A stretch of 45,400 nucleotides of DNA. It comes from a virus. The notes below the pieces were generated by a model. That model was not told the DNA's origin. It worked only from the letters and a program-made list of their open reading frames with translations, and searched no databases. How positions within the stretch are numbered: position 1 is the stretch's first letter; each line of letters begins with the position of its first letter. Below are positions 1-45,400 of the stretch, in pieces. The position numbers and the translations under genes are program-made. The DNA is taken from IMG/VR virus record IMGVR_UViG_3300018432_000020, positions 1-45,400 of that record. One strand, written 5' to 3'.

Positions 1-262
1 CGGCCGGCGTCCGGCCCAGGCTCGGCGTGATGGTGACCCGGCCGGCGTTGCCCTGCTGCCGGCGGATCTTCACCCGGGCGGTGATGGTGACACCCGCCGG
101 GGTCACCTCGGCGTGCACGACGTCCCAGACCCCGTAGCTCTGGCTGGTGTGCGGGTCGCACAGCTCCTCGACAGACCAGGGGCCGTGTCCGTGCTCGTTC
201 AGCACGGTGGCGAACTGCTCGGCGAAGGTCTGGACGCTGCCGGCGGTGTAGGTCTCGGCCAC
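1..262 (-). CDS. Hypothetical protein, C-terminus beyond window
   Basis: The gene reads leftward from a GTG at 262, with a purine-rich Shine-Dalgarno (GGGGG) about six bases upstream, and leaves the window without a stop, so about 87 residues are visible. The product starts MAETYTAGSVQTF and has a soluble, acidic N-terminus followed by a beta-rich stretch ending in a basic segment around IRRQQGNAGR. No family is recognised. It is the last visible gene of the leftward cassette array and has its own promoter at 298-326. Function unknown. Confidence 0.75.
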   Translation of the reverse strand, partial: MAETYTAGSVQTFAEQFATVLNEHGHGPWSVEELCDPHTSQSYGVWDVVHAEVTPAGVTITARVKIRRQQGNAGRVTITPSLGRTPA

Positions 263-290
263 GGTGTGCCCCCTGTCTCTCGGTCGGTAT

Positions 291-302
291 GTCTGACACC
301 CT
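291..302 (+). repeat. Dispersed TCTGACACCC site 1
   Basis: GTCTGACACCCT lies across the -10/start region of the leftward promoter at 298-326. It is one of 13 plus-oriented copies. A bound protein here would block that promoter. Confidence 0.6.
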
Positions 303-326
303 ACATGACGCCAGGTGTGGTGTCTA
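298..326 (-). promoter_or_regulatory. Cassette promoter P1
   Basis: Reading leftward: -35 TAGACA (321-326), 17-bp spacer containing CTGGCGTCAT, -10 TAGGGT (298-303). The second TGRCG box starts 12 bp after the first, as in the sister promoters. The TAG of the -35 is also the stop codon of the upstream gene (324-542). The leader of about 30 nt contains ACCGACCGAGA before the Shine-Dalgarno, a stretch shared with other cassette leaders. Confidence 0.75.
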
Positions 327-542
327 GCCTTCGGGTCGGATGGTGATGGAGAACGTCCGGGCCGGCGTGCCGTGCGGGTCCGCCGGGGACCACCACTCGG
401 CCTGCAGCACGGCCGCGTCGCCGTCCATGCCGCGCTCGGCCGCCGGGTGCGGCTCCAGCTCGAGACTGCCGCCCGACTCCAGCAGCGCGCCGGACATCCG
501 GATGGTCATCAGGCGGGTGAGCTCGCGCAGGATCTCGTCCAT
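324..542 (-). CDS. Small hypothetical protein (72 aa)
   Basis: ATG at 542 with an AGAGGA ribosome site about eight bases upstream. The product begins MDEILRELTRLM, a short amphipathic helix, followed by an acidic strand-rich half (SGGSLELEPH, then AEWWSPADPHG). Its stop codon TAG is embedded in the -35 hexamer of P1, so gene end and next promoter are fused. It is the third and last gene of the operon started by P2. No homolog recognised. Confidence 0.75.
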   Translation of the reverse strand: MDEILRELTRLMTIRMSGALLESGGSLELEPHPAAERGMDGDAAVLQAEWWSPADPHGTPARTFSITIRPEG

Positions 543-579
543 GATCTGTCCTCTTCCTGTCAGGTCGGGCCGAAAGTGG

Positions 580-1107
580 TCAGGCCGCGCGGTAACGCTC
601 GGCCGCGGGAGTGCAGTCGACGTGCAGCCGGTGCACCATCGCGGCGAGGGACTGTGTGGGGTGGTCGCCGCGCAGGCAGTCCAGGATGTGCGTGCTCGCC
701 AGCTCGCCCCGGCCCTTGACGATCCAGTTGGGCTCGAGGCCACGCCGGGTCATCTCGCGGGTGGCGCACGCCTGGGAGGTGTGCAGGTCGCCGAAGGTCC
801 CGCCCCAGAGCCGTGCGCCGTCCAGGTCGGACATGAGCCGCACCATCCGGCCCTGCCACCCGGCGTCGAACCGGTCCAGCACGTCTACCGTGCCGACCAG
901 GTCGGCCGGCAGGGGCTGTCCGGCCAGCGCGTACCGCTTACGGGTGGCGTCTGACACCCGGGTGGCCCGGACCAGCAGCAGCCCGCCGTCGGGCAGCAGT
1001 ACCCAGCGCTCGCCGGCGCCGGGGCCCAGCGACCACACGTACCCGCCTTCCAGCGCGGTCCCGGGGTCGGCCCATCCGGGCGCCCAGTCCTTCACGCGGC
1101 GGCTCAC
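580..1107 (-). CDS. Hypothetical protein (175 aa)
   Basis: Starts at GTG 1107, overlapping the stop of the upstream gene (GTGA), which indicates translational coupling; a second in-frame GTG lies at 1095. The product begins VSRRVKDWAPGW, is rich in Trp, Arg and Gly, and has a central strand region (ERWVLLPDGGLLLVRAT) and a C-terminal helical part with CATREMTRRG and HILDCLRGDH. One dispersed TCTGACACCCG site (949-960) lies in the coding sequence, encoding RVSDAT. No family recognised. Confidence 0.75.
   Translation of the reverse strand: MSRRVKDWAPGWADPGTALEGGYVWSLGPGAGERWVLLPDGGLLLVRATRVSDATRKRYALAGQPLPADLVGTVDVLDRFDAGWQGRMVRLMSDLDGARLWGGTFGDLHTSQACATREMTRRGLEPNWIVKGRGELASTHILDCLRGDHPTQSLAAMVHRLHVDCTPAAERYRAA
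949..960 (+). repeat. Dispersed TCTGACACCC site 2
   Basis: GTCTGACACCCG inside the 580-1107 gene. The flanks CGGGTG (941-946) and CACCCG (955-960) are perfectly complementary around an 8-nt loop. Confidence 0.65.
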
Positions 1108-1520
1108 CGGTTCCCGCCGATCCAGGCGGCGACGCGGCCACGCCAGCCGGCCGCGACGGGGACCCAGCGCACGGCGGGCTCGGCGCCGCGCACCCGCTGG
1201 AGCAGTTCCTGCGCGGGGATGAGGAAGTCGGAGTGCATGCGGGTCCAGGTGAACCCGGCGGGGGACAGGTCCAGCCGCTTGCGGCACGAGTCCTCCCACG
1301 GCGGCACCGTGCTCGGGTCGATCAGCACGCCCCAGACCGCGCCCTCGCTGTCCTCGGCTTCGTCCCACTCGCCACAGCACGGGCACCGGCGGATGACGAT
1401 CAGGCCGTAGGGGGCGAGCTTGCCGTTGAACACCGCGGAGGCGTCGGCGGCCTCGCACTCGTCTTCGGTGTTGGGCATCCAGCCGGTGTCTTCCACGATC
1501 CGGATTCCGTAGTCGGTCAT
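1104..1520 (-). CDS. Hypothetical protein with CPCC zinc-knuckle-like motif (138 aa)
   Basis: ATG at 1520, preceded by AGGGAG at good spacing, about 40 nt downstream of the P2 -10. It is the first gene of a three-gene operon (1104-1520, 580-1107, 324-542) joined by a GTGA overlap at its end. The N-terminal third is acidic (NTEDECEAADAS). The middle carries IVIRRCPCCGEWDE, where the Cys pair could bind metal. The C-terminal third is Trp/Arg-rich. A longer reading upstream of 1520 would run through the promoter and was not used. Function unknown. Confidence 0.78.
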   Translation of the reverse strand: MTDYGIRIVEDTGWMPNTEDECEAADASAVFNGKLAPYGLIVIRRCPCCGEWDEAEDSEGAVWGVLIDPSTVPPWEDSCRKRLDLSPAGFTWTRMHSDFLIPAQELLQRVRGAEPAVRWVPVAAGWRGRVAAWIGGNR

Positions 1521-1547
1521 CTGCTGCTCCCTGGTCGGGTGGTTCGT

Positions 1548-1559
1548 TCTGACAACTGA
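1548..1559 (+). repeat. Dispersed TCTGACA site 3
   Basis: TTCTGACAACTG, immediately followed by a second TGACA. Read leftward it gives two TGTCAG units 8 bp apart at the start region of P2. Confidence 0.55.
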
Positions 1560-1560
1560 C

Positions 1561-1589
1561 ACACTACCTGACGTCAGGTTCGGCGTCAG
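1561..1589 (-). promoter_or_regulatory. Cassette promoter P2
   Basis: Leftward -35 CTGACG (1584-1589), 17-bp spacer with the palindrome TGACGTCA (1569-1576), -10 TAGTGT (1561-1566). The CTGACG boxes are repeated 12 bp apart. The -35 contains the TGA stop of the upstream gene 1586-1789. It drives 1104-1520 and the two genes behind it. Confidence 0.8.
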
Positions 1590-1789
1590 CAGTCGTTCGG
1601 GTTCCACATGCCCCGGACAGTGCACGCCCAGCCCGGATCGTCCTCCGCGAGCCAATCACCCTGTCCCGTAAGGGAAGCGCCCATGCTGTCCACATAGGAC
1701 GGTGCAGTGTGGACGTTCTCCGGCTGGGGCATGGCCAGCCCGAACAGCGCGACGAAGAACAGGCCGGCCGCGGTGATGCGGTAGAGCAT
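1586..1789 (-). CDS. Small secreted or membrane-anchored protein (67 aa)
   Basis: ATG at 1789 with GGGAG six bases upstream. The N-terminus is a signal peptide or membrane anchor: MLYRITAAGLFFVALFGLA, then a polar acidic tail containing AEDDPGW and a final CTVRGMWNPNDC with two Cys that could pair outside the cell. It is the second gene behind P3. The stop lies inside the -35 of P2. No family recognised; the signal-like N-terminus is seen directly and secretion is inferred. Confidence 0.75.
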   Translation of the reverse strand: MLYRITAAGLFFVALFGLAMPQPENVHTAPSYVDSMGASLTGQGDWLAEDDPGWACTVRGMWNPNDC

Positions 1790-1887
1790 GGGGACTCCCG
1801 TGCTGGTCGGGGTGTGCGTCCGTGCGCACTCCACCCGCGCACCGCCGGGGACAGGGCCGGTGCGGGATGGGCAGCGCGCGGCTGCGG

Positions 1888-2391
1888 TCAGGGGCGGTCG
1901 GCGACGTGGCGGCGGGTGCCGGAGTAGCCGGACCCGCCGCTTTCGCTCTCGGTCCAGACGTGGCCGATGGCCTCGCCAGTCCCGGCCGCGTGCACGTCGC
2001 CGTCGTGGCGATTCGGGCGCGTGCACGTCCACGGGTACGGCACGTCGTCGCTCACGAGGCGGGCGCCGCAGATCCCAACGCCTTCCGGGTTCGTGGTGTC
2101 GGGCGCGTCCACGATGAACGCGGGCGGCTTCTGACACCCGAACTGCGGTGCCGAGGCCGTGGTCACGTCCACCCAGGTCCGCCGACCCACCGGGGTGCCG
2201 TTGATCCAGCGGTGACTGCCGGGCAGGCTCACGTCCAGCACGCCGGCGGGCGGCCGGTCCACGCTGGTGACGGTGACGAACCTGCCGCGCGGGGTGACCT
2301 GGACCATCCCTTCGGCCAGGTCGGCGATGGCGACGCGGTAGACCATGGTGTTGTGGATCTCTCGCGGGTCCTGGTCGGGGCTGGTGATCAC
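1888..2391 (-). CDS. Hypothetical protein (167 aa)
   Basis: GTG at 2391 follows AAGGAG at seven bases and lies about 30 nt below the P3 -10, favouring this start over an internal ATG (MVYRVAIADL). The first half is strand-rich (MVQVTPRGRFVTVTS, WINGTPVGRRTWVDV), like a small beta barrel. The second half has four Cys (FGCQK, GICGA, WTCTRPNRHDGDVH) with nearby His, a possible metal site. A dispersed site (2129-2140) encodes the FGCQK segment. Function unknown. Confidence 0.78.
   Translation of the reverse strand: MITSPDQDPREIHNTMVYRVAIADLAEGMVQVTPRGRFVTVTSVDRPPAGVLDVSLPGSHRWINGTPVGRRTWVDVTTASAPQFGCQKPPAFIVDAPDTTNPEGVGICGARLVSDDVPYPWTCTRPNRHDGDVHAAGTGEAIGHVWTESESGGSGYSGTRRHVADRP
2129..2140 (+). 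repeat. Dispersed TCTGACACCC site 4
   Basis: TTCTGACACCCG within the 1888-2391 gene, with CGGG/CCCG arms around a 12-nt loop. The reading frame differs from sites 2 and 5. Confidence 0.6.
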
Positions 2392-2421
2392 GGTCGGCTC
2401 CTTGCTGGTCGGCGTAGTGAC

Positions 2422-2450
2422 ACACTATCTGACGTCAAGCGTGGTGTCAA
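2422..2450 (-). promoter_or_regulatory. Cassette promoter P3
   Basis: Leftward -35 TTGACA (2445-2450), 17-bp spacer ending in TTGACGTCAGA, -10 TAGTGT (2422-2427). TTGACA and TTGACG boxes are 12 bp apart. The upstream gene's TGA stop (2447-2449) sits inside the -35. This copy has the perfect -35 consensus and is a good reference for the family. Confidence 0.85.
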
Positions 2451-2896
2451 GCGGGACGGATGCCGTAGCACCGGGACGTCTCGAGGTGCCCGGGGTCCGG
2501 CACCGGCCGGTCGGCGGTGTGCGCGTCGCAATGCACGCGGGCCGGCGGCTCTGACACCCGGAAGTACGAGCCGACCCGCTCCACCCACCGGCACTCCAGC
2601 TCGTCGTCGTGCACGGTGACCCGGCCGTCCGGGTGGAAGACCAGCGGGCAGCGGTCCGTCCACCAGGCGGCCCACACGAACGCCTCGTGCTCGCTGGCGT
2701 GCAGCGGGGACCAGCCGTGCGCCGTGCCCGGCACGGTCAGGAACTCGCGGCCGCCGATGAACAGGCCGACCGCGTAGCCGGCGGTTCGGGCCAGGTCCGC
2801 GGTGGGCGGGCGGTCCCGCTCCGGCCGCGCGGGCGGGTCGACGGGCTCACCGGCGGTGATGGCGTCGTGCCGGGCCTGCAGGGTCGTGCTGTCCAT
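2447..2896 (-). CDS. Hypothetical protein (149 aa)
   Basis: ATG at 2896 with GAGGAG seven bases upstream. The Pro/Arg-rich N-terminus (PVDPPARPERDRPP) is followed by a Trp-rich core (HASEHEAFVWAAWWTDRC) and a C-terminus with several Cys and His (LECRWVERVG, RVHCDAHTADRP). It is second in the P4 operon, separated from the first gene by 73 bp that form a strong hairpin (2931-2962). Its stop codon is part of the P3 -35. No family recognised. Confidence 0.78.
   Translation of the reverse strand: MDSTTLQARHDAITAGEPVDPPARPERDRPPTADLARTAGYAVGLFIGGREFLTVPGTAHGWSPLHASEHEAFVWAAWWTDRCPLVFHPDGRVTVHDDELECRWVERVGSYFRVSEPPARVHCDAHTADRPVPDPGHLETSRCYGIRPA
2549..2560 (+). repeat. Dispersed TCTGACACCC site 5
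   Basis: CTCTGACACCCG inside the 2447-2896 gene, encoding FRVSEPP on the other strand. Arms are weak here (CGGG upstream of CCCG). Confidence 0.55.
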
Positions 2897-2930
2897 CGCT
2901 GGCTCCTCGTGGTCGGGTCGGTCGGGGTGG

Positions 2931-2962
2931 CCCGGGGCCGGGTTCTGACACCCGGCCCCGGG
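2931..2962 (+). repeat. Hairpin with TTCTGACA loop (site 6)
   Basis: Perfect 12-bp arms CCCGGGGCCGGG (2931-2942) and CCCGGCCCCGGG (2951-2962) enclose exactly TTCTGACA (2943-2950). It lies in the gap between two genes of the P4 operon. There is no T-run, so it is not a classical intrinsic terminator, though it could attenuate transcription. Confidence 0.85.
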
Positions 2963-2969
2963 CGGTGGG

Positions 2970-3245
2970 TCAGGAAGCGTGCGCGGGAGCCGGGAGCTCG
3001 CCGGCCTGGATCGCGTCGATGAGCGCGGTCACCCCGGCCAACGCGTCGCGCTTCGTGCGGAACTTCGCGCCGGTGATGCGCTGGGTGACCTTGATCGCGC
3101 CACCCTGGGTCCGCAGCGCGCGGACGCCCATCCCGGCGACCTCCAGCCGGAGCGCGCCGCGCAGGGCGATGAGCTGGAACATGGCGATCCCCTCCGGGGT
3201 GTCGATCACGGTGGCGGCGGGCTGGGTGACGGTCGGGTTGCTCAC
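2970..3245 (-). CDS. Small basic hypothetical protein (91 aa)
   Basis: GTG at 3245 follows AAGGAG at seven bases, about 30 nt below the P4 -10. The product starts VSNPTVTQPAATVID and then forms a compact alpha/beta domain (AMFQLIALRGALRLEVAGMG, then a basic QRITGAKFRTKRDALAGV helix). Size and charge would suit a small nucleic-acid-binding or regulatory protein, but no family is recognised. It is the first gene of the P4 operon. Confidence 0.78.
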   Translation of the reverse strand: MSNPTVTQPAATVIDTPEGIAMFQLIALRGALRLEVAGMGVRALRTQGGAIKVTQRITGAKFRTKRDALAGVTALIDAIQAGELPAPAHAS

Positions 3246-3273
3246 GGCTGGCTCCTTCGGTCGGTGTACTGGC

Positions 3274-3302
3274 ATCGTATCTGACGTCAAGCGTGGCGTC
3301 AA
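3274..3302 (-). promoter_or_regulatory. Cassette promoter P4
   Basis: Leftward -35 TTGACG (3297-3302), 17-bp spacer ending in TTGACGTCAGA, -10 TACGAT (3274-3279). Two TTGACG boxes lie exactly 12 bp apart. The leader contains ACACCGACCGA before the Shine-Dalgarno, as in P1 and the promoter at 44178-44206. Confidence 0.85.
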
Positions 3303-3330
3303 GTGAAGTGGTGAGGCAGGATGGTCCGGC

Positions 3331-3369
3331 GCCCGGGCGGGGCGGTGGGGTTCTGACACCCGCCCGGGC
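3331..3369 (+). repeat. Hairpin with TTCTGACA (site 7)
   Basis: Arms GCCCGGGCGGG (3331-3341) and CCCGCCCGGGC (3359-3369) are perfect and enclose 17 nt that include TTCTGACA (motif 3351-3362). It is intergenic between the end of gene 3378-3920 and P4, where a transcription boundary is expected. Confidence 0.8.
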
Positions 3370-3377
3370 ACCGGGGC

Positions 3378-3920
3378 TCAGGACTGGCGGGCCTGCTCCA
3401 GCTCGAACGCCGGGTCGATGAACACGCGCGTCCAGAGGCGGTAGGAGAGCAGGGACGCCAGGTCTTCGCCAGCCAGCTCGCACCAGCGCTCGATGCCCTG
3501 CATCCACACCACGTCGCCGGCGGCCAGCTCGTCACTGCGCACACCCATCTCGACGCGGACGCTCAGCTCCCGGCCCCGCTTGACCGGGACCCCGCCGACC
3601 ACCGCCGAGCGCCCGCCCGTCGGCTCCGTCCAGCGGCGCATGTGCCGCACGTTGGCCGCGAACACCGACGGCTCCCGGCCCACGAGCGTCTGGTCACCGC
3701 GGGGGGTGACGAAGACCGCGCCGAGCGGGACCTGGTCCTCGCGGAGCGTGCGCACCGGGCGCAGGGTGCTCGCCTCGTTCTGACACCCTGCCGGGCGGAT
3801 CTCCGTCGCGTCGTCCGTCGTGCAGGCGCGCACCTCGCTCAGCGCCAGCGCGTCGTCCAGGCTGTGCGTGCCCGGCGTCGCGAGCTCTCCGGTGCTGGTG
3901 TGGAGGGTGTACTCGGCCAT
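3378..3920 (-). CDS. Hypothetical protein (180 aa)
   Basis: ATG at 3920 with GAGGAG at about six bases, 40 nt below P5. The product begins MAEYTLHTSTGELATPGT and contains a beta-rich middle (QVPLGAVFVTPRGDQTLVG, SVRVEMGVRSDELAAGDVVWM) and an acidic helical C-terminus (LAGEDLASLLSYRLW). The middle could be a small barrel-like domain. It is the only gene of the P5 transcript. Function unknown. Confidence 0.78.
   Translation of the reverse strand: MAEYTLHTSTGELATPGTHSLDDALALSEVRACTTDDATEIRPAGCQNEASTLRPVRTLREDQVPLGAVFVTPRGDQTLVGREPSVFAANVRHMRRWTEPTGGRSAVVGGVPVKRGRELSVRVEMGVRSDELAAGDVVWMQGIERWCELAGEDLASLLSYRLWTRVFIDPAFELEQARQS
3761..3791 (+). repeat. Hairpin with TTCTGACA (site 8)
   Basis: GCAGGGTG (3761-3768) pairs perfectly with CACCCTGC (3784-3791) across a 15-nt loop ending in TTCTGA. 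The motif is TTCTGACACCCT (3778-3789), inside the 3378-3920 gene. Where the 3' arm departs from CCCG the 5' arm changes to match. Confidence 0.75.
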
Positions 3921-3960
3921 CGTCTGCTCCTCGGTGCTGGCGTCCCTTGCTGATAGGTAC

Positions 3961-3989
3961 ACACTATCTGACGCCACGCCTGACGTCAA
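3961..3989 (-). promoter_or_regulatory. Cassette promoter P5
   Basis: Leftward -35 TTGACG (3984-3989), 17-bp spacer containing GTGGCGTCAGA, -10 TAGTGT (3961-3966). The box order is swapped relative to P3: the palindrome TGACGTCA overlaps the -35 and the degenerate TGGCG box sits in the spacer. It drives 3378-3920. Confidence 0.8.
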
Positions 3990-4000
3990 GCCCAACGCCA

Positions 4001-4074
4001 TCACCTGTTCGGGTGAACCACACCCGGTCACCGCGCACACGCACGGCTACGCCGGCGACCACCCGAACAGGTGA
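4001..4074. repeat. 15-bp perfect inverted repeat
   Basis: TCACCTGTTCGGGTG (4001-4015) is repeated in inverse as CACCCGAACAGGTGA (4060-4074), separated by 44 bp. Neither arm is part of a likely gene. Plausible roles are terminase or partition-protein binding, or a recombinase core pair. Confidence 0.85.
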
Positions 4075-4166
4075 ATCACCCAAGGTGACGGACACCGAGC
4101 GTGATGGTGACCACTCTAAGCGCCAATCCCCCTGTTTTCCCAGCTCAGAGGGGGTGTGCACGTATG

Positions 4167-4208
4167 GTGACCGTCTCCCCCTACGCTGAGTGAGCACCCC
4201 CCGGTCAC
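4167..4208. repeat. GTGACCG inverted repeat
   Basis: GTGACCG (4167-4173) and CGGTCAC (4202-4208) flank a C-rich stretch. The same GGTGACC core occurs near 4105 and in inverse near 4025, making a cluster of four related 7-mers in under 200 bp. Confidence 0.55.
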
Positions 4209-4714
4209 GGAGCGTGAGCGCGGCGCCTACTCACACACCTCCGAGGACCCGATGACACACTGCATCTCGGGTTGCCGACAGAGAGAGAGAATGTCAGCGT
4301 AGCGACCCCTGCCCGTGGCAAATTTCCTGATTTCGGGTGGGTATTTCCTCGGAATCGGACTGTATCAGCGGAGTCCCAGCCCGTCGGCTTTCCTCGTCGG
4401 CGCTGCTCTGCTCGCACGACGGTGGACCGCTCGCTGGCGCTCGGAGGGACCTGCGGTGCTGACTGCCCGCCCCCCATCCCCCCGGTCGCGGCCTCGCCCC
4501 ACCCGCGCGTGCTTCGGTCGGGGGCTCATCCGGCTCGCACCGCTGTAGGCCAGGATCGCGGGCCCCTGCGACGGGGGGTGACGCCGGGGGTGGGCCGGCT
4601 CCCGGGCAGACCCTCCGGGTGGGATAGCGGCGAGGGTAGCGGCCCGCCGGCGATCACCGCCCTACGATCGCGTCGACGCGCTGCCCAGCCGGCGTGTCGG
4701 AGAGGACGAACACC

Positions 4715-5110
4715 ATGGTCAGATCGGACGAAGGACTGCCGGAGCACCGGGAGCACCCGCTCACCGGGCCGCACAGCCGCGGCATCTGGCTCGAGATCGA
4801 GGGTGTGGCCGGCAAGGACGGCAGCCACGTGCCGTTGACCGGGCGCCAGAACGTCTTCCTGTCGGTGGACGGCGACGGTGCTGGCGCGACGGCCGCGGAG
4901 TGGCTGGCCTGGCGGGCGCGGGCGCGGGAGAAGGACACCGAGGTGGCCCGGACGCTGGCCAGCGAGTTCGCCGAGCCGAGCGCCGAGGTGGCCGAGCAGC
5001 GCGAACGGCACTACCGCCGGCTGGAGATCGTCCGCGTGCTCGGCTCGAGCGGCGACATTGTCAGGCGCGCGTCCGAGGTCGAAGCCTGGATCACCGGGGA
5101 GCGGCGATGA
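4715..5110 (+). CDS. Hypothetical protein upstream of terminase (131 aa)
   Basis: ATG at 4715 with GGAGAGG about nine bases upstream; an in-frame GTG at 4694 is the alternative. The first half is strand-rich and polar (GIWLEIEGVAGKDGSHVPL). The second half is a charged helix (AWRARAREKDTEVARTLASE, VAEQRERHYRRLEIVRVL). It opens the packaging operon and overlaps the next gene (ATGA). A packaging-related or DNA-binding role is possible from position only. Confidence 0.78.
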   Translation: MVRSDEGLPEHREHPLTGPHSRGIWLEIEGVAGKDGSHVPLTGRQNVFLSVDGDGAGATAAEWLAWRARAREKDTEVARTLASEFAEPSAEVAEQRERHYRRLEIVRVLGSSGDIVRRASEVEAWITGERR

Positions 5111-5391
5111 ACCACCTGACCGTGCGCGTGTCGGTGGGGTTGCGCGACACCGACGGCGTGCGCCTGGACGCCATGCTGCTCGACATCGGCGCGGTGATCA
5201 TCCGCGAGCTGCCCCGCAAGGCAGCGCCGGCCGGCTACGTGGACCTGCTCGTGGAGGACACCAGCGCGCCGGCCGACGTGCGCGGCCAGACCGTCACCCC
5301 GATCTTCGCCGAGCACGACGACGGTGCCGGCCTGGTGCTGTCCTTCGACCGGTGGAAGGTCTGGGCGGCCCCGGAGGCGATCGAGGCGTGA
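5107..5391 (+). CDS. Small hypothetical protein (94 aa)
   Basis: ATG at 5107 overlaps the previous stop, and its own stop overlaps the GTG of the terminase-like gene, so the three are translationally coupled. The product (MNHLTVRVSVGL start) looks like a compact alpha/beta fold with two strand pairs (VIIRELP, GYVDLLVED, LVLSFDRWKVW). No family recognised. Confidence 0.78.
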   Translation: MNHLTVRVSVGLRDTDGVRLDAMLLDIGAVIIRELPRKAAPAGYVDLLVEDTSAPADVRGQTVTPIFAEHDDGAGLVLSFDRWKVWAAPEAIEA

Positions 5392-6236
5392 GCGAGCGGT
5401 TGCTGCCCGGCGGCCCGACGGCGTTCGACCGGGAGGCCGAGGACGCTCGGCTGCCGGACGCCCCGGACACCGCCGGGCAGCCCCGCCTGCGCTGGCGGGA
5501 CCTGCCGCCGGCCGAGCAGATCCGCCGCTCCGTGGAGGACACGGTGCGCTACTACGGCCAGCGCTGGGGGAAGCTGCCCACCGCCGAGCGCATCTGCAGC
5601 TTCAAGAAGTGGCCGGCCACCCGGATCCCCGAAGTGCAGCTCGCCCTGCAGGACCCCGTCACGATCGCCAACCTGCGCCGGCTCGGCATCCTGCCCGACG
5701 ACGTGGAGACCTGGGACGAGGGCATCACCCGCGCCGGCGCCCAGCCGACCCGGCTGCAGATGGACGCGCTGGACGCGATCTTCGAGCGGCTGGACCCGAA
5801 CGACCCGCGGCCGCTGGACGTGGTGCTCAAGGCGCACGGCGTCGACCTGCGGACCTGGAACGGCTGGCTGGCGGACCCCGTGTTCGGCGCGTACGTCCGG
5901 GACCGGGCGGCCGCCATCTTCGGCCAGCGCGCGCACGAGGTGGACATCGCGCTGATGCGCCGCGCGTTCGCCGGTGACGTGCAGGCGCTCAAGCTGATCC
6001 TCGAGCTGCAGGGGCGGATCAAGCGCCAGGGCGACACCGTGGACGTGAACATGGTGCTGGCCCGCGTCGTGGAGATCATCCAGCTGGAGGTGACCGACCC
6101 GGTGGTGCAGCTGCGCATCGCCGAACGCCTGGAGGCGCTGAGCCAGGCCACGGCCGCCGGCCAGCTGCCGGCCGGCCCGCCGGTGCTGTCCGCGGAGATC
6201 GTCCCCGGCCAGCTGATCGAGGGGGAGCCGGCATGA
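5388..6236 (+). CDS. Terminase small subunit-like protein (282 aa)
   Basis: The GTG at 5388 overlaps the preceding stop. The protein has an acidic, Pro-rich N-terminus and helical segments that read like helix-turn-helix units (WGKLPTAERICSFKKW and the stretch from LDPNDPRPLDVVLKAHG). A C-terminal part, MRRAFAGDVQALKLILELQ, matches the usual signature of small terminases that bind cos/pac DNA and stimulate the large subunit. It lies about 1.4 kb downstream of the repeat-rich gap. Its large partner begins only at 12726, the interval being filled by an appendage gene, the translocase cassette and six small genes. Family assignment is by pattern. Confidence 0.7.
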   Translation: MSERLLPGGPTAFDREAEDARLPDAPDTAGQPRLRWRDLPPAEQIRRSVEDTVRYYGQRWGKLPTAERICSFKKWPATRIPEVQLALQDPVTIANLRRLGILPDDVETWDEGITRAGAQPTRLQMDALDAIFERLDPNDPRPLDVVLKAHGVDLRTWNGWLADPVFGAYVRDRAAAIFGQRAHEVDIALMRRAFAGDVQALKLILELQGRIKRQGDTVDVNMVLARVVEIIQLEVTDPVVQLRIAERLEALSQATAAGQLPAGPPVLSAEIVPGQLIEGEPA

Positions 6237-6952
6237 GCACCCCCGACGGCCTGTTCGCCCCCCGCCCGGCCCTGGCCGGGGAGGAGGCGGCGCGCAAGGT
6301 CGCCGATGACGTGGTGACCGCGGTGGCCGGGGACCCGCAGCGTGCGCTGCGCGTGCACCAGGCGTCCGACGTGGACGGCGGCCCGCTGGCCCAGCATCAC
6401 ACCCTCGGCCTGGACGCCGGCCAGGCGGCGCCCGGCAACCATGCGCACGAGGTCGGCGCGTTGGGCGGGGACGCCGCGGACCTGCCCGGCCAGGCCCGGA
6501 CCTGGGTCTCGACGGCGGCCGCGTCGGTCACCGGGATCACCGCGGAGGCTCGGGACACCTCGGTACTGCCGGTGGAGTTCCGGGCAACTGCCGGTCGGCT
6601 CTATCACTTCGAGTACAGCGCGACGCTGCAGCCGGTCGGCGGCCCGGCCGCCATGGACGCCCGGATCCGGCTCGAGCCGCACGCCGCCGGCACGCCGGTC
6701 ACGCCGACCGCGGCCAGCGCGCAGGTTGCCGGCGCAAGCGTCCCGCAGGGTTCCACGTCCGGTGGCTCCGCGGCGGCGACGGTGCTGGCGGCCCGGACGC
6801 TGGCCTGCCCGTCGGGCATCGCGGAGGGGGACTGGTCGGCGGCGGGATTCGCGGCCCGCACCGCGGCCGGCGGCGGGAGCACTTCGATCGCGCTCGTCCA
6901 GCCGTTCGGCGCGGTGCGTCAGCTCCGGGTGACCGAGCTCTTCCCGGGCTGA
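6233..6952 (+). CDS. Virion appendage protein (head or tail fibre-like, 239 aa)
   Basis: ATG at 6233 overlaps the terminase stop. Residues about 53-72 read LAQHHTLGLDAGQAAPGNHAH, the QHHTLG-GNHxH pattern common in phage fibre and minor tail proteins, where His residues can line a trimer axis. The rest is a Thr/Ala/Gly-rich beta domain (VLPVEFRATAGRLYHFEYSA). It is probably a decoration or fibre on the capsid or tail. Its place between small terminase and the translocase cassette is unusual. Function is inferred from the motif. Confidence 0.65.
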   Translation: MSTPDGLFAPRPALAGEEAARKVADDVVTAVAGDPQRALRVHQASDVDGGPLAQHHTLGLDAGQAAPGNHAHEVGALGGDAADLPGQARTWVSTAAASVTGITAEARDTSVLPVEFRATAGRLYHFEYSATLQPVGGPAAMDARIRLEPHAAGTPVTPTAASAQVAGASVPQGSTSGGSAAATVLAARTLACPSGIAEGDWSAAGFAARTAAGGGSTSIALVQPFGAVRQLRVTELFPG

Positions 6953-6953
6953 G

Positions 6954-7017
6954 CCGGCCCCTGCCCACCGGGGAAGGAACGTCCGCGGTCTTCCCACGGG
7001 CGACGGGCAGGGACCGG
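6954..7017 (+). terminator. Nested stem-loop, probable terminator
   Basis: CCGGCCCCTGCCC (6954-6966) pairs with GGGCAGGGACCGG (7005-7017) with one mismatch. Inside it GGGAAG (6971-6976) pairs with CTTCCC (6990-6995). It directly follows the stop of 6233-6952. There is no T-tract, which is common for actinobacterial terminators. Confidence 0.55.
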
Positions 7018-7091
7018 CGATCCCAGGCCCCCGGCCTCGCCCCCGGGGGGAAGGCGGGGTGGGGCTACCACTACCGGGCGACCTGGGATCG
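7018..7091. repeat. Inverted repeat at cassette entrance
   Basis: CGATCCCAGG (7018-7027) and CCTGGGATCG (7082-7091) are exact inverses 54 bp apart with a G/C-rich hairpin between. Each arm contains the ATCCC/GGGAT unit that then recurs through the translocase cassette. Confidence 0.75.
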
Positions 7092-7120
7092 GGATAGAGC
7101 CTAACATTTTGGTGCCCTGT

Positions 7121-7149
7121 TTGACATCCCGCATGACGTCGATCATGGT
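7121..7149 (+). promoter_or_regulatory. Leaderless promoter of the translocase cassette
   Basis: Rightward -35 TTGACA (7121-7126), 17-bp spacer containing ATGACGTCGAT, -10 CATGGT (7144-7149). Its TGAC boxes are 12 bp apart, like the leftward cassette promoters. The ATG at 7156 starts six bases after the -10, so the transcript is leaderless or nearly so. The cassette thus shares the phage's regulatory code. Confidence 0.8.
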
Positions 7150-7155
7150 TATCCC

Positions 7156-7395
7156 ATGCGATCCCAGCCCGCATCCCAGACCTTCCCGCGCGTCCGCGAC
7201 CGCGGCTCCCTCCTGATCCCGGCCGTCGTCGCCGTCCCCCTCACCGCGGGATACGCCGCGGGCGGGATCGCCGGCGCCGCCGCGGTCGGCGTGCTGTCCC
7301 TCGCCGGGATGGCCGCGGTCGCACACCGCCGGCTCACCGACGACTCCCGACCGGCCGCCGAGCCGGTGCGCGAGCTCATCCCGGCGTCCCGATGA
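7156..7395 (+). CDS. Small membrane protein of the translocase cassette (79 aa)
   Basis: Leaderless ATG at 7156, six bases below the -10. A basic N-terminus (MRSQPASQTFPRVRDRG) is followed by one long or two short hydrophobic segments (LLIPAVVAVPLTAGYAAGG, AGAAAVGVLSLAGMAAVA) and a short polar tail. Its stop overlaps the ATG of the SpdB-like gene. In actinomycete plasmids, small spread-type membrane proteins sit beside traB-type genes, so a transfer or spread role is an inference from context. Confidence 0.75.
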   Translation: MRSQPASQTFPRVRDRGSLLIPAVVAVPLTAGYAAGGIAGAAAVGVLSLAGMAAVAHRRLTDDSRPAAEPVRELIPASR

Positions 7396-8207
7396 CCGAC
7401 TGGCGCGAGGTGGCCCGCCGGGTCGTCTTTTGGACCGCGGTGCTGACCGGGGTCCTGATGCTGCTCGGGATGGTCCTGTCCTACGCCGGGATGCGCTCGT
7501 TCTTCACCGCGTGCGGCTTCCCGGGCTGGGCCGCGCTGCTCGCCCCGCTGGTCGTGGACCTGCTCGCCGCGGTGGGATACGTCGGGCTCATCGTGCTGCC
7601 GCGCAAGGCGTATCCCGCGGCCGTGGTCGCGCTGGGAGTCGTGGGATCCGCGGCCGCCCAGGGCTACCACCTGTCCCACGGCGGCGTCTCCGCGGACGTG
7701 ACCGACCCGTGGGTGATCGCGGCCGCCGGCGCGGCGCCGATGGTGTCCGCCGGCCTGGCCGCCCACCTGCTCAAGCTGATTCTGGACCGGGTGCTGCCGG
7801 CCGACTTCCTCACCGCGCTGCGCGGCGAGGAGCTGCCAGCGGCCGTCGTGCCGGCAGCGGCGCCCGTCGGCCGGTACGAGGACGGAGGCCAGGCCCGACT
7901 GGACACCGCGTTGACCCGGTTCGGCCTGCCGCCGGCGCCGGCCTGGACCCCGCCGGCCGTCCTGCCTCCGCGGGTGCCCGCCATCCCGGCCGAGCTGCCC
8001 CCGACCGCGCCGCGGATCACCGCGCAGGTCAGCGAGCCGAAGCCGAAGCCGAAGCGCGCCCAGCGCCCGCCGGCCGGCGGCTCCCAGCTGCCCGGCCCGT
8101 GCGAGGGCTGCAAGCACCACGTCGGGGACGTGTCCAAGTCGGCTCGCTACCGCTGCCAGGGCGGCACGTGCGGGACCTGCAAGAAGCTGGAGGAGATCGA
8201 TGTCTGA
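7392..8207 (+). CDS. DUF2637/SpdB-like membrane protein with C-terminal Cys cluster (271 aa)
   Basis: Four hydrophobic segments occupy residues about 10-135 (VVFWTAVLTGVLMLLGMVL, AALLAPLVVDLLAAVGYVG, a Val/Ala-rich segment, AAAGAAPMVSAGLAAHLL). A long Pro-rich linker follows, with a basic KPKPKRAQRP and a C-terminal CEGCKHH...CQGGTCGTCKK cluster that could bind zinc. This resembles DUF2637 proteins and the SpdB spread proteins of Streptomyces plasmids, which act in intramycelial plasmid spread with TraB. It overlaps the genes on both sides. The Cys-rich tail could contact DNA or the translocase. Family assignment from topology and context. Confidence 0.7.
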   Translation: MTDWREVARRVVFWTAVLTGVLMLLGMVLSYAGMRSFFTACGFPGWAALLAPLVVDLLAAVGYVGLIVLPRKAYPAAVVALGVVGSAAAQGYHLSHGGVSADVTDPWVIAAAGAAPMVSAGLAAHLLKLILDRVLPADFLTALRGEELPAAVVPAAAPVGRYEDGGQARLDTALTRFGLPPAPAWTPPAVLPPRVPAIPAELPPTAPRITAQVSEPKPKPKRAQRPPAGGSQLPGPCEGCKHHVGDVSKSARYRCQGGTCGTCKKLEEIDV

Positions 8208-8385
8208 GCTGGATCTTCCGGCGATCCGCCGAGCCGCGGCAGCCGTGCTGGAGCGGACGCTGGCCGACTTTGCTCGGATCATGCTGCCGGCCATGGCCGA
8301 CGAGATCGAGCGACTGCAGGCCGAGTTGGAGCGCGCCCAGGCCGAGGCGATTCGACTCCGGGCCGAGGCGGCATCCCGTGAGTGA
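8200..8385 (+). CDS. Short coiled-coil protein (61 aa)
   Basis: ATG at 8200 lies inside the end of the SpdB-like gene with GGAGGA just upstream. The product is almost entirely helical with a clear heptad stretch (MADEIERLQAELERAQAEA). Its stop overlaps the translocase start. It may be an adaptor between the membrane protein and the translocase. No family recognised. Confidence 0.8.
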   Translation: MSELDLPAIRRAAAAVLERTLADFARIMLPAMADEIERLQAELERAQAEAIRLRAEAASRE

Positions 8386-10408
8386 CGACCGGATCCCACG
8401 CCGCGGCGCCACCCGCGCATCCCACGACACTCCTGGGAAGGCCACCGCTCGTCGGGCGTTCCCCATCGGGATGCCGTGGATCCTCGCCGGGATCGTGCTC
8501 GGCGGCGGGCAGGTATCCCACCTGACCTGGGGCCAGGGATCGGTATCCCAGATCGTCGCCCCGCTGGGATTCTCCCTCGCTGGGATCGGCGTGGCCCGGG
8601 TCGCCTGGGCCTACTCCAAGGCCCGTCCCATGCACCAGCGCCGGCACGTGGGAATCACGCTGATCCTCGCCGGGCTCGCGCTGTCCCTGCTGACCAGCAC
8701 CGGGCTGGCCGATCCCGTTGTCGCCCCGGTCGTGGGATTCGGCGCCGCGGTGCTGGCGATCACCTGGAACGTCCGCCGGGCCGAGGTGGTGCGCGGCGAC
8801 GGCGACGAGAAGCCGAAGCAGGAGACCGGCTGGGACGAGCTGCTGGGCCTGCCTGGCAGCCAGGTCAGCGGCATCCGCCGGGCCGGGCCGAAGATCGCCG
8901 CGCGCCTGCAGCTCAAGGGCCAGCCGATCAGGGAGGCGCAGGGCATCGTGGACAAGGTGGCCGCCTACCTGCACGTCCCGGCCACCGCGGTCCGGATCGT
9001 GCCCGACGCCGACGACGCCTCCGCCGGCGAGATCACGGTGATGCTGGAGGACCAGCTGCGCGCCGGGGTGCCCTGGCCCGGCCCCGCCCACCTGGGCGGA
9101 TCCCCCTCCGATCCCCTGCCGATCGCGCTGTACGAGGACGGCGAGGTACTCGCCCCGGTGCTGGACCACGGGCACCTGCTCGAGATGGGCATGACCGGTG
9201 CCGGCAAGACGGAGACGGCGAAGGTCAAGGCCGCCGAGCGGGCCACCCGGCGCGAGTGCGTGCAGTGGTGGTGCGACACGGTGAAGGGTGACCAGTCCGG
9301 CCGGATGCTGCGCGACGCCTTCGACTGGTACGTCGGCGCCGGGGACACCGCCGGGGCGAAGGCGCAGCTGGCCGCGCTCCGGGCGCTCATCCCGTACCGG
9401 GCCGGGATCATGGGCGACCTGGGACTGGAGAAGTGGGAACCGGGATGCGGCCTCGCGCTGCTGGTCTGGCACTGCGAGGAGGCCCCCGCGGTCATCCCGT
9501 CCTCGGAGACGTTCGTCCGGCTGTCCCAGCAGGCCCGGTCCGTGGGAATCGTGCTGGAGGTGTCGATGCAGCGCGCGACCCACGACAACATCCCGACCAG
9601 CGCGCGGGCCAACCTGGGATCCAGCTTCTGCTTCGGCGTGCGGGATTCCGAGGACGCGGGATTCGCCCTGTCCGAGTCGACGGTGGCGGACGGCGCCCGG
9701 CCGGAGGTGTGGCGGGACAAGCGGCCCGGCTACGTCTACGTCGAGGCGCCCGGCCTGGAGGAGAACCGCTGGTCGATGCCGGCCCGTGGCTTCAAGGCGA
9801 GCACCGCCCAGCTCGAGAAGGCGATCGCCGCCGGCGCCGCGTACCGCGAGCCGGGCCTCACCCCGGGCGAGCTGCAGGTCATCGCGGACCTGGCCGGCGT
9901 GGGCGAGACGTACGCCCGGCGCAACAACACGACCAGGCCGGCACCCGCCGCCCTGACCAGCGACGACGACGAGGATGGCCCCGTGTTCGACCCTGACGAC
10001 GACCCGGACGGAGAGTTCACCATCCCCCCGCAGCCCGACTCCCTGGCAGACGCCATCGACCCGCGCGCCGAGCTCGAGCCGCTGCCGGCCGGCACGGACC
10101 AGCCGCTGCCCGACGAGGAGCCGGAGCCGACCGGTCCGCAGCTCACCCCGGCCGAGCGGCGGGAGGTGTTCGTCCGGATGCTCGCGGACTTCGTGGGTGA
10201 CGCGCGGTACGTGGACGTGCGGATGGCCGAGCTCGTGGACCGCTGGCACGAGCTGGTCGGGCAGCCGGCCGCGAACCAGCGCCCGTTCCTGCACCAGCGT
10301 CTCGGGGAGCTGATCGAGCTGCGCCACGTGGAGCGCCACGAGGACCCGCCCGCGGGCCGGTACCGCCTGCTCGGGAGCCTGCGCGAGCTGGTGCCCGCGC
10401 CGGCCTGA
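8378..10408 (+). CDS. FtsK/SpoIIIE/TraB-type DNA translocase (676 aa)
   Basis: GTG at 8378, overlapping the previous gene. About three hydrophobic segments lie between residues 28 and 130, then a linker domain and a RecA-like motor. Walker A is GMTGAGKT (residues 271-278). Walker B is LALLVWHCEEAP (359-370), with Glu-Glu where Asp-Glu is usual. A final region (from about residue 590, LTPAERREVFVRML to GRYRLLGS) looks like a winged helix, the place of the DNA-reading gamma domain in FtsK and TraB. Such enzymes pump double-stranded DNA through a membrane pore; TraB does this in Streptomyces conjugation. A phage role could be plasmid-like spread or segregation of the prophage. Confidence 0.85.
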   Translation: MSDDRIPRRGATRASHDTPGKATARRAFPIGMPWILAGIVLGGGQVSHLTWGQGSVSQIVAPLGFSLAGIGVARVAWAYSKARPMHQRRHVGITLILAGLALSLLTSTGLADPVVAPVVGFGAAVLAITWNVRRAEVVRGDGDEKPKQETGWDELLGLPGSQVSGIRRAGPKIAARLQLKGQPIREAQGIVDKVAAYLHVPATAVRIVPDADDASAGEITVMLEDQLRAGVPWPGPAHLGGSPSDPLPIALYEDGEVLAPVLDHGHLLEMGMTGAGKTETAKVKAAERATRRECVQWWCDTVKGDQSGRMLRDAFDWYVGAGDTAGAKAQLAALRALIPYRAGIMGDLGLEKWEPGCGLALLVWHCEEAPAVIPSSETFVRLSQQARSVGIVLEVSMQRATHDNIPTSARANLGSSFCFGVRDSEDAGFALSESTVADGARPEVWRDKRPGYVYVEAPGLEENRWSMPARGFKASTAQLEKAIAAGAAYREPGLTPGELQVIADLAGVGETYARRNNTTRPAPAALTSDDDEDGPVFDPDDDPDGEFTIPPQPDSLADAIDPRAELEPLPAGTDQPLPDEEPEPTGPQLTPAERREVFVRMLADFVGDARYVDVRMAELVDRWHELVGQPAANQRPFLHQRLGELIELRHVERHEDPPAGRYRLLGSLRELVPAPA

Positions 10409-10451
10409 CACTTCCGCCGCCGCCCGCGTGTCCCTGCCTAGGGGATCCGCG

Positions 10452-10493
10452 GTGTTAGGCCCCTTAACTTCGGACATTTCGGGCGTCTAACAC
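10452..10493. repeat. GTGTTAG/CTAACAC inverted repeat
   Basis: GTGTTAG (10452-10458) and CTAACAC (10487-10493) flank an AT-richer stretch just upstream of the TGACAC array. It may be an operator or part of a terminator after the translocase gene. Confidence 0.55.
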
Positions 10494-10498
10494 GTCCC

Positions 10499-10540
10499 TT
10501 GACACTGCCTGACACCCTGCCTGACACGGCACCTGACACC
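10499..10540 (+). promoter_or_regulatory. Tandem TGACAC operator array with -35-like TTGACA
   Basis: TTGACAC starts at 10499 and CTGACAC at 10509, 10521 and 10533, the last three exactly 12 bp apart. Ribosome site AAGGAG and the ATG at 10561 follow. No convincing -10 lies 17 bp from the TTGACA, so this is either a weak or activator-dependent late promoter or a pure operator. The 12-bp period equals that of the paired boxes in the cassette promoters. Confidence 0.7.
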
Positions 10541-10560
10541 CAGCAGAAGGAGCCACACCG

Positions 10561-10911
10561 ATGGCCAGCTCTCCGTTCCCGTACGACAAGCTCGACGGTC
10601 TCTTGACCGGTTCGGGCCTGCACGACTACCTCAACGCCGTCCGCGCCGCGGACATGAAGGCGTACGACGCCCAGACCGAGGCCGCGGTCCAGCTCGAGCG
10701 GGCCATCCGGCGGGCCGGCAACGGCAAGATGTGGGCCGCCGGCGTCGACCTGCGGTTCGTCGCCTCCCGGGTCGCCCGGCCGCTCAAGCACGCTGGCGCG
10801 CTGCACCTGGAGGCGGCGAAGGCGGCCGGCACCGCGTGGGCGGTCTACTCCGGCTCGCTCACCGCGCAGGGCGGCAAGGTCCACTCCGGCGTGTTCGACC
10901 CGACGAAGTAG
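10561..10911 (+). CDS. Helical hypothetical protein (116 aa)
   Basis: ATG at 10561 with AAGGAG nine bases upstream, directly below the TGACAC array. The product (MASSPFPYDKLDGLL start) is predominantly helical with alternating charge (NAVRAADMKAYDAQTEAAVQ, then ASRVARPLKHAGALHLEAA). It is the first gene after the translocase cassette and is probably cotranscribed with the next genes. No family recognised; a plasmid- or packaging-linked role is possible from position only. Confidence 0.8.
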   Translation: MASSPFPYDKLDGLLTGSGLHDYLNAVRAADMKAYDAQTEAAVQLERAIRRAGNGKMWAAGVDLRFVASRVARPLKHAGALHLEAAKAAGTAWAVYSGSLTAQGGKVHSGVFDPTK

Positions 10912-10917
10912 GCGACG

Positions 10918-11166
10918 ATGGCGAAGCACAGGGACATCGTGGAGAGGGCCGCGGCCGAGCGGTACGGCCAGGTCCACTACCGGCGACTGATGATGGGCGA
11001 GACGGTCCGCTCGTGGTGGCCGCTCTGGCTCGCGCTGGCCGGCGCCGGCCTGTTCTGGTGGACCCAGCCGTCTGCCGGCCAGGTGGGTGCGGTGCTGATC
11101 GGCGTGGCCGTGCTGATCGCGCTGGTCGTGATCGTGGTCGGCTCCCGGCACCGGAGCAAGTGGTGA
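10918..11166 (+). CDS. Small two-segment membrane protein (82 aa)
   Basis: ATG at 10918. A basic cytoplasmic N-terminus (VERAAAERYGQVHYRRL) precedes two hydrophobic segments (WWPLWLALAGAGLFWW and VGAVLIGVAVLIALVVIVV) and a short basic tail. The topology would fit a holin-like or transfer-associated protein. Its stop overlaps the next GTG. Confidence 0.75.
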   Translation: MAKHRDIVERAAAERYGQVHYRRLMMGETVRSWWPLWLALAGAGLFWWTQPSAGQVGAVLIGVAVLIALVVIVVGSRHRSKW

Positions 11167-11465
11167 GCGCCGTCGGTCCGCTGTTCGGCAGAGCCATGGC
11201 GCTCGTGGACGAGCGGCCTTACTGCCTGCTCCGGATCGCGTTTCGCGAGGGCCGGATCTTCCTGACCCTGGCCCGGCAGGCACCGGTAGGCGGATCCCTG
11301 CTCATCCCGGCGAATCCGCAGGCCGTGCTCATCGGGGAGGACGGGACGGAGTTGTTTCGGCTGCGCCTGCAGCACCCGGAACCGATGGAGGCGAAGGATG
11401 GCGGTTGGGCCACCATCATCTTGCCGCTGGAGATCGCCATCACCGGGGCTTCGGTGTGGACGTGA
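11163..11465 (+). CDS. Hypothetical protein (100 aa)
   Basis: GTG at 11163 overlaps the previous stop. The product (VSAVGPLFGRAMALV start) is strand-rich (CLLRIAFREGRIFLTLARQ, SLLIPANPQAVLIGEDGTE) and soluble. Its stop overlaps the GTG of the HNH gene. No family recognised. Confidence 0.75.
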   Translation: MSAVGPLFGRAMALVDERPYCLLRIAFREGRIFLTLARQAPVGGSLLIPANPQAVLIGEDGTELFRLRLQHPEPMEAKDGGWATIILPLEIAITGASVWT

Positions 11466-11857
11466 CGTACATCCCGCGCGAGTGGTTGGACAAGACGTAC
11501 GGCGCCGGCTGGAAGGCCACCAAGCGCCGCTGGTACGCCTCGAGCTGGACCCCGCGCCGGTGCTTCTGGTGCCTGGCGCGGGGCCCGGTCCAGCTCAACC
11601 ACCTGACATACCTGTTCGTCCGGTTCCATCCGGACCACGGGGCCGGCTGGACGCCGCTGTGGACGCTGCTTCCGCTGTGCGGCCGCTGCCACAAGGTCGA
11701 GACCTGGGCGGCCCGCAAGCTCCGCAAGTTCACCGGCAAGCGGCTGGACCGCTGGACGCACGCTCTGGTGACCCTCGGATGGTGGGTGGCCAGCCGCGGC
11801 GCGCTGGCGGCCGGCGTGTTCGCGCTCGAGCTCTGGATCGTCGGACGGGGGCGCTAG
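11462..11857 (+). CDS. HNH endonuclease-like protein with hydrophobic tail (131 aa)
   Basis: GTG at 11462 overlaps the previous stop. The core has the zinc-binding and catalytic pattern of HNH nucleases: RRCFWCLARG, then LNHLTY with the catalytic-type His, then LPLCGRCHK. HNH proteins next to terminase genes are needed for DNA packaging in phages such as HK97. The last 30 residues (THALVTLGWWVASRGALAA...) form a hydrophobic segment, unusual for this family, suggesting membrane association or a fused tail. An upstream ATG at 11405 would overlap the previous gene heavily and was not chosen. Confidence 0.75.
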   Translation: MTYIPREWLDKTYGAGWKATKRRWYASSWTPRRCFWCLARGPVQLNHLTYLFVRFHPDHGAGWTPLWTLLPLCGRCHKVETWAARKLRKFTGKRLDRWTHALVTLGWWVASRGALAAGVFALELWIVGRGR

Positions 11858-11860
11858 GGT
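11832..11860 (+). promoter_or_regulatory. Possible leaderless promoter
   Basis: A -10-like TAGGGT (11855-11860) lies seven bases before the GTG at 11868, with TCTGGA 17 bp upstream as a poor -35. The spacing to the start matches the leaderless promoters at 7.1 and 37.1 kb. Confidence 0.4.
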
Positions 11861-11867
11861 GCGAGCC

Positions 11868-12287
11868 GTGCGCAGCGCCATCGTGAACCTCCTGTCGGAG
11901 ATCGTCAGCAACGGCCGGAAGATCCGGCGCGAGCTGAGCGAGATCACCGACGGATTGATCCGGGCGCGGCAGTCCCTCCGCAAGATCAACGAGAAGGTGG
12001 ATCGCCTGATGACCCAGAACGACGAGGTGCGCGAGCAGGTCGCCCAGCTCCGTGGCTCCAACGACCAGCTCATGACCACCCTGGCCGGCGTGTCCTCGGA
12101 CGTGGCCGACCTCAAGGCCAAGGTGGACGCGCTCCCGACCGGCGAGCCGCTGACCGAGGAGACCCTGGCCGAGCTGCGCGACGCCGTGGCCCAGGTCGCC
12201 ACCACCACGGACGCCTTCCGCCAGCTGGACGAGGCTTACCCGGCGCCGGCCGGCGACCCGGCGCCGGAGAGCGACAGCCGGTTCTGA
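11868..12287 (+). CDS. Coiled-coil protein (about 140 aa)
   Basis: The start is either GTG 11868, consistent with a leaderless transcript, or GTG 11859 three codons upstream. The product is a long charged coiled coil (LSEITDGLIRARQSLRKINE, DRLMTQNDEVREQVAQLRG) with an acidic, Pro-rich end. No membrane segment. It might be a scaffold or adaptor; no family recognised. A strong terminator follows. Confidence 0.75.
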   Translation: MRSAIVNLLSEIVSNGRKIRRELSEITDGLIRARQSLRKINEKVDRLMTQNDEVREQVAQLRGSNDQLMTTLAGVSSDVADLKAKVDALPTGEPLTEETLAELRDAVAQVATTTDAFRQLDEAYPAPAGDPAPESDSRF

Positions 12288-12334
12288 GGCAACCGGGGTC
12301 CCCATGCCCCGGAGCTCCGCAAGGGGCGTGCGCC

Positions 12335-12369
12335 GCGACCCCCGCACCGCGTGTCGGTGCGGGGGTCGC
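12335..12369 (+). terminator. Strong intrinsic-type hairpin
   Basis: GCGACCCCCGCACC (12335-12348) pairs perfectly with GGTGCGGGGGTCGC (12356-12369) around a 7-nt loop. No T-run follows. It separates the coiled-coil gene from the next gene. Confidence 0.75.
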
Positions 12370-12393
12370 GTGCTGTCCGGCATGATCCGGACC

Positions 12394-12723
12394 ATGAAGC
12401 TCTCCACGAACCCCGCCGTCTGGCGCGTCGCGCTCGGTTCGGTCATCGCCGCCGGCGCCCAGGTCGGCCTGCTCACCCCCGCCATTGGCGACCGGCTGGA
12501 CGGCACGGTTGCTGGTCTCGCCTCCGCGGCGACCATCCTGCTGCCGATCGCCGCGGCGTGGCTGTCCAAGACGGCCACGCTCCCGGTGCCGGCCGGCTCG
12601 CCGCCCGCGCAGTTCTACTCGCGGGGCGCCGGCGGCCTCTACCACCCGGCCGGTCGGCCGGACGTGGTGGACGGCATCGACCGCGAGCAGTACGGCTACG
12701 AGCCGCGCGGGGTGAACGACTGA
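12394..12723 (+). CDS. Membrane protein upstream of terminase, holin-like (109 aa)
   Basis: ATG at 12394 or 12382, in the same frame; a CATGAT -10-like hexamer seven bases before 12394 hints at a leaderless start. Two hydrophobic segments (VALGSVIAAGAQVGLLTP and GLASAATILLPIAAAWL) are followed by a soluble tail rich in Gly, Tyr and Asp. Size and topology resemble small phage membrane proteins, but its position before the terminase makes a lysis role uncertain. Confidence 0.7.
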   Translation: MKLSTNPAVWRVALGSVIAAGAQVGLLTPAIGDRLDGTVAGLASAATILLPIAAAWLSKTATLPVPAGSPPAQFYSRGAGGLYHPAGRPDVVDGIDREQYGYEPRGVND

Positions 12724-12725
12724 CC

Positions 12726-14249
12726 ATGAGGACCGTCGGGGAGGGCCTGGGGGCGCTGGCCGCGCAGCTGCGTGCCGGCGCCGGCAGGCCCAACCTGCTG
12801 CGCTACCAGCCGCACCCCCGCCAGTACGCCTTCCACACCAGCACCGCCCCGCAGCGGCTGTTCATCGGCGGCAACCGGTCCGGCAAGACGACCGCCGGCG
12901 CACTGGAGGGCCTCTACCGCGCCCGCGGCGTCCACCCGTACCAGCGGGTGCCGGAGGCGCCGACCCGCGGCCGCATCGTCGCCGTCGACTACCCGAACGG
13001 TCACGGCCAGATCGTCCACCCGGTGCTCAGGCAGTGGATCCTGCCCTCGGACCTGATCGGCGGCAGCTGGGAGCTGTCCTACTCCAAGCAGGACAGGGAG
13101 TTGCGGCTGGCCAACGGCTCCACGATCCAGATGTCCTCCGCGGACTCCGACCTCGACAAGCACGCCGGCACGTCCCGGCACTGGGTCTGGGTGGACGAGG
13201 AGTGCCCGAAGCCGTACTGGGTGGAGAACCGCGCTCGGGTCATCGACACCGGCGGGGTCATCTGGCTGACCATGACCGCGGTGGAAGGCCAGACCTGGTC
13301 CTACGACGACCTGTACGCGCCCGGGCTGGGCCTGGAGGGCAAGCGGAAGGACCCGCGGATCTTTGTCGTCCAGGTCGCCATGGACGACAACCCGTACCTG
13401 GACGCCGGCGCCCGTGCCGACTTCCTGTCCGGCCTGGACGAGGAGGACAAGGCCGCCCGGGTGCTCGGCAACTACAACGTGGTCGGCGGGCTGATCTTCA
13501 AGCACTTCAAGCGGGAGTCCCACGTCGTGCCGTCCCGGCTCCCCCCGGTCGACTGGCCGGTCTACGCGAGCATGGACCACGGGCTGAACGCGCCGACCGC
13601 GTGGCACTGGCATGCCGTCGGACCGCAGGGCCGGGTGCTCACCTTCCACGAGGAGTACGCCGCGGAGCTGACCGCGCCGGAGTGGGCCGCCCGGGTGCTG
13701 GAGTACGAGGCGAAGCTGGGCCGCAGTGTCGAATACCGCGTCGGTGACCCCTCGATAGGAAACAGGCAACAGGCCGGCGGCATGATCGTGTCCATCCAGG
13801 GCGACTACCTGGCCGCCGGGGTGCCGATCATGCTGGGCAACAACGACGTGCCGGCCAGCATCAACCGGATCCGCCGCTACATCGCCCGCCCGGGCTGGTG
13901 GCAGGTCACGGAGGACTGCCCGCAGCTGATCCGGCAGATGGGCCGCTACCGCTGGCGTACGGCGATCAGCGCCCGGACCCGGGAGCGCACGAACCCGATG
14001 GAAGCGCCGGTGAAGAAGGACGACCACGCCGTGGACGGGGTGCGCTACTTCTTCATGTCCCGGCCGGACCTGAGCGCGCTGGCACCGGCCGCCGGCCCGG
14101 CAGCACAGGTTCCACCGCTGGCCGGCGCGTCCCGCCTGATCGACCCGTCGGAGCGTGTCGTGCCCGCTCAGACCACGCGGCGCGTCGTGGCGGATAGCCT
14201 CTCGGCGACGGAGTGGGAGATCAACGAGACCACGGGAGCGTTCTGGTGA
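12726..14249 (+). CDS. terL: Terminase large subunit (507 aa)
   Basis: ATG at 12726, two bases after the previous stop. The N-terminal ATPase shows Walker A GGNRSGKTT (residues 48-56) and Walker B HWVWVDEE (152-159). The C-terminal RNase H-like nuclease shows MDHG (Asp284), VGDPS (Asp341) and KKDDHAVDGVRY (Asp432/433, Asp437). The full length is typical. It powers DNA translocation into the prohead through the portal encoded at 15687 and cuts the concatemer. Its stop overlaps the next GTG. Confidence 0.95.
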   Translation: MRTVGEGLGALAAQLRAGAGRPNLLRYQPHPRQYAFHTSTAPQRLFIGGNRSGKTTAGALEGLYRARGVHPYQRVPEAPTRGRIVAVDYPNGHGQIVHPVLRQWILPSDLIGGSWELSYSKQDRELRLANGSTIQMSSADSDLDKHAGTSRHWVWVDEECPKPYWVENRARVIDTGGVIWLTMTAVEGQTWSYDDLYAPGLGLEGKRKDPRIFVVQVAMDDNPYLDAGARADFLSGLDEEDKAARVLGNYNVVGGLIFKHFKRESHVVPSRLPPVDWPVYASMDHGLNAPTAWHWHAVGPQGRVLTFHEEYAAELTAPEWAARVLEYEAKLGRSVEYRVGDPSIGNRQQAGGMIVSIQGDYLAAGVPIMLGNNDVPASINRIRRYIARPGWWQVTEDCPQLIRQMGRYRWRTAISARTRERTNPMEAPVKKDDHAVDGVRYFFMSRPDLSALAPAAGPAAQVPPLAGASRLIDPSERVVPAQTTRRVVADSLSATEWEINETTGAFW

Positions 14250-14998
14250 CCGAGACGAAGAAGCAGCGCGAGGAGCGCGAGGCCGCCGAGGCTGCCGAGC
14301 GGGCGAAGCAGGAGAAGGGGCAGGAGCAGGAGAGCGGCACCACCGACCGGCCTGCCACCACGACCGGCGAGGGGCACGACCAGGACAGCGCGGGCGAGGC
14401 CAGTCTTCGGGCGCCGGCCAACCAGAACGCCACCACCTTCGGTCGGGGCGAGGAGCTGGCCGCGCTGGAGCGGATCGTCCGCGGTGGCGTGACCCCGCTG
14501 CCGGAGTACCCGTCGGCGCTGCCCCGGGAGAACCAGGAGGAGAACGCGGCCGCCGCCGCCGAGGAGGCCGCGAAGAACCTCACCGGCACCGACGACGGGA
14601 TCGCCTCCGTCTACCCGCAGGTCGGCGGCCCGACGAACCTGGCCCGCACGCAGGCCGAGGTGTTCGCCCAGCTGGACGACGGCGCGGTGGACGCCCGTGG
14701 CCGGCTCGTGGGCGTCTACCTGGACGACATCCAGGCCGCCCAGCAGGAGCAGCGCCGCGCGCTGATCGAGCAGGCCGGACGGTCCCCGGCGTCGGCGGCC
14801 GCGGCCGCCCGGCTGCGCGAGCTCGCCAGCTCGCCGTCCACCCCGGCTTCGGACATCGGCAAGCCGCTGGACGAGCAGGGTCTGGTCAGCCCGTCAAGGC
14901 ACACCTCCCACGACGGCGTGGACCCCAACGACTCGGAGCGACGCCAGCGCGAGCAGGTTGCCGCGCACGACCAGGCGCCGGGCACGTCGCGGCGGTGA
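14246..14998 (+). CDS. Charged, low-complexity hypothetical protein (250 aa)
   Basis: GTG at 14246 overlaps the terminase stop. The N-terminus is a Glu/Lys/Gln-rich coil (REEREAAEAAERAKQEKG) and the rest is acidic, Ala-rich and probably partly disordered (ENAAAAAEEAAKNLTG, ALIEQAGRSPASAAAAARL). Its position between terminase and portal suits a head-assembly accessory protein. No family recognised. Confidence 0.8.
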   Translation: MTETKKQREEREAAEAAERAKQEKGQEQESGTTDRPATTTGEGHDQDSAGEASLRAPANQNATTFGRGEELAALERIVRGGVTPLPEYPSALPRENQEENAAAAAEEAAKNLTGTDDGIASVYPQVGGPTNLARTQAEVFAQLDDGAVDARGRLVGVYLDDIQAAQQEQRRALIEQAGRSPASAAAAARLRELASSPSTPASDIGKPLDEQGLVSPSRHTSHDGVDPNDSERRQREQVAAHDQAPGTSRR

Positions 14999-15627
14999 GC
15001 TCCCGCTTCCCGCTGGTCTCACATCCCCCGGTCGCACCCTCGTCCTGCGTGGCGTGCGGCCGGGGGACCGGCACCCGGTTCTTCGACCTGAACCAGGACA
15101 TCGACTTCTACGGCCGGCTGTACCTGTGCGTGGAGTGCGTTGCCGAGCTGGCCCGTGACCTGGGCCTGGACGACGCGGTGATGCGCGCGCTCCGAGCGAA
15201 GATCGACCACCTGGAGTCCGTGGCCGACGCCTGGACGGCGACGGACCTGATGCGCCAGGAGGAGCTGCGCCAGCTCCGCGTCGCCGTGGGCAGCACGATG
15301 CTGGACCTGCTGCACAAGGTGACGATCGAGCGGCTGCACGCCGAGATGGAGGAGGTGTCCGGTGGAGATGGCGCTGATGTTGCTGGCCGCGGCGGTGCTG
15401 GGGGCGGCGACGACGGCGGGCGGCTTCCTGCTGGCGGGGCGGACGGCGGCCCGGCCGGCCCGGACGCTGGAGCGCCGGCTGGACCGGGCGTGGCAGACGC
15501 TGGAGGCGGACCGGGCCCGGATGCTGACGCTGCTGCTGGCGAAGGATCCGCAGACGTTCGCGGTGCTGCAGTCGACGGCGCCCGCGCACGCACCCGCACC
15601 GGATCCCGATCTCGGACCCGGACCTGA
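14995..15627 (+). CDS. Zinc-finger-like protein with overprinted Gly/Ala/Asp tail (210 aa)
   Basis: GTG at 14995 overlaps the preceding stop. The first 120 residues look like a normal domain: SCVACGRGTG and LYLCVECVAEL give two CxxC-type pairs, followed by a coiled coil (LRAKIDHLESVADAW, MLDLLHKVTIERLHAEMEE). After residue about 123 the frame continues without a stop for 265 bp as a Gly/Ala/Asp/Pro tail ending in an Arg/Thr repeat. That stretch overlaps the next gene in another frame, so the tail may be only a by-product of high GC with no selected stop. Confidence 0.6.
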   Translation: MSSRFPLVSHPPVAPSSCVACGRGTGTRFFDLNQDIDFYGRLYLCVECVAELARDLGLDDAVMRALRAKIDHLESVADAWTATDLMRQEELRQLRVAVGSTMLDLLHKVTIERLHAEMEEVSGGDGADVAGRGGAGGGDDGGRLPAGGADGGPAGPDAGAPAGPGVADAGGGPGPDADAAAGEGSADVRGAAVDGARARTRTGSRSRTRT

Positions 15628-15718
15628 TCCGTACGACCAGCTCGGCGGCGAGTTCGCCGCCGACGTGAGCGACCTGGATGCCCTGGATGAGTTCGCCCTC
15701 CGCAGCGCCCGCGGCTAG
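15362..15718 (+). CDS. Membrane-anchored protein (118 aa)
   Basis: GTG at 15362, preceded by a near-perfect GGAGGAGG at seven bases and by almost complete G/C at third positions, so this frame is strongly supported in spite of the overlap with the upstream gene. An N-terminal hydrophobic segment (MALMLLAAAVLGAATTAGGF) precedes a basic helix (LERRLDRAWQTLEADRARM) and an acidic Pro/Asp tail. It overlaps the portal start. Function unknown. Confidence 0.78.
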   Translation: MEMALMLLAAAVLGAATTAGGFLLAGRTAARPARTLERRLDRAWQTLEADRARMLTLLLAKDPQTFAVLQSTAPAHAPAPDPDLGPGPDPYDQLGGEFAADVSDLDALDEFALRSARG

Positions 15719-17759
15719 CACCGGCGCCGACACGGGCCCCACCGCGCCCGTCGGGGGCTTCCTCGCCCGCGCCGCGGAGTCGCGCAAGCGCAAGCAACTG
15801 GCCGCCTGGGTGAAGGACCAGTTCGAGGAGTCCCGCTCGGCCAGGCACCGGATCGAGCGGCAGTGGTACCTGAACATCCAGTTCTACCGTGGACGCCAGA
15901 ACGTGGAGTTCCGGCGCTCGGCGACCAGCACGGCCGGCTACCGGCTCGCCGTGCCGCCGGCGCCGCCGTGGCGGGTCCGGGCGATCATCAACCGCATCCG
16001 GCCGATGGCCCGCAAGGAGATGGCGAAGCTCACCAGCCAGAAGCCGAGCTTCGTGGTCGCGCCGGCCACCGCGGACGACGACGACCAGGCCGCGGCGCGC
16101 GTCGGCGAGCAGCTGCTGGAGACCCGGTACTCAGACCTGGGGATCGCGGGCACCCAGCGGCAGTGGGTCTGGTGGGCCGTGGTCTGCGGCACTTCGTTCC
16201 TCAAGGAGCGCTGGGACCCGGGTGCCGGCCCGAAGGACCCTCGGACCAAGGAGCCGCTCGGGGATTCCGTCGTGGAGGCCGTCGACCCGTTCCACCTGTT
16301 CGTCCCGGACCTGCACGAGCCGGAGCTGGACAAGCAGCCTTGGATCATCCACGCGGCCACCCACCCCGCCGAGTACGTGAAGCGGTACTACAAGGTTGAC
16401 GCACCGGGGAAGTCCACGCAGTCCGTCGACCTGTTCGCCGACGACCTGCTGGCCGGCGGCGCGCCCAAGCCGAAGGATCGCGTGCTGGTGCTGGAATGCT
16501 GGCTGCGACCCGGCACGCACCCGGACTTCCCGACCGGTGGTGTCGTCACCGTCGTGGGTGACGAGGTGGCCGTCGCCACCCAGGGCAGCCCGTTCCTGCA
16601 CGGCGAGCAGCCCTTCATCAAGCTCGACGTCATCCCCACCGGCGGCTTCTACGCCGAGTCCAGCATCACCGACCTGATCCCGCTGCAGCGGCTCTACAAC
16701 CGGCAGCGCTCCCAGCTGATCGAGACGGCGAACACGATGGGCCGTCCGAAGTGGATCGCGCCCGTCGGCAGCGTGAACGGCTCCCAGATCGACTCCGAGC
16801 CGGGCCAGGTGATCACGTACCAGCCGATCGGTCCGGCGCCGACGCCCGTGCCCATGCCGCCGGTGCCGTCCTACTTCCAGGAGATGCCGCAGGCTGCGCT
16901 GCGCGACATGGACGACATCTCCGGCCAGCACGAGATCAGCCGCGGCCAGCAGCCCGGCCAGGTCACGGCGGCCACCGCGATCTCGTACCTGCAGGAGCAG
17001 GACGACACGCTGTTGGCCTGGGCCGTCGGCTCCCTGGAGGACGGGATGGCACGGCTCGGCCGGCACCTGCTCTCCCACGTCGTGCAGTTCTGGGGCGCGC
17101 CGCGGCTCGTCCGGGTGGTCGGGGAGGACCAGTCGTTCGACGCCGTGGAGCTGACCGGCTCCGCGCTGCGCGGCAACACCGACGTGCGGGTGCAGGCCGG
17201 CTCCGCGCTGCCCACCTCCCGAGCTGCCCGGCAGGCGACGGTGCTGGAGCTGTTCAAGCTCGGAGCGTTCGGCGCGCCCGGCTCACCGGAGGCCACCGCA
17301 CAGCTACTCGAGGCGCTGGACCTATCCGGCATGGAACAGGCGCTCGCCGACTGGCGGATCGACCAGCGGGAGGCGACCCGGGAAAACACGATGATGGCGC
17401 AGGGCAGGCCGTGCCAGGTGCAGCCGTGGCAGAACCACGAGGCCCACATCGCTACGCACAACCGCTTCCGCAAAGGCCAGCGGTTCCTCGCGCTCCCGCC
17501 AGAGGTCCACGCCATGTTCGCCGAGCACGTGCAGGCGCACGAGGAGGCGAACATGCAGCAGCAGATGGTGGCGCAGCTGGCCGGCGGCGGGATGATGCCA
17601 CCCGGCGCGCCCGGTGCGCCGGGAGGAGGGGCGCCCGGAGAGGGGCCCGCGGATCCGTCCGGCGGGGAAGGGCCGGGCGCGCCCGCAGGTCCGGGCGGAC
17701 TGGATCCTGGCACACTCGCACCGGCGGACCTGGGTGGTTCGCCCGGATCGGAAGGATGA
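15687..17759 (+). CDS. Portal protein (690 aa)
   Basis: The start is ATG 15687 or 15678 in the same frame, overlapping the previous gene. The large size matches podoviral (P22-like) portals. Telling segments are NRIRPMARKEMAKLTSQKPS, VDPFHLFVPDLHEPELDKQP and PLQRLYNRQRSQLIETAN, the usual order of portal clip, wing and stem regions. The last 70 residues are Gly/Pro-rich and disordered. It forms the ring that takes the terminase outside and the tail hub later. Confidence 0.9.
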   Translation: MSSPSAAPAASTGADTGPTAPVGGFLARAAESRKRKQLAAWVKDQFEESRSARHRIERQWYLNIQFYRGRQNVEFRRSATSTAGYRLAVPPAPPWRVRAIINRIRPMARKEMAKLTSQKPSFVVAPATADDDDQAAARVGEQLLETRYSDLGIAGTQRQWVWWAVVCGTSFLKERWDPGAGPKDPRTKEPLGDSVVEAVDPFHLFVPDLHEPELDKQPWIIHAATHPAEYVKRYYKVDAPGKSTQSVDLFADDLLAGGAPKPKDRVLVLECWLRPGTHPDFPTGGVVTVVGDEVAVATQGSPFLHGEQPFIKLDVIPTGGFYAESSITDLIPLQRLYNRQRSQLIETANTMGRPKWIAPVGSVNGSQIDSEPGQVITYQPIGPAPTPVPMPPVPSYFQEMPQAALRDMDDISGQHEISRGQQPGQVTAATAISYLQEQDDTLLAWAVGSLEDGMARLGRHLLSHVVQFWGAPRLVRVVGEDQSFDAVELTGSALRGNTDVRVQAGSALPTSRAARQATVLELFKLGAFGAPGSPEATAQLLEALDLSGMEQALADWRIDQREATRENTMMAQGRPCQVQPWQNHEAHIATHNRFRKGQRFLALPPEVHAMFAEHVQAHEEANMQQQMVAQLAGGGMMPPGAPGAPGGGAPGEGPADPSGGEGPGAPAGPGGLDPGTLAPADLGGSPGSEG

Positions 17760-17761
17760 CC

Positions 17762-17989
17762 ATGGCGAGCTTCACGGACAAGGGCAACGCCTTCGGCTTC
17801 GTGGACAAGCGCGCCGGCCGCGGCACGTCCGCCTCCGTCGTTGCCACCCCGGCCAACTACGCCTCCGTCGGCGCGCTGGAGACCCGGCTGCTCGCGCTGG
17901 GTGTCGCCCAGGCGCGGATCAACCAGATGACGGAGAACGACATGGTCTACGCCGTCCGGCTCGCCGACGACGCGGCCGGTGTCCGGTGA
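17762..17989 (+). CDS. Small hypothetical protein (75 aa)
   Basis: ATG at 17762 with GGAAGG seven bases upstream; ATG 17756 overlaps the portal stop and is an alternative. The product (MASFTDKGNAFGF start) has a polar N-terminus and a helical, Ala/Leu-rich C-terminus. Between portal and scaffold it may be a minor head protein. No family recognised. Confidence 0.75.
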   Translation: MASFTDKGNAFGFVDKRAGRGTSASVVATPANYASVGALETRLLALGVAQARINQMTENDMVYAVRLADDAAGVR

Positions 17990-18327
17990 CCCCCCGGCCG
18001 AAGAACAACGCGATCTTCCCGAAGAAGCCGTCCGGGGCCCCGCCGTCGAATCGGACGTACGGCGGCGGCTCGTACGGCGGTCCGAACCCGCGGGCCCGCA
18101 CCCAGCCGGTGCGCACCCCGCCGGCGCCCGCGCCGGGCCGGCCACCGATGCCTGTCCCCGGCACCTCGTCCGGCCGTCAGCCGATCACCCCGGGCACGCC
18201 GCGGACCCAGCCGTTCCGCCCGGGCGGGGCCGCAACGGGGGGCCGCAGCGCGCTGATCGAGCAGCTGCGCAAGCGGTTCGCCGGGCAGGCCCCGCGCCGA
18301 CCCCCAGCGGTGCGCACACACCGTTGA
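17986..18327 (+). CDS. Proline-rich basic protein (113 aa)
   Basis: GTG at 17986 overlaps the previous stop. The chain is dominated by Pro, Arg, Gly and Thr (PRTQPFRPGGAATGG) with one terminal basic helix (SALIEQLRKRFAGQAP), so it is mostly unstructured. It could be a DNA- or capsid-binding minor head protein. No family recognised. Confidence 0.72.
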   Translation: MTPRPKNNAIFPKKPSGAPPSNRTYGGGSYGGPNPRARTQPVRTPPAPAPGRPPMPVPGTSSGRQPITPGTPRTQPFRPGGAATGGRSALIEQLRKRFAGQAPRRPPAVRTHR

Positions 18328-18339
18328 CCAGCGTGTCGA

Positions 18340-18374
18340 ACGACGCCGGTAACCCACTCGGGTGCCGGCGTCGT
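18340..18374 (+). terminator. Hairpin before the scaffold/capsid pair
   Basis: ACGACGCCGG (18340-18349) pairs with CCGGCGTCGT (18365-18374) around a 15-nt loop. TATCGT follows at once (18374-18379) and could be a -10, giving a transcript starting about 30 nt before the GTG at 18419. It may therefore be a terminator-promoter junction. Confidence 0.55.
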
Positions 18375-18418
18375 ATCGTGTCGCGGAAGATCACACCAGC
18401 ACGAGGACGGGACAGCGC

Positions 18419-19381
18419 GTGACCACTCCAGCAGCCGGAGGCGCCGCAGACGCCGCCGGGGGTCAGGCCGGCCAGGGCGGGTCCGTACAGCCGAGCGGTG
18501 CCAACGGCGCCGCCGGCCAGGGCGGCAGCACAGCCGGGCAGCAGGGCCAGGCCGCGGGCGGCAAGGGCGCCGCCGACGACTCCGGGCTCTACGCGAAGTA
18601 CCTCGAGAACATCCCGTCCCAGCTTCACTCGACGGTCATCGCCGCCTTCAAGGACTTCGACGGCAGCGTGACCAAGCAGCAGCAAGGGGTACGGTCCGAG
18701 TACGCCCCATGGCAGCCGCTGATAGACAGCGGTGCCGACCCGCAGCAGCTTCAGGCTGCCGGCGAGTTCCTGCAGGCGCTCCAGGAAGATCCGGAAGGGC
18801 TGATCCGCCAGCTGGCGGGCGAGCTCGGCATGGACTTCGGGGACGGCCAGCAGCAGCCCGCCACGCCGGGCCAGGGCGGCATGGACGAGGGCCAGCAGCA
18901 GGCTGCACCCGGGCTCACCCAGGGCTCGGAGATCCCCCCGTGGTTCACCGACTTCCAACAGCAGCAGGAGCAGACCAACCAGCTCGTGCAGCTGCTGTCC
19001 CAGGCGTACGTCTCCCAGCACGAAGAGGCCGAGACGACGCAGCAGGTCGACCAGCTCGAGGAGGCGCTCATGGGCGCCGCCCAGGGCGCCGGCGTCGACC
19101 TGCAGGGCGACCCGCACGCGCAGAACTTCGTCCTGGCGCAGCTCGCCGGGATCGATGACAGCGTGCCGGTGGACCAGGCGGTGGGCCAGGCCATCCAGGC
19201 GTGGACGGACATGGTTGCCGGGGTGCGCGGTAGCGCGCAGTCCCAGGCCATGCCGACCATGCTGCCGGCCGGCGGCGGACTTCCGACTTCCCAGGTGGAC
19301 CCGGCGACCCTCTCCACCGCCGACCGCCGCAAGCTCGTCGCGCAGAACGTCATGCAGCGCAGGGCCCAGGGCGGGGGCTGA
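18419..19381 (+). CDS. Scaffolding protein (320 aa)
   Basis: GTG at 18419. The Gly/Ala/Gln-rich leader is followed by helical, acidic and very Gln-rich segments (QALQEDPEGLIRQLAGELG, DFQQQQEQTNQLVQLL) and a short basic C-terminus (ADRRKLVAQNVMQRR), the usual capsid-contact end of scaffolds. Its position directly before the major capsid gene supports a removable internal scaffold for prohead assembly. Confidence 0.8.
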   Translation: MTTPAAGGAADAAGGQAGQGGSVQPSGANGAAGQGGSTAGQQGQAAGGKGAADDSGLYAKYLENIPSQLHSTVIAAFKDFDGSVTKQQQGVRSEYAPWQPLIDSGADPQQLQAAGEFLQALQEDPEGLIRQLAGELGMDFGDGQQQPATPGQGGMDEGQQQAAPGLTQGSEIPPWFTDFQQQQEQTNQLVQLLSQAYVSQHEEAETTQQVDQLEEALMGAAQGAGVDLQGDPHAQNFVLAQLAGIDDSVPVDQAVGQAIQAWTDMVAGVRGSAQSQAMPTMLPAGGGLPTSQVDPATLSTADRRKLVAQNVMQRRAQGGG

Positions 19382-19401
19382 CCCCAAGGAGGCCACCCCG
19401 G

Positions 19402-20595
19402 ATGGGTGCCACGCTCACCACCGCCGCCGCGGTGGCGAAGGAAATCTTCGAGGACTACGGCGTCGTCAAGCAGCTCTCGGACGAGGCGATCGCGCTCAAG
19501 CGGATCGAGTCGACCGGCGACGGTGTCGAGACGACGAAGGTCGGCGGCAAGTACGTCAAGTTCCCGGTGCGGGTGCGCCGGAACCCGGGCATCGGCTACC
19601 GCAACGAACTGGAGACCCTGCCGGTGGCGGGGAACCAGGGGTACGCGGAGGTCCGGACCGGGCTCAAGTACGGCTACGGCCGGCTGCAGGTCACCGGCCC
19701 GTCGATGCGGCTGCTCGACACCGACGTCCAGTCCTTCGTGGACATCGTGGACGACGAGATGGAGGGACTGAAGGACGACCTGGTCAAGGACTCCGCGCGC
19801 ATCGCCTACGGCGACGCCACCGGGGCGATGGCCGTGCTGTCCGGCACTCACACCACGTCCGGCGTCTTCCAGGTCGCAGACCCGCAGTACCTGGCCGTCG
19901 GCGACGTGATCGACGTGGTCAGCACCGGCGGCACCGTCCGCGGCGCGAGCCGGACCATCACGGCGATCTCCGGCACCTCGGTCACCTACTCCGGCTCCGA
20001 CATCACCACCGACGCGAACACCGACCTGGTGGTCCGGACCGGTTCGTTCTCCCGGGAGCCGAACGGCCTGTCCAGCATCATCAAGGCGACGGGCGCGCTC
20101 TACAACATCGACCCGGCGACGGAGCCGGTGTGGGCGTCCACCGTCGACTCCAACGGCGGCACGAACCGCGCGCTGTCCGAGGGCCTCATGATCGCCATGG
20201 TGGACGCGATCCGCCGGAAGTCCGGCAAGCGCCCGACGGTCATCCTGACCAGCCTGGGCGTCCGCCGGGCGTACTTCAACCTGCTGCAGCAGCAGCGGCG
20301 GTACACCGACACCAAGAAGTTCGACGGCGGCTTCGAGGGCCTGGCGTTCCACGTCGGCCAGGAGATCCCGGTCGTGGATGACCCGGACGCCCCGGCGAAC
20401 AAGATGTGGATGCCGAACGAGGCCCGCATCAAGGTCTACCGGGACTCGGACTGGAAGTTCGATGACACCGACGGCGCGACCTGGGCCCGGGTGCCGGACG
20501 TGGACGCCTACGAGGCGCGCGTCTACAAGTACTGGGAAGTCGGCATCCAGCAGCGCAACTGCCACGGGCTGATCACCGACATCACCGAGGGCTGA
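19402..20595 (+). CDS. Major capsid protein (397 aa)
   Basis: ATG at 19402 behind AAGGAGG. It lies between scaffold and a strong terminator, as expected for the most abundant virion protein. The order of segments fits an HK97-fold capsid: an N-arm with KLPV-like strand KYVKFPVRVRRNPG, a spine-helix stretch FVDIVDDEMEGLKDDLVKD, an inserted beta domain around residues 150-215 (VLSGTHTTSGVFQVAD to TDLVVRTG) and an A-domain segment RKSGKRPTVILTS. The inserted beta domain is reminiscent of the P22 coat I-domain, but this is inference. Confidence 0.85.
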   Translation: MGATLTTAAAVAKEIFEDYGVVKQLSDEAIALKRIESTGDGVETTKVGGKYVKFPVRVRRNPGIGYRNELETLPVAGNQGYAEVRTGLKYGYGRLQVTGPSMRLLDTDVQSFVDIVDDEMEGLKDDLVKDSARIAYGDATGAMAVLSGTHTTSGVFQVADPQYLAVGDVIDVVSTGGTVRGASRTITAISGTSVTYSGSDITTDANTDLVVRTGSFSREPNGLSSIIKATGALYNIDPATEPVWASTVDSNGGTNRALSEGLMIAMVDAIRRKSGKRPTVILTSLGVRRAYFNLLQQQRRYTDTKKFDGGFEGLAFHVGQEIPVVDDPDAPANKMWMPNEARIKVYRDSDWKFDDTDGATWARVPDVDAYEARVYKYWEVGIQQRNCHGLITDITEG

Positions 20596-20612
20596 CAGCC
20601 CCCGCTCGTACT

Positions 20613-20646
20613 GCCGGCGGGACGGTTGCTGGGCCGTCCCGCCGGC
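20613..20646 (+). terminator. Terminator after major capsid gene
   Basis: GCCGGCGGGACGG (20613-20625) pairs perfectly with CCGTCCCGCCGGC (20634-20646) around an 8-nt loop, followed by TTCA. It probably limits readthrough so that the capsid protein is made in excess. Confidence 0.85.
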
Positions 20647-20665
20647 TTCACCTCAGGGAGTCGCT

Positions 20666-21028
20666 GTGGCGCCGGTGCCGTTCATCCTCAACCGCCCGCA
20701 CCCCGACCGCGTGGAGTGGTCGTGCTCGGCGGCCGGCTGCACGGCGGCAGCGGTCACGGGACCGGCCAGCACGAAGGTTCCGTGGCACCCCTGCCCCGGC
20801 ACGGGCGGCGCCGTGGTGCCGCTGATCCGGGCCGGCGAGCGCGCCCGGGTGGTGCTGACGCCGCGCGAGGACTACGTAGCCGGCGAGCTCGTGCAGCGGG
20901 CGCCCGACGGCCGGGTGCTCGGAGCCGCCCAGGTCCAGCGCTGGGACGGCAGCAACGACGTGATTGTGTTCGCCCCGACCGCCACGGCGGCCGCGGCCGA
21001 GGTGAAGGAGCTGGCCCACGATGGCTGA
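20666..21028 (+). CDS. Hypothetical virion-region protein with Cys pair (120 aa)
   Basis: GTG at 20666 with AGGGAG at good spacing. Cys residues (VEWSCSAAGC, HPCPGTGG) are followed by a beta-rich half (RARVVLTPREDYVAGELV). It overlaps the next gene by eight bases. It could be a small head-decoration or connector protein. No family recognised. Confidence 0.75.
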   Translation: MAPVPFILNRPHPDRVEWSCSAAGCTAAAVTGPASTKVPWHPCPGTGGAVVPLIRAGERARVVLTPREDYVAGELVQRAPDGRVLGAAQVQRWDGSNDVIVFAPTATAAAAEVKELAHDG

Positions 21029-21404
21029 CGACGACGGCGGGATCTCCGAGAAGGAGGGCTACCGCCGGTTCCGGGACGCGGTGCTGGCCGGCTCCAGCCC
21101 GGACAACCCGCTGGACAACCCGCCGCGCCGGGCGATGGCCGCAGCCGCGCACCTGCGCGCGCAGGCGGAGGAAGCCGCAGCCTCCGTTCGGCGCACGGAG
21201 GGTCTGGTGGCGAAGGTCAAGGAGGCGGCCGAGCGGGACGTGGCGGCCGCGGAGGAAGCCCTGGAGACCGCCAGGGACGTGGCGAGGGAGGCCGAGCGCG
21301 AGGCGGACTGGGCCGTGGAGATCGTGAAGGACGTGTCCGTGGAGTCGCCGCCGCCGGCCGGCGACCGGATCATCCGCGCCAGCGTGGCCGAGGGGCGTGG
21401 CTGA
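21021..21404 (+). CDS. Coiled-coil protein (127 aa)
   Basis: ATG at 21021 overlapping the previous gene. An acidic N-terminus (MADDDGGISEKEGY) is followed by a long Ala/Glu/Arg coiled coil (VAAAEEALETARDVAREAER). It sits between capsid and tailspike genes; a structural or assembly role is possible. No family recognised. Confidence 0.75.
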   Translation: MADDDGGISEKEGYRRFRDAVLAGSSPDNPLDNPPRRAMAAAAHLRAQAEEAAASVRRTEGLVAKVKEAAERDVAAAEEALETARDVAREAEREADWAVEIVKDVSVESPPPAGDRIIRASVAEGRG

Positions 21405-21405
21405 G

Positions 21406-21876
21406 ATGGCCTGGAGCAACAGCAAGATTTTCCGCGCGTACCTGCACGGCTCGCTGACCCGCACGGCACCGCTGGACCTGGACGCCGACACCCTCAAGAT
21501 CGCGCTGTTCAACAACGCGATCACCCCGGACCAGAACGCGGCAGCCGCGAGCACGGCGTACGGCGCCGGCACCTGGACCGCCGGGAACGAGGTCTACCAC
21601 ACCGGCCAGTGGGCGCAGGCCGGCCTGGCGCTGTCCTCCCCGGTGGTGGACCAGGCCACGTCCGGCGTCGTGTTCCTGGACGCCGCCGACTCCGCGAGCG
21701 GCGCGACGGCCACCCTGTCCGGCTTCTACGGCGGGCTGATCTACGACGACACCGTGACCACGCCGGTGCCCGACCAGGGCATCTGCTACACGTACTTCGG
21801 CGGCGCCCAGTCGGTCACCTCCGGCACCGCCACGATCGTCTACTCGATCAACGGCATCATGCGCTACACGCTGTAG
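21406..21876 (+). CDS. Virion structural protein, beta-rich (156 aa)
   Basis: ATG at 21406, with GAGGGG upstream; GTG 21397 is the alternative. The product (MAWSNSKIFRAYLHG start) contains DADTLKIALFNNAITPDQ, a pattern seen in many phage minor structural proteins in which a short-lived 'material' is set up as LKVALFNN. The rest is Gly/Thr/Ala beta structure ending NGIMRYTL. It probably forms part of the head-tail or spike assembly with the next gene. Confidence 0.75.
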   Translation: MAWSNSKIFRAYLHGSLTRTAPLDLDADTLKIALFNNAITPDQNAAAASTAYGAGTWTAGNEVYHTGQWAQAGLALSSPVVDQATSGVVFLDAADSASGATATLSGFYGGLIYDDTVTTPVPDQGICYTYFGGAQSVTSGTATIVYSINGIMRYTL

Positions 21877-21882
21877 ACGCCC

Positions 21883-23013
21883 GTGCCTATCCGTGTCGTG
21901 GAGCGGCGCCAGTTCGACCCGGCCCCCACCGGGTCCACAGTGCTGGCCGGCGTCGCCCAGTCCACGGGCGCGGTGCTGCAGGCCGCGGTCGGCTCCCTGG
22001 GCCGCGAGGCGCTGGTCTACGGCGCGTACAAGCCGGTGCTGGGCACGCACGCCGGGCTCATCCCGGGCATCGGCCAGACCGACAGGGCGACGGCTGCCGC
22101 CCTGGTCGCCACCGACGGCAGCACCGGCCTGCAGCCGGGCAAGGTCTACGTGAACCAGCGGCTGCGCTTCGAATGCGTCTCCCCGGCGATCCCGGCCGGC
22201 TGGACGCGGGAAGAGGCGCGGATCCGCTTCCTCAACTGCAGCAACACCGGGCCGCCGGCGGGCTCGGCCCCGATCGGCGGCTGGTCGCTGTTCAAGCTGT
22301 TCAACGCCGGCCGGTGCCCCATCACCTTCACCGACGGCAAGTGCAGGCCGGAAGTCCCGAACCCGAACGTGGAGGCGTTCAAGGGCTGGGACTTCGAGGT
22401 GTACCGCACGGAGGTGGTCGGGTGCATCGACTCGTTCCAGGTGTGGCGCAACCGGGACGACGCGGGCGCCACGAACGTCAACCTGCCCGTCAACGTGAAG
22501 CTCATGGGCAACATCTCCGGTGACCACCTCTGGTTCAGCCAGGCCGAGAGCGCCGGCACGTACGGCCAGTCCGTCACCGCGGACGGGCCGCACGCTGACG
22601 ACGTCCAGGTGGAGCAGTGCAACGGCGGGCTCGAGATCCGGGGCAACCTGTTCCGCGGCAACCTGGACCCGGCCTGGGGGCCGAACACCTACTACAGCGG
22701 CACCGACTTCTTCGCCAACGGCTGCCTGATGATCGCTCCCGATGTCGGCCCGATCAGCGACATGATCATCGAACAGAACTGGCTCTACGGCGGCGGGGTG
22801 CAGGTCAACTACTCCCACAAGCCGAACAAGGGCTACTACCTGAACGACGTGGGCAGCTGCAAGGACAACGTGTTCGGCCGGGACACCTCCCGCACCAGCC
22901 TGGAGATCCTGCGCCCGACCAGCATCCCGATCGTCTGCGACTACGGCACCGGCTCCACGGCGAACACCTTCGAGGACAACGGCGCCACCGTCCCCCTGAG
23001 CAACGGAGGCTGA
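21883..23013 (+). CDS. Tailspike-like protein with parallel beta-helix (376 aa)
   Basis: GTG at 21883. The second half has short, regularly spaced strands and Asn/Gly turns (GPHADDVQVEQCNGGLEIRG, ISDMIIEQNWLYGGGVQV, SCKDNVFGRDT), the hallmark of right-handed beta-helix polysaccharide-binding or depolymerase proteins. HADD is the sort of sequence found near the catalytic groove. In a short-tailed phage this would be the receptor-binding spike acting on surface glycan. Eight or so Cys may stabilise it. Enzyme activity is not proven. Confidence 0.75.
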   Translation: MPIRVVERRQFDPAPTGSTVLAGVAQSTGAVLQAAVGSLGREALVYGAYKPVLGTHAGLIPGIGQTDRATAAALVATDGSTGLQPGKVYVNQRLRFECVSPAIPAGWTREEARIRFLNCSNTGPPAGSAPIGGWSLFKLFNAGRCPITFTDGKCRPEVPNPNVEAFKGWDFEVYRTEVVGCIDSFQVWRNRDDAGATNVNLPVNVKLMGNISGDHLWFSQAESAGTYGQSVTADGPHADDVQVEQCNGGLEIRGNLFRGNLDPAWGPNTYYSGTDFFANGCLMIAPDVGPISDMIIEQNWLYGGGVQVNYSHKPNKGYYLNDVGSCKDNVFGRDTSRTSLEILRPTSIPIVCDYGTGSTANTFEDNGATVPLSNGG

Positions 23014-23017
23014 GCGG

Positions 23018-24292
23018 GTGACCAAGCGGACCGGATTCGAGACGGGGCCCGACTCGGCGACGATCAGCGCGTCGCACACTGCCGGCGGCGCCGACGACGC
23101 ACTGCGCCAGCTGTTCCCCGGCGCCACCTGGGTCTACGACGCCACCGCGGCCGCGCACGGCTCGTTTGCCGCGAAAGCCACCAACCAGGCCAGCAACTCC
23201 GCGGTGTCCGGGGTGGAACTCGGGGACAGCGCCGCGAGCTCGGCCACCGCGCGGGCCTACTTCACCCTGGACGCCGACGCGACCGGCTCGCCCGTCGCCC
23301 CGCCCACCGCGGGCTCCCTGGGCCTGCAGATCCGCAGCACCACCGACGGGCGGATCGTCACTGGCTACATCGACAACGCCATGAAGCTCCGGCTGGCCGC
23401 GTCCGGCGGGGACATCGGCGGCGCGGTCTCCGCGGCCGCGATCAGCACGAGCGTCGCCCGGATCCGGCTGACGCTGACCGTCGACCAGATCGGCGCCAGC
23501 ACCACGGATGCCACCTGCAAGGCGTACGACGGGGACACCGGCACCGTGCTGGCCACCGTGACCGCGACGAACTTCACCGCGTCCGGCACCACCGACCGGT
23601 GTCGGGCCGGGAAGAACGGCACGTCAGTCATGGCGAACTACGCCGTGGACGACTTCGAGTTCACCACCGGCAGCGCGGTGGAGATCGGCGTGCCGTCGAT
23701 CAGCGCCAGTCCGGCCGCCGGCGTCGCGGAGGCCACCGGCGAAGTCCCCTGGGAGACCACCCCGGGCGGGATCTCCTTGTCCCTCGAGCAGCAGAACCCG
23801 GTGGCCGGCACCGGACTGGCCGCTGCACTGGACGCCCTGCTGATCCAGCTGGACGGGCCGATCGTCACCGGTGCCGGCGCGGCGTACGACTCCGCGGTCA
23901 CGCTCTCCCAGTCGGCCAGCGCAGCCGCCACGGCGGCCGCCGGCACCGGTGCGGCCACGGACAGCGCGGTGCAGGTCGTGGTGGTGTTGCCCAAGGAGGG
24001 CACGCTGTCGCTACTCATGGCCGCCTGGTTCGCCGCTCACTCCGGCGTCGGCGCGTCCCTGGCCGACCTGGAGTTCAGCTACTTCGCCAGCGTCTCCGGG
24101 CTCACGCCGGCCGCCCAGCACTCCCTGGTCACGCACAAGCGCGCCTTCTACGCCGCGCAGCTCAGCCTCACGCTGGCCCAGGCCGCGAGCACGTCGATCA
24201 CCGGCCTGGAGATCGCCTACTGGCAGAGTGTGGACCCGGGAAACAGCGTCGGGAGCTGGGCCGAGCGAGCACGGAGGTGGTACAGCACATGA
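23018..24292 (+). CDS. Large beta-rich virion protein, jelly-roll type (424 aa)
   Basis: GTG at 23018 behind ACGGAGG. The N-terminal 220 residues read like a concanavalin/laminin-G-type beta sandwich (KRTGFETGPDSATIS, AYFTLDADATGSP, VARIRLTLTVDQIG, YAVDDFEFTTG). A Gly/Ala/Ser linker follows, then a helical Ala-rich domain (LADLEFSYFASVSGLTPAA, ITGLEIAYWQSV). It is probably a tail or head appendage that binds carbohydrate. Confidence 0.72.
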   Translation: MTKRTGFETGPDSATISASHTAGGADDALRQLFPGATWVYDATAAAHGSFAAKATNQASNSAVSGVELGDSAASSATARAYFTLDADATGSPVAPPTAGSLGLQIRSTTDGRIVTGYIDNAMKLRLAASGGDIGGAVSAAAISTSVARIRLTLTVDQIGASTTDATCKAYDGDTGTVLATVTATNFTASGTTDRCRAGKNGTSVMANYAVDDFEFTTGSAVEIGVPSISASPAAGVAEATGEVPWETTPGGISLSLEQQNPVAGTGLAAALDALLIQLDGPIVTGAGAAYDSAVTLSQSASAAATAAAGTGAATDSAVQVVVVLPKEGTLSLLMAAWFAAHSGVGASLADLEFSYFASVSGLTPAAQHSLVTHKRAFYAAQLSLTLAQAASTSITGLEIAYWQSVDPGNSVGSWAERARRWYST

Positions 24293-24762
24293 GTGATATG
24301 TCCTTCACGGACTTCGTGGAGCTGGCGGGCATCCCGATGGAGGACGGCAGCTTCGTCAGCGCGAAGGCCGTGCGCGTCGTGGAGATCATTCGCGACTACG
24401 ACCCCGGGCTGGACGTCGAGTGGATCCCCCGCCAACACCGGCTCGAAGGGGACGCCGCGATCCGAATCGTGGACACCCGACAGCAGGGCCTGGCCCGCGT
24501 CGTCCGCTCGTTCCGCGACGAGGAGGAGTTCACCCGCCGGGACGGCGCCGACGTGCTGGAGCGGCTGTTCCTCGCCGACGGAACGAAGAATGACGTGCAG
24601 GCCCGGCTGGAGGCCGGCAACGCCGCGGCGAAGGCGCTGGAGCTCAAGGCCAACCTGGACCGCCGGGCCGAGGGCCTGGACCTGCTGAAGCACGCGCTGA
24701 AATCCCCCCTGCACCGCTACTCCTACCGCGGGGTGGACGGGGACCGGCGGGTCGTGGAGTGA
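24289..24762 (+). CDS. Hypothetical protein, head-tail region (157 aa)
   Basis: ATG at 24289 overlaps the previous stop. The product is charged and alpha/beta (KAVRVVEIIRDYDPGLDVEW, VVRSFRDEEEFTRRD, then a long helix AGNAAAKALELKANLDRR). Its position just before the adaptor gene suggests a connector or assembly role. No family recognised. Confidence 0.78.
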   Translation: MSDMSFTDFVELAGIPMEDGSFVSAKAVRVVEIIRDYDPGLDVEWIPRQHRLEGDAAIRIVDTRQQGLARVVRSFRDEEEFTRRDGADVLERLFLADGTKNDVQARLEAGNAAAKALELKANLDRRAEGLDLLKHALKSPLHRYSYRGVDGDRRVVE

Positions 24763-25403
24763 ACGTCGCGGACATCCGGACCCGCATTCAGGCGAAGGTC
24801 GGTGACACCTCCGGAACCGAGGTGACGAACGCCCAGATCCTCGCGTGGATCAACGACGGCATGACCGAGTTAGCCCGGCGGACCAACCAGCCGCAAGGCA
24901 GCGCCACCACGGCGACCATCGCCGGCACCGGCACCTACTCGTTGACCGCGTTCGCCGCGGACATCCTCCGACTGCGCTCCGTCCAGCTCGACGGCTCCGT
25001 GCTGCAAGCGATCAGCATGGAGGAGGCGGACACCTACCTGTCCGACCGGGACCGGGGGAGTGCCGCCGGCGGCACTCCGAGCATGTACTGGGTCTGGGCC
25101 GACCAGATCAACCTCTGGCCCAAGCCGACGGCGGCCGGCGTGCTGAAGCTGTTCTACGTGAAGCGCCCCGCCGCGGTCACCGGGGACGCCGACGTGCCCG
25201 GCATCCCCGTGCACATGCACACCGACCTGGTCGCCTACGTCTACGCCCAGGTGCTCGACTCCCTCGGCCAGGGTGAGCGCGCCGACCGGCACTCCGACCG
25301 CTGGCAGGGCCGCGCCATGGAGACGGCGGCCGACGCCGACTGGCCGCAGCGCAACACCTACCCGCACATCACGGTGTCCCTCGATGACGCCGGGTGGCTC
25401 TGA
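24759..25403 (+). CDS. Head-tail adaptor (gp4/tail tubular A-like, 214 aa)
   Basis: GTG at 24759 overlaps the previous stop. IRTRIQAKVGDTSG followed by ILAWINDGMTELARRTN and LRLRSVQLDG is the typical opening of podoviral adaptor proteins (T7 tail tubular A or P22 gp4 type), which bind under the portal ring. The C-terminal helices (LVAYVYAQVLDSLGQGERAD) fit the same fold. The next gene looks like the hub that docks on it. Confidence 0.72.
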   Translation: MNVADIRTRIQAKVGDTSGTEVTNAQILAWINDGMTELARRTNQPQGSATTATIAGTGTYSLTAFAADILRLRSVQLDGSVLQAISMEEADTYLSDRDRGSAAGGTPSMYWVWADQINLWPKPTAAGVLKLFYVKRPAAVTGDADVPGIPVHMHTDLVAYVYAQVLDSLGQGERADRHSDRWQGRAMETAADADWPQRNTYPHITVSLDDAGWL

Positions 25404-27010
25404 TGGCTGTGCAGCCCGTCCGGCTCGGCCCGTGGCCCGGCGGGCTCAACACCCGCGACGCCGAACTGCTGCCTGACCAGCTCGGCCCGTCCCAGCTGCG
25501 CACGCTGGTCAACCTGGACGTGAACAGCGCCGGCGCGCTGCAGGCCCGGCCCGGCGCCCGACGGACCGGCGGGCCCGCCATGTACACCTACCTCGGAGCC
25601 TCCGGCACGTTCTGGGTGCTCGGATCGTGGGAGCTGCTCGGTTGGCGCTACGCCGTCATCGGGGTCTACAACGGCATCGGCAGCATGCGGATCTACTACT
25701 CCGCCACCCCGTGGCTGGCCACCGATGCCAGCTGGCCGCAGCCGGCCGGCAACGAGCAGCTGGCCGGCGCGTACGGCGCGCTCGTGCAGTACGCGGGGTT
25801 CGCCTACCTGATCCCCTCCGCACTCAGTCCCGGCACCCCGACGGGCCTGCGGCGGGCCACGCTGGTCTCCGGCACCTGGGGTGCGGTGGCCGGCATGCCC
25901 TACGGCGACATCGCGATGATGATCCGTGAGCGGATGTTCATCGTGGACCGGGACCAGAGCCGCATCTACTACTCGAAGCCGACCGACCCGACCGTGTGGG
26001 CCGCCCCTGATGGCGGCTCGTTCGACGTGAACCCGGGCGACGGCGAGCGGATCTACGCCGCGGTCGTGGTCAACAGCCAGCTCTACATCTTCAAGGGCAG
26101 CCGCACCTACCTGTTCACCTTCACCGCGGACCCAGCGCTGGACGGGCAGGTCACGCTCATCAACGACCAGCTCGGCGGAATCGACGCGCAGCCCTGGGAG
26201 ACCGGCATCCTGGTGTGGAACCGGCAAGGCGTCTACCGGCTGGTCAACAACTACTTCTCCCGGGTGGACGAGCTCGCCCCGGCCCTGGACCAGGTGGGCC
26301 TGGCCGACGGGTTCAACAACTCCCGGCTCTCCATTGAGGGGGAGCAGCTGGTGCTGGCCGGTGTCGGCACCACCGGATTCCCCTACCTGCACATGGCGAT
26401 GAACCTGCGCACCGGTGCCTGGTCGCAGCGCATCTACCCGGACACCCAGGTCGGGCCGAACACCCGGTACTGCACCACCCGCTACGACTACGCCAGCGGC
26501 AACCCGCCGAGCACGTGGAACGTCTACGGGCACCGCAAGCAGACGCTGTCCGCGACTCCGACGGCGCCCGGGGATGCCCGGCTGCGCAGCACCCTCGATC
26601 TCACCTCGGCCAGCGCGCTGATCAGCCCCCGCTACCGAATGGTCACCGGGGTGATGACCGGCGGCGACCCCTACGCCTACAAGCGCTTCTACCTCGCCAT
26701 CGCGCACGTACGTAACCGGCTGCAGGCCGGAGATGCCGCGGTGCAAGCCCGGATCTACGTCGGCGCGGAAGACGCCGGCGTGCTCGACATGGCGATGGCC
26801 GTACCGCTGGAGTCCGCCCCGGTGCCGGTCGGCACCTGGGGCGGGAAGGTCGCGCTGTCCGACCGCCGGTTCCTCGGCCTGGCGCTGGAGCTGGACAAGC
26901 CGCAGACCACGCTGTCGCCGACACTCACGGACCCGCTGACAACCAGCGACTTCTCGGTCCGCGGCATGCTGGTGCGCGTGGACACCACGGGCGGCGGTGA
27001 GCGGTCGTGA
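25403..27010 (+). CDS. Tail hub/nozzle-like protein (T7 tail tubular B or P22 gp10-like, 535 aa)
   Basis: ATG at 25403 overlaps the adaptor stop. PGGLNTRDAELLPDQLGPSQ near the N-terminus, many repeated Trp/Tyr/Gly strand motifs (FWVLGSWELLGWRYAVIG, YIFKGSRTYLFTFTADP) and a total of about 535 residues fit the beta-propeller-like nozzle proteins of short-tailed phages. It would close the tail and contact the spike. Assignment rests on pattern, length and order after the adaptor. Confidence 0.75.
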   Translation: MAVQPVRLGPWPGGLNTRDAELLPDQLGPSQLRTLVNLDVNSAGALQARPGARRTGGPAMYTYLGASGTFWVLGSWELLGWRYAVIGVYNGIGSMRIYYSATPWLATDASWPQPAGNEQLAGAYGALVQYAGFAYLIPSALSPGTPTGLRRATLVSGTWGAVAGMPYGDIAMMIRERMFIVDRDQSRIYYSKPTDPTVWAAPDGGSFDVNPGDGERIYAAVVVNSQLYIFKGSRTYLFTFTADPALDGQVTLINDQLGGIDAQPWETGILVWNRQGVYRLVNNYFSRVDELAPALDQVGLADGFNNSRLSIEGEQLVLAGVGTTGFPYLHMAMNLRTGAWSQRIYPDTQVGPNTRYCTTRYDYASGNPPSTWNVYGHRKQTLSATPTAPGDARLRSTLDLTSASALISPRYRMVTGVMTGGDPYAYKRFYLAIAHVRNRLQAGDAAVQARIYVGAEDAGVLDMAMAVPLESAPVPVGTWGGKVALSDRRFLGLALELDKPQTTLSPTLTDPLTTSDFSVRGMLVRVDTTGGGERS

Positions 27011-27333
27011 CCCGGCCCGGCACGCCCGGCCGGGCGCTGCACACGCAGGACCGGCTGGCCACCGGCAGCCCCACGTACGGCGGCGGGAGCAACGCGGCCA
27101 CGTTCGGCACCGTCGACCCCTCCGGGTACGTGGAACGGTCGCGCCGGTCCGGGCTGGCGAAGTCGATCCTGGGCCGCGGGGATGCCTCAGGCCGCGGCGC
27201 GGCCGGCGCGCCGCGGGCACCAGGCGCCGCCGGGGTGGGTCCGTCGATGCTCGGGGAGACCGCGAGCCGACTGGATCGCGGCGAGCTGATCCGTAGGCTG
27301 GCGGCGCGCATGAGCGCAGCGGGAGGGCAGTGA
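27007..27333 (+). CDS. Small Gly/Arg-rich virion-region protein (108 aa)
   Basis: GTG at 27007 overlaps the previous stop. The chain is low complexity, rich in Gly, Arg, Ala and Ser, with one C-terminal basic helix (RLDRGELIRRLAARMSA). It could be a small ejected or tail-plug component. No family recognised. Confidence 0.75.
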   Translation: MTRPGTPGRALHTQDRLATGSPTYGGGSNAATFGTVDPSGYVERSRRSGLAKSILGRGDASGRGAAGAPRAPGAAGVGPSMLGETASRLDRGELIRRLAARMSAAGGQ

Positions 27334-27334
27334 C

Positions 27335-28132
27335 GTGGCGATCGACCCGGCCGCGCTGACGAGCGCGAACCTGACGAAGCAGAAGGCCGAGCTGGCGAAG
27401 CGGCGTGCCGGGCTACAGGCCACGGCGAAGAACCGCGCGCACGTCAACTCACTGCTCCAGGGCGCCATCAAGAAGGGCTACAACCCGCAGCTCATCGCGA
27501 AACTCCGGGCCAGGCTGCAGACGGCGACCAGCCAGACCGCGGCCCAGCAGAAGCAGTACGGCGCGTACTCGGCCAGCACCTACCAGCCGTTCGAGAAGAG
27601 CTACACCCAGCTGACGAAGCTCGGGAACAGCAACCCGACGCTGGAGTCCGTGCTGGGCAAGCTCACCCCGTTCGACCCGCAGGCCGCCGGCGAGCGGCTC
27701 CAGGCCCAGTCCGGGCTCAACCAGGCGCTCATCTCCAACAAGCAGTCCCGCGACGAGCTGGAGGGCGACTACTCCACGGCCTCCCGCGAGCTGGGCGAGG
27801 CACAGCCGGAACGCTTCCGGGCCCTGCTCGGCAACTTCGCCGGTCGCGGCATGGCGCAGAGCAGCGGGTACGGCTCCGCGTACGGCAACGAAGCCGCCGA
27901 CTTCGCCCGCCGCCAGACCGACCTGGACACCCAGCGCCAGCGAGGCACCGCGCAGCTCGGCCTGGCGGACGCCGGTGCGCAGTCGGACTACCTGTCCCAG
28001 CTCGCCGGGATCCTCTCCGGCACCACCGGCCGGCTCGCGGGCAACGCCGGCCAGCTCGGCATGGCCGGGAACACCGACCTGCCGCTGCTGCTCGAACTGG
28101 CGAAGCGCCGGCTCGCCGCCGGGGGGAGCTGA
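27335..28132 (+). CDS. Ejection-type internal virion protein 1 (265 aa)
   Basis: GTG at 27335 behind GGAGGG. The product is helical and Gln/Ala/Leu-rich (TKQKAELAKRRAGLQATAK, RARLQTATSQTAAQQKQYG) with a glycine-rich hinge (MAQSSGYGSAYGNEA). This resembles small internal or ejection proteins of podoviruses (P22 gp7 or T7 gp14 type) that are injected with the DNA. It is the first of three consecutive proteins of this sort. Confidence 0.68.
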   Translation: MAIDPAALTSANLTKQKAELAKRRAGLQATAKNRAHVNSLLQGAIKKGYNPQLIAKLRARLQTATSQTAAQQKQYGAYSASTYQPFEKSYTQLTKLGNSNPTLESVLGKLTPFDPQAAGERLQAQSGLNQALISNKQSRDELEGDYSTASRELGEAQPERFRALLGNFAGRGMAQSSGYGSAYGNEAADFARRQTDLDTQRQRGTAQLGLADAGAQSDYLSQLAGILSGTTGRLAGNAGQLGMAGNTDLPLLLELAKRRLAAGGS

Positions 28133-28134
28133 GC

Positions 28135-29508
28135 ATGCCGATGAACATCTGGCAGGAGCTGGCCAACGGCGTCGCGAAGGCGTCGAAGAAGCCGGCCCCG
28201 AAGAAGAAGCCGGCGCCCAAGAAGGTCGTCACCGCGGCACCGCGGCAGGTCTCCTACGCGCCGTCGTACGCACCCAGCTCCAGCGGAGGCGGATCCGCCT
28301 CCAGCATGATCCCGTCGCTGCCGTCGTCGTCCGGCTCGCTGGCCAGCGCAGCCGCCGGCCCGGGCGCAAACAGCCTGCTCGCCGAGTTGAAGCGCCAGGC
28401 GAGTCAGATGGTGGACGACGAGGTCAACCCGCAGATCCGCTCCCGGCAGTTCGCCCGCCAGGAGACCACCCGCAACTACCAGTCCCAGGTCGCCGAGCTC
28501 AAGAAGCGCCTCGGCCTGACGAAGACGGAGATCACCCAGCTGTACGGCTCGCTGGACGCGCTGCTGCAGGCGAACGCGCAGGGCCAGCAGCGCGCCCTGG
28601 ACACCGGCAAGGCGACTGCGGCCACCGCGTACGGCAACCTGCAGACCGCGGTCACCGGCAACTACGCGGCCGCCGGCGAGAAGGTCTCCGGAGAGCTGGC
28701 CCGCCTCGGCCAGTCCGCGCCGGACACCACCGCCCGGCTGTCCGGCGACGAGGCGTTCCTGCAGGGGCAGGTCGGCGCGCAGGGTGCGAACGCGGCCAGC
28801 ACCATCGACGCGATCAAGGCGGCCGCGACCGCGGAGGGCACCCAGCTGCGCGGTGCCGCGGCGGCCACCGCGCCGATGCTGATCGGGCAGGCCCAGCTCA
28901 AGACCGACGACACGATCGCCACGTCGAAGCGCGACTACGACTCCACGATCCGGCAGCTGTCCTTCCAGATCAACGAGCTGGTGGGCAGCAAGAAGGGCAA
29001 GGCGGCGGCCGCGCTGCGGGAACTGCAGGCCGGCGCCGCCCAGGCCGAGCAGGACGCGCAGCAGCTGCAGTTCCTCAACGGGATCAAGGCCGCACAGGTC
29101 GGGATCTCGGCCGGCCAGCTGGACCTGGCGAAGCAGCGCCTCGGCCTGGACATCTCGAACACGCAGAACAACCTGGTGCTCAAGGCGAAGGAGCTGCAGG
29201 AGAAGCTGGCCGCGAAGAACGGGCCGAAGACGGGCATGGAGCGGGCGAACACCTACCTGGCCAGCTACAAGGGCCGGGTGCCGCAGGGGCAGCTGCAGCA
29301 GGCGCTGGAGGACGCGATCAACGGCAACTCCAACGACGCCGGCTGGGACCCCTCGAAGCCGGTGGGTCCTGGTTCGATCCCGGGCTACAACCCGCAGTTC
29401 ATCGACCAGTACAAGGCGGACCTGCGCAACGCGGCGAAGCAGCGCGGCTGGTCCTCGGCCGAGCTGCAGGTGTTGCTCAACGCCGTTGGCTACTACTTCA
29501 ACAAGTGA
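28135..29508 (+). CDS. Ejection-type internal virion protein 2 (457 aa)
   Basis: ATG at 28135. A strongly basic Lys/Pro/Ala N-terminus (KKPAPKKKPAPKK) precedes long Ala/Gln-rich coils (KRQASQMVDDEVNPQ, RELQAGAAQAEQDAQQLQ) and a small C-terminal domain with several Trp and Tyr (WDPSKPVGPG, GWSSAELQVLLNAVGYYF). The N-terminus could bind the packaged DNA. Order and composition fit P22 gp20 or T7 gp15-type ejection proteins. Confidence 0.68.
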   Translation: MPMNIWQELANGVAKASKKPAPKKKPAPKKVVTAAPRQVSYAPSYAPSSSGGGSASSMIPSLPSSSGSLASAAAGPGANSLLAELKRQASQMVDDEVNPQIRSRQFARQETTRNYQSQVAELKKRLGLTKTEITQLYGSLDALLQANAQGQQRALDTGKATAATAYGNLQTAVTGNYAAAGEKVSGELARLGQSAPDTTARLSGDEAFLQGQVGAQGANAASTIDAIKAAATAEGTQLRGAAAATAPMLIGQAQLKTDDTIATSKRDYDSTIRQLSFQINELVGSKKGKAAAALRELQAGAAQAEQDAQQLQFLNGIKAAQVGISAGQLDLAKQRLGLDISNTQNNLVLKAKELQEKLAAKNGPKTGMERANTYLASYKGRVPQGQLQQALEDAINGNSNDAGWDPSKPVGPGSIPGYNPQFIDQYKADLRNAAKQRGWSSAELQVLLNAVGYYFNK

Positions 29509-29523
29509 CCGGGACTATCCACA

Positions 29524-32500
29524 GTGGCTAGTCGCGGCCTGGAGGGCTTCACCCCGGAGATGCGCCGGCTGCTGGAGCGTGCCGGTATCGACCTGTCCGG
29601 CGGCATGGCGGCCGGGGGTGCGTCCGGCGCGGTCTGGGGCCGCGACCTGGCCCCGTCCCGCCAGGAAGCCGCGACGGCCCCCTGGTACGTCCTGGAGCGC
29701 CAGACCGGCACCGCGCCGGAAGGCTGGTTGACCGACCCCGGCAACGCGGCGGTGGCCCAGGCGAACCGGTCCAAGAAGCCGCTGGACCCGACCGTGCAGA
29801 AGCTGCTGGACCAGGTGAACAAGGCGCGGGCGATCGAACAGCAGCAGGGCCGCCCGGACACCCAGCAGAAGCCGTCGTTCCTGCTCAGGGCACTCGACTA
29901 CATCGGCCGCCCGGGTGCCGCCGTCATGGGCGGGATCACGGAGACCGCCCGCTCGGCGATACGGGAGGACGCGAAAGACGGTCCGGAGACCGGCCCGGCC
30001 GCCCTGCGGGAGATATTCGGCGGGCTCGGGTTGCGCGCAGGACGTTCAACTCCGGGCGACGTGGGTCGGGGCATGCAGCGCGGCATCACCGCGACCGAGC
30101 GCTACCACGGCTCCAAGCTGCTGGACGAGGCCGGCGTGGACAACCGCGCCGCCCGCGCCGTCGCCGGCTTCGGCCTGGACGTGGCCGTGGACCCGCTGTC
30201 CTACGTCACGTTCGGCGCGGCGAAGACGGTCAGCACCGGCGGGAGGGCCGCCGCCGCGGCCCGGCAGACCGCGCTGCGCAAGGGTGCGGACGAGGCCGTG
30301 GCCGCCGGCGCTCGGATGCCCGCGGACGAGCTGGTCAAGCACCTCGGCGCGACGAAGAGCCGACGGCCGATCACCGACCAGGCCATCGACACCGCCGTGA
30401 CCGACGTGGGCCGGGCGGCCGCCACCGCGGCCCGCAGCTCGCTGACCAACGACCTGGTGCGCGTCGGCATGCCGGCGGCGAAGGCGAAGACTGCCGGCGC
30501 CCGGTGGCTGAACCCCAGCCTCAAGCTGGCCGGCCCGGAGGCGACCGAGCGGGCCGCCTGGCTCGGCCGGCTGCGTGCCGACCCGGCCGCGGCGCGGCCC
30601 TACCTGGACGAGAGCGCCGCCAGCATCGCCGGGGAAGCGTCCGCGGCCACCCGGGCTCAGTTGACCGCGCTGGCGGACACCCACGCCGCGGCGGAGGCCC
30701 GCCGGATGCTGTCCGTCAACGTCGCCGGCTTCCGGGTGGCCCAGGCGCCGGTGCCGGCACCGCTGTCGCGCGCCGCAGCCCGGGCCGGGCAGTTCCCGGC
30801 CGCGCAGCGGGCCCTGTCCGCGTTCGACAAGACGTTCAACACCGGCAGCCGGTTCGACCGCGGGTTGACCGCGATGAAGGCCCGGACCGCCGGACTCGCT
30901 GAGCGGCGCATCGACGCGGTGCGCACCTCGCTGGTCAACGGCTTCCGCGGGGTGAACGCCGACCAGCGCAAGGCGCTGCAGGAGGCGATCGTCGCGGGCC
31001 CGGCCGGCGGCTGGGGGACCGGCATGGCGAAGCTCGCCGACGGCACCGACGCCGCGGAGATCGTCCGGGAGACCTACGACCACGTCGGGCGCTACGTGGA
31101 CTGGACCGGCACCGGCGCCGGTCTGGTCCGGGTGGAGGATCTGAACCGGTTCCTGCCCAAGCGGTACAAGTTCGACAAGCTCACCCCCGGCGATGCTGGT
31201 GGTGACACGCCGGCGGACATGCTGGCCGGGCTGGTGCGGCGCAACCCGCATCTGCGCACGGAGGACCCGGCCCAGCACCTCTACGCGCTGCACATCGCGG
31301 TGGAGAAGGCGGTGGCCCGCGACCAGCTGGCGCGCGGCGTGGCCAGCTTCGGCATCCCCGTCTCGGCGGCCGGCCGGGACATCCTGGGCCCGGACGGCAA
31401 GATGGTCGCCGCGACCAGCAAGGCCGCGCAGGAGCTGCGAGAGAAGCACGGCTGGTCGGAGATCGTCACCAAGGGCAGGGACAAGGAGCTGGGTGCTTCG
31501 TACGGCAAGCACCTGGAGGGCATGATCTTCGACCCGGCGACGAAGCACGGGATCACCCGGCTGCTCGCCGTGGCGGACGACGTGACGAAGCGCGGCGAGA
31601 TCCTGCGCCTCTACGACCGCTCGCTGAGCAGCCTGAAGAAGGTGCTCACCCTGCCGTCGCCGGCGTTCCACATCCGCAACTCGTTCGGCGACGTCTTCCT
31701 CGGCTACCTGGACGACGTGTCCGGCCCGCGCGGGCTCCGGTCCTACGAGCAGGCGTCGCGCACCATGCTGGCGATCCGCCGGCTGGCGCAGCCCGGCTCG
31801 AAGCTGCGCGAGACCCTGGACGCCGCCGTGGACCCGGTCACCGGGCAGGCGACGGACCCGATTCAGGCGCTCGCGGCCGCGGTGAAGGCGGGCCGGCGTG
31901 AACCGGGCCCGGGCGCCCGGGTGATGAGCACGCCGAAGAGCTGGCCGGACGCGCCGGGCGGCTACCTCTCCGCCGAGCAGCTCTGGGCCGCCTACAACCA
32001 CGCAGGGCTCAAGCGCGGGTTTGTCTCCGCGGACCTGGACGAGGGCCTGCGCCCCGGCGTGCTGCCGGGGCGGCCGGTGGGCCGGGCGTCGGATGCGTTG
32101 CAGGGGTTGGCCGAACAGCGGGAGGACTACTTCCGTCTGGCGCACATGATCGACCGGGTGAAGCGCTCGAAGGCCGCCACTTTCTCCGAGGCCGCGGAAG
32201 AGGCAGCGCATTATGTGCGCAAGTTCCATTTCGATTACCACGACGTGACTCCGACGGAGCAGGCGGTATTCGCTCGCCTTTTCCCTTTCTACAAGTTCCA
32301 GCGGTTTGCCGCACCGCTGATGGTTCAGATGTTCTTTGCAAAGCCCGGCAAAATTGTCAATGCACAGCGATTCCTCTACAGCGCGGCCGACGCGAACGGC
32401 TACGAGCGCGACGATCTCGGCCTTCCGACCGCCGACGAAGTGCTGCCCGAATACTTCCGCGACTCCGCGATGGTGCCGCTCTACGACTCCATTCGCGGCA

Positions 32501-32952
32501 ACACGGTGTTTATGAATCCGGGCCTGCCGAGCACGTCGATCACCGCCCAGACGCTCGGCCTGGCCGCCGACACCCCCGGAGGGGTCGGCGGCGGCATCGG
32601 GCAGAACCTCGTGGGCAGCGTCAACCCGATCGTGCAAGCGCCGTTCGAGCTCGCCACCGGCCGCCGGGTGTTCGGCGGCGGGGACATCCCCGTCGGTCCG
32701 CTGCCGGAGTACGTGGCCGGCAAGACGCCGGTCACCAACCTCGCCTTCACCGGCTCCGGGAAGGACGACGCGGACACCCGGTTCGGCTCGTTCCTGACCG
32801 GCCTGGGCCTGTCGGAGAACACGCCCAGCCGCCAGCGGGGTGCCCTGCTAGACGAGATCAAGAAGATCGGCGAGCAGCGCAAGAAGGCCGGCTACGTGCC
32901 GGCGAAGACGGGCCGCGGCCGGCCGCAACGTTCTGACAGCCGGGGAGGCTGA
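29524..32952 (+). CDS. Large internal virion/ejection protein (1142 aa)
   Basis: GTG at 29524. A long helical, Ala-rich protein with several amphipathic regions (AARAVAGFGLDVAVDPLSYV, AAKAKTAGARWLNPSLKLAG). Residues from about 700 contain LPSPAFHIRNSFGDVFLGYL, and about 910-935 contain FHFDYHDVTPTEQAVFARLF with PFYKFQRF. That pair is often found in very large internal proteins of tailed phages. It is the likely counterpart of T7 gp16 or P22 gp16, forming the DNA conduit across the envelope. No catalytic transglycosylase motif is evident. About 300 bp near its 3' end use unusual AT-rich codons. Confidence 0.75.
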   Translation: MASRGLEGFTPEMRRLLERAGIDLSGGMAAGGASGAVWGRDLAPSRQEAATAPWYVLERQTGTAPEGWLTDPGNAAVAQANRSKKPLDPTVQKLLDQVNKARAIEQQQGRPDTQQKPSFLLRALDYIGRPGAAVMGGITETARSAIREDAKDGPETGPAALREIFGGLGLRAGRSTPGDVGRGMQRGITATERYHGSKLLDEAGVDNRAARAVAGFGLDVAVDPLSYVTFGAAKTVSTGGRAAAAARQTALRKGADEAVAAGARMPADELVKHLGATKSRRPITDQAIDTAVTDVGRAAATAARSSLTNDLVRVGMPAAKAKTAGARWLNPSLKLAGPEATERAAWLGRLRADPAAARPYLDESAASIAGEASAATRAQLTALADTHAAAEARRMLSVNVAGFRVAQAPVPAPLSRAAARAGQFPAAQRALSAFDKTFNTGSRFDRGLTAMKARTAGLAERRIDAVRTSLVNGFRGVNADQRKALQEAIVAGPAGGWGTGMAKLADGTDAAEIVRETYDHVGRYVDWTGTGAGLVRVEDLNRFLPKRYKFDKLTPGDAGGDTPADMLAGLVRRNPHLRTEDPAQHLYALHIAVEKAVARDQLARGVASFGIPVSAAGRDILGPDGKMVAATSKAAQELREKHGWSEIVTKGRDKELGASYGKHLEGMIFDPATKHGITRLLAVADDVTKRGEILRLYDRSLSSLKKVLTLPSPAFHIRNSFGDVFLGYLDDVSGPRGLRSYEQASRTMLAIRRLAQPGSKLRETLDAAVDPVTGQATDPIQALAAAVKAGRREPGPGARVMSTPKSWPDAPGGYLSAEQLWAAYNHAGLKRGFVSADLDEGLRPGVLPGRPVGRASDALQGLAEQREDYFRLAHMIDRVKRSKAATFSEAAEEAAHYVRKFHFDYHDVTPTEQAVFARLFPFYKFQRFAAPLMVQMFFAKPGKIVNAQRFLYSAADANGYERDDLGLPTADEVLPEYFRDSAMVPLYDSIRGNTVFMNPGLPSTSITAQTLGLAADTPGGVGGGIGQNLVGSVNPIVQAPFELATGRRVFGGGDIPVGPLPEYVAGKTPVTNLAFTGSGKDDADTRFGSFLTGLGLSENTPSRQRGALLDEIKKIGEQRKKAGYVPAKTGRGRPQRSDSRGG
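32931..32942 (+). repeat. Dispersed TCTGACA site 9
   Basis: TTCTGACAGCCG straddles the last codons of the 1142-residue protein, with CCGGC/GCCGG arms around a 15-nt loop. It is the only copy in the late gene block, at its 3' end before the endolysin. Confidence 0.55.
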
Positions 32953-32953
32953 C

Positions 32954-33559
32954 GTGCCATTCGACCTCACCGCGCTGCTCGGCCAGCTGGACCAGACCGC
33001 GGCCGTCGCCGGCCGCTCCCAGGCCGTGGAAGGTCTGCGCAAGCGCCGGCTGGCCCAGGCCGCCGAGTCCCGCACCAGCCGCCAGGGGCTCATCGCCGCG
33101 GCCATGGCGGGCGGGCTCGGCGGCGCCCAGCCGGCCGGCGGCGGTGGGGGCGGGCACGACCACGACCACGGCGGCACCCCGACCAGCAACGGACCCGGGA
33201 AGGGAATGACCTGGATCACCCTGCCCAACGGCGGCCGGGTCCAGGTCGCGGCCAACTACGCCGGGAAGTTCGGCGGGCTGCTCAACGATCTGTGGAACGC
33301 CGGCTACAAGTTCAAGTCCGTCGGCGGCTACAACTACCGCAACATCGCCGGGACGAACCGGCTGTCGAAGCACGCCACCGGTGAGGCGATCGACATCGAC
33401 CCGCACCCGAACCGCGGCACCCGACTGGGAGGTGGTGGCAACCCGTACGGGTACTTTGACCCAGCTGTAGCGATCAAGCTGGCTCGCAAGTGGGGGCTGG
33501 ATTGGGGGGGTACGTGGAAGGGATCCGAAGACCCGATGCACTTTTCCACCGGAGGCTGA
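32954..33559 (+). CDS. M15-type peptidase endolysin (201 aa)
   Basis: GTG at 32954 behind GGGGAGG. The N-terminal 80 residues are helical with a His/Asp/Gly-rich linker. The C-terminal domain carries the M15/VanY zinc peptidase pattern: LSKHATGEAIDID (His140, Asp147) and SEDPMHF (His196), with the GLDWGGTW signature. It cleaves peptidoglycan stem peptides for lysis, or, given its place behind the ejection proteins, could be virion-borne. A holin-like gene follows. Confidence 0.88.
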   Translation: MPFDLTALLGQLDQTAAVAGRSQAVEGLRKRRLAQAAESRTSRQGLIAAAMAGGLGGAQPAGGGGGGHDHDHGGTPTSNGPGKGMTWITLPNGGRVQVAANYAGKFGGLLNDLWNAGYKFKSVGGYNYRNIAGTNRLSKHATGEAIDIDPHPNRGTRLGGGGNPYGYFDPAVAIKLARKWGLDWGGTWKGSEDPMHFSTGG

Positions 33560-33562
33560 ACC

Positions 33563-33973
33563 GTGGCCGTCATCCTCGGCGTGCCTGGCCGTCACCTGTC
33601 CAACCACCAGTCAAGATCGACCGGTGAGTGGGCGGAACGGACACGCATCGTGATCAGCTCCAACACCAAGCTGGTGTGCGCGACGATCATCCTCGTGACC
33701 GGCATGCTCTCGTCGGTCTACCTCGCCACCACCGACAACAACGACCCGACGGCCATCGGACTCATCGGCACCATCGTGGTGTCCGTGCTGGCCGGCACCT
33801 TCGGTCTGGTCCGGCTGGACCGGATCGAACAGAAGGTGGACCGGGTGGGCCGGCAGACGAACGGCGACCTGCACGCCGCCGTCGAGCAGATCATGGAGCA
33901 GCGGCTGACCGCGTCGGGCCAGCCGCCGCTCCGGGGTCAGTCCCTCGAGGAGCGGGACGCCACCTCGGCCTGA
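33563..33973 (+). CDS. Holin-like membrane protein (136 aa)
   Basis: GTG at 33563 with GGAGG seven bases upstream. A soluble N-terminus is followed by two hydrophobic segments (LVCATIILVTGMLSSVYLA and GLIGTIVVSVLAGTFGLV) and a helical tail (LDRIEQKVDRVGRQTNGDLH). Size, topology and place next to the endolysin fit a class II holin. Its 3' end overlaps the convergent gene 33937-34278 by 37 bp. Confidence 0.72.
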   Translation: MAVILGVPGRHLSNHQSRSTGEWAERTRIVISSNTKLVCATIILVTGMLSSVYLATTDNNDPTAIGLIGTIVVSVLAGTFGLVRLDRIEQKVDRVGRQTNGDLHAAVEQIMEQRLTASGQPPLRGQSLEERDATSA

Positions 33974-34278
33974 TGGCGGGCTCGGCGATCGGGGCCCAGC
34001 ATCCCGATCGCGGAGTTGATCCCCGCGGCCACGCCGGCGATGTCGACCAGCTCGGCCGGGTACGGCCAGGTCACCGCTCGCTGGCACGGAGCGACCAGCT
34101 GGCCGTCGTGCAGGGTGCATGCCTGGCAGTACACCCTCCAGCGGGTCTCGCCCACCTTCTCCAGGGCCGCCGTGTGCGGCAGGTCCAGCCCGTGCTTCCC
34201 CGCGATCGTGCGCAGGGTGGCAGCCGGCGTCCCGTCATCGATCAGCCCTTGCAGGTGCTCCCAGGACATCCGGCTCAT
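33937..34278 (-). CDS. Hypothetical protein (113 aa)
   Basis: ATG at 34278 overlaps the stop of the upstream gene (ATGA). The product (MSRMSWEHLQGLIDD start) has a helical N-terminus and a middle with two Cys (YCQACTLHDG, APCQRAV) that might bind a metal. It is the last gene of the leftward recombination operon and converges on the holin gene. No family recognised. Confidence 0.78.
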   Translation of the reverse strand: MSRMSWEHLQGLIDDGTPAATLRTIAGKHGLDLPHTAALEKVGETRWRVYCQACTLHDGQLVAPCQRAVTWPYPAELVDIAGVAAGINSAIGMLGPDRRARHQAEVASRSSRD

Positions 34279-34502
34279 ACGTACCTCACCGCTCTGCCGC
34301 CGCCTTCCTCGCTCATGTCGTAGGTCCGACTGCCAGACGGGCCGATGCTGAACTGGTAGCGCCGGGCCAGGTAGGTCAGCGCCCGGCCCTGCTGCTCGCG
34401 GTCCAGCGTCTCCAGCCAGGCCACCATCGCCGTGGCCGCGGTCAACTCCTTGTCCGGGCCGGTCTCGGTGGTCTCGTCCGGAAAGTGCGTCAGGTCCGGC
34501 AT
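34275..34502 (-). CDS. Small hypothetical protein (75 aa)
   Basis: ATG at 34502. An acidic N-terminus (MPDLTHFPDETTETG) precedes a helix with Glu/Gln/Arg (WLETLDREQQGRALTYLARR) and a short Ser/Gly-rich end. It is linked by an ATGA overlap to the next gene. No family recognised. Confidence 0.75.
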   Translation of the reverse strand: MPDLTHFPDETTETGPDKELTAATAMVAWLETLDREQQGRALTYLARRYQFSIGPSGSRTYDMSEEGGGRAVRYV

Positions 34503-34504
34503 GA

Positions 34505-35392
34505 TCACTCCTGATATCCGTAGTCGCTGGGCACGAACTTCTCGGCCTTGAGCTCGGCCGCCTTCTCCCGCTCCCCCCACGCCTCCAGCGTGCAGAGCTT
34601 CACGAACGGGCACGTCACGCACGCCGGGTACCGCTCCCCGGCGATCACCGTCCGGACCGCGGCCACCGGGCGATACTCCGGCGCCTGTGCGCGGAACGCC
34701 AGGATCTCGAGGGCCGTGCGGTCCATCTCCCGGGTGACCAGCTGCCGGCGCGCGTCCGTGATGTCGGTCTGCACCCGCTTCACCCGGCCGCGGTTCGCCT
34801 TCGCCAGCGCGGCCTCCGGCGCCGTGCTGACCATGTTGCGCGCCGCCACGTCGATCGGCCGGCGCATCATCGCCCCGTACGCCAGCGCGTAGCGCACCAG
34901 CGACGGGTCCAGCCGCGCCTGCTCCGCCGGGTACGGGTCGTACAGGAAGCGGTGGTCCCACACCTCCGGGATGCCGCCGCCGCCTTCCCGCTGCACCAGC
35001 AGGTCGATCGTCCCGGCGAACGTCCAGCCGCCACGCGGCCACCGCACCGGGTGCTCCACGGCCAGCACGGTGAACGTGGACGGGTCGCTCGCGTACGTGG
35101 CCCAGTACCGCTCGGCCAGCGAGAGCGCGTACAGAATCGCCTTCGCGCTGGCCGGCTCCAACACGTCCGCCCGCCACGCCGCGGTGCTGCGCGCATCCTG
35201 CGCCGCCTCCTGGTGGCTCATGCCGAGCTGCAGGCCGGCGAAGTACGTGGCCAAGACAGAGTGCCCGGCCGTGCCGACCGCGAGCGGCCAGTCCGTCTCC
35301 GCCGGCATGATGTGCAGGTCGTGCGCGTAGTAGTAGCGGCGGGGGCAACGGCGCCAGTCGTCCAGCTGCGACCCGCTGATCAGCTCGACCAT
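34505..35392 (-). CDS. PD-(D/E)XK exonuclease, RecB/Cas4-like (295 aa)
   Basis: ATG at 35392. The start SGSQLDDWRRCPRRYYY is the typical opening of RecB/Cas4-family nucleases. Four Cys (Cys16 and C258-x2-C261-x5-C267 in ACVTCPFVKLC) are placed as for a [4Fe-4S] cluster. GTIDLLVQ carries the metal-binding Asp; the following EVWDHRF stands where D-x-K is expected, with Arg in place of the usual Lys. It would resect DNA ends for the ERF annealing protein encoded in the same operon. The K-to-R change could weaken or alter activity. Confidence 0.82.
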   Translation of the reverse strand: MVELISGSQLDDWRRCPRRYYYAHDLHIMPAETDWPLAVGTAGHSVLATYFAGLQLGMSHQEAAQDARSTAAWRADVLEPASAKAILYALSLAERYWATYASDPSTFTVLAVEHPVRWPRGGWTFAGTIDLLVQREGGGGIPEVWDHRFLYDPYPAEQARLDPSLVRYALAYGAMMRRPIDVAARNMVSTAPEAALAKANRGRVKRVQTDITDARRQLVTREMDRTALEILAFRAQAPEYRPVAAVRTVIAGERYPACVTCPFVKLCTLEAWGEREKAAELKAEKFVPSDYGYQE

Positions 35393-35511
35393 CGCCGCAC
35401 CTCCTGGGTGACGGCGCGGTTGATCATCCAGCTACCGACGTAGCCGGCGATCACGCCGAGCACGAACGAGCCGCCGAAGACCACCAGAGCGACGACCCAC
35501 CAGCTCACCAT
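35380..35511 (-). CDS. Small single-pass membrane protein (43 aa)
   Basis: ATG at 35511. One hydrophobic segment (WWVVALVVFGGSFVLGVIAG) is followed by a polar, basic end. It overlaps the exonuclease start and the HTH gene's stop. Its role in a recombination and regulation operon is unknown; a superinfection-exclusion-type function is possible but unsupported. Confidence 0.72.
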   Translation of the reverse strand: MVSWWVVALVVFGGSFVLGVIAGYVGSWMINRAVTQEVRRWSS

Positions 35512-35882
35512 CGGTACCCGTTGACGTCCTTGTGCGCGAAGCCGTGACCGACTTCCTGCACGCAGGTCCGCCGGCCTGGTGCGGTCTCCGCGCAGCATCC
35601 CGTCGCCGCGGACACGCCGTGCCGAGCCGGCAGCAACGTGGCCAGCGACACGCCCAGCCCGTCCGCGATGGCCACCAGGTTGTGGAAGCCCGGTGCGTAC
35701 GCGGCGGTCTCCACCCGGTTGACCGTCTGTCGGTCCACTCCCGACTCTTGGGCCAGCCTCTCCTGCGACCAGCCGCGCTGCTTGCGAGCCGCCCGGACCG
35801 CGGCACCCAGTGCCAGCCGATCGTCCTGCTCGATCCGGGACAGCTCGGAGAACCGGCTGCCCTTCTGCCTCGGGGTGCTCAC
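35505..35882 (-). CDS. Cro/CI-type HTH regulator (125 aa)
   Basis: GTG at 35882 overlaps the stop of the ERF gene. Residues about 25-80 form an HTH_3 domain: LGAAVRAARKQRGWSQERLA, then GVDRQTVNRVETAAYAP as recognition helix, then NLVAIADGLGVSLATLL. The C-terminal 45 residues carry three Cys (GCCAETAPGRRTC) and end KDVNGYRW, with no peptidase or dimerisation domain of a classical CI. It is one of two candidates for the protein that binds the TGAC promoter boxes. Confidence 0.82.
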   Translation of the reverse strand: MSTPRQKGSRFSELSRIEQDDRLALGAAVRAARKQRGWSQERLAQESGVDRQTVNRVETAAYAPGFHNLVAIADGLGVSLATLLPARHGVSAATGCCAETAPGRRTCVQEVGHGFAHKDVNGYRW

Positions 35883-36589
35883 GCCGGCCCCGCGGCCGCG
35901 TCGACCTCGGCCTTGCGAGCGGTGATCAGTTCCACCAGGGCCGTCCGGTCGGCCACGGTGATCGTGCCGTCCTCCTCCTGCGCCTTGCGGACCGCGCCGT
36001 ACGCGGACTTGAGCTTCGCGTCCGAGTCGGCGGCGGCGACCCGCTCGCGCAGCTTCGCCACGACCGTCGGGTCGGAGTCGGTCGCCTCCGGCCGGGCGAG
36101 CTGGTAGGTGCTCTCGTCCGGGTCCGGCTCGCTCGTCGGCACGCAGAGGGTCTGCAGCCACATCGTCCGGAACGCCACGGACATCGCCTTCGTGGTGCCC
36201 TTGTCGCCGGAGTCGATCGCCTCGCCCGGCACCGGGCCGACGACCAGCGACGTGCCGTCCGGACCGACCAGGCGGTACCGCACCTCCACGCAGTTGCGGA
36301 ACCCCGGCGTGCTGTTCCGCCCGTACGTGATCTGCTCGGAAGTGCGGGTCAGCAGCTCCGGGATGCAGAGCAGGCCGATGTCGCGCAGCAGCGGGCCCAC
36401 CACGTTCATCACGTCATCGATCCCGCGGAAGTTGAACTTCGCCCCGTCGGTGTTCTGCCGGGACTTCGCGATGCCCTCCACCCGGCGCATGACTTCCACC
36501 ATCGCCGCCGCCGCGGACAGGGCGCCGGCCGGTGCCGGGGTCGGGCGGGAGATGGGGTTGGCCGGGTCCACCGGCTCCACCCCGGTCAC
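35879..36589 (-). CDS. ERF-family single-strand annealing protein (236 aa)
   Basis: GTG at 36589 overlaps the previous stop. After a Pro-rich leader, the region around residues 35-155 has the ERF core: VMRRVEGIAKSRQ, KFNFRGIDDVMNVVGPLL, IGLLCIPELL and DKGTTKAMSVAFRTM. The tail is helical and charged. ERF proteins anneal complementary strands, so with the RecB/Cas4-like nuclease they make a Red-like recombination pair, used to circularise or repair phage DNA. Confidence 0.88.
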   Translation of the reverse strand: MTGVEPVDPANPISRPTPAPAGALSAAAAMVEVMRRVEGIAKSRQNTDGAKFNFRGIDDVMNVVGPLLRDIGLLCIPELLTRTSEQITYGRNSTPGFRNCVEVRYRLVGPDGTSLVVGPVPGEAIDSGDKGTTKAMSVAFRTMWLQTLCVPTSEPDPDESTYQLARPEATDSDPTVVAKLRERVAAADSDAKLKSAYGAVRKAQEEDGTITVADRTALVELITARKAEVDAAAGPA

Positions 36590-37098
36590 AGGCCGAGCAC
36601 CTTGCGCGCGAGGCTGGCGGTGAGCCGGTCGGCGTCGGCGGTGCTCAGCCGGTTGCGGATCTTCGCCCAGTCCGTGAACGAGAACGGGGCACCGCCGATC
36701 CGGTCGGGCAGGAGCGCGGCCAGCACGACGGTCCGGCCGTCCACCGGCAGGTCCGCCCAGCGGCGGGCCAGGATGCCCAGCGCGTTGCGCATCAGCCAGT
36801 GCCGGCGGCTGACGGTCTCCACCAAGTCGCGCTGGATCGCGCAGATGATCGTCACGGCGTGCGTGCCGTCGCCGCCGGTGTCGTCACCTTCGGTGTCCAG
36901 GTCGTCCTGCAGCGGGTCGTCGTCCTGTGCGACCCAGCGGCAGAGCTGCAGGAGGCCGGCGATGCGCCGGTCCTCGGCACGCTGGATCAGCTGCAGCTCA
37001 CCGGCGGTCCGGCGCTGTTCGGCCAACTGGCGATCGATGGCCTCGACCACGGGGTCGGGGGTGTGGGCCGGCGCTTCGGCCGGATCGGAGTGCGTCAT
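36586..37098 (-). CDS. Hypothetical protein, first gene of the recombination operon (170 aa)
   Basis: ATG at 37098 lies seven bases below the -10 of the leftward divergent promoter, so the message is essentially leaderless. The product begins MTHSDPAEAPAH and is helical, with an acidic middle (QDDLDTEGDDTGGDG) and a C-terminal part FTDWAKIRNRLSTADADRL. The earlier in-frame start would lie inside the promoter. No family recognised. Confidence 0.8.
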   Translation of the reverse strand: MTHSDPAEAPAHTPDPVVEAIDRQLAEQRRTAGELQLIQRAEDRRIAGLLQLCRWVAQDDDPLQDDLDTEGDDTGGDGTHAVTIICAIQRDLVETVSRRHWLMRNALGILARRWADLPVDGRTVVLAALLPDRIGGAPFSFTDWAKIRNRLSTADADRLTASLARKVLGL

Positions 37099-37105
37099 GT
37101 CCAAC

Positions 37106-37134
37106 ACCATATCTGATGTTGCCAACGGCGTCAA
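37106..37134 (-). promoter_or_regulatory. Leftward half of divergent leaderless promoter
   Basis: -35 TTGACG (37129-37134), 17-bp spacer ending ACATCAGA, -10 TATGGT (37106-37111); the ATG at 37098 is seven bases away. The CATCAGA next to the -10 keeps the GTCAGA end of the cassette promoters, but the second TGAC box is degenerate. Confidence 0.8.
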
Positions 37135-37147
37135 CGCCGCGTATGGT
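37119..37147 (+). promoter_or_regulatory. Rightward half of divergent leaderless promoter
   Basis: -35 TTGCCA (37119-37124), 17-bp spacer, -10 TATGGT (37142-37147); the ATG at 37155 starts seven bases on. The two promoters overlap over 16 bp, so one bound polymerase or regulator would affect both the recombination and the replication operon. Confidence 0.78.
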
Positions 37148-37154
37148 GCTGACC

Positions 37155-37382
37155 ATGACGCAGACCCCGCCGGCCGAGCCGGACACCGACACCCAGCCGG
37201 ACACCGCTCAGCCGCGGACCCGGGCCCGCACCTTCGACCCGTCCCGCTGGAAGCGCTTCTCCGCGCGCTTCCTCGCCCCGGAGATGGAGGCGCTCGAGGC
37301 GTACGCCACCGAGCACAACGCCCCGATCAACGACGTGGTGCGCGAGGCCGTCGCCGCGTACGTGAAGACGAGCACGCCGTGA
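37155..37382 (+). CDS. Ribbon-helix-helix-like small protein (75 aa)
   Basis: Leaderless ATG at 37155. After a Pro/Thr-rich N-terminal 25 residues, the C-terminal half RFLAPEMEALEAYATEHNAP then INDVVREAVAAYVK matches the beta-alpha-alpha arrangement of CopG/Arc-type DNA-binding dimers. Such proteins often bind tandem repeats, and phage or plasmid versions regulate partition or their own promoters. It is a candidate reader of the 12-bp-spaced TGAC boxes. Confidence 0.65.
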   Translation: MTQTPPAEPDTDTQPDTAQPRTRARTFDPSRWKRFSARFLAPEMEALEAYATEHNAPINDVVREAVAAYVKTSTP

Positions 37383-37897
37383 GGGCCGCCGGGGTGGACC
37401 CGTCCCTGTCCGCCACCGGCGTTGCCGCGGTGGACGGGTCCACCCGCACGGTCGGCGGCGCCGCGAAGGATGGTGACCGTCGGCTGGACGTGATCTACCG
37501 GGCGGTTCGCTCGGACTGCGCCGCTGCCGACTTCGTGCTCATCGAGGACCTGCCTGCCCACGCTCAGGCCGCCGGACTGACCGGACTCGCCGCCGGTGTG
37601 ACCCGGCTCGCGCTCCAGCACCAGGGCACGCCCTACCTCGCGGTTCCCCCGGCGACGCTCAAGAAGTTCGCCACCGGCAAGGGCAACGCGACCAAGGCCG
37701 ACATGCGCATGGCGCTGTACACCCGCACCAGCGTGGACCTGCGCGACGACAACCAGGTAGACGCGGCCTGGCTGCGCTACCTCGCCCTGGACGTGGCCGG
37801 CTTGCCAGTCGTCCAGGTACCGCAGGCTCACCGTGGAGCGGGCTACCTTGCGCTGGCCGCCCAGGCGATCTCGGTCCTGGATCGAGTGGTGCTCTGA
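37379..37897 (+). CDS. RuvC-like Holliday-junction resolvase (172 aa)
   Basis: GTG at 37379 overlaps the previous stop. The RNase H-fold catalytic residues are visible: AAGVDPSLSATGVA (Asp7), FVLIEDLP (Glu56) and DDNQVDAAWL (Asp124/Asp128), with PPATLKKFATGKGNATKADM between them. It resolves branched DNA before packaging. It is the second gene of the rightward replication operon. Confidence 0.88.
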   Translation: MRAAGVDPSLSATGVAAVDGSTRTVGGAAKDGDRRLDVIYRAVRSDCAAADFVLIEDLPAHAQAAGLTGLAAGVTRLALQHQGTPYLAVPPATLKKFATGKGNATKADMRMALYTRTSVDLRDDNQVDAAWLRYLALDVAGLPVVQVPQAHRGAGYLALAAQAISVLDRVVL

Positions 37898-38220
37898 TGA
37901 CGCAGGAAGAGCTGCCGGCCGACCTCGTGGACCCGCTCCCGCCGCTCCCGCCGCCGCCGCTCTACTACGGCGCCACCGCCAGCAAGTACACCCCGGTCAA
38001 GGTCAAAGGCCGGCTGCACTGCACCGTCTGCGTCATCCTCGCCCACTCCGGCTACGACCTGCACGGGCCGCCCCGCCCGGCCGCATACCGACGCAAGGGA
38101 CCGATCGCCCGGGAGCCGGCGCTGGAGCTCTGCTACCAGCACAAGATCCAGTACGTGACCCGCGACAACGAGGCGCGGGAGAAGGCCCACCTCAAGCCGT
38201 TAGCAGGAGGAAGCGCATGA
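37897..38220 (+). CDS. Small protein with Cys/His motif (107 aa)
   Basis: ATG at 37897 overlaps the RuvC-like stop. A Pro-rich N-terminus precedes LHCTVCVILAHSGYD and LCYQHKIQ, where three Cys and two His could bind zinc. The C-terminus is charged and helical. It might be a DNA-binding helper; no family recognised. Confidence 0.75.
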   Translation: MTQEELPADLVDPLPPLPPPPLYYGATASKYTPVKVKGRLHCTVCVILAHSGYDLHGPPRPAAYRRKGPIAREPALELCYQHKIQYVTRDNEAREKAHLKPLAGGSA

Positions 38221-38537
38221 ACCGCCAGCTCGTCGCACTCGCCGCGGCGCTCGCCATCGTCGCCGCCACGGCGTCCGACTGCGAGGACTTCGCCACCACC
38301 GACACCACGGTCAGCGAGACGACCAACGAGCCGACCGCCGACTTCGAGGACATGACCCCGCCGGACGGCCCAGTCATGACCGTCACCGCGATCTACACCC
38401 GCAACGGCGAACGGTGCTTCGAGGCGCGCAACGCCGCCGAGAACCGCTTCTCCCGTTCCTGTGTGCCGTTGAACGGCCGCGCCGACGACATCGCCTGGGT
38501 GAGGAGCCAGCGCATCGGCCAGGCGGTGAAATACTGA
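38217..38537 (+). CDS. Secreted protein with two extra Cys (106 aa)
   Basis: ATG at 38217 with AGGAGGAAG just upstream. MNRQLVALAAALAIVAATAS is a clear signal peptide followed at once by DCEDF; the residue before Cys is Asp, so it is not a standard lipobox. The mature part is Thr/Asp/Glu-rich, then a folded end (MTVTAIYTRNGERCFEAR, RSCVPLNG). A secreted product in a replication operon is unexpected; a role in surface modification or exclusion is conceivable. Confidence 0.75.
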   Translation: MNRQLVALAAALAIVAATASDCEDFATTDTTVSETTNEPTADFEDMTPPDGPVMTVTAIYTRNGERCFEARNAAENRFSRSCVPLNGRADDIAWVRSQRIGQAVKY

Positions 38538-38830
38538 TGGCCCGCGACCCGCTGCAGGACGAAGTGGTCTACCGGGCCCGCGAGATCATCGCCGCCTGGG
38601 AGAACCCCGGTGCCAATCCGATGCTGCACCAGCGCGAGAAAGAGCGGCTCGGCGCGCACTGGCCGGCGCTCGCCCGGCGCATCAGCAACCTGCGCGGCGC
38701 GCTGGCCCAGCTCGACACCGGCCGCGCCGGCAGGATCGACAAGCCGTTCAACCCCACGACCCCCGGCACGCCGTTCGTCACCTCGGCGCGCCGGCTCGAC
38801 CGACCCGACCAGGAAGGCACCATCACATGA
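38537..38830 (+). CDS. Small basic hypothetical protein (97 aa)
   Basis: ATG at 38537 overlaps the previous stop. Charged helices (EVVYRAREIIAAWENPG, HQREKERLGAHWPALARR) are followed by a Pro/Thr-rich tail. Its stop overlaps the next ATG. No family recognised. Confidence 0.75.
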   Translation: MARDPLQDEVVYRAREIIAAWENPGANPMLHQREKERLGAHWPALARRISNLRGALAQLDTGRAGRIDKPFNPTTPGTPFVTSARRLDRPDQEGTIT

Positions 38831-38880
38831 TCACCACCGCGTTGTTCCTGCAGGCGCTGCGCAAGCGGCGGTCGGCATGA
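38827..38880 (+). CDS. 17-residue peptide gene upstream of ssb
   Basis: ATG at 38827 with AGGAAGG about 10 bases upstream encodes MITTALFLQALRKRRSA and ends in an ATGA overlap with ssb. The ssb start has no ribosome site of its own, so translation of this peptide may couple ssb expression to the upstream genes. The peptide is short, amphipathic and basic. Whether it has a function beyond coupling is unknown. Confidence 0.55.
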   Translation: MITTALFLQALRKRRSA

Positions 38881-39383
38881 ACTGCCAGGTCAGCGGCACC
38901 GCCCGCGTCGTCGCCGACCCGGAGATCCGCACCACCCCGAACGGCAAGCTGCTGTCCGAAGTCCGGCTCGCGATCTCCAACAGCACCCGCAGGCAGGACG
39001 GCAGCTACAAGGACAGCCCGGCCATCTGGGCGACGGCCACCCTCTGGGGGCAGATGGCCGAGAACGCCGCGGAGGTGCTGCGCCGCGGCGACGAGGTGAT
39101 TTTCGCCGGCCAGCTCGAGAAGGAGGAGTTCGACAAGAAGGACGGCACCAAGGGCGAGAAGCTGGTGATCAAGTTCGCGGAGATCGCGCCCAGCATCCGC
39201 CGCGGCGCCGTCGTCACCCGCGAGCAGGCCAACCCGCCGGCCGCGCCCCGTTCTGACAACCGGACCGCCCAGCGCCCGCCGGCCGCCCGTCCACAGGCTT
39301 CTGCACCGCCTGTGGACGACCCGTGGGCCGCGCCGGCGCCGGCCTCGTTTGTCGGTGCGGGGGCCGATGAGCCGCCGTTCTAG
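38877..39383 (+). CDS. ssb: Single-stranded DNA-binding protein (168 aa)
   Basis: ATG at 38877. The OB-fold start MNCQVSGTARVVADPEIRTT, then EVRLAISNSTRRQ, IWATATLWGQMAENAAEVLR and GDEVIFAGQLEKEE are typical of bacterial and phage SSB. A Pro/Ala-rich linker leads to the conserved acidic tail ADEPPF, which recruits helicase, polymerase and recombination partners. A dispersed TTCTGACA site lies in the linker DNA. Length is normal. Confidence 0.94.
   Translation: MNCQVSGTARVVADPEIRTTPNGKLLSEVRLAISNSTRRQDGSYKDSPAIWATATLWGQMAENAAEVLRRGDEVIFAGQLEKEEFDKKDGTKGEKLVIKFAEIAPSIRRGAVVTREQANPPAAPRSDNRTAQRPPAARPQASAPPVDDPWAAPAPASFVGAGADEPPF
39251..39262 (+). repeat. Dispersed TCTGACA site 10
   Basis: TTCTGACAACCG in the ssb linker, encoding RSDNR. 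Only a GTT-CTGAC-AAC core is symmetric here; longer arms are absent. Confidence 0.5.
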
Positions 39384-39407
39384 GCACTAGGGTCCAGACA
39401 GCGAGAA

Positions 39408-39431
39408 GCCCCCGGCCGACCAACCGGGGGC
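39408..39431 (+). terminator. Terminator-like hairpin after ssb
   Basis: GCCCCCGG (39408-39415) pairs with CCGGGGGC (39424-39431) around an 8-nt loop, 25 bp after the ssb stop. Confidence 0.65.
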
Positions 39432-39471
39432 GATCTCCGAGCAGTAGGCGCGCACCGACCAGGAGCACAAC

Positions 39472-39515
39472 CACAACCGTGGGTGACTGTACCCACCCCG
39501 GTTGTGCTAACACAA
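39472..39515. promoter_or_regulatory. Nested palindromes before the initiator gene
   Basis: CACAACC (39472-39478) pairs with GGTTGTG (39500-39506). Inside is the perfect GTGGGT/ACCCAC palindrome (39479-39496), and TTGTG/CACAA (39502-39515) follows. This is likely an operator or attenuator controlling the initiator at 39535; a clear -35/-10 pair is not seen. Confidence 0.6.
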
Positions 39516-39534
39516 TCGGAAGGAACAGTCCGGA

Positions 39535-40374
39535 ATGAACGAATCCGACCAGCCCGTCCAGATCACCAGCGAGATCGGCCCGTGGGCCATGGTCCCCATC
39601 TGGGTGCTGGACAAGAAGCTGAGCGGCGGCGAGCTCGCCACCTACGTGGCCCTGCGCTCGTTCGCAGACCGCACCAACAACGCCCGGCCGTACACCCGCA
39701 CCATCGCGCTGCGGGCCAACGTCTCGCAGCGCACCGCCGAGCGCGCGATCGACCGGCTGCGCGAGCTCGGCATGATCATCACCCAACGGAAGCACCGGCC
39801 CGACGGCTCGATCGCCGGCCTCTCGTTCCACCTCGTGGACCGCGACCCCGGCTCGTACGGAGCTCGCGCCGTGTCGGTACCCCCCGTCACCGGTGTCGGT
39901 ACCCCTCCCGTCACGGGTGACGGAACCCTCCCGTCACGGGTGACGGAGCAGGAACACACCAGTGAACACACCAGTAAGAACACACCAGGAAAGCAAGAGC
40001 CCGCGCGTGCGAGCGATGTCGGTACCCCCCTCGCTGTCGCCCCTTCGGTGCGTCCTTCCGGCTCGACCCCAACGGAAGACGAACTACGCGCCGACGAGGA
40101 GGTGCGACGAGAGTCGGGTAGCCGCCGCACCAGCATGTTGGTGGCCCAGGTGCTCGAGGCGAACCGCGGCCGGCTGTCGATCGCGCCGGACTCGCTCGGC
40201 CGGCTGCTCCGGACCGCGATGGACAACAGCGTGCCGCCGTGGGTGATCCGGCGCGCGGTGACCGCGGTACTGGAGGCCGGCGACGACCTGGCGCCGTGGA
40301 CGCTGCAGAAGGCGGTGGCGAAGGTGACGAAGCCGGCGCCGCGCTCCGGCTGGTCGTACGTGGAGGGCCAGTGA
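39535..40374 (+). CDS. Winged-helix replication initiator (lambda O-like organisation, 279 aa)
   Basis: ATG at 39535. Residues about 10-110 form a helix-turn-helix domain: WVLDKKLSGGELATYVALR, RTIALRANVSQRTAERAIDRL and LGMIITQRKHRPDG. A Thr/Ser/Pro-rich, flexible middle encoded by repeats follows, and then a C-terminal helical domain (RLLRTAMDNSVPPWVIRRA) of the sort that contacts a helicase or loader. The DnaB/RepA-like ATPase is encoded just downstream. As in lambda O, the repeats inside the gene probably mark the origin. Confidence 0.82.
   Translation: MNESDQPVQITSEIGPWAMVPIWVLDKKLSGGELATYVALRSFADRTNNARPYTRTIALRANVSQRTAERAIDRLRELGMIITQRKHRPDGSIAGLSFHLVDRDPGSYGARAVSVPPVTGVGTPPVTGDGTLPSRVTEQEHTSEHTSKNTPGKQEPARASDVGTPLAVAPSVRPSGSTPTEDELRADEEVRRESGSRRTSMLVAQVLEANRGRLSIAPDSLGRLLRTAMDNSVPPWVIRRAVTAVLEAGDDLAPWTLQKAVAKVTKPAPRSGWSYVEGQ
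39871..39989. other. Iteron cluster, probable origin of replication
   Basis: Two repeat families lie in the initiator gene. The first has three units of about 21-24 bp (from 39871, 39892 and 39916) containing GTCGGTACCCC or GACGGAACCC with CCGTCAC, plus a partial fourth at 39939; another GTCGGTACCCCCC is at 40018. The second, GAACACACCAGT, occurs at 39952-39963, 39964-39975 and, with one change, 39978-39989. An AT-richer stretch follows. The arrangement matches iterons plus unwinding region of lambda-like origins. Confidence 0.7.
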
Positions 40375-40541
40375 GCACCGAGCTGCCCCCGATGGGGCAC
40401 TGCCGCCGCTGGGTCGTCATCACCACCGATTCGACCGTCACCGCTACGTGGTGCGCGGCACCGGGCGCGAGGTTGTATCCGCTGGGGTGGCGCTGCAAGG
40501 AACACCGACCGACCAAGAACGCCGGGGGGAACGTCGCATGA
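40371..40541 (+). CDS. Small Cys/His-rich protein (56 aa)
   Basis: GTG at 40371 overlaps the initiator stop. MGHCRRW, TWCAAPG and RCKEH provide three Cys and His residues for a possible zinc site. It lies between initiator and helicase, with ATGA coupling to the latter, so it may help assemble the replication complex. No family recognised. Confidence 0.72.
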   Translation: MSTELPPMGHCRRWVVITTDSTVTATWCAAPGARLYPLGWRCKEHRPTKNAGGNVA

Positions 40542-41869
40542 AGATCGAAAACGGCAGTGAGCAGGCCGTGCTGGGTCGCTGTCTGGCCGAGCCGGGCGAC
40601 ATCGCGGAGCTGTTGCGCCTGCTTGAGCCGCACATGTTCGCCCAGCCGGGCAACGGCTCGCTGGCCGCGCTGATGCGTTCCATGGACGCGGAGGCGATCC
40701 CGGTGGACGCGAGCACGGTGCTGTCCCGGGTGATGCAGCGCGAGGAGCTGGTGCGGATGCTGGGCGACCAGCCCGGCCCGTACCTGAATCAGCTCCAGTT
40801 CCTTGCGGCCGCACACACTTTGGAGGCGGCGCGCTGGCACGCCGGCCTGGTCCGGACCGCCTACGCGGAGTCGATGCTCGCCGAGCGCCTGAGCGGCGCT
40901 GGGGAGTCGTTGGCGGCCGGGCGGACGGATGTGCCCGGGGCGGTGCTCGCGGCCGCTCAGGCGCTCGATGAGGCCGAGGAGCTGGCCGCCGGCGTCGGCG
41001 GCGCCAGGGTCCGGACGGCGACGGACCTGCTGGCGACGGATCCGCCGATCGACTGGCTGATCCCGGGTCTCCTGGCCCGGCGCGAACGGGTGATGCTCAC
41101 CGGCGGCGAGGGACTGGGGAAGTCGGAGCTGCTGGTGATGCTCGGGGTGTGCGCGGCGGCCGGCGTGCAGCCGTGGACGGGCGAGCAGCACGAGCCGTTG
41201 CGGGTGCTGCACCTGGACCTGGAGAACGACCGGGACCAGCTGCGCCGCCGCTACCGCCGGATCATCACGGCGATGGAGCGCAACGCCGAGCTGGACCGGG
41301 ACCGGCTCATGGTGGAGACGATGGAGGCGGGGATCGACCTGACCCGCTCGGACGACATCGTGCGGCTGCACCGGCTGCTGGCCGCCGCGGCGCCGCACAT
41401 CCTGATCATCGGCCCGCTCTACAAGATGCACCGGGCGAACATCAACGACGAGCAGGCCGCCCGCGGCCTCGTGCACACGCTGGACGAGGTGCGGGTCCGG
41501 CACGACGTGGCCATCCTGACCGAGGCGCATCCGGGGCTGTCCCAGGGCGACGACGGCGCGCGGGCGATGCGGCCGCGCGGCAGCTCGCTGTTCCTGGGGT
41601 GGCCGAACGTCGGCTTCGGGCTGCGGAAGAACGCGGACGCCGGCAACGAGTTCCCGCCGCGCCAGCTGGACCTGGTGCCGTGGCGGGGGAACCGGGAGGC
41701 CCGGGACTGGCCGGACGGGCTGCTGCGGGCCCGCTCGAGCCGGGAGTGGCCGGCGCTGCCGTTCCTGCCGTACTGGGCGCCGGGCAACAGCCCGTCGGAC
41801 CGGGCCGAGCGGGAGCAGGTGGAACGGGACGTGGAGGCGGCCCGGCGCGCGTTTGGGGGTGGGTCGTGA
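40538..41869 (+). CDS. DnaB-N/RepA-type replicative ATPase (443 aa)
   Basis: ATG at 40538. Residues 1-150 look like a DnaB N-terminal domain (SEQAVLGRCLAEPGDIAELL). Then a RecA-like motor of the AAA_25/RepA kind: Walker A GGEGLGKS (residues 189-196), VLHLDLENDRDQLRRR and the strand HILIIGPLYKM, where Gly-Pro takes the place of the usual Asp-Pro. It is probably the phage's replicative helicase or helicase loader, acting with the initiator upstream. Confidence 0.85.
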   Translation: MKIENGSEQAVLGRCLAEPGDIAELLRLLEPHMFAQPGNGSLAALMRSMDAEAIPVDASTVLSRVMQREELVRMLGDQPGPYLNQLQFLAAAHTLEAARWHAGLVRTAYAESMLAERLSGAGESLAAGRTDVPGAVLAAAQALDEAEELAAGVGGARVRTATDLLATDPPIDWLIPGLLARRERVMLTGGEGLGKSELLVMLGVCAAAGVQPWTGEQHEPLRVLHLDLENDRDQLRRRYRRIITAMERNAELDRDRLMVETMEAGIDLTRSDDIVRLHRLLAAAAPHILIIGPLYKMHRANINDEQAARGLVHTLDEVRVRHDVAILTEAHPGLSQGDDGARAMRPRGSSLFLGWPNVGFGLRKNADAGNEFPPRQLDLVPWRGNREARDWPDGLLRARSSREWPALPFLPYWAPGNSPSDRAEREQVERDVEAARRAFGGGS

Positions 41870-42072
41870 GCGAGACCTGGGACTGCCTGCGTCCGCCGCC
41901 GGAGAACACCCCGGACCGCGAGGTGTACGACACGTTCGCGCAGTGGCTGCGGGAGATCGCCACGCGGGGGATGCCCGCGACGGCGGCCGACCCGGCGTGG
42001 ACGGACTGGCTGCGCGGTGAACCCGACTTCGTGGCGCCGGCGCCGTGGGTCGGATGCGAGGTGCCGTCGTGA
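41866..42072 (+). CDS. Small acidic protein (68 aa)
   Basis: GTG at 41866 overlaps the helicase stop, and its own stop overlaps the next GTG. The product (VSETWDCLRPPPEN start) is Trp/Asp/Pro-rich. No family recognised. Confidence 0.72.
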   Translation: MSETWDCLRPPPENTPDREVYDTFAQWLREIATRGMPATAADPAWTDWLRGEPDFVAPAPWVGCEVPS

Positions 42073-42641
42073 GCCGGGTGCCGGTGTCGCAGGGCCCGCA
42101 CCACGACGGCCGCCCGCGGCTGCTGGTGACCGGCTCGCGGCTTCTGACACGCGAGCGGCACGCGGACGCCGTCCAGCAGGGGCTGGTGTTCTGCGGGAAG
42201 CTGCTCGGCCGGGAGGCCGTGCTCGTGCACGGCGACTGCGCGCCGCGCGTCTACCGGGACCGGCCGGGCTCGCCCCGGCACGACGGGCTCGATCGCCTCG
42301 CCCGGGATCAGTGGTTGCGCTGGGGCCTGGATCAGCTCGCGTACCCGGCGGACTGGGCCGGGCAGGGTGTCGCGGCCGGGCACATCCGCAACGAGGCGAT
42401 GGTGCGCGACCTCGGCATGGGCCCGGCGATCTGCATGGCCTGGCCGCACCCGGACCCCGCCGTGCGTTCGGGCGGCACCTGGGACTGCGTGCGGCGCGCG
42501 CTGGCCGCGAGCGTCACGGTGCTGTCGGGCTGGACGTGCACGCCGATCCTGTCCGCACCGGACCCGGCCGACCTGCCCCCGCGGCCCCCGCCGGGGATGC
42601 TCCCCCACCACGCGAACCCCCGAAGGGAGGTTGCACAGTGA
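42069..42641 (+). CDS. SLOG/DUF2493-like Rossmann protein (190 aa)
   Basis: GTG at 42069. RLLVTGSRLLTRE, then AVLVHGDCAPRV and later GHIRNEAMVRD follow the pattern of YspA/DUF2493 proteins of the SLOG superfamily, which bind nucleotides or nucleotide-like signals. A role as nucleotide sensor in replication or defence is an inference. A dispersed site lies at 42142-42153. The tail is Pro-rich. Confidence 0.75.
   Translation: MSRVPVSQGPHHDGRPRLLVTGSRLLTRERHADAVQQGLVFCGKLLGREAVLVHGDCAPRVYRDRPGSPRHDGLDRLARDQWLRWGLDQLAYPADWAGQGVAAGHIRNEAMVRDLGMGPAICMAWPHPDPAVRSGGTWDCVRRALAASVTVLSGWTCTPILSAPDPADLPPRPPPGMLPHHANPRREVAQ
42133..42156 (+). repeat. Hairpin with TTCTGACA (site 11)
   Basis: GCTCGCG (42133-42139) pairs perfectly with CGCGAGC (42150-42156) around the loop GCTTCTGACA. 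The 3' arm is not CCCG but CGCG, and the 5' arm has changed to match. Located in the SLOG gene. Confidence 0.7.
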
Positions 42642-42751
42642 AGCGTTTCATCGCCGGCCTGCTCATCGGCGGGATCGTGCTCGGCCCGCTCGCCGTGGCG
42701 TTCGCGCCCGCGGCGTCCGCGTCGTGCGCGTCCTGCCACGGCGGGATCTAG
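42638..42751 (+). CDS. Tiny secreted peptide with CxxCH (37 aa)
   Basis: GTG at 42638 behind a strong GGGAGG at eight bases. VKRFIAGLLIGGIVLGPLAV is a signal peptide and AFAPAASAS a probable cleavage region, leaving CASCHGGI. CASCH fits the CxxCH haem-attachment pattern, but the chain is far too short for a cytochrome; a disulfide peptide or metal-binding peptide is as likely. Its end overlaps the convergent HNH gene by four bases. Confidence 0.68.
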   Translation: MKRFIAGLLIGGIVLGPLAVAFAPAASASCASCHGGI

Positions 42752-43044
42752 CGGGAAGCGAGCCGGCGGCGCAGGTTGCCGACCGTGGCGTGCCGGCTCG
42801 CGCTCAGGTTCGTCAGGTTCGACCGGGAGTTGTTCGTCTTGTTCCGGTCCTGGTGGTCCACCTGCTGGCCGGGCCCCGGCTTCGCTACGTGGCGGTGCTC
42901 GTATGCCTCCACGTACTGCCGGGGCCCGGTCTGCCAACGCCGGCGCAGGTAGCCGGCGGCGTTCTTGTACGTGCCGACCATCCGGGCGCCGGCCGGCGGG
43001 GTCTGGCCGGCCTTGAGCTGTCGGATCGAGTTAGCGGCCGGCAC
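42748..43044 (-). CDS. HNH endonuclease (98 aa)
   Basis: GTG at 43044 with GAGG about eight bases upstream; TTG 43056 is a longer alternative. QQVDHQDRNKTNNSRSNLTN is the central motif of HNH homing-type nucleases (DH then N-x3-NL), followed by the basic SRHATVGNLRRRL. Free-standing HNH genes are common mobile inserts in phages. Here it closes the leftward operon that starts at 44147. Confidence 0.85.
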   Translation of the reverse strand: MPAANSIRQLKAGQTPPAGARMVGTYKNAAGYLRRRWQTGPRQYVEAYEHRHVAKPGPGQQVDHQDRNKTNNSRSNLTNLSASRHATVGNLRRRLASR

Positions 43045-43174
43045 GCTGCACCTCAATGTCCCGCCGAACGGCGACCTGCTCCCGGCGCTTCATGGTGCGC
43101 GCGTCGTAGCCGGAGAGGCAGCACCCGCACCGCGCCCACGTGCCGGGGTGTACCCGGCCCAGCATCCGAGCCAT
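43031..43174 (-). CDS. Small basic protein with Cys knuckle (47 aa)
   Basis: ATG at 43174; the frame runs to TAA at 43031 and overlaps the HNH start. ARCGCCLSGYDA provides a CxCC knuckle, and the rest is strongly basic (TMKRREQVAVRRDIEVQR). It could bind nucleic acid. No clear ribosome site is seen, so the call rests on codon bias and overlap. Confidence 0.5.
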   Translation of the reverse strand: MARMLGRVHPGTWARCGCCLSGYDARTMKRREQVAVRRDIEVQRAGR

Positions 43175-43255
43175 GGCCTGATCATGCCGCAGGCCCGGCC
43201 GCCGCGGGTGCGACGTGCCGGGCCTGCGTGGAGGCGGGTCAGTACCAGCCGGAGC

Positions 43256-43378
43256 TCATCCGCCCACCACCTTCCAGATGATGAACGCGACGGGCAGGGC
43301 GTGGAACGCGGCGAGGAACACCGCGCCGGACAGGCGGCTGCCGAGCGGCACCCGGGTGGCCAGGGTCGGGGCGCTCAT
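43256..43378 (-). CDS. Small membrane protein (40 aa)
   Basis: ATG at 43378 overlaps the previous stop (ATGA). One hydrophobic segment (LSGAVFLAAFHALPVAFIIW) follows a short basic N-terminus. It is coupled to the upstream gene. Role unknown. Confidence 0.68.
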   Translation of the reverse strand: MSAPTLATRVPLGSRLSGAVFLAAFHALPVAFIIWKVVGG

Positions 43379-43764
43379 GCCGGGGTCCGGCGCAGCAGGA
43401 CGGCCGGGCCGCGGGCCCGGATGCCGTAGACGTCCTCGATGGAGAGCGCCCGGCGCCGGTCGTTCAGCTCGCCCACTTCGTCCACGCCGAGCTCGAGCAG
43501 GTCGTACGCGGCCATGCCGGTCAGGTCGTCCACGCCGGAGAGCACCCAGAGGCTGGGGCCATCCTCGTCGTCGTCCAGGATCCAGGCGGACGCCTCGATC
43601 ACGTCGCCCAGCGCGTCGGCCAGCTCGCCGTGGGCGTCGGCCAGCGCCCCGACCAAGGAGACCGCCGTCTTGCCGCTGACGCGGCGGGCGGTGATCTTGC
43701 GGATGTCGGTCAGGATCTCGGTCACGGTGCGGGGCACGGCGGTCTCCTCGGTCGGGGTGGTCAT
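43375..43764 (-). CDS. Acidic hypothetical protein (129 aa)
   Basis: ATG at 43764 overlaps the stop of the first gene in the operon. The product (MTTPTEETAVPRTVTEILTD start) is helical with acidic loops (ASAWILDDDEDGPSLWVLSG, LLELGVDEVGELND). The charge pattern resembles DNA-mimic or inhibitor proteins, but no family is recognised. Confidence 0.75.
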   Translation of the reverse strand: MTTPTEETAVPRTVTEILTDIRKITARRVSGKTAVSLVGALADAHGELADALGDVIEASAWILDDDEDGPSLWVLSGVDDLTGMAAYDLLELGVDEVGELNDRRRALSIEDVYGIRARGPAVLLRRTPA

Positions 43765-44147
43765 CGGGTGGCGTGCGCGATGAGCTGCGCGCCGAGCTGC
43801 AGGGCCTGTGCCCTGCTGACGTAGGCCGACGCGCGGCCGTCCAGACCGATGAACGCCAGCCCTCGCGCATCGCCGTGGATCTCCGTACCGACGTGCGCGC
43901 TGACGTCGCCCTCGTCCTGCAGCAGCACGGTCGCGGTGGGGATGTCCTCCGGCCGGCGGTCGTCCGGCAAGCTGGCCAGGGCCTCGCCCAGCTCGCGGTA
44001 GACGGTGCGGGCCTGGTCGACGGTGTACGTGGAGCCGCTGGTCCAGAGCTTCGCCACGCCGTCTTGACCGGCAATCTGGATCTCCGGCCCGTCATTGCCG
44101 TTGAAGACGTCGACCGCCTCGCCGCGGTACTGCTCGGTGCTGGTCAT
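43761..44147 (-). CDS. Hypothetical protein, first gene of right cassette operon (128 aa)
   Basis: ATG at 44147 with GAGAGG about nine bases upstream and about 30 nt below the promoter at 44178-44206. The product (MTSTEQYRGEAVDVFNG start) has strand pairs (PEIQIAGQDGVAKLW, RGLAFIGLDGRASAYVS) and helices, a small alpha/beta fold. An upstream in-frame extension to 44231 would run through the promoter and was not used. Function unknown. Confidence 0.78.
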   Translation of the reverse strand: MTSTEQYRGEAVDVFNGNDGPEIQIAGQDGVAKLWTSGSTYTVDQARTVYRELGEALASLPDDRRPEDIPTATVLLQDEGDVSAHVGTEIHGDARGLAFIGLDGRASAYVSRAQALQLGAQLIAHATR

Positions 44148-44177
44148 CGGGGTGTCCCTCTCGGTCGGTGTAGGTAC

Positions 44178-44206
44178 ACCATATCTGGCGTCATGTGCGG
44201 TGTCAA
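44178..44206 (-). promoter_or_regulatory. Right-hand cassette promoter
   Basis: Leftward -35 TTGACA (44201-44206), 17-bp spacer with ATGACGCCAGA, -10 TATGGT (44178-44183). TGAC boxes are 12 bp apart. The leader repeats TACACCGACCGAGA. It is the same design as P1-P5, 40 kb away in the window, and drives the 44147 operon. Confidence 0.85.
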
Positions 44207-44222
44207 GCGGTGAGTCTCCCGG

Positions 44223-44234
44223 ATCTGACACCCG
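44223..44234 (+). repeat. Dispersed TCTGACACCC site 12
   Basis: ATCTGACACCCG between the right-hand cassette promoter and the GTG at 44254. A TACCCT -10-like hexamer (44242-44247) follows, seven bases before the GTG, hinting at a leaderless transcript controlled by this site. Confidence 0.6.
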
Positions 44235-44253
44235 AACGGGTTACCCTGCCCGC

Positions 44254-45063
44254 GTGAGCACTCCCCGTGACCTCGGATGGGGCGACCCGTACGCGCTGAC
44301 CAGCGCGGACATGGTGCTGGTCAGCGTCGCCCGGCTCATCCCCGGTCACTCCGAACGGCTCGTGCGGGTCCGCAACGCCGACGTGGGGGAGCTGCACTGC
44401 GAGCTCGTGCGCCGGCTGCACGCCCGGGGCTGGCCCGGCCCGAACGTCAACACCTGGGGCTACAACGGCCGGCTCAAGCGGTGGGCGCAGAGCGCCGGAC
44501 AGGTCTGGGGTCTCGCCCCGATGTCCAGCGTCAGCGACCACGCCTGGGGCACCGGGGTGGACTACTCCTCCGACCTCAACCCGTCGCAGCCCCGGCCGGC
44601 GAACCCCTGGGCGCACACGGACATGCCCAGGGACACCGCCGCGGTGGCGGCCTCCCTGGGCATGGACTGGGGCGGCACCTGGTCCGACCCGTACGACCCG
44701 ATGCACTTCGGCATGGCCGTCGGCCCGGCAGAGGTGCGGCGCCTGGCCGACCTCGTACGGGCCGCGCGCGCTGCCGGGCTGGACGACCTGGAGGAGATCG
44801 TGACCCTGTTCAAGACGGCCGCCGAGTTCGAGGCGAGCATGGCGCGGGCGGTGGCGACCGGCACGAACGCGGTGGCGTCGGCCTGGCTCCCGCGGATGGT
44901 CGCGGCCATGGAGGGCAGGCCCAACAGCTACTTCGCGGACGCGGCCCAGAACGACGACAACGAGGCGGCGCTGCTGACCGCGCAGCGGGAGACCAATGCG
45001 CTGCTGGCGGCGATGCTGGGGCCGGGCGGGGGTTCTGACACCCCGCCCGGCCCGGTCGGCTAG
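44254..45063 (+). CDS. Second M15-type peptidase (269 aa)
   Basis: GTG at 44254, probably leaderless. An M15/VanY zinc peptidase pattern occupies residues about 60-155: SDHAWGTGVDYSSD (His96, Asp103), the GMDWGGTW signature and YDPMHFG (His151). A long helical C-terminus may be a cell-wall-binding or oligomerisation segment. It has the same catalytic layout as 32954-33559 but different flanks, so one may be the lytic endolysin and the other a virion or host-wall remodelling enzyme. Confidence 0.86.
   Translation: MSTPRDLGWGDPYALTSADMVLVSVARLIPGHSERLVRVRNADVGELHCELVRRLHARGWPGPNVNTWGYNGRLKRWAQSAGQVWGLAPMSSVSDHAWGTGVDYSSDLNPSQPRPANPWAHTDMPRDTAAVAASLGMDWGGTWSDPYDPMHFGMAVGPAEVRRLADLVRAARAAGLDDLEEIVTLFKTAAEFEASMARAVATGTNAVASAWLPRMVAAMEGRPNSYFADAAQNDDNEAALLTAQRETNALLAAMLGPGGGSDTPPGPVG
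45019..45053 (+). repeat. Hairpin with TTCTGACA (site 13)
   Basis: GGGCCGGGCGGGG (45019-45031) pairs with CCCCGCCCGGCCC (45041-45053), 13 bp, around a 9-nt loop GTTCTGACA. It lies in the last codons of the peptidase gene, at a point where two convergent genes meet. Confidence 0.82.
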
Positions 45064-45400
45064 TCCTCCGCGAGCAGGGCCAGCAGCGCGTCCAGCTTGG
45101 ACACGGGCACGTCCCACAGCTCGAGTCTGGCAGCGGTGCCGTGCGCGCTGATGCTGATCTTGTCCACGTGGTCGTCGGTCAGGTAGACGGTCACGCCGCC
45201 CGCGTCCGGGTCGCCCAGGCCGCGCGCGTAGCCGCCGTGCGCGGCCACCAGCGCTTTGGCGACGGCATCCCGGACGACCTGCGACTGCACGTCCTGCACT
45301 TCCCGCCGGGCGATGGCCTCCAGGATGGCGAAGTAGCCGGGGAGCTGCTTGCTGAACCGCAGCGCGGCACTCCGCGCGCTGACGGCGATGTTCGCGGTCA
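45060..45400 (-). CDS. Hypothetical protein, start at window edge
   Basis: The frame runs leftward from the window end to TAG at 45060, overlapping the convergent peptidase stop by four bases. The last bases of the window read TG-ACC-GCG on the coding strand, so the start codon may be split by the edge; about 113 residues are visible. The product is helical then strand-rich (LRFSKQLPGYFAILEAIARR, GVTVYLTDDHVDKISIS). No family recognised. Confidence 0.68.
   Translation of the reverse strand, partial: TANIAVSARSAALRFSKQLPGYFAILEAIARREVQDVQSQVVRDAVAKALVAAHGGYARGLGDPDAGGVTVYLTDDHVDKISISAHGTAARLELWDVPVSKLDALLALLAED

Follow-up and report, generated by a model that had tools for sequence, protein, structure and literature searches.

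Thirteen polar sites in a tailed-phage genome as candidate recognition sequences for its own TraB translocase

The viral DNA analysed here (IMG/VR record IMGVR_UViG_3300018432_000020; 45,400 nucleotides, all of which we call the window) carries thirteen dispersed copies of an asymmetric word in a single orientation, which probably serve as single recognition sequences (TRS) for the TraB double-stranded DNA translocase encoded by the phage itself. This reading builds on what the DNA shows: the array, its polarity, a homologue of TraB, a clt-like cluster, and sites that match the clt repeats of other elements.

The dispersed sites and their polarity

The core word TCTGACA occurs 13 times on the plus strand and never on the minus strand, as a sequence-only reading of this DNA had reported, and the comparison with shuffled sequence that it proposed agrees: 100 dinucleotide shuffles held a mean of 2.79 copies on both strands combined, with a maximum of 9. 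Under a second-order Markov model, TTCTGACA was observed 9 times against 0.17 expected and TCTGACACCC 9 times against 0.04 expected, the reverse complement of each being absent. A self-trained matrix scored the 13 sites at 17.2-21.3 bits and the next-best match at 11.1, a gap that is partly circular because TCTGACA was used to pick the sites.

The sites, all on the plus strand, occupy varied contexts. Two of them, GTCTGACACCCT at 291-302 and TTCTGACAACTG at 1547-1558, lie directly 3′ of the -10 box of a leftward promoter. Within leftward genes are GTCTGACACCCG at 949-960 (the loop of a 6-bp stem, 941-960), TTCTGACACCCG at 2129-2140, CTCTGACACCCG at 2549-2560 (the position in the window that best fits the matrix of clt repeats from other elements described below), and TTCTGACACCCT at 3778-3789 (with an 8-bp stem). 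The word TTCTGACACCCG recurs 3′ of leftward genes at 2943-2954, enclosed as a loop by the arms of a perfect 14-bp inverted repeat (2930-2963), and at 3351-3362, within an 11-bp inverted repeat. Elsewhere, TTCTGACAGCCG at 32931-32942 lies at the end of a rightward gene, TTCTGACAACCG at 39251-39262 within the rightward ssb gene, TTCTGACACGCG at 42142-42153 within a rightward gene (7-bp stem, 42133-42156), ATCTGACACCCG at 44223-44234 between divergent genes, and TTCTGACACCCC at 45033-45044 where gene ends converge, looped out between the arms of a perfect 13-bp inverted repeat (45019-45053). The start positions first listed for these sites hold, except that the one placed at 1548 begins at 1547 in the 12-mer register; the gap described between 3.8 and 32.9 kb is free of TCTGACA but contains CTGACAC repeats, clustered at 10405-10540.

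That a coding, compositional or chance repeat, such as a repeated peptide, produced the 13 sites is barely credible. Several sites do encode R-S-D or V-S-D/E, but the seven of eight coding sites whose codons were checked use three reading frames and rare codons (TCT, 1.2%; TCA, 1.9%; CTT, 1.1%; ACA, 1.8%; and TGT, 8.5% of the codons for their own amino acid), which argues for selection on the DNA. These two features and the intergenic copies uphold the earlier view that protein sequence is not the explanation, and together with the strand exclusivity and the shuffles they refute a chance or coding origin.

Eight of the 13 sites lie within genes, four leftward and four rightward, in keeping with the earlier remark that both directions are represented; site polarity therefore belongs to the genome. 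Since an open reading frame of ~230 codons spans both ends of the record, the genome is probably circularly permuted, in which case the stretch from 39.3 kb through 45.4/1 to 3.8 kb would be continuous. Along the array, the spacing shrinks from 6320 to 427 bp (rho -0.95; 0 of 20,000 permutations as extreme), and the sites are densest towards a ~650-bp non-coding region at 4.0-4.7 kb, at the edge of which lies a perfect 15-bp inverted repeat (4001-4074). Because 11 of the 13 sites fall in the stretch from 42.1 to 3.8 kb, where leftward early-type genes are numerous, the density may reflect gene layout.

The TraB homologue and the clt-like cluster

The plus-strand traB homologue (8378-10408) encodes a protein of the FtsK-like double-stranded DNA translocase type that is homologous to Streptomyces TraB over its full length. 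Its product matches NCBIfam NF041214 over positions 3-633 of 639 (E = 2.6e-116) with 390 bits, under the equivalog cut-off of 800; tblastn matches it to Streptomyces TraB (E = 3e-49, pWTY27 among the matches), and Foldseek matches it to the FtsK motor (E = 8e-7). It is only 31-34% identical to Streptomyces plasmid TraB proteins. With predicted N-terminal membrane helices, the Walker A motif GMTGAGKT, and a winged-helix-like C-terminal domain, the protein has an FtsK/SpoIIIE motor core and is TraB-like over its full length. The model of the C-terminal part (pLDDT 80) has the element order H-E-H-H-E-E, and many winged helices were among its best Foldseek matches, none with E < 0.001; as modelled, this part would be a winged-helix DNA-reading domain. 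A comparison of recognition-helix residues with repeat sequence is only suggestive, and we kept it out of the evidence. A plus-strand gene for a DUF2637-like membrane protein (7392-8207; a weak match, E = 0.0085, below cut-off) adjoins traB, and TraB plasmids show the same neighbourhood.

The clt-like cluster (10406-10540) consists of five TGACAC repeats in the orientation of traB; the first overlaps the stop codon of that gene and four are spaced at 10-12 bp, so that direct repeats adjoin its 3′ end. In pWTY27, TraB (named TraA there) footprints on clt, which comprises four TGACACC direct repeats (PMC3583192). Repeats of the TGACACC type lie 3′ of traB and on its strand in the phage, in nine plasmids, and at six of the seven IMG/VR TraB loci, in some cases as a single copy; pJV1 and pSN22, which carry different repeats, lack them there, as do one other plasmid and one IMG/VR locus. 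The exact word TTCTGACACCCG is present in the clt of pRL1, and GTTCTGACAC repeats are present in IMG/VR TraB loci.

The match to clt repeats extends to the dispersed sites. A weight matrix was trained on 71 clt repeats taken from 15 other elements, leaving the phage sites out, and run over both strands of the whole window: its top nine positions are all among the 13 sites, 11 sites fall within the top 15, and none of the 13 ranks below the top 23. Scores of at least 10 bits were reached by 19 positions on the plus strand and one on the minus strand, against a null of about 6 each (6.0 for the opposite strand). The sites at 1547 and 39251 fit the matrix only moderately, and the phage's own clt repeats (CCTGACAC) lack the 5′ TTC common to the dispersed sites. 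A contig recovered by a blind motif-core search of IMG/VR was recovered also by a separate TraB protein search, and there the motif lies in clt, directly 3′ of traB.

None of the other TraB replicons examined has a comparable array; most of their strong sites are those of clt, and the array therefore appears to be new. Beyond clt, TGACACC in other TraB plasmids shows a strand bias (24:10), which was set aside as weak and confounded by gene direction. With the capsid, portal, helicase, and an early gene as queries, the search for close relatives returned capsid relatives only (48-58% identity), none with an array. The structural genes resemble those of Arthrobacter and Microbacterium phages, with capsid proteins 39-46% identical, and no comparable one-strand motif was found in Shocker, DS1, Adat, or Catfish. 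Shocker carries an RBS-like CCTTTACAGG repeat.

Transcription and stem-loops around the sites

The sequence-only reading proposed a stoperator-like regulator network. A genome-wide protein-binding network at the sites is well supported, but the stoperator part of the proposal is not, the sites not being oriented with transcription. Cluster A mycobacteriophages (L5, Bxb1, TipsytheTRex) have stoperators that are likewise asymmetric, 12-14 bp long, and dispersed both between and within genes, with TGTCA as their core; they differ in following transcription and in being bound by a monomeric two-domain repressor, whereas the phage sites are genome-polar. L5 sites are 13 bp long, asymmetric, and number 20-30 per genome, with an orientation that follows transcription and is needed for function (PMC9283540, PMC6550527).

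Seven promoters were found in the window, all leftward, with -35 boxes of the form TTGACR, TAGACA, or CTGACG and a spacer element, TGACGYCAGA. The sites differ from the operator and -35 sequences of these promoters: they overlap none of the seven -35 boxes, contrary to the earlier equation of their TGACAC core with a -35 box, and only two of the seven promoters carry TGACACC, on the opposite strand. A search of IMG/VR and GTDB with the promoter element gave no match in IMG/VR and seven chance-like matches in unrelated organisms. The sole clear repressor-like helix-turn-helix protein in the window is an XRE protein (35505-35882) of the HigA/434 type, and proteins of this type bind palindromes. 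Without transcription orientation or an operator/-35 match, and with an XRE protein of a palindrome-binding type, the stoperator reading is not well supported.

A phage repressor that stops leftward transcription only, its sites in rightward genes blocking antisense readthrough from leftward promoters while letting rightward polymerase pass, would accommodate the leftward direction of all seven promoters, the uniform polarity of all 13 sites relative to leftward polymerase, the two sites directly 3′ of -10 boxes, about one site per leftward gene in the 1-4 kb block, and a layout resembling that of L5 sites (PMC9283540, PMC6550527). We consider this unlikely, because half of the coding sites lie in rightward genes, no L5-type two-domain repressor is seen in the window (its helix-turn-helix protein being XRE/HigA-like), no integrase is among the proteins scanned, and the identity of the sites with TraB clt repeats would be left unexplained.

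The stems around the sites point to another reading, which we hold to be distinctly improbable: the sites would form stem-loops in which the loop is constant (TTCTGACA / UGUCAGAA), acting as terminators or as hairpins that a protein binds, either on one strand or in leftward transcripts. The flanks are self-complementary far more than chance predicts: the stems sum to 85 bp, against 57 for permuted and 45 for random left flanks (0 of 5000), the arms show compensating changes (CGCG, AGGG, GGGG), three strong hairpins lie at leftward-gene ends, and the IMG/VR locus L031 has intergenic hairpins, four of them with an identical loop; yet several sites have stems of 3-4 bp that fold no better than shuffles, the loops would differ between rightward and leftward transcripts, and the IMG/VR motif search shows no general link of the loop to longer stems. 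A generic family of TTCTGACA-loop hairpins was rejected, as longer stems are not over-represented among 74 IMG/VR stretches that contain GGGTTCTGACACCC; locus L031 has its own intergenic hairpin series. An Rfam scan of the window found no family. The TraB reading has no need of the inverted repeats around many sites, and clt sites have inverted repeats too.

Other dispersed repeats of mycobacteriophages are the start-associated sequences (SAS) of cluster K, mostly in one orientation and some with upstream inverted repeats, and the 17-bp repeats of cluster O (PMC3203893, PMC4351075). The phage sites differ in being neither linked to start codons nor palindromic; SAS lie a few bases upstream of start codons, whereas 8 of the 13 sites are inside genes.

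A polar array for a conjugation motor

The TraB/clt systems of the Streptomyces conjugative plasmids pWTY27, pSVH1, pJV1, pIJ101, pCQ4, and pRL1 share with the phage an FtsK-like translocase gene followed by 3′ clt direct repeats; the TGACACC core of pWTY27 is the same as that of the phage sites, and pCQ4 carries traB alongside terminase, portal, and capsid genes, as the phage does. Where the phage differs is in adding 13 single sites over ~16 kb in one orientation. In Streptomyces, TraB carries double-stranded DNA from hypha to hypha with no need of a type IV secretion system.

The array itself resembles the KOPS of E. coli FtsK and the SRS of B. subtilis SpoIIIE. These words are short and asymmetric, over-represented and polar by strand; an FtsK-family motor reads them through its C-terminal winged helix, and they become denser along their direction. 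The phage array is likewise a short over-represented word, polar with respect to the replicon (13:0) and not to transcription, and its density rises towards a locus at 3.8-4.7 kb. KOPS and SRS differ in being chromosomal and octameric, and no dif site or recombinase partner was identified in the phage.

By analogy with the Streptomyces plasmids, the C-terminal winged-helix domain would let TraB assemble on the clt cluster 3′ of the traB gene, and the dispersed sites, all oriented as clt is, would give TraB direction, as KOPS do for FtsK and SRS for SpoIIIE. If the polarity is of the KOPS type, TraB would travel rightwards through the array and the non-coding region at 4.0-4.7 kb to clt. We infer this binding and orientation, and with them a purpose: circular phage DNA would likely be moved, as a phage-plasmid, between hyphae or hyphal compartments; TraB may clear or monomerise DNA prior to packaging.

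In broader terms, we tentatively suggest that a tailed phage may have taken over a plasmid conjugation motor and that its genome was rebuilt with a polar, graded array by which DNA is pumped one way from cell to cell or compartment to compartment, as a viral equivalent of KOPS/FtsK. One small genome here holds the motor gene together with a clt cluster and 13 natural polar sites, which makes the phage a compact system suited to testing whether TraB recognition words set direction as KOPS do. If the proposal is true, this phage would spread by a conjugation motor in addition to its virions.

A polar motif dispersed over the genome

The motif TCTGACA occurs 13 times on the plus strand of this 45.4-kb virus record from IMG/VR (starts 291 to 45033) and never on the other strand, against 2.8 copies in shuffled sequence with both strands summed, which confirms the motif count and strand bias described in the sequence-only reading. 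Over-representation is far stronger for extended forms, with nine copies of TTCTGACA against 0.17 expected and nine of TCTGACACCC against 0.04. A matrix trained on the 13 sites scores the lowest site at 17.2 bits and the best other match at 11.1 bits, a gap that is partly circular because the sites were picked via TCTGACA. Coding copies fall in three reading frames and use codons that account for 1-9% of usage for their amino acid; selection therefore acts on the DNA.

The record, classed as linear, is probably a complete, circularly permuted genome, since an ORF of ~230 codons spans its ends (45400/1). It encodes portal, terminase and a major capsid protein (39-46% identical to counterparts in Arthrobacter, Microbacterium and Cellulosimicrobium phages). 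Erf is paired with an exonuclease, and the replication genes form an O-like/DnaB-like module. The O-like initiator gene carries three tandem copies of a 23-bp unit (GTGACGGTACCCTCCCGTCACGG; 39871-39946), a candidate replication origin. With the ends of the record joined, the arc from 39.3 to 3.8 kb holds 12 of the sites, and the remaining one is at 32.9 kb.

A TraB homologue and a clt-like cluster

The ORF at 8378-10408 has no match in Pfam or the phage database, but over its full length it is homologous to the plasmid transfer protein TraB: it aligns with nearly the whole NCBIfam profile NF041214 (E 2.6e-116, scoring under the equivalog cut-off), and finds Streptomyces plasmids by tblastn (E 3e-49). 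Its predicted structure is of low confidence (pLDDT 50), with FtsK motors as best Foldseek matches (6t8g, E 8e-7). The last 94 residues are modelled well (pLDDT 80) in a winged-helix order of elements, and their fold search returned many winged helices, with no single significant match.

TraB assembles on clt, the direct-repeat locus 3' of traB, by reading 8-bp TRS repeats (PMC4170104), with the consensus GACCCGGA in pSVH1 (PMC5133688) and four direct TGACACC repeats in the footprinted clt of pWTY27 (PMC3583192). We compared the traB 3' flanks of 20 elements (this phage, plasmids and seven IMG/VR TraB loci). TGACACC lies on the traB strand in this phage (clt-like cluster 10406-10540, plus strand), nine plasmids and six of the seven IMG/VR loci, often in three to six copies and in some as a single copy; pJV1 (short flank) and pSN22 carry CCGCACA repeats instead, and TGACACC-type repeats are missing from one other plasmid and from the seventh IMG/VR locus. 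In several elements, including this phage (TGACACT), the TGA of the first repeat is the traB stop codon. The pRL1 flank carries CTTCTGACACCCGC, and GTTCTGACAC repeats are present at IMG/VR TraB loci. Contig IMGVR_UViG_2636416124_000002, whose motif lies in clt, was reached both by a blind IMG/VR search with GGGTTCTGACACCC and by a TraB protein search, an independent route to the link between motif and TraB. In two IMG/VR TraB contigs the clt, just 3' of traB, has a long inverted repeat, GATTCACACC...GGTGTGAATC, where relatives have TTCTGACAC repeats.

We drew 71 clt repeats from 15 TraB elements besides this phage, gave every element equal weight in a matrix and scanned both strands of the window with it. 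Nine of the 13 sites occupy the top nine ranks with both strands counted; the top 15 include 11 sites and the top 23 all 13, the phage's own clt being among the other positions. Matches of at least 10 bits number 19 on the plus strand and one on the minus strand, against ~6 per strand in second-order Markov sequences. The minus strand looks depleted (1 versus 6 expected), on modest evidence, as harmful reverse sites would predict.

Transcription and inverted repeats

The polarity of the 13 sites is a property of the genome, as is typical for words that DNA-translocating motors read: five sites are intergenic, and the eight intragenic ones are split equally between leftward and rightward genes. 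Stoperators of mycobacteriophage L5 work only if oriented with transcription (PMC9283540; PMC6550527). The motif array of the proposed regulator-binding network is real; the four-to-four split speaks against stoperators, and the match to clt repeats speaks for TraB recognition sequences; that the sites are stoperators acting on leftward transcription only is unlikely.

All seven sigma-70-like promoters found are leftward, on the minus strand (291-330, 1560-1590, 2420-2450, 3274-3302, 3960-3989, 37100-37134 and 44170-44206), and share 17-bp spacers, most of which end in TGACGYCAGA directly ahead of the -10 box. This spacer element, which contains a TGACGTCA palindrome in four of the seven, is probably an operator for a phage regulator.

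The sites lie in inverted repeats of varying sequence beyond expectation (0 of 5000 controls as extreme), and compensating changes are seen in the arms. Six sites have stems of 14, 13, 11, 8, 7 and 6 bp; three of them, at gene ends, may double as terminators. Inverted repeats also occur in the clt of pWTY27 (PMC3583192) and in clt loci of TraB plasmids compared here; recognition by TraB does not call for stems around the dispersed words. Within ssb, a hairpin with an 11-bp stem (39288-39318) follows the 39251 site at a distance of 30 bp on the downstream side; its loop, TTCTGCACC, is the site lacking a single A. Elsewhere, a 10.9-kb stretch of IMGVR_UViG_3300013093_000001 has ~20 strong intergenic hairpins (loop GTCGAA or TGTCAGAA in gene direction) ahead of almost all leftward genes, with a purine-rich RBS after the hairpin; they have no Rfam match and resemble the start-associated sequences of cluster K phages in their extended form. 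In Microbacterium phage Shocker, CCTTTACAG (25 copies on one strand, 13 on the other, several directly ahead of start codons) is an RBS-linked repeat.

A possible orienting array

The motif is identical with clt repeats and polar, and it shares the genome with a TraB gene and a clt-like cluster of the same orientation (10.4 kb). From this match, the 13 sites are likely to be TraB recognition sequences that TraB would bind. Along their common orientation the sites come closer together, with a spacing of 6320 bp at the start and 427 bp at the end (rho -0.95; none of 20,000 permutations as extreme), a gradient that may be due in part to gene layout. The array ends beside a ~650-bp non-coding region (4001-4700) at the leftward/rightward gene boundary, which holds a perfect 15-bp inverted repeat and may serve in recombination, partition or packaging. 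No comparable array was found in pCQ4, pRL1, pWTY27, the S. canus, S. longwoodensis, Amycolatopsis and Nonomuraea plasmids or seven IMG/VR contigs: strong sites in these TraB replicons lie mainly within clt, whereas this phage has a dispersed array besides its clt.

The gamma module of FtsK recognises KOPS, after which the motor moves along the DNA towards the terminus (PMC7321959), and SpoIIIE reads SRS in an orientation-specific manner (PMC5869595). By analogy, the 13 sites would orient TraB on the phage genome, and we infer that the system would serve the spread of phage DNA.
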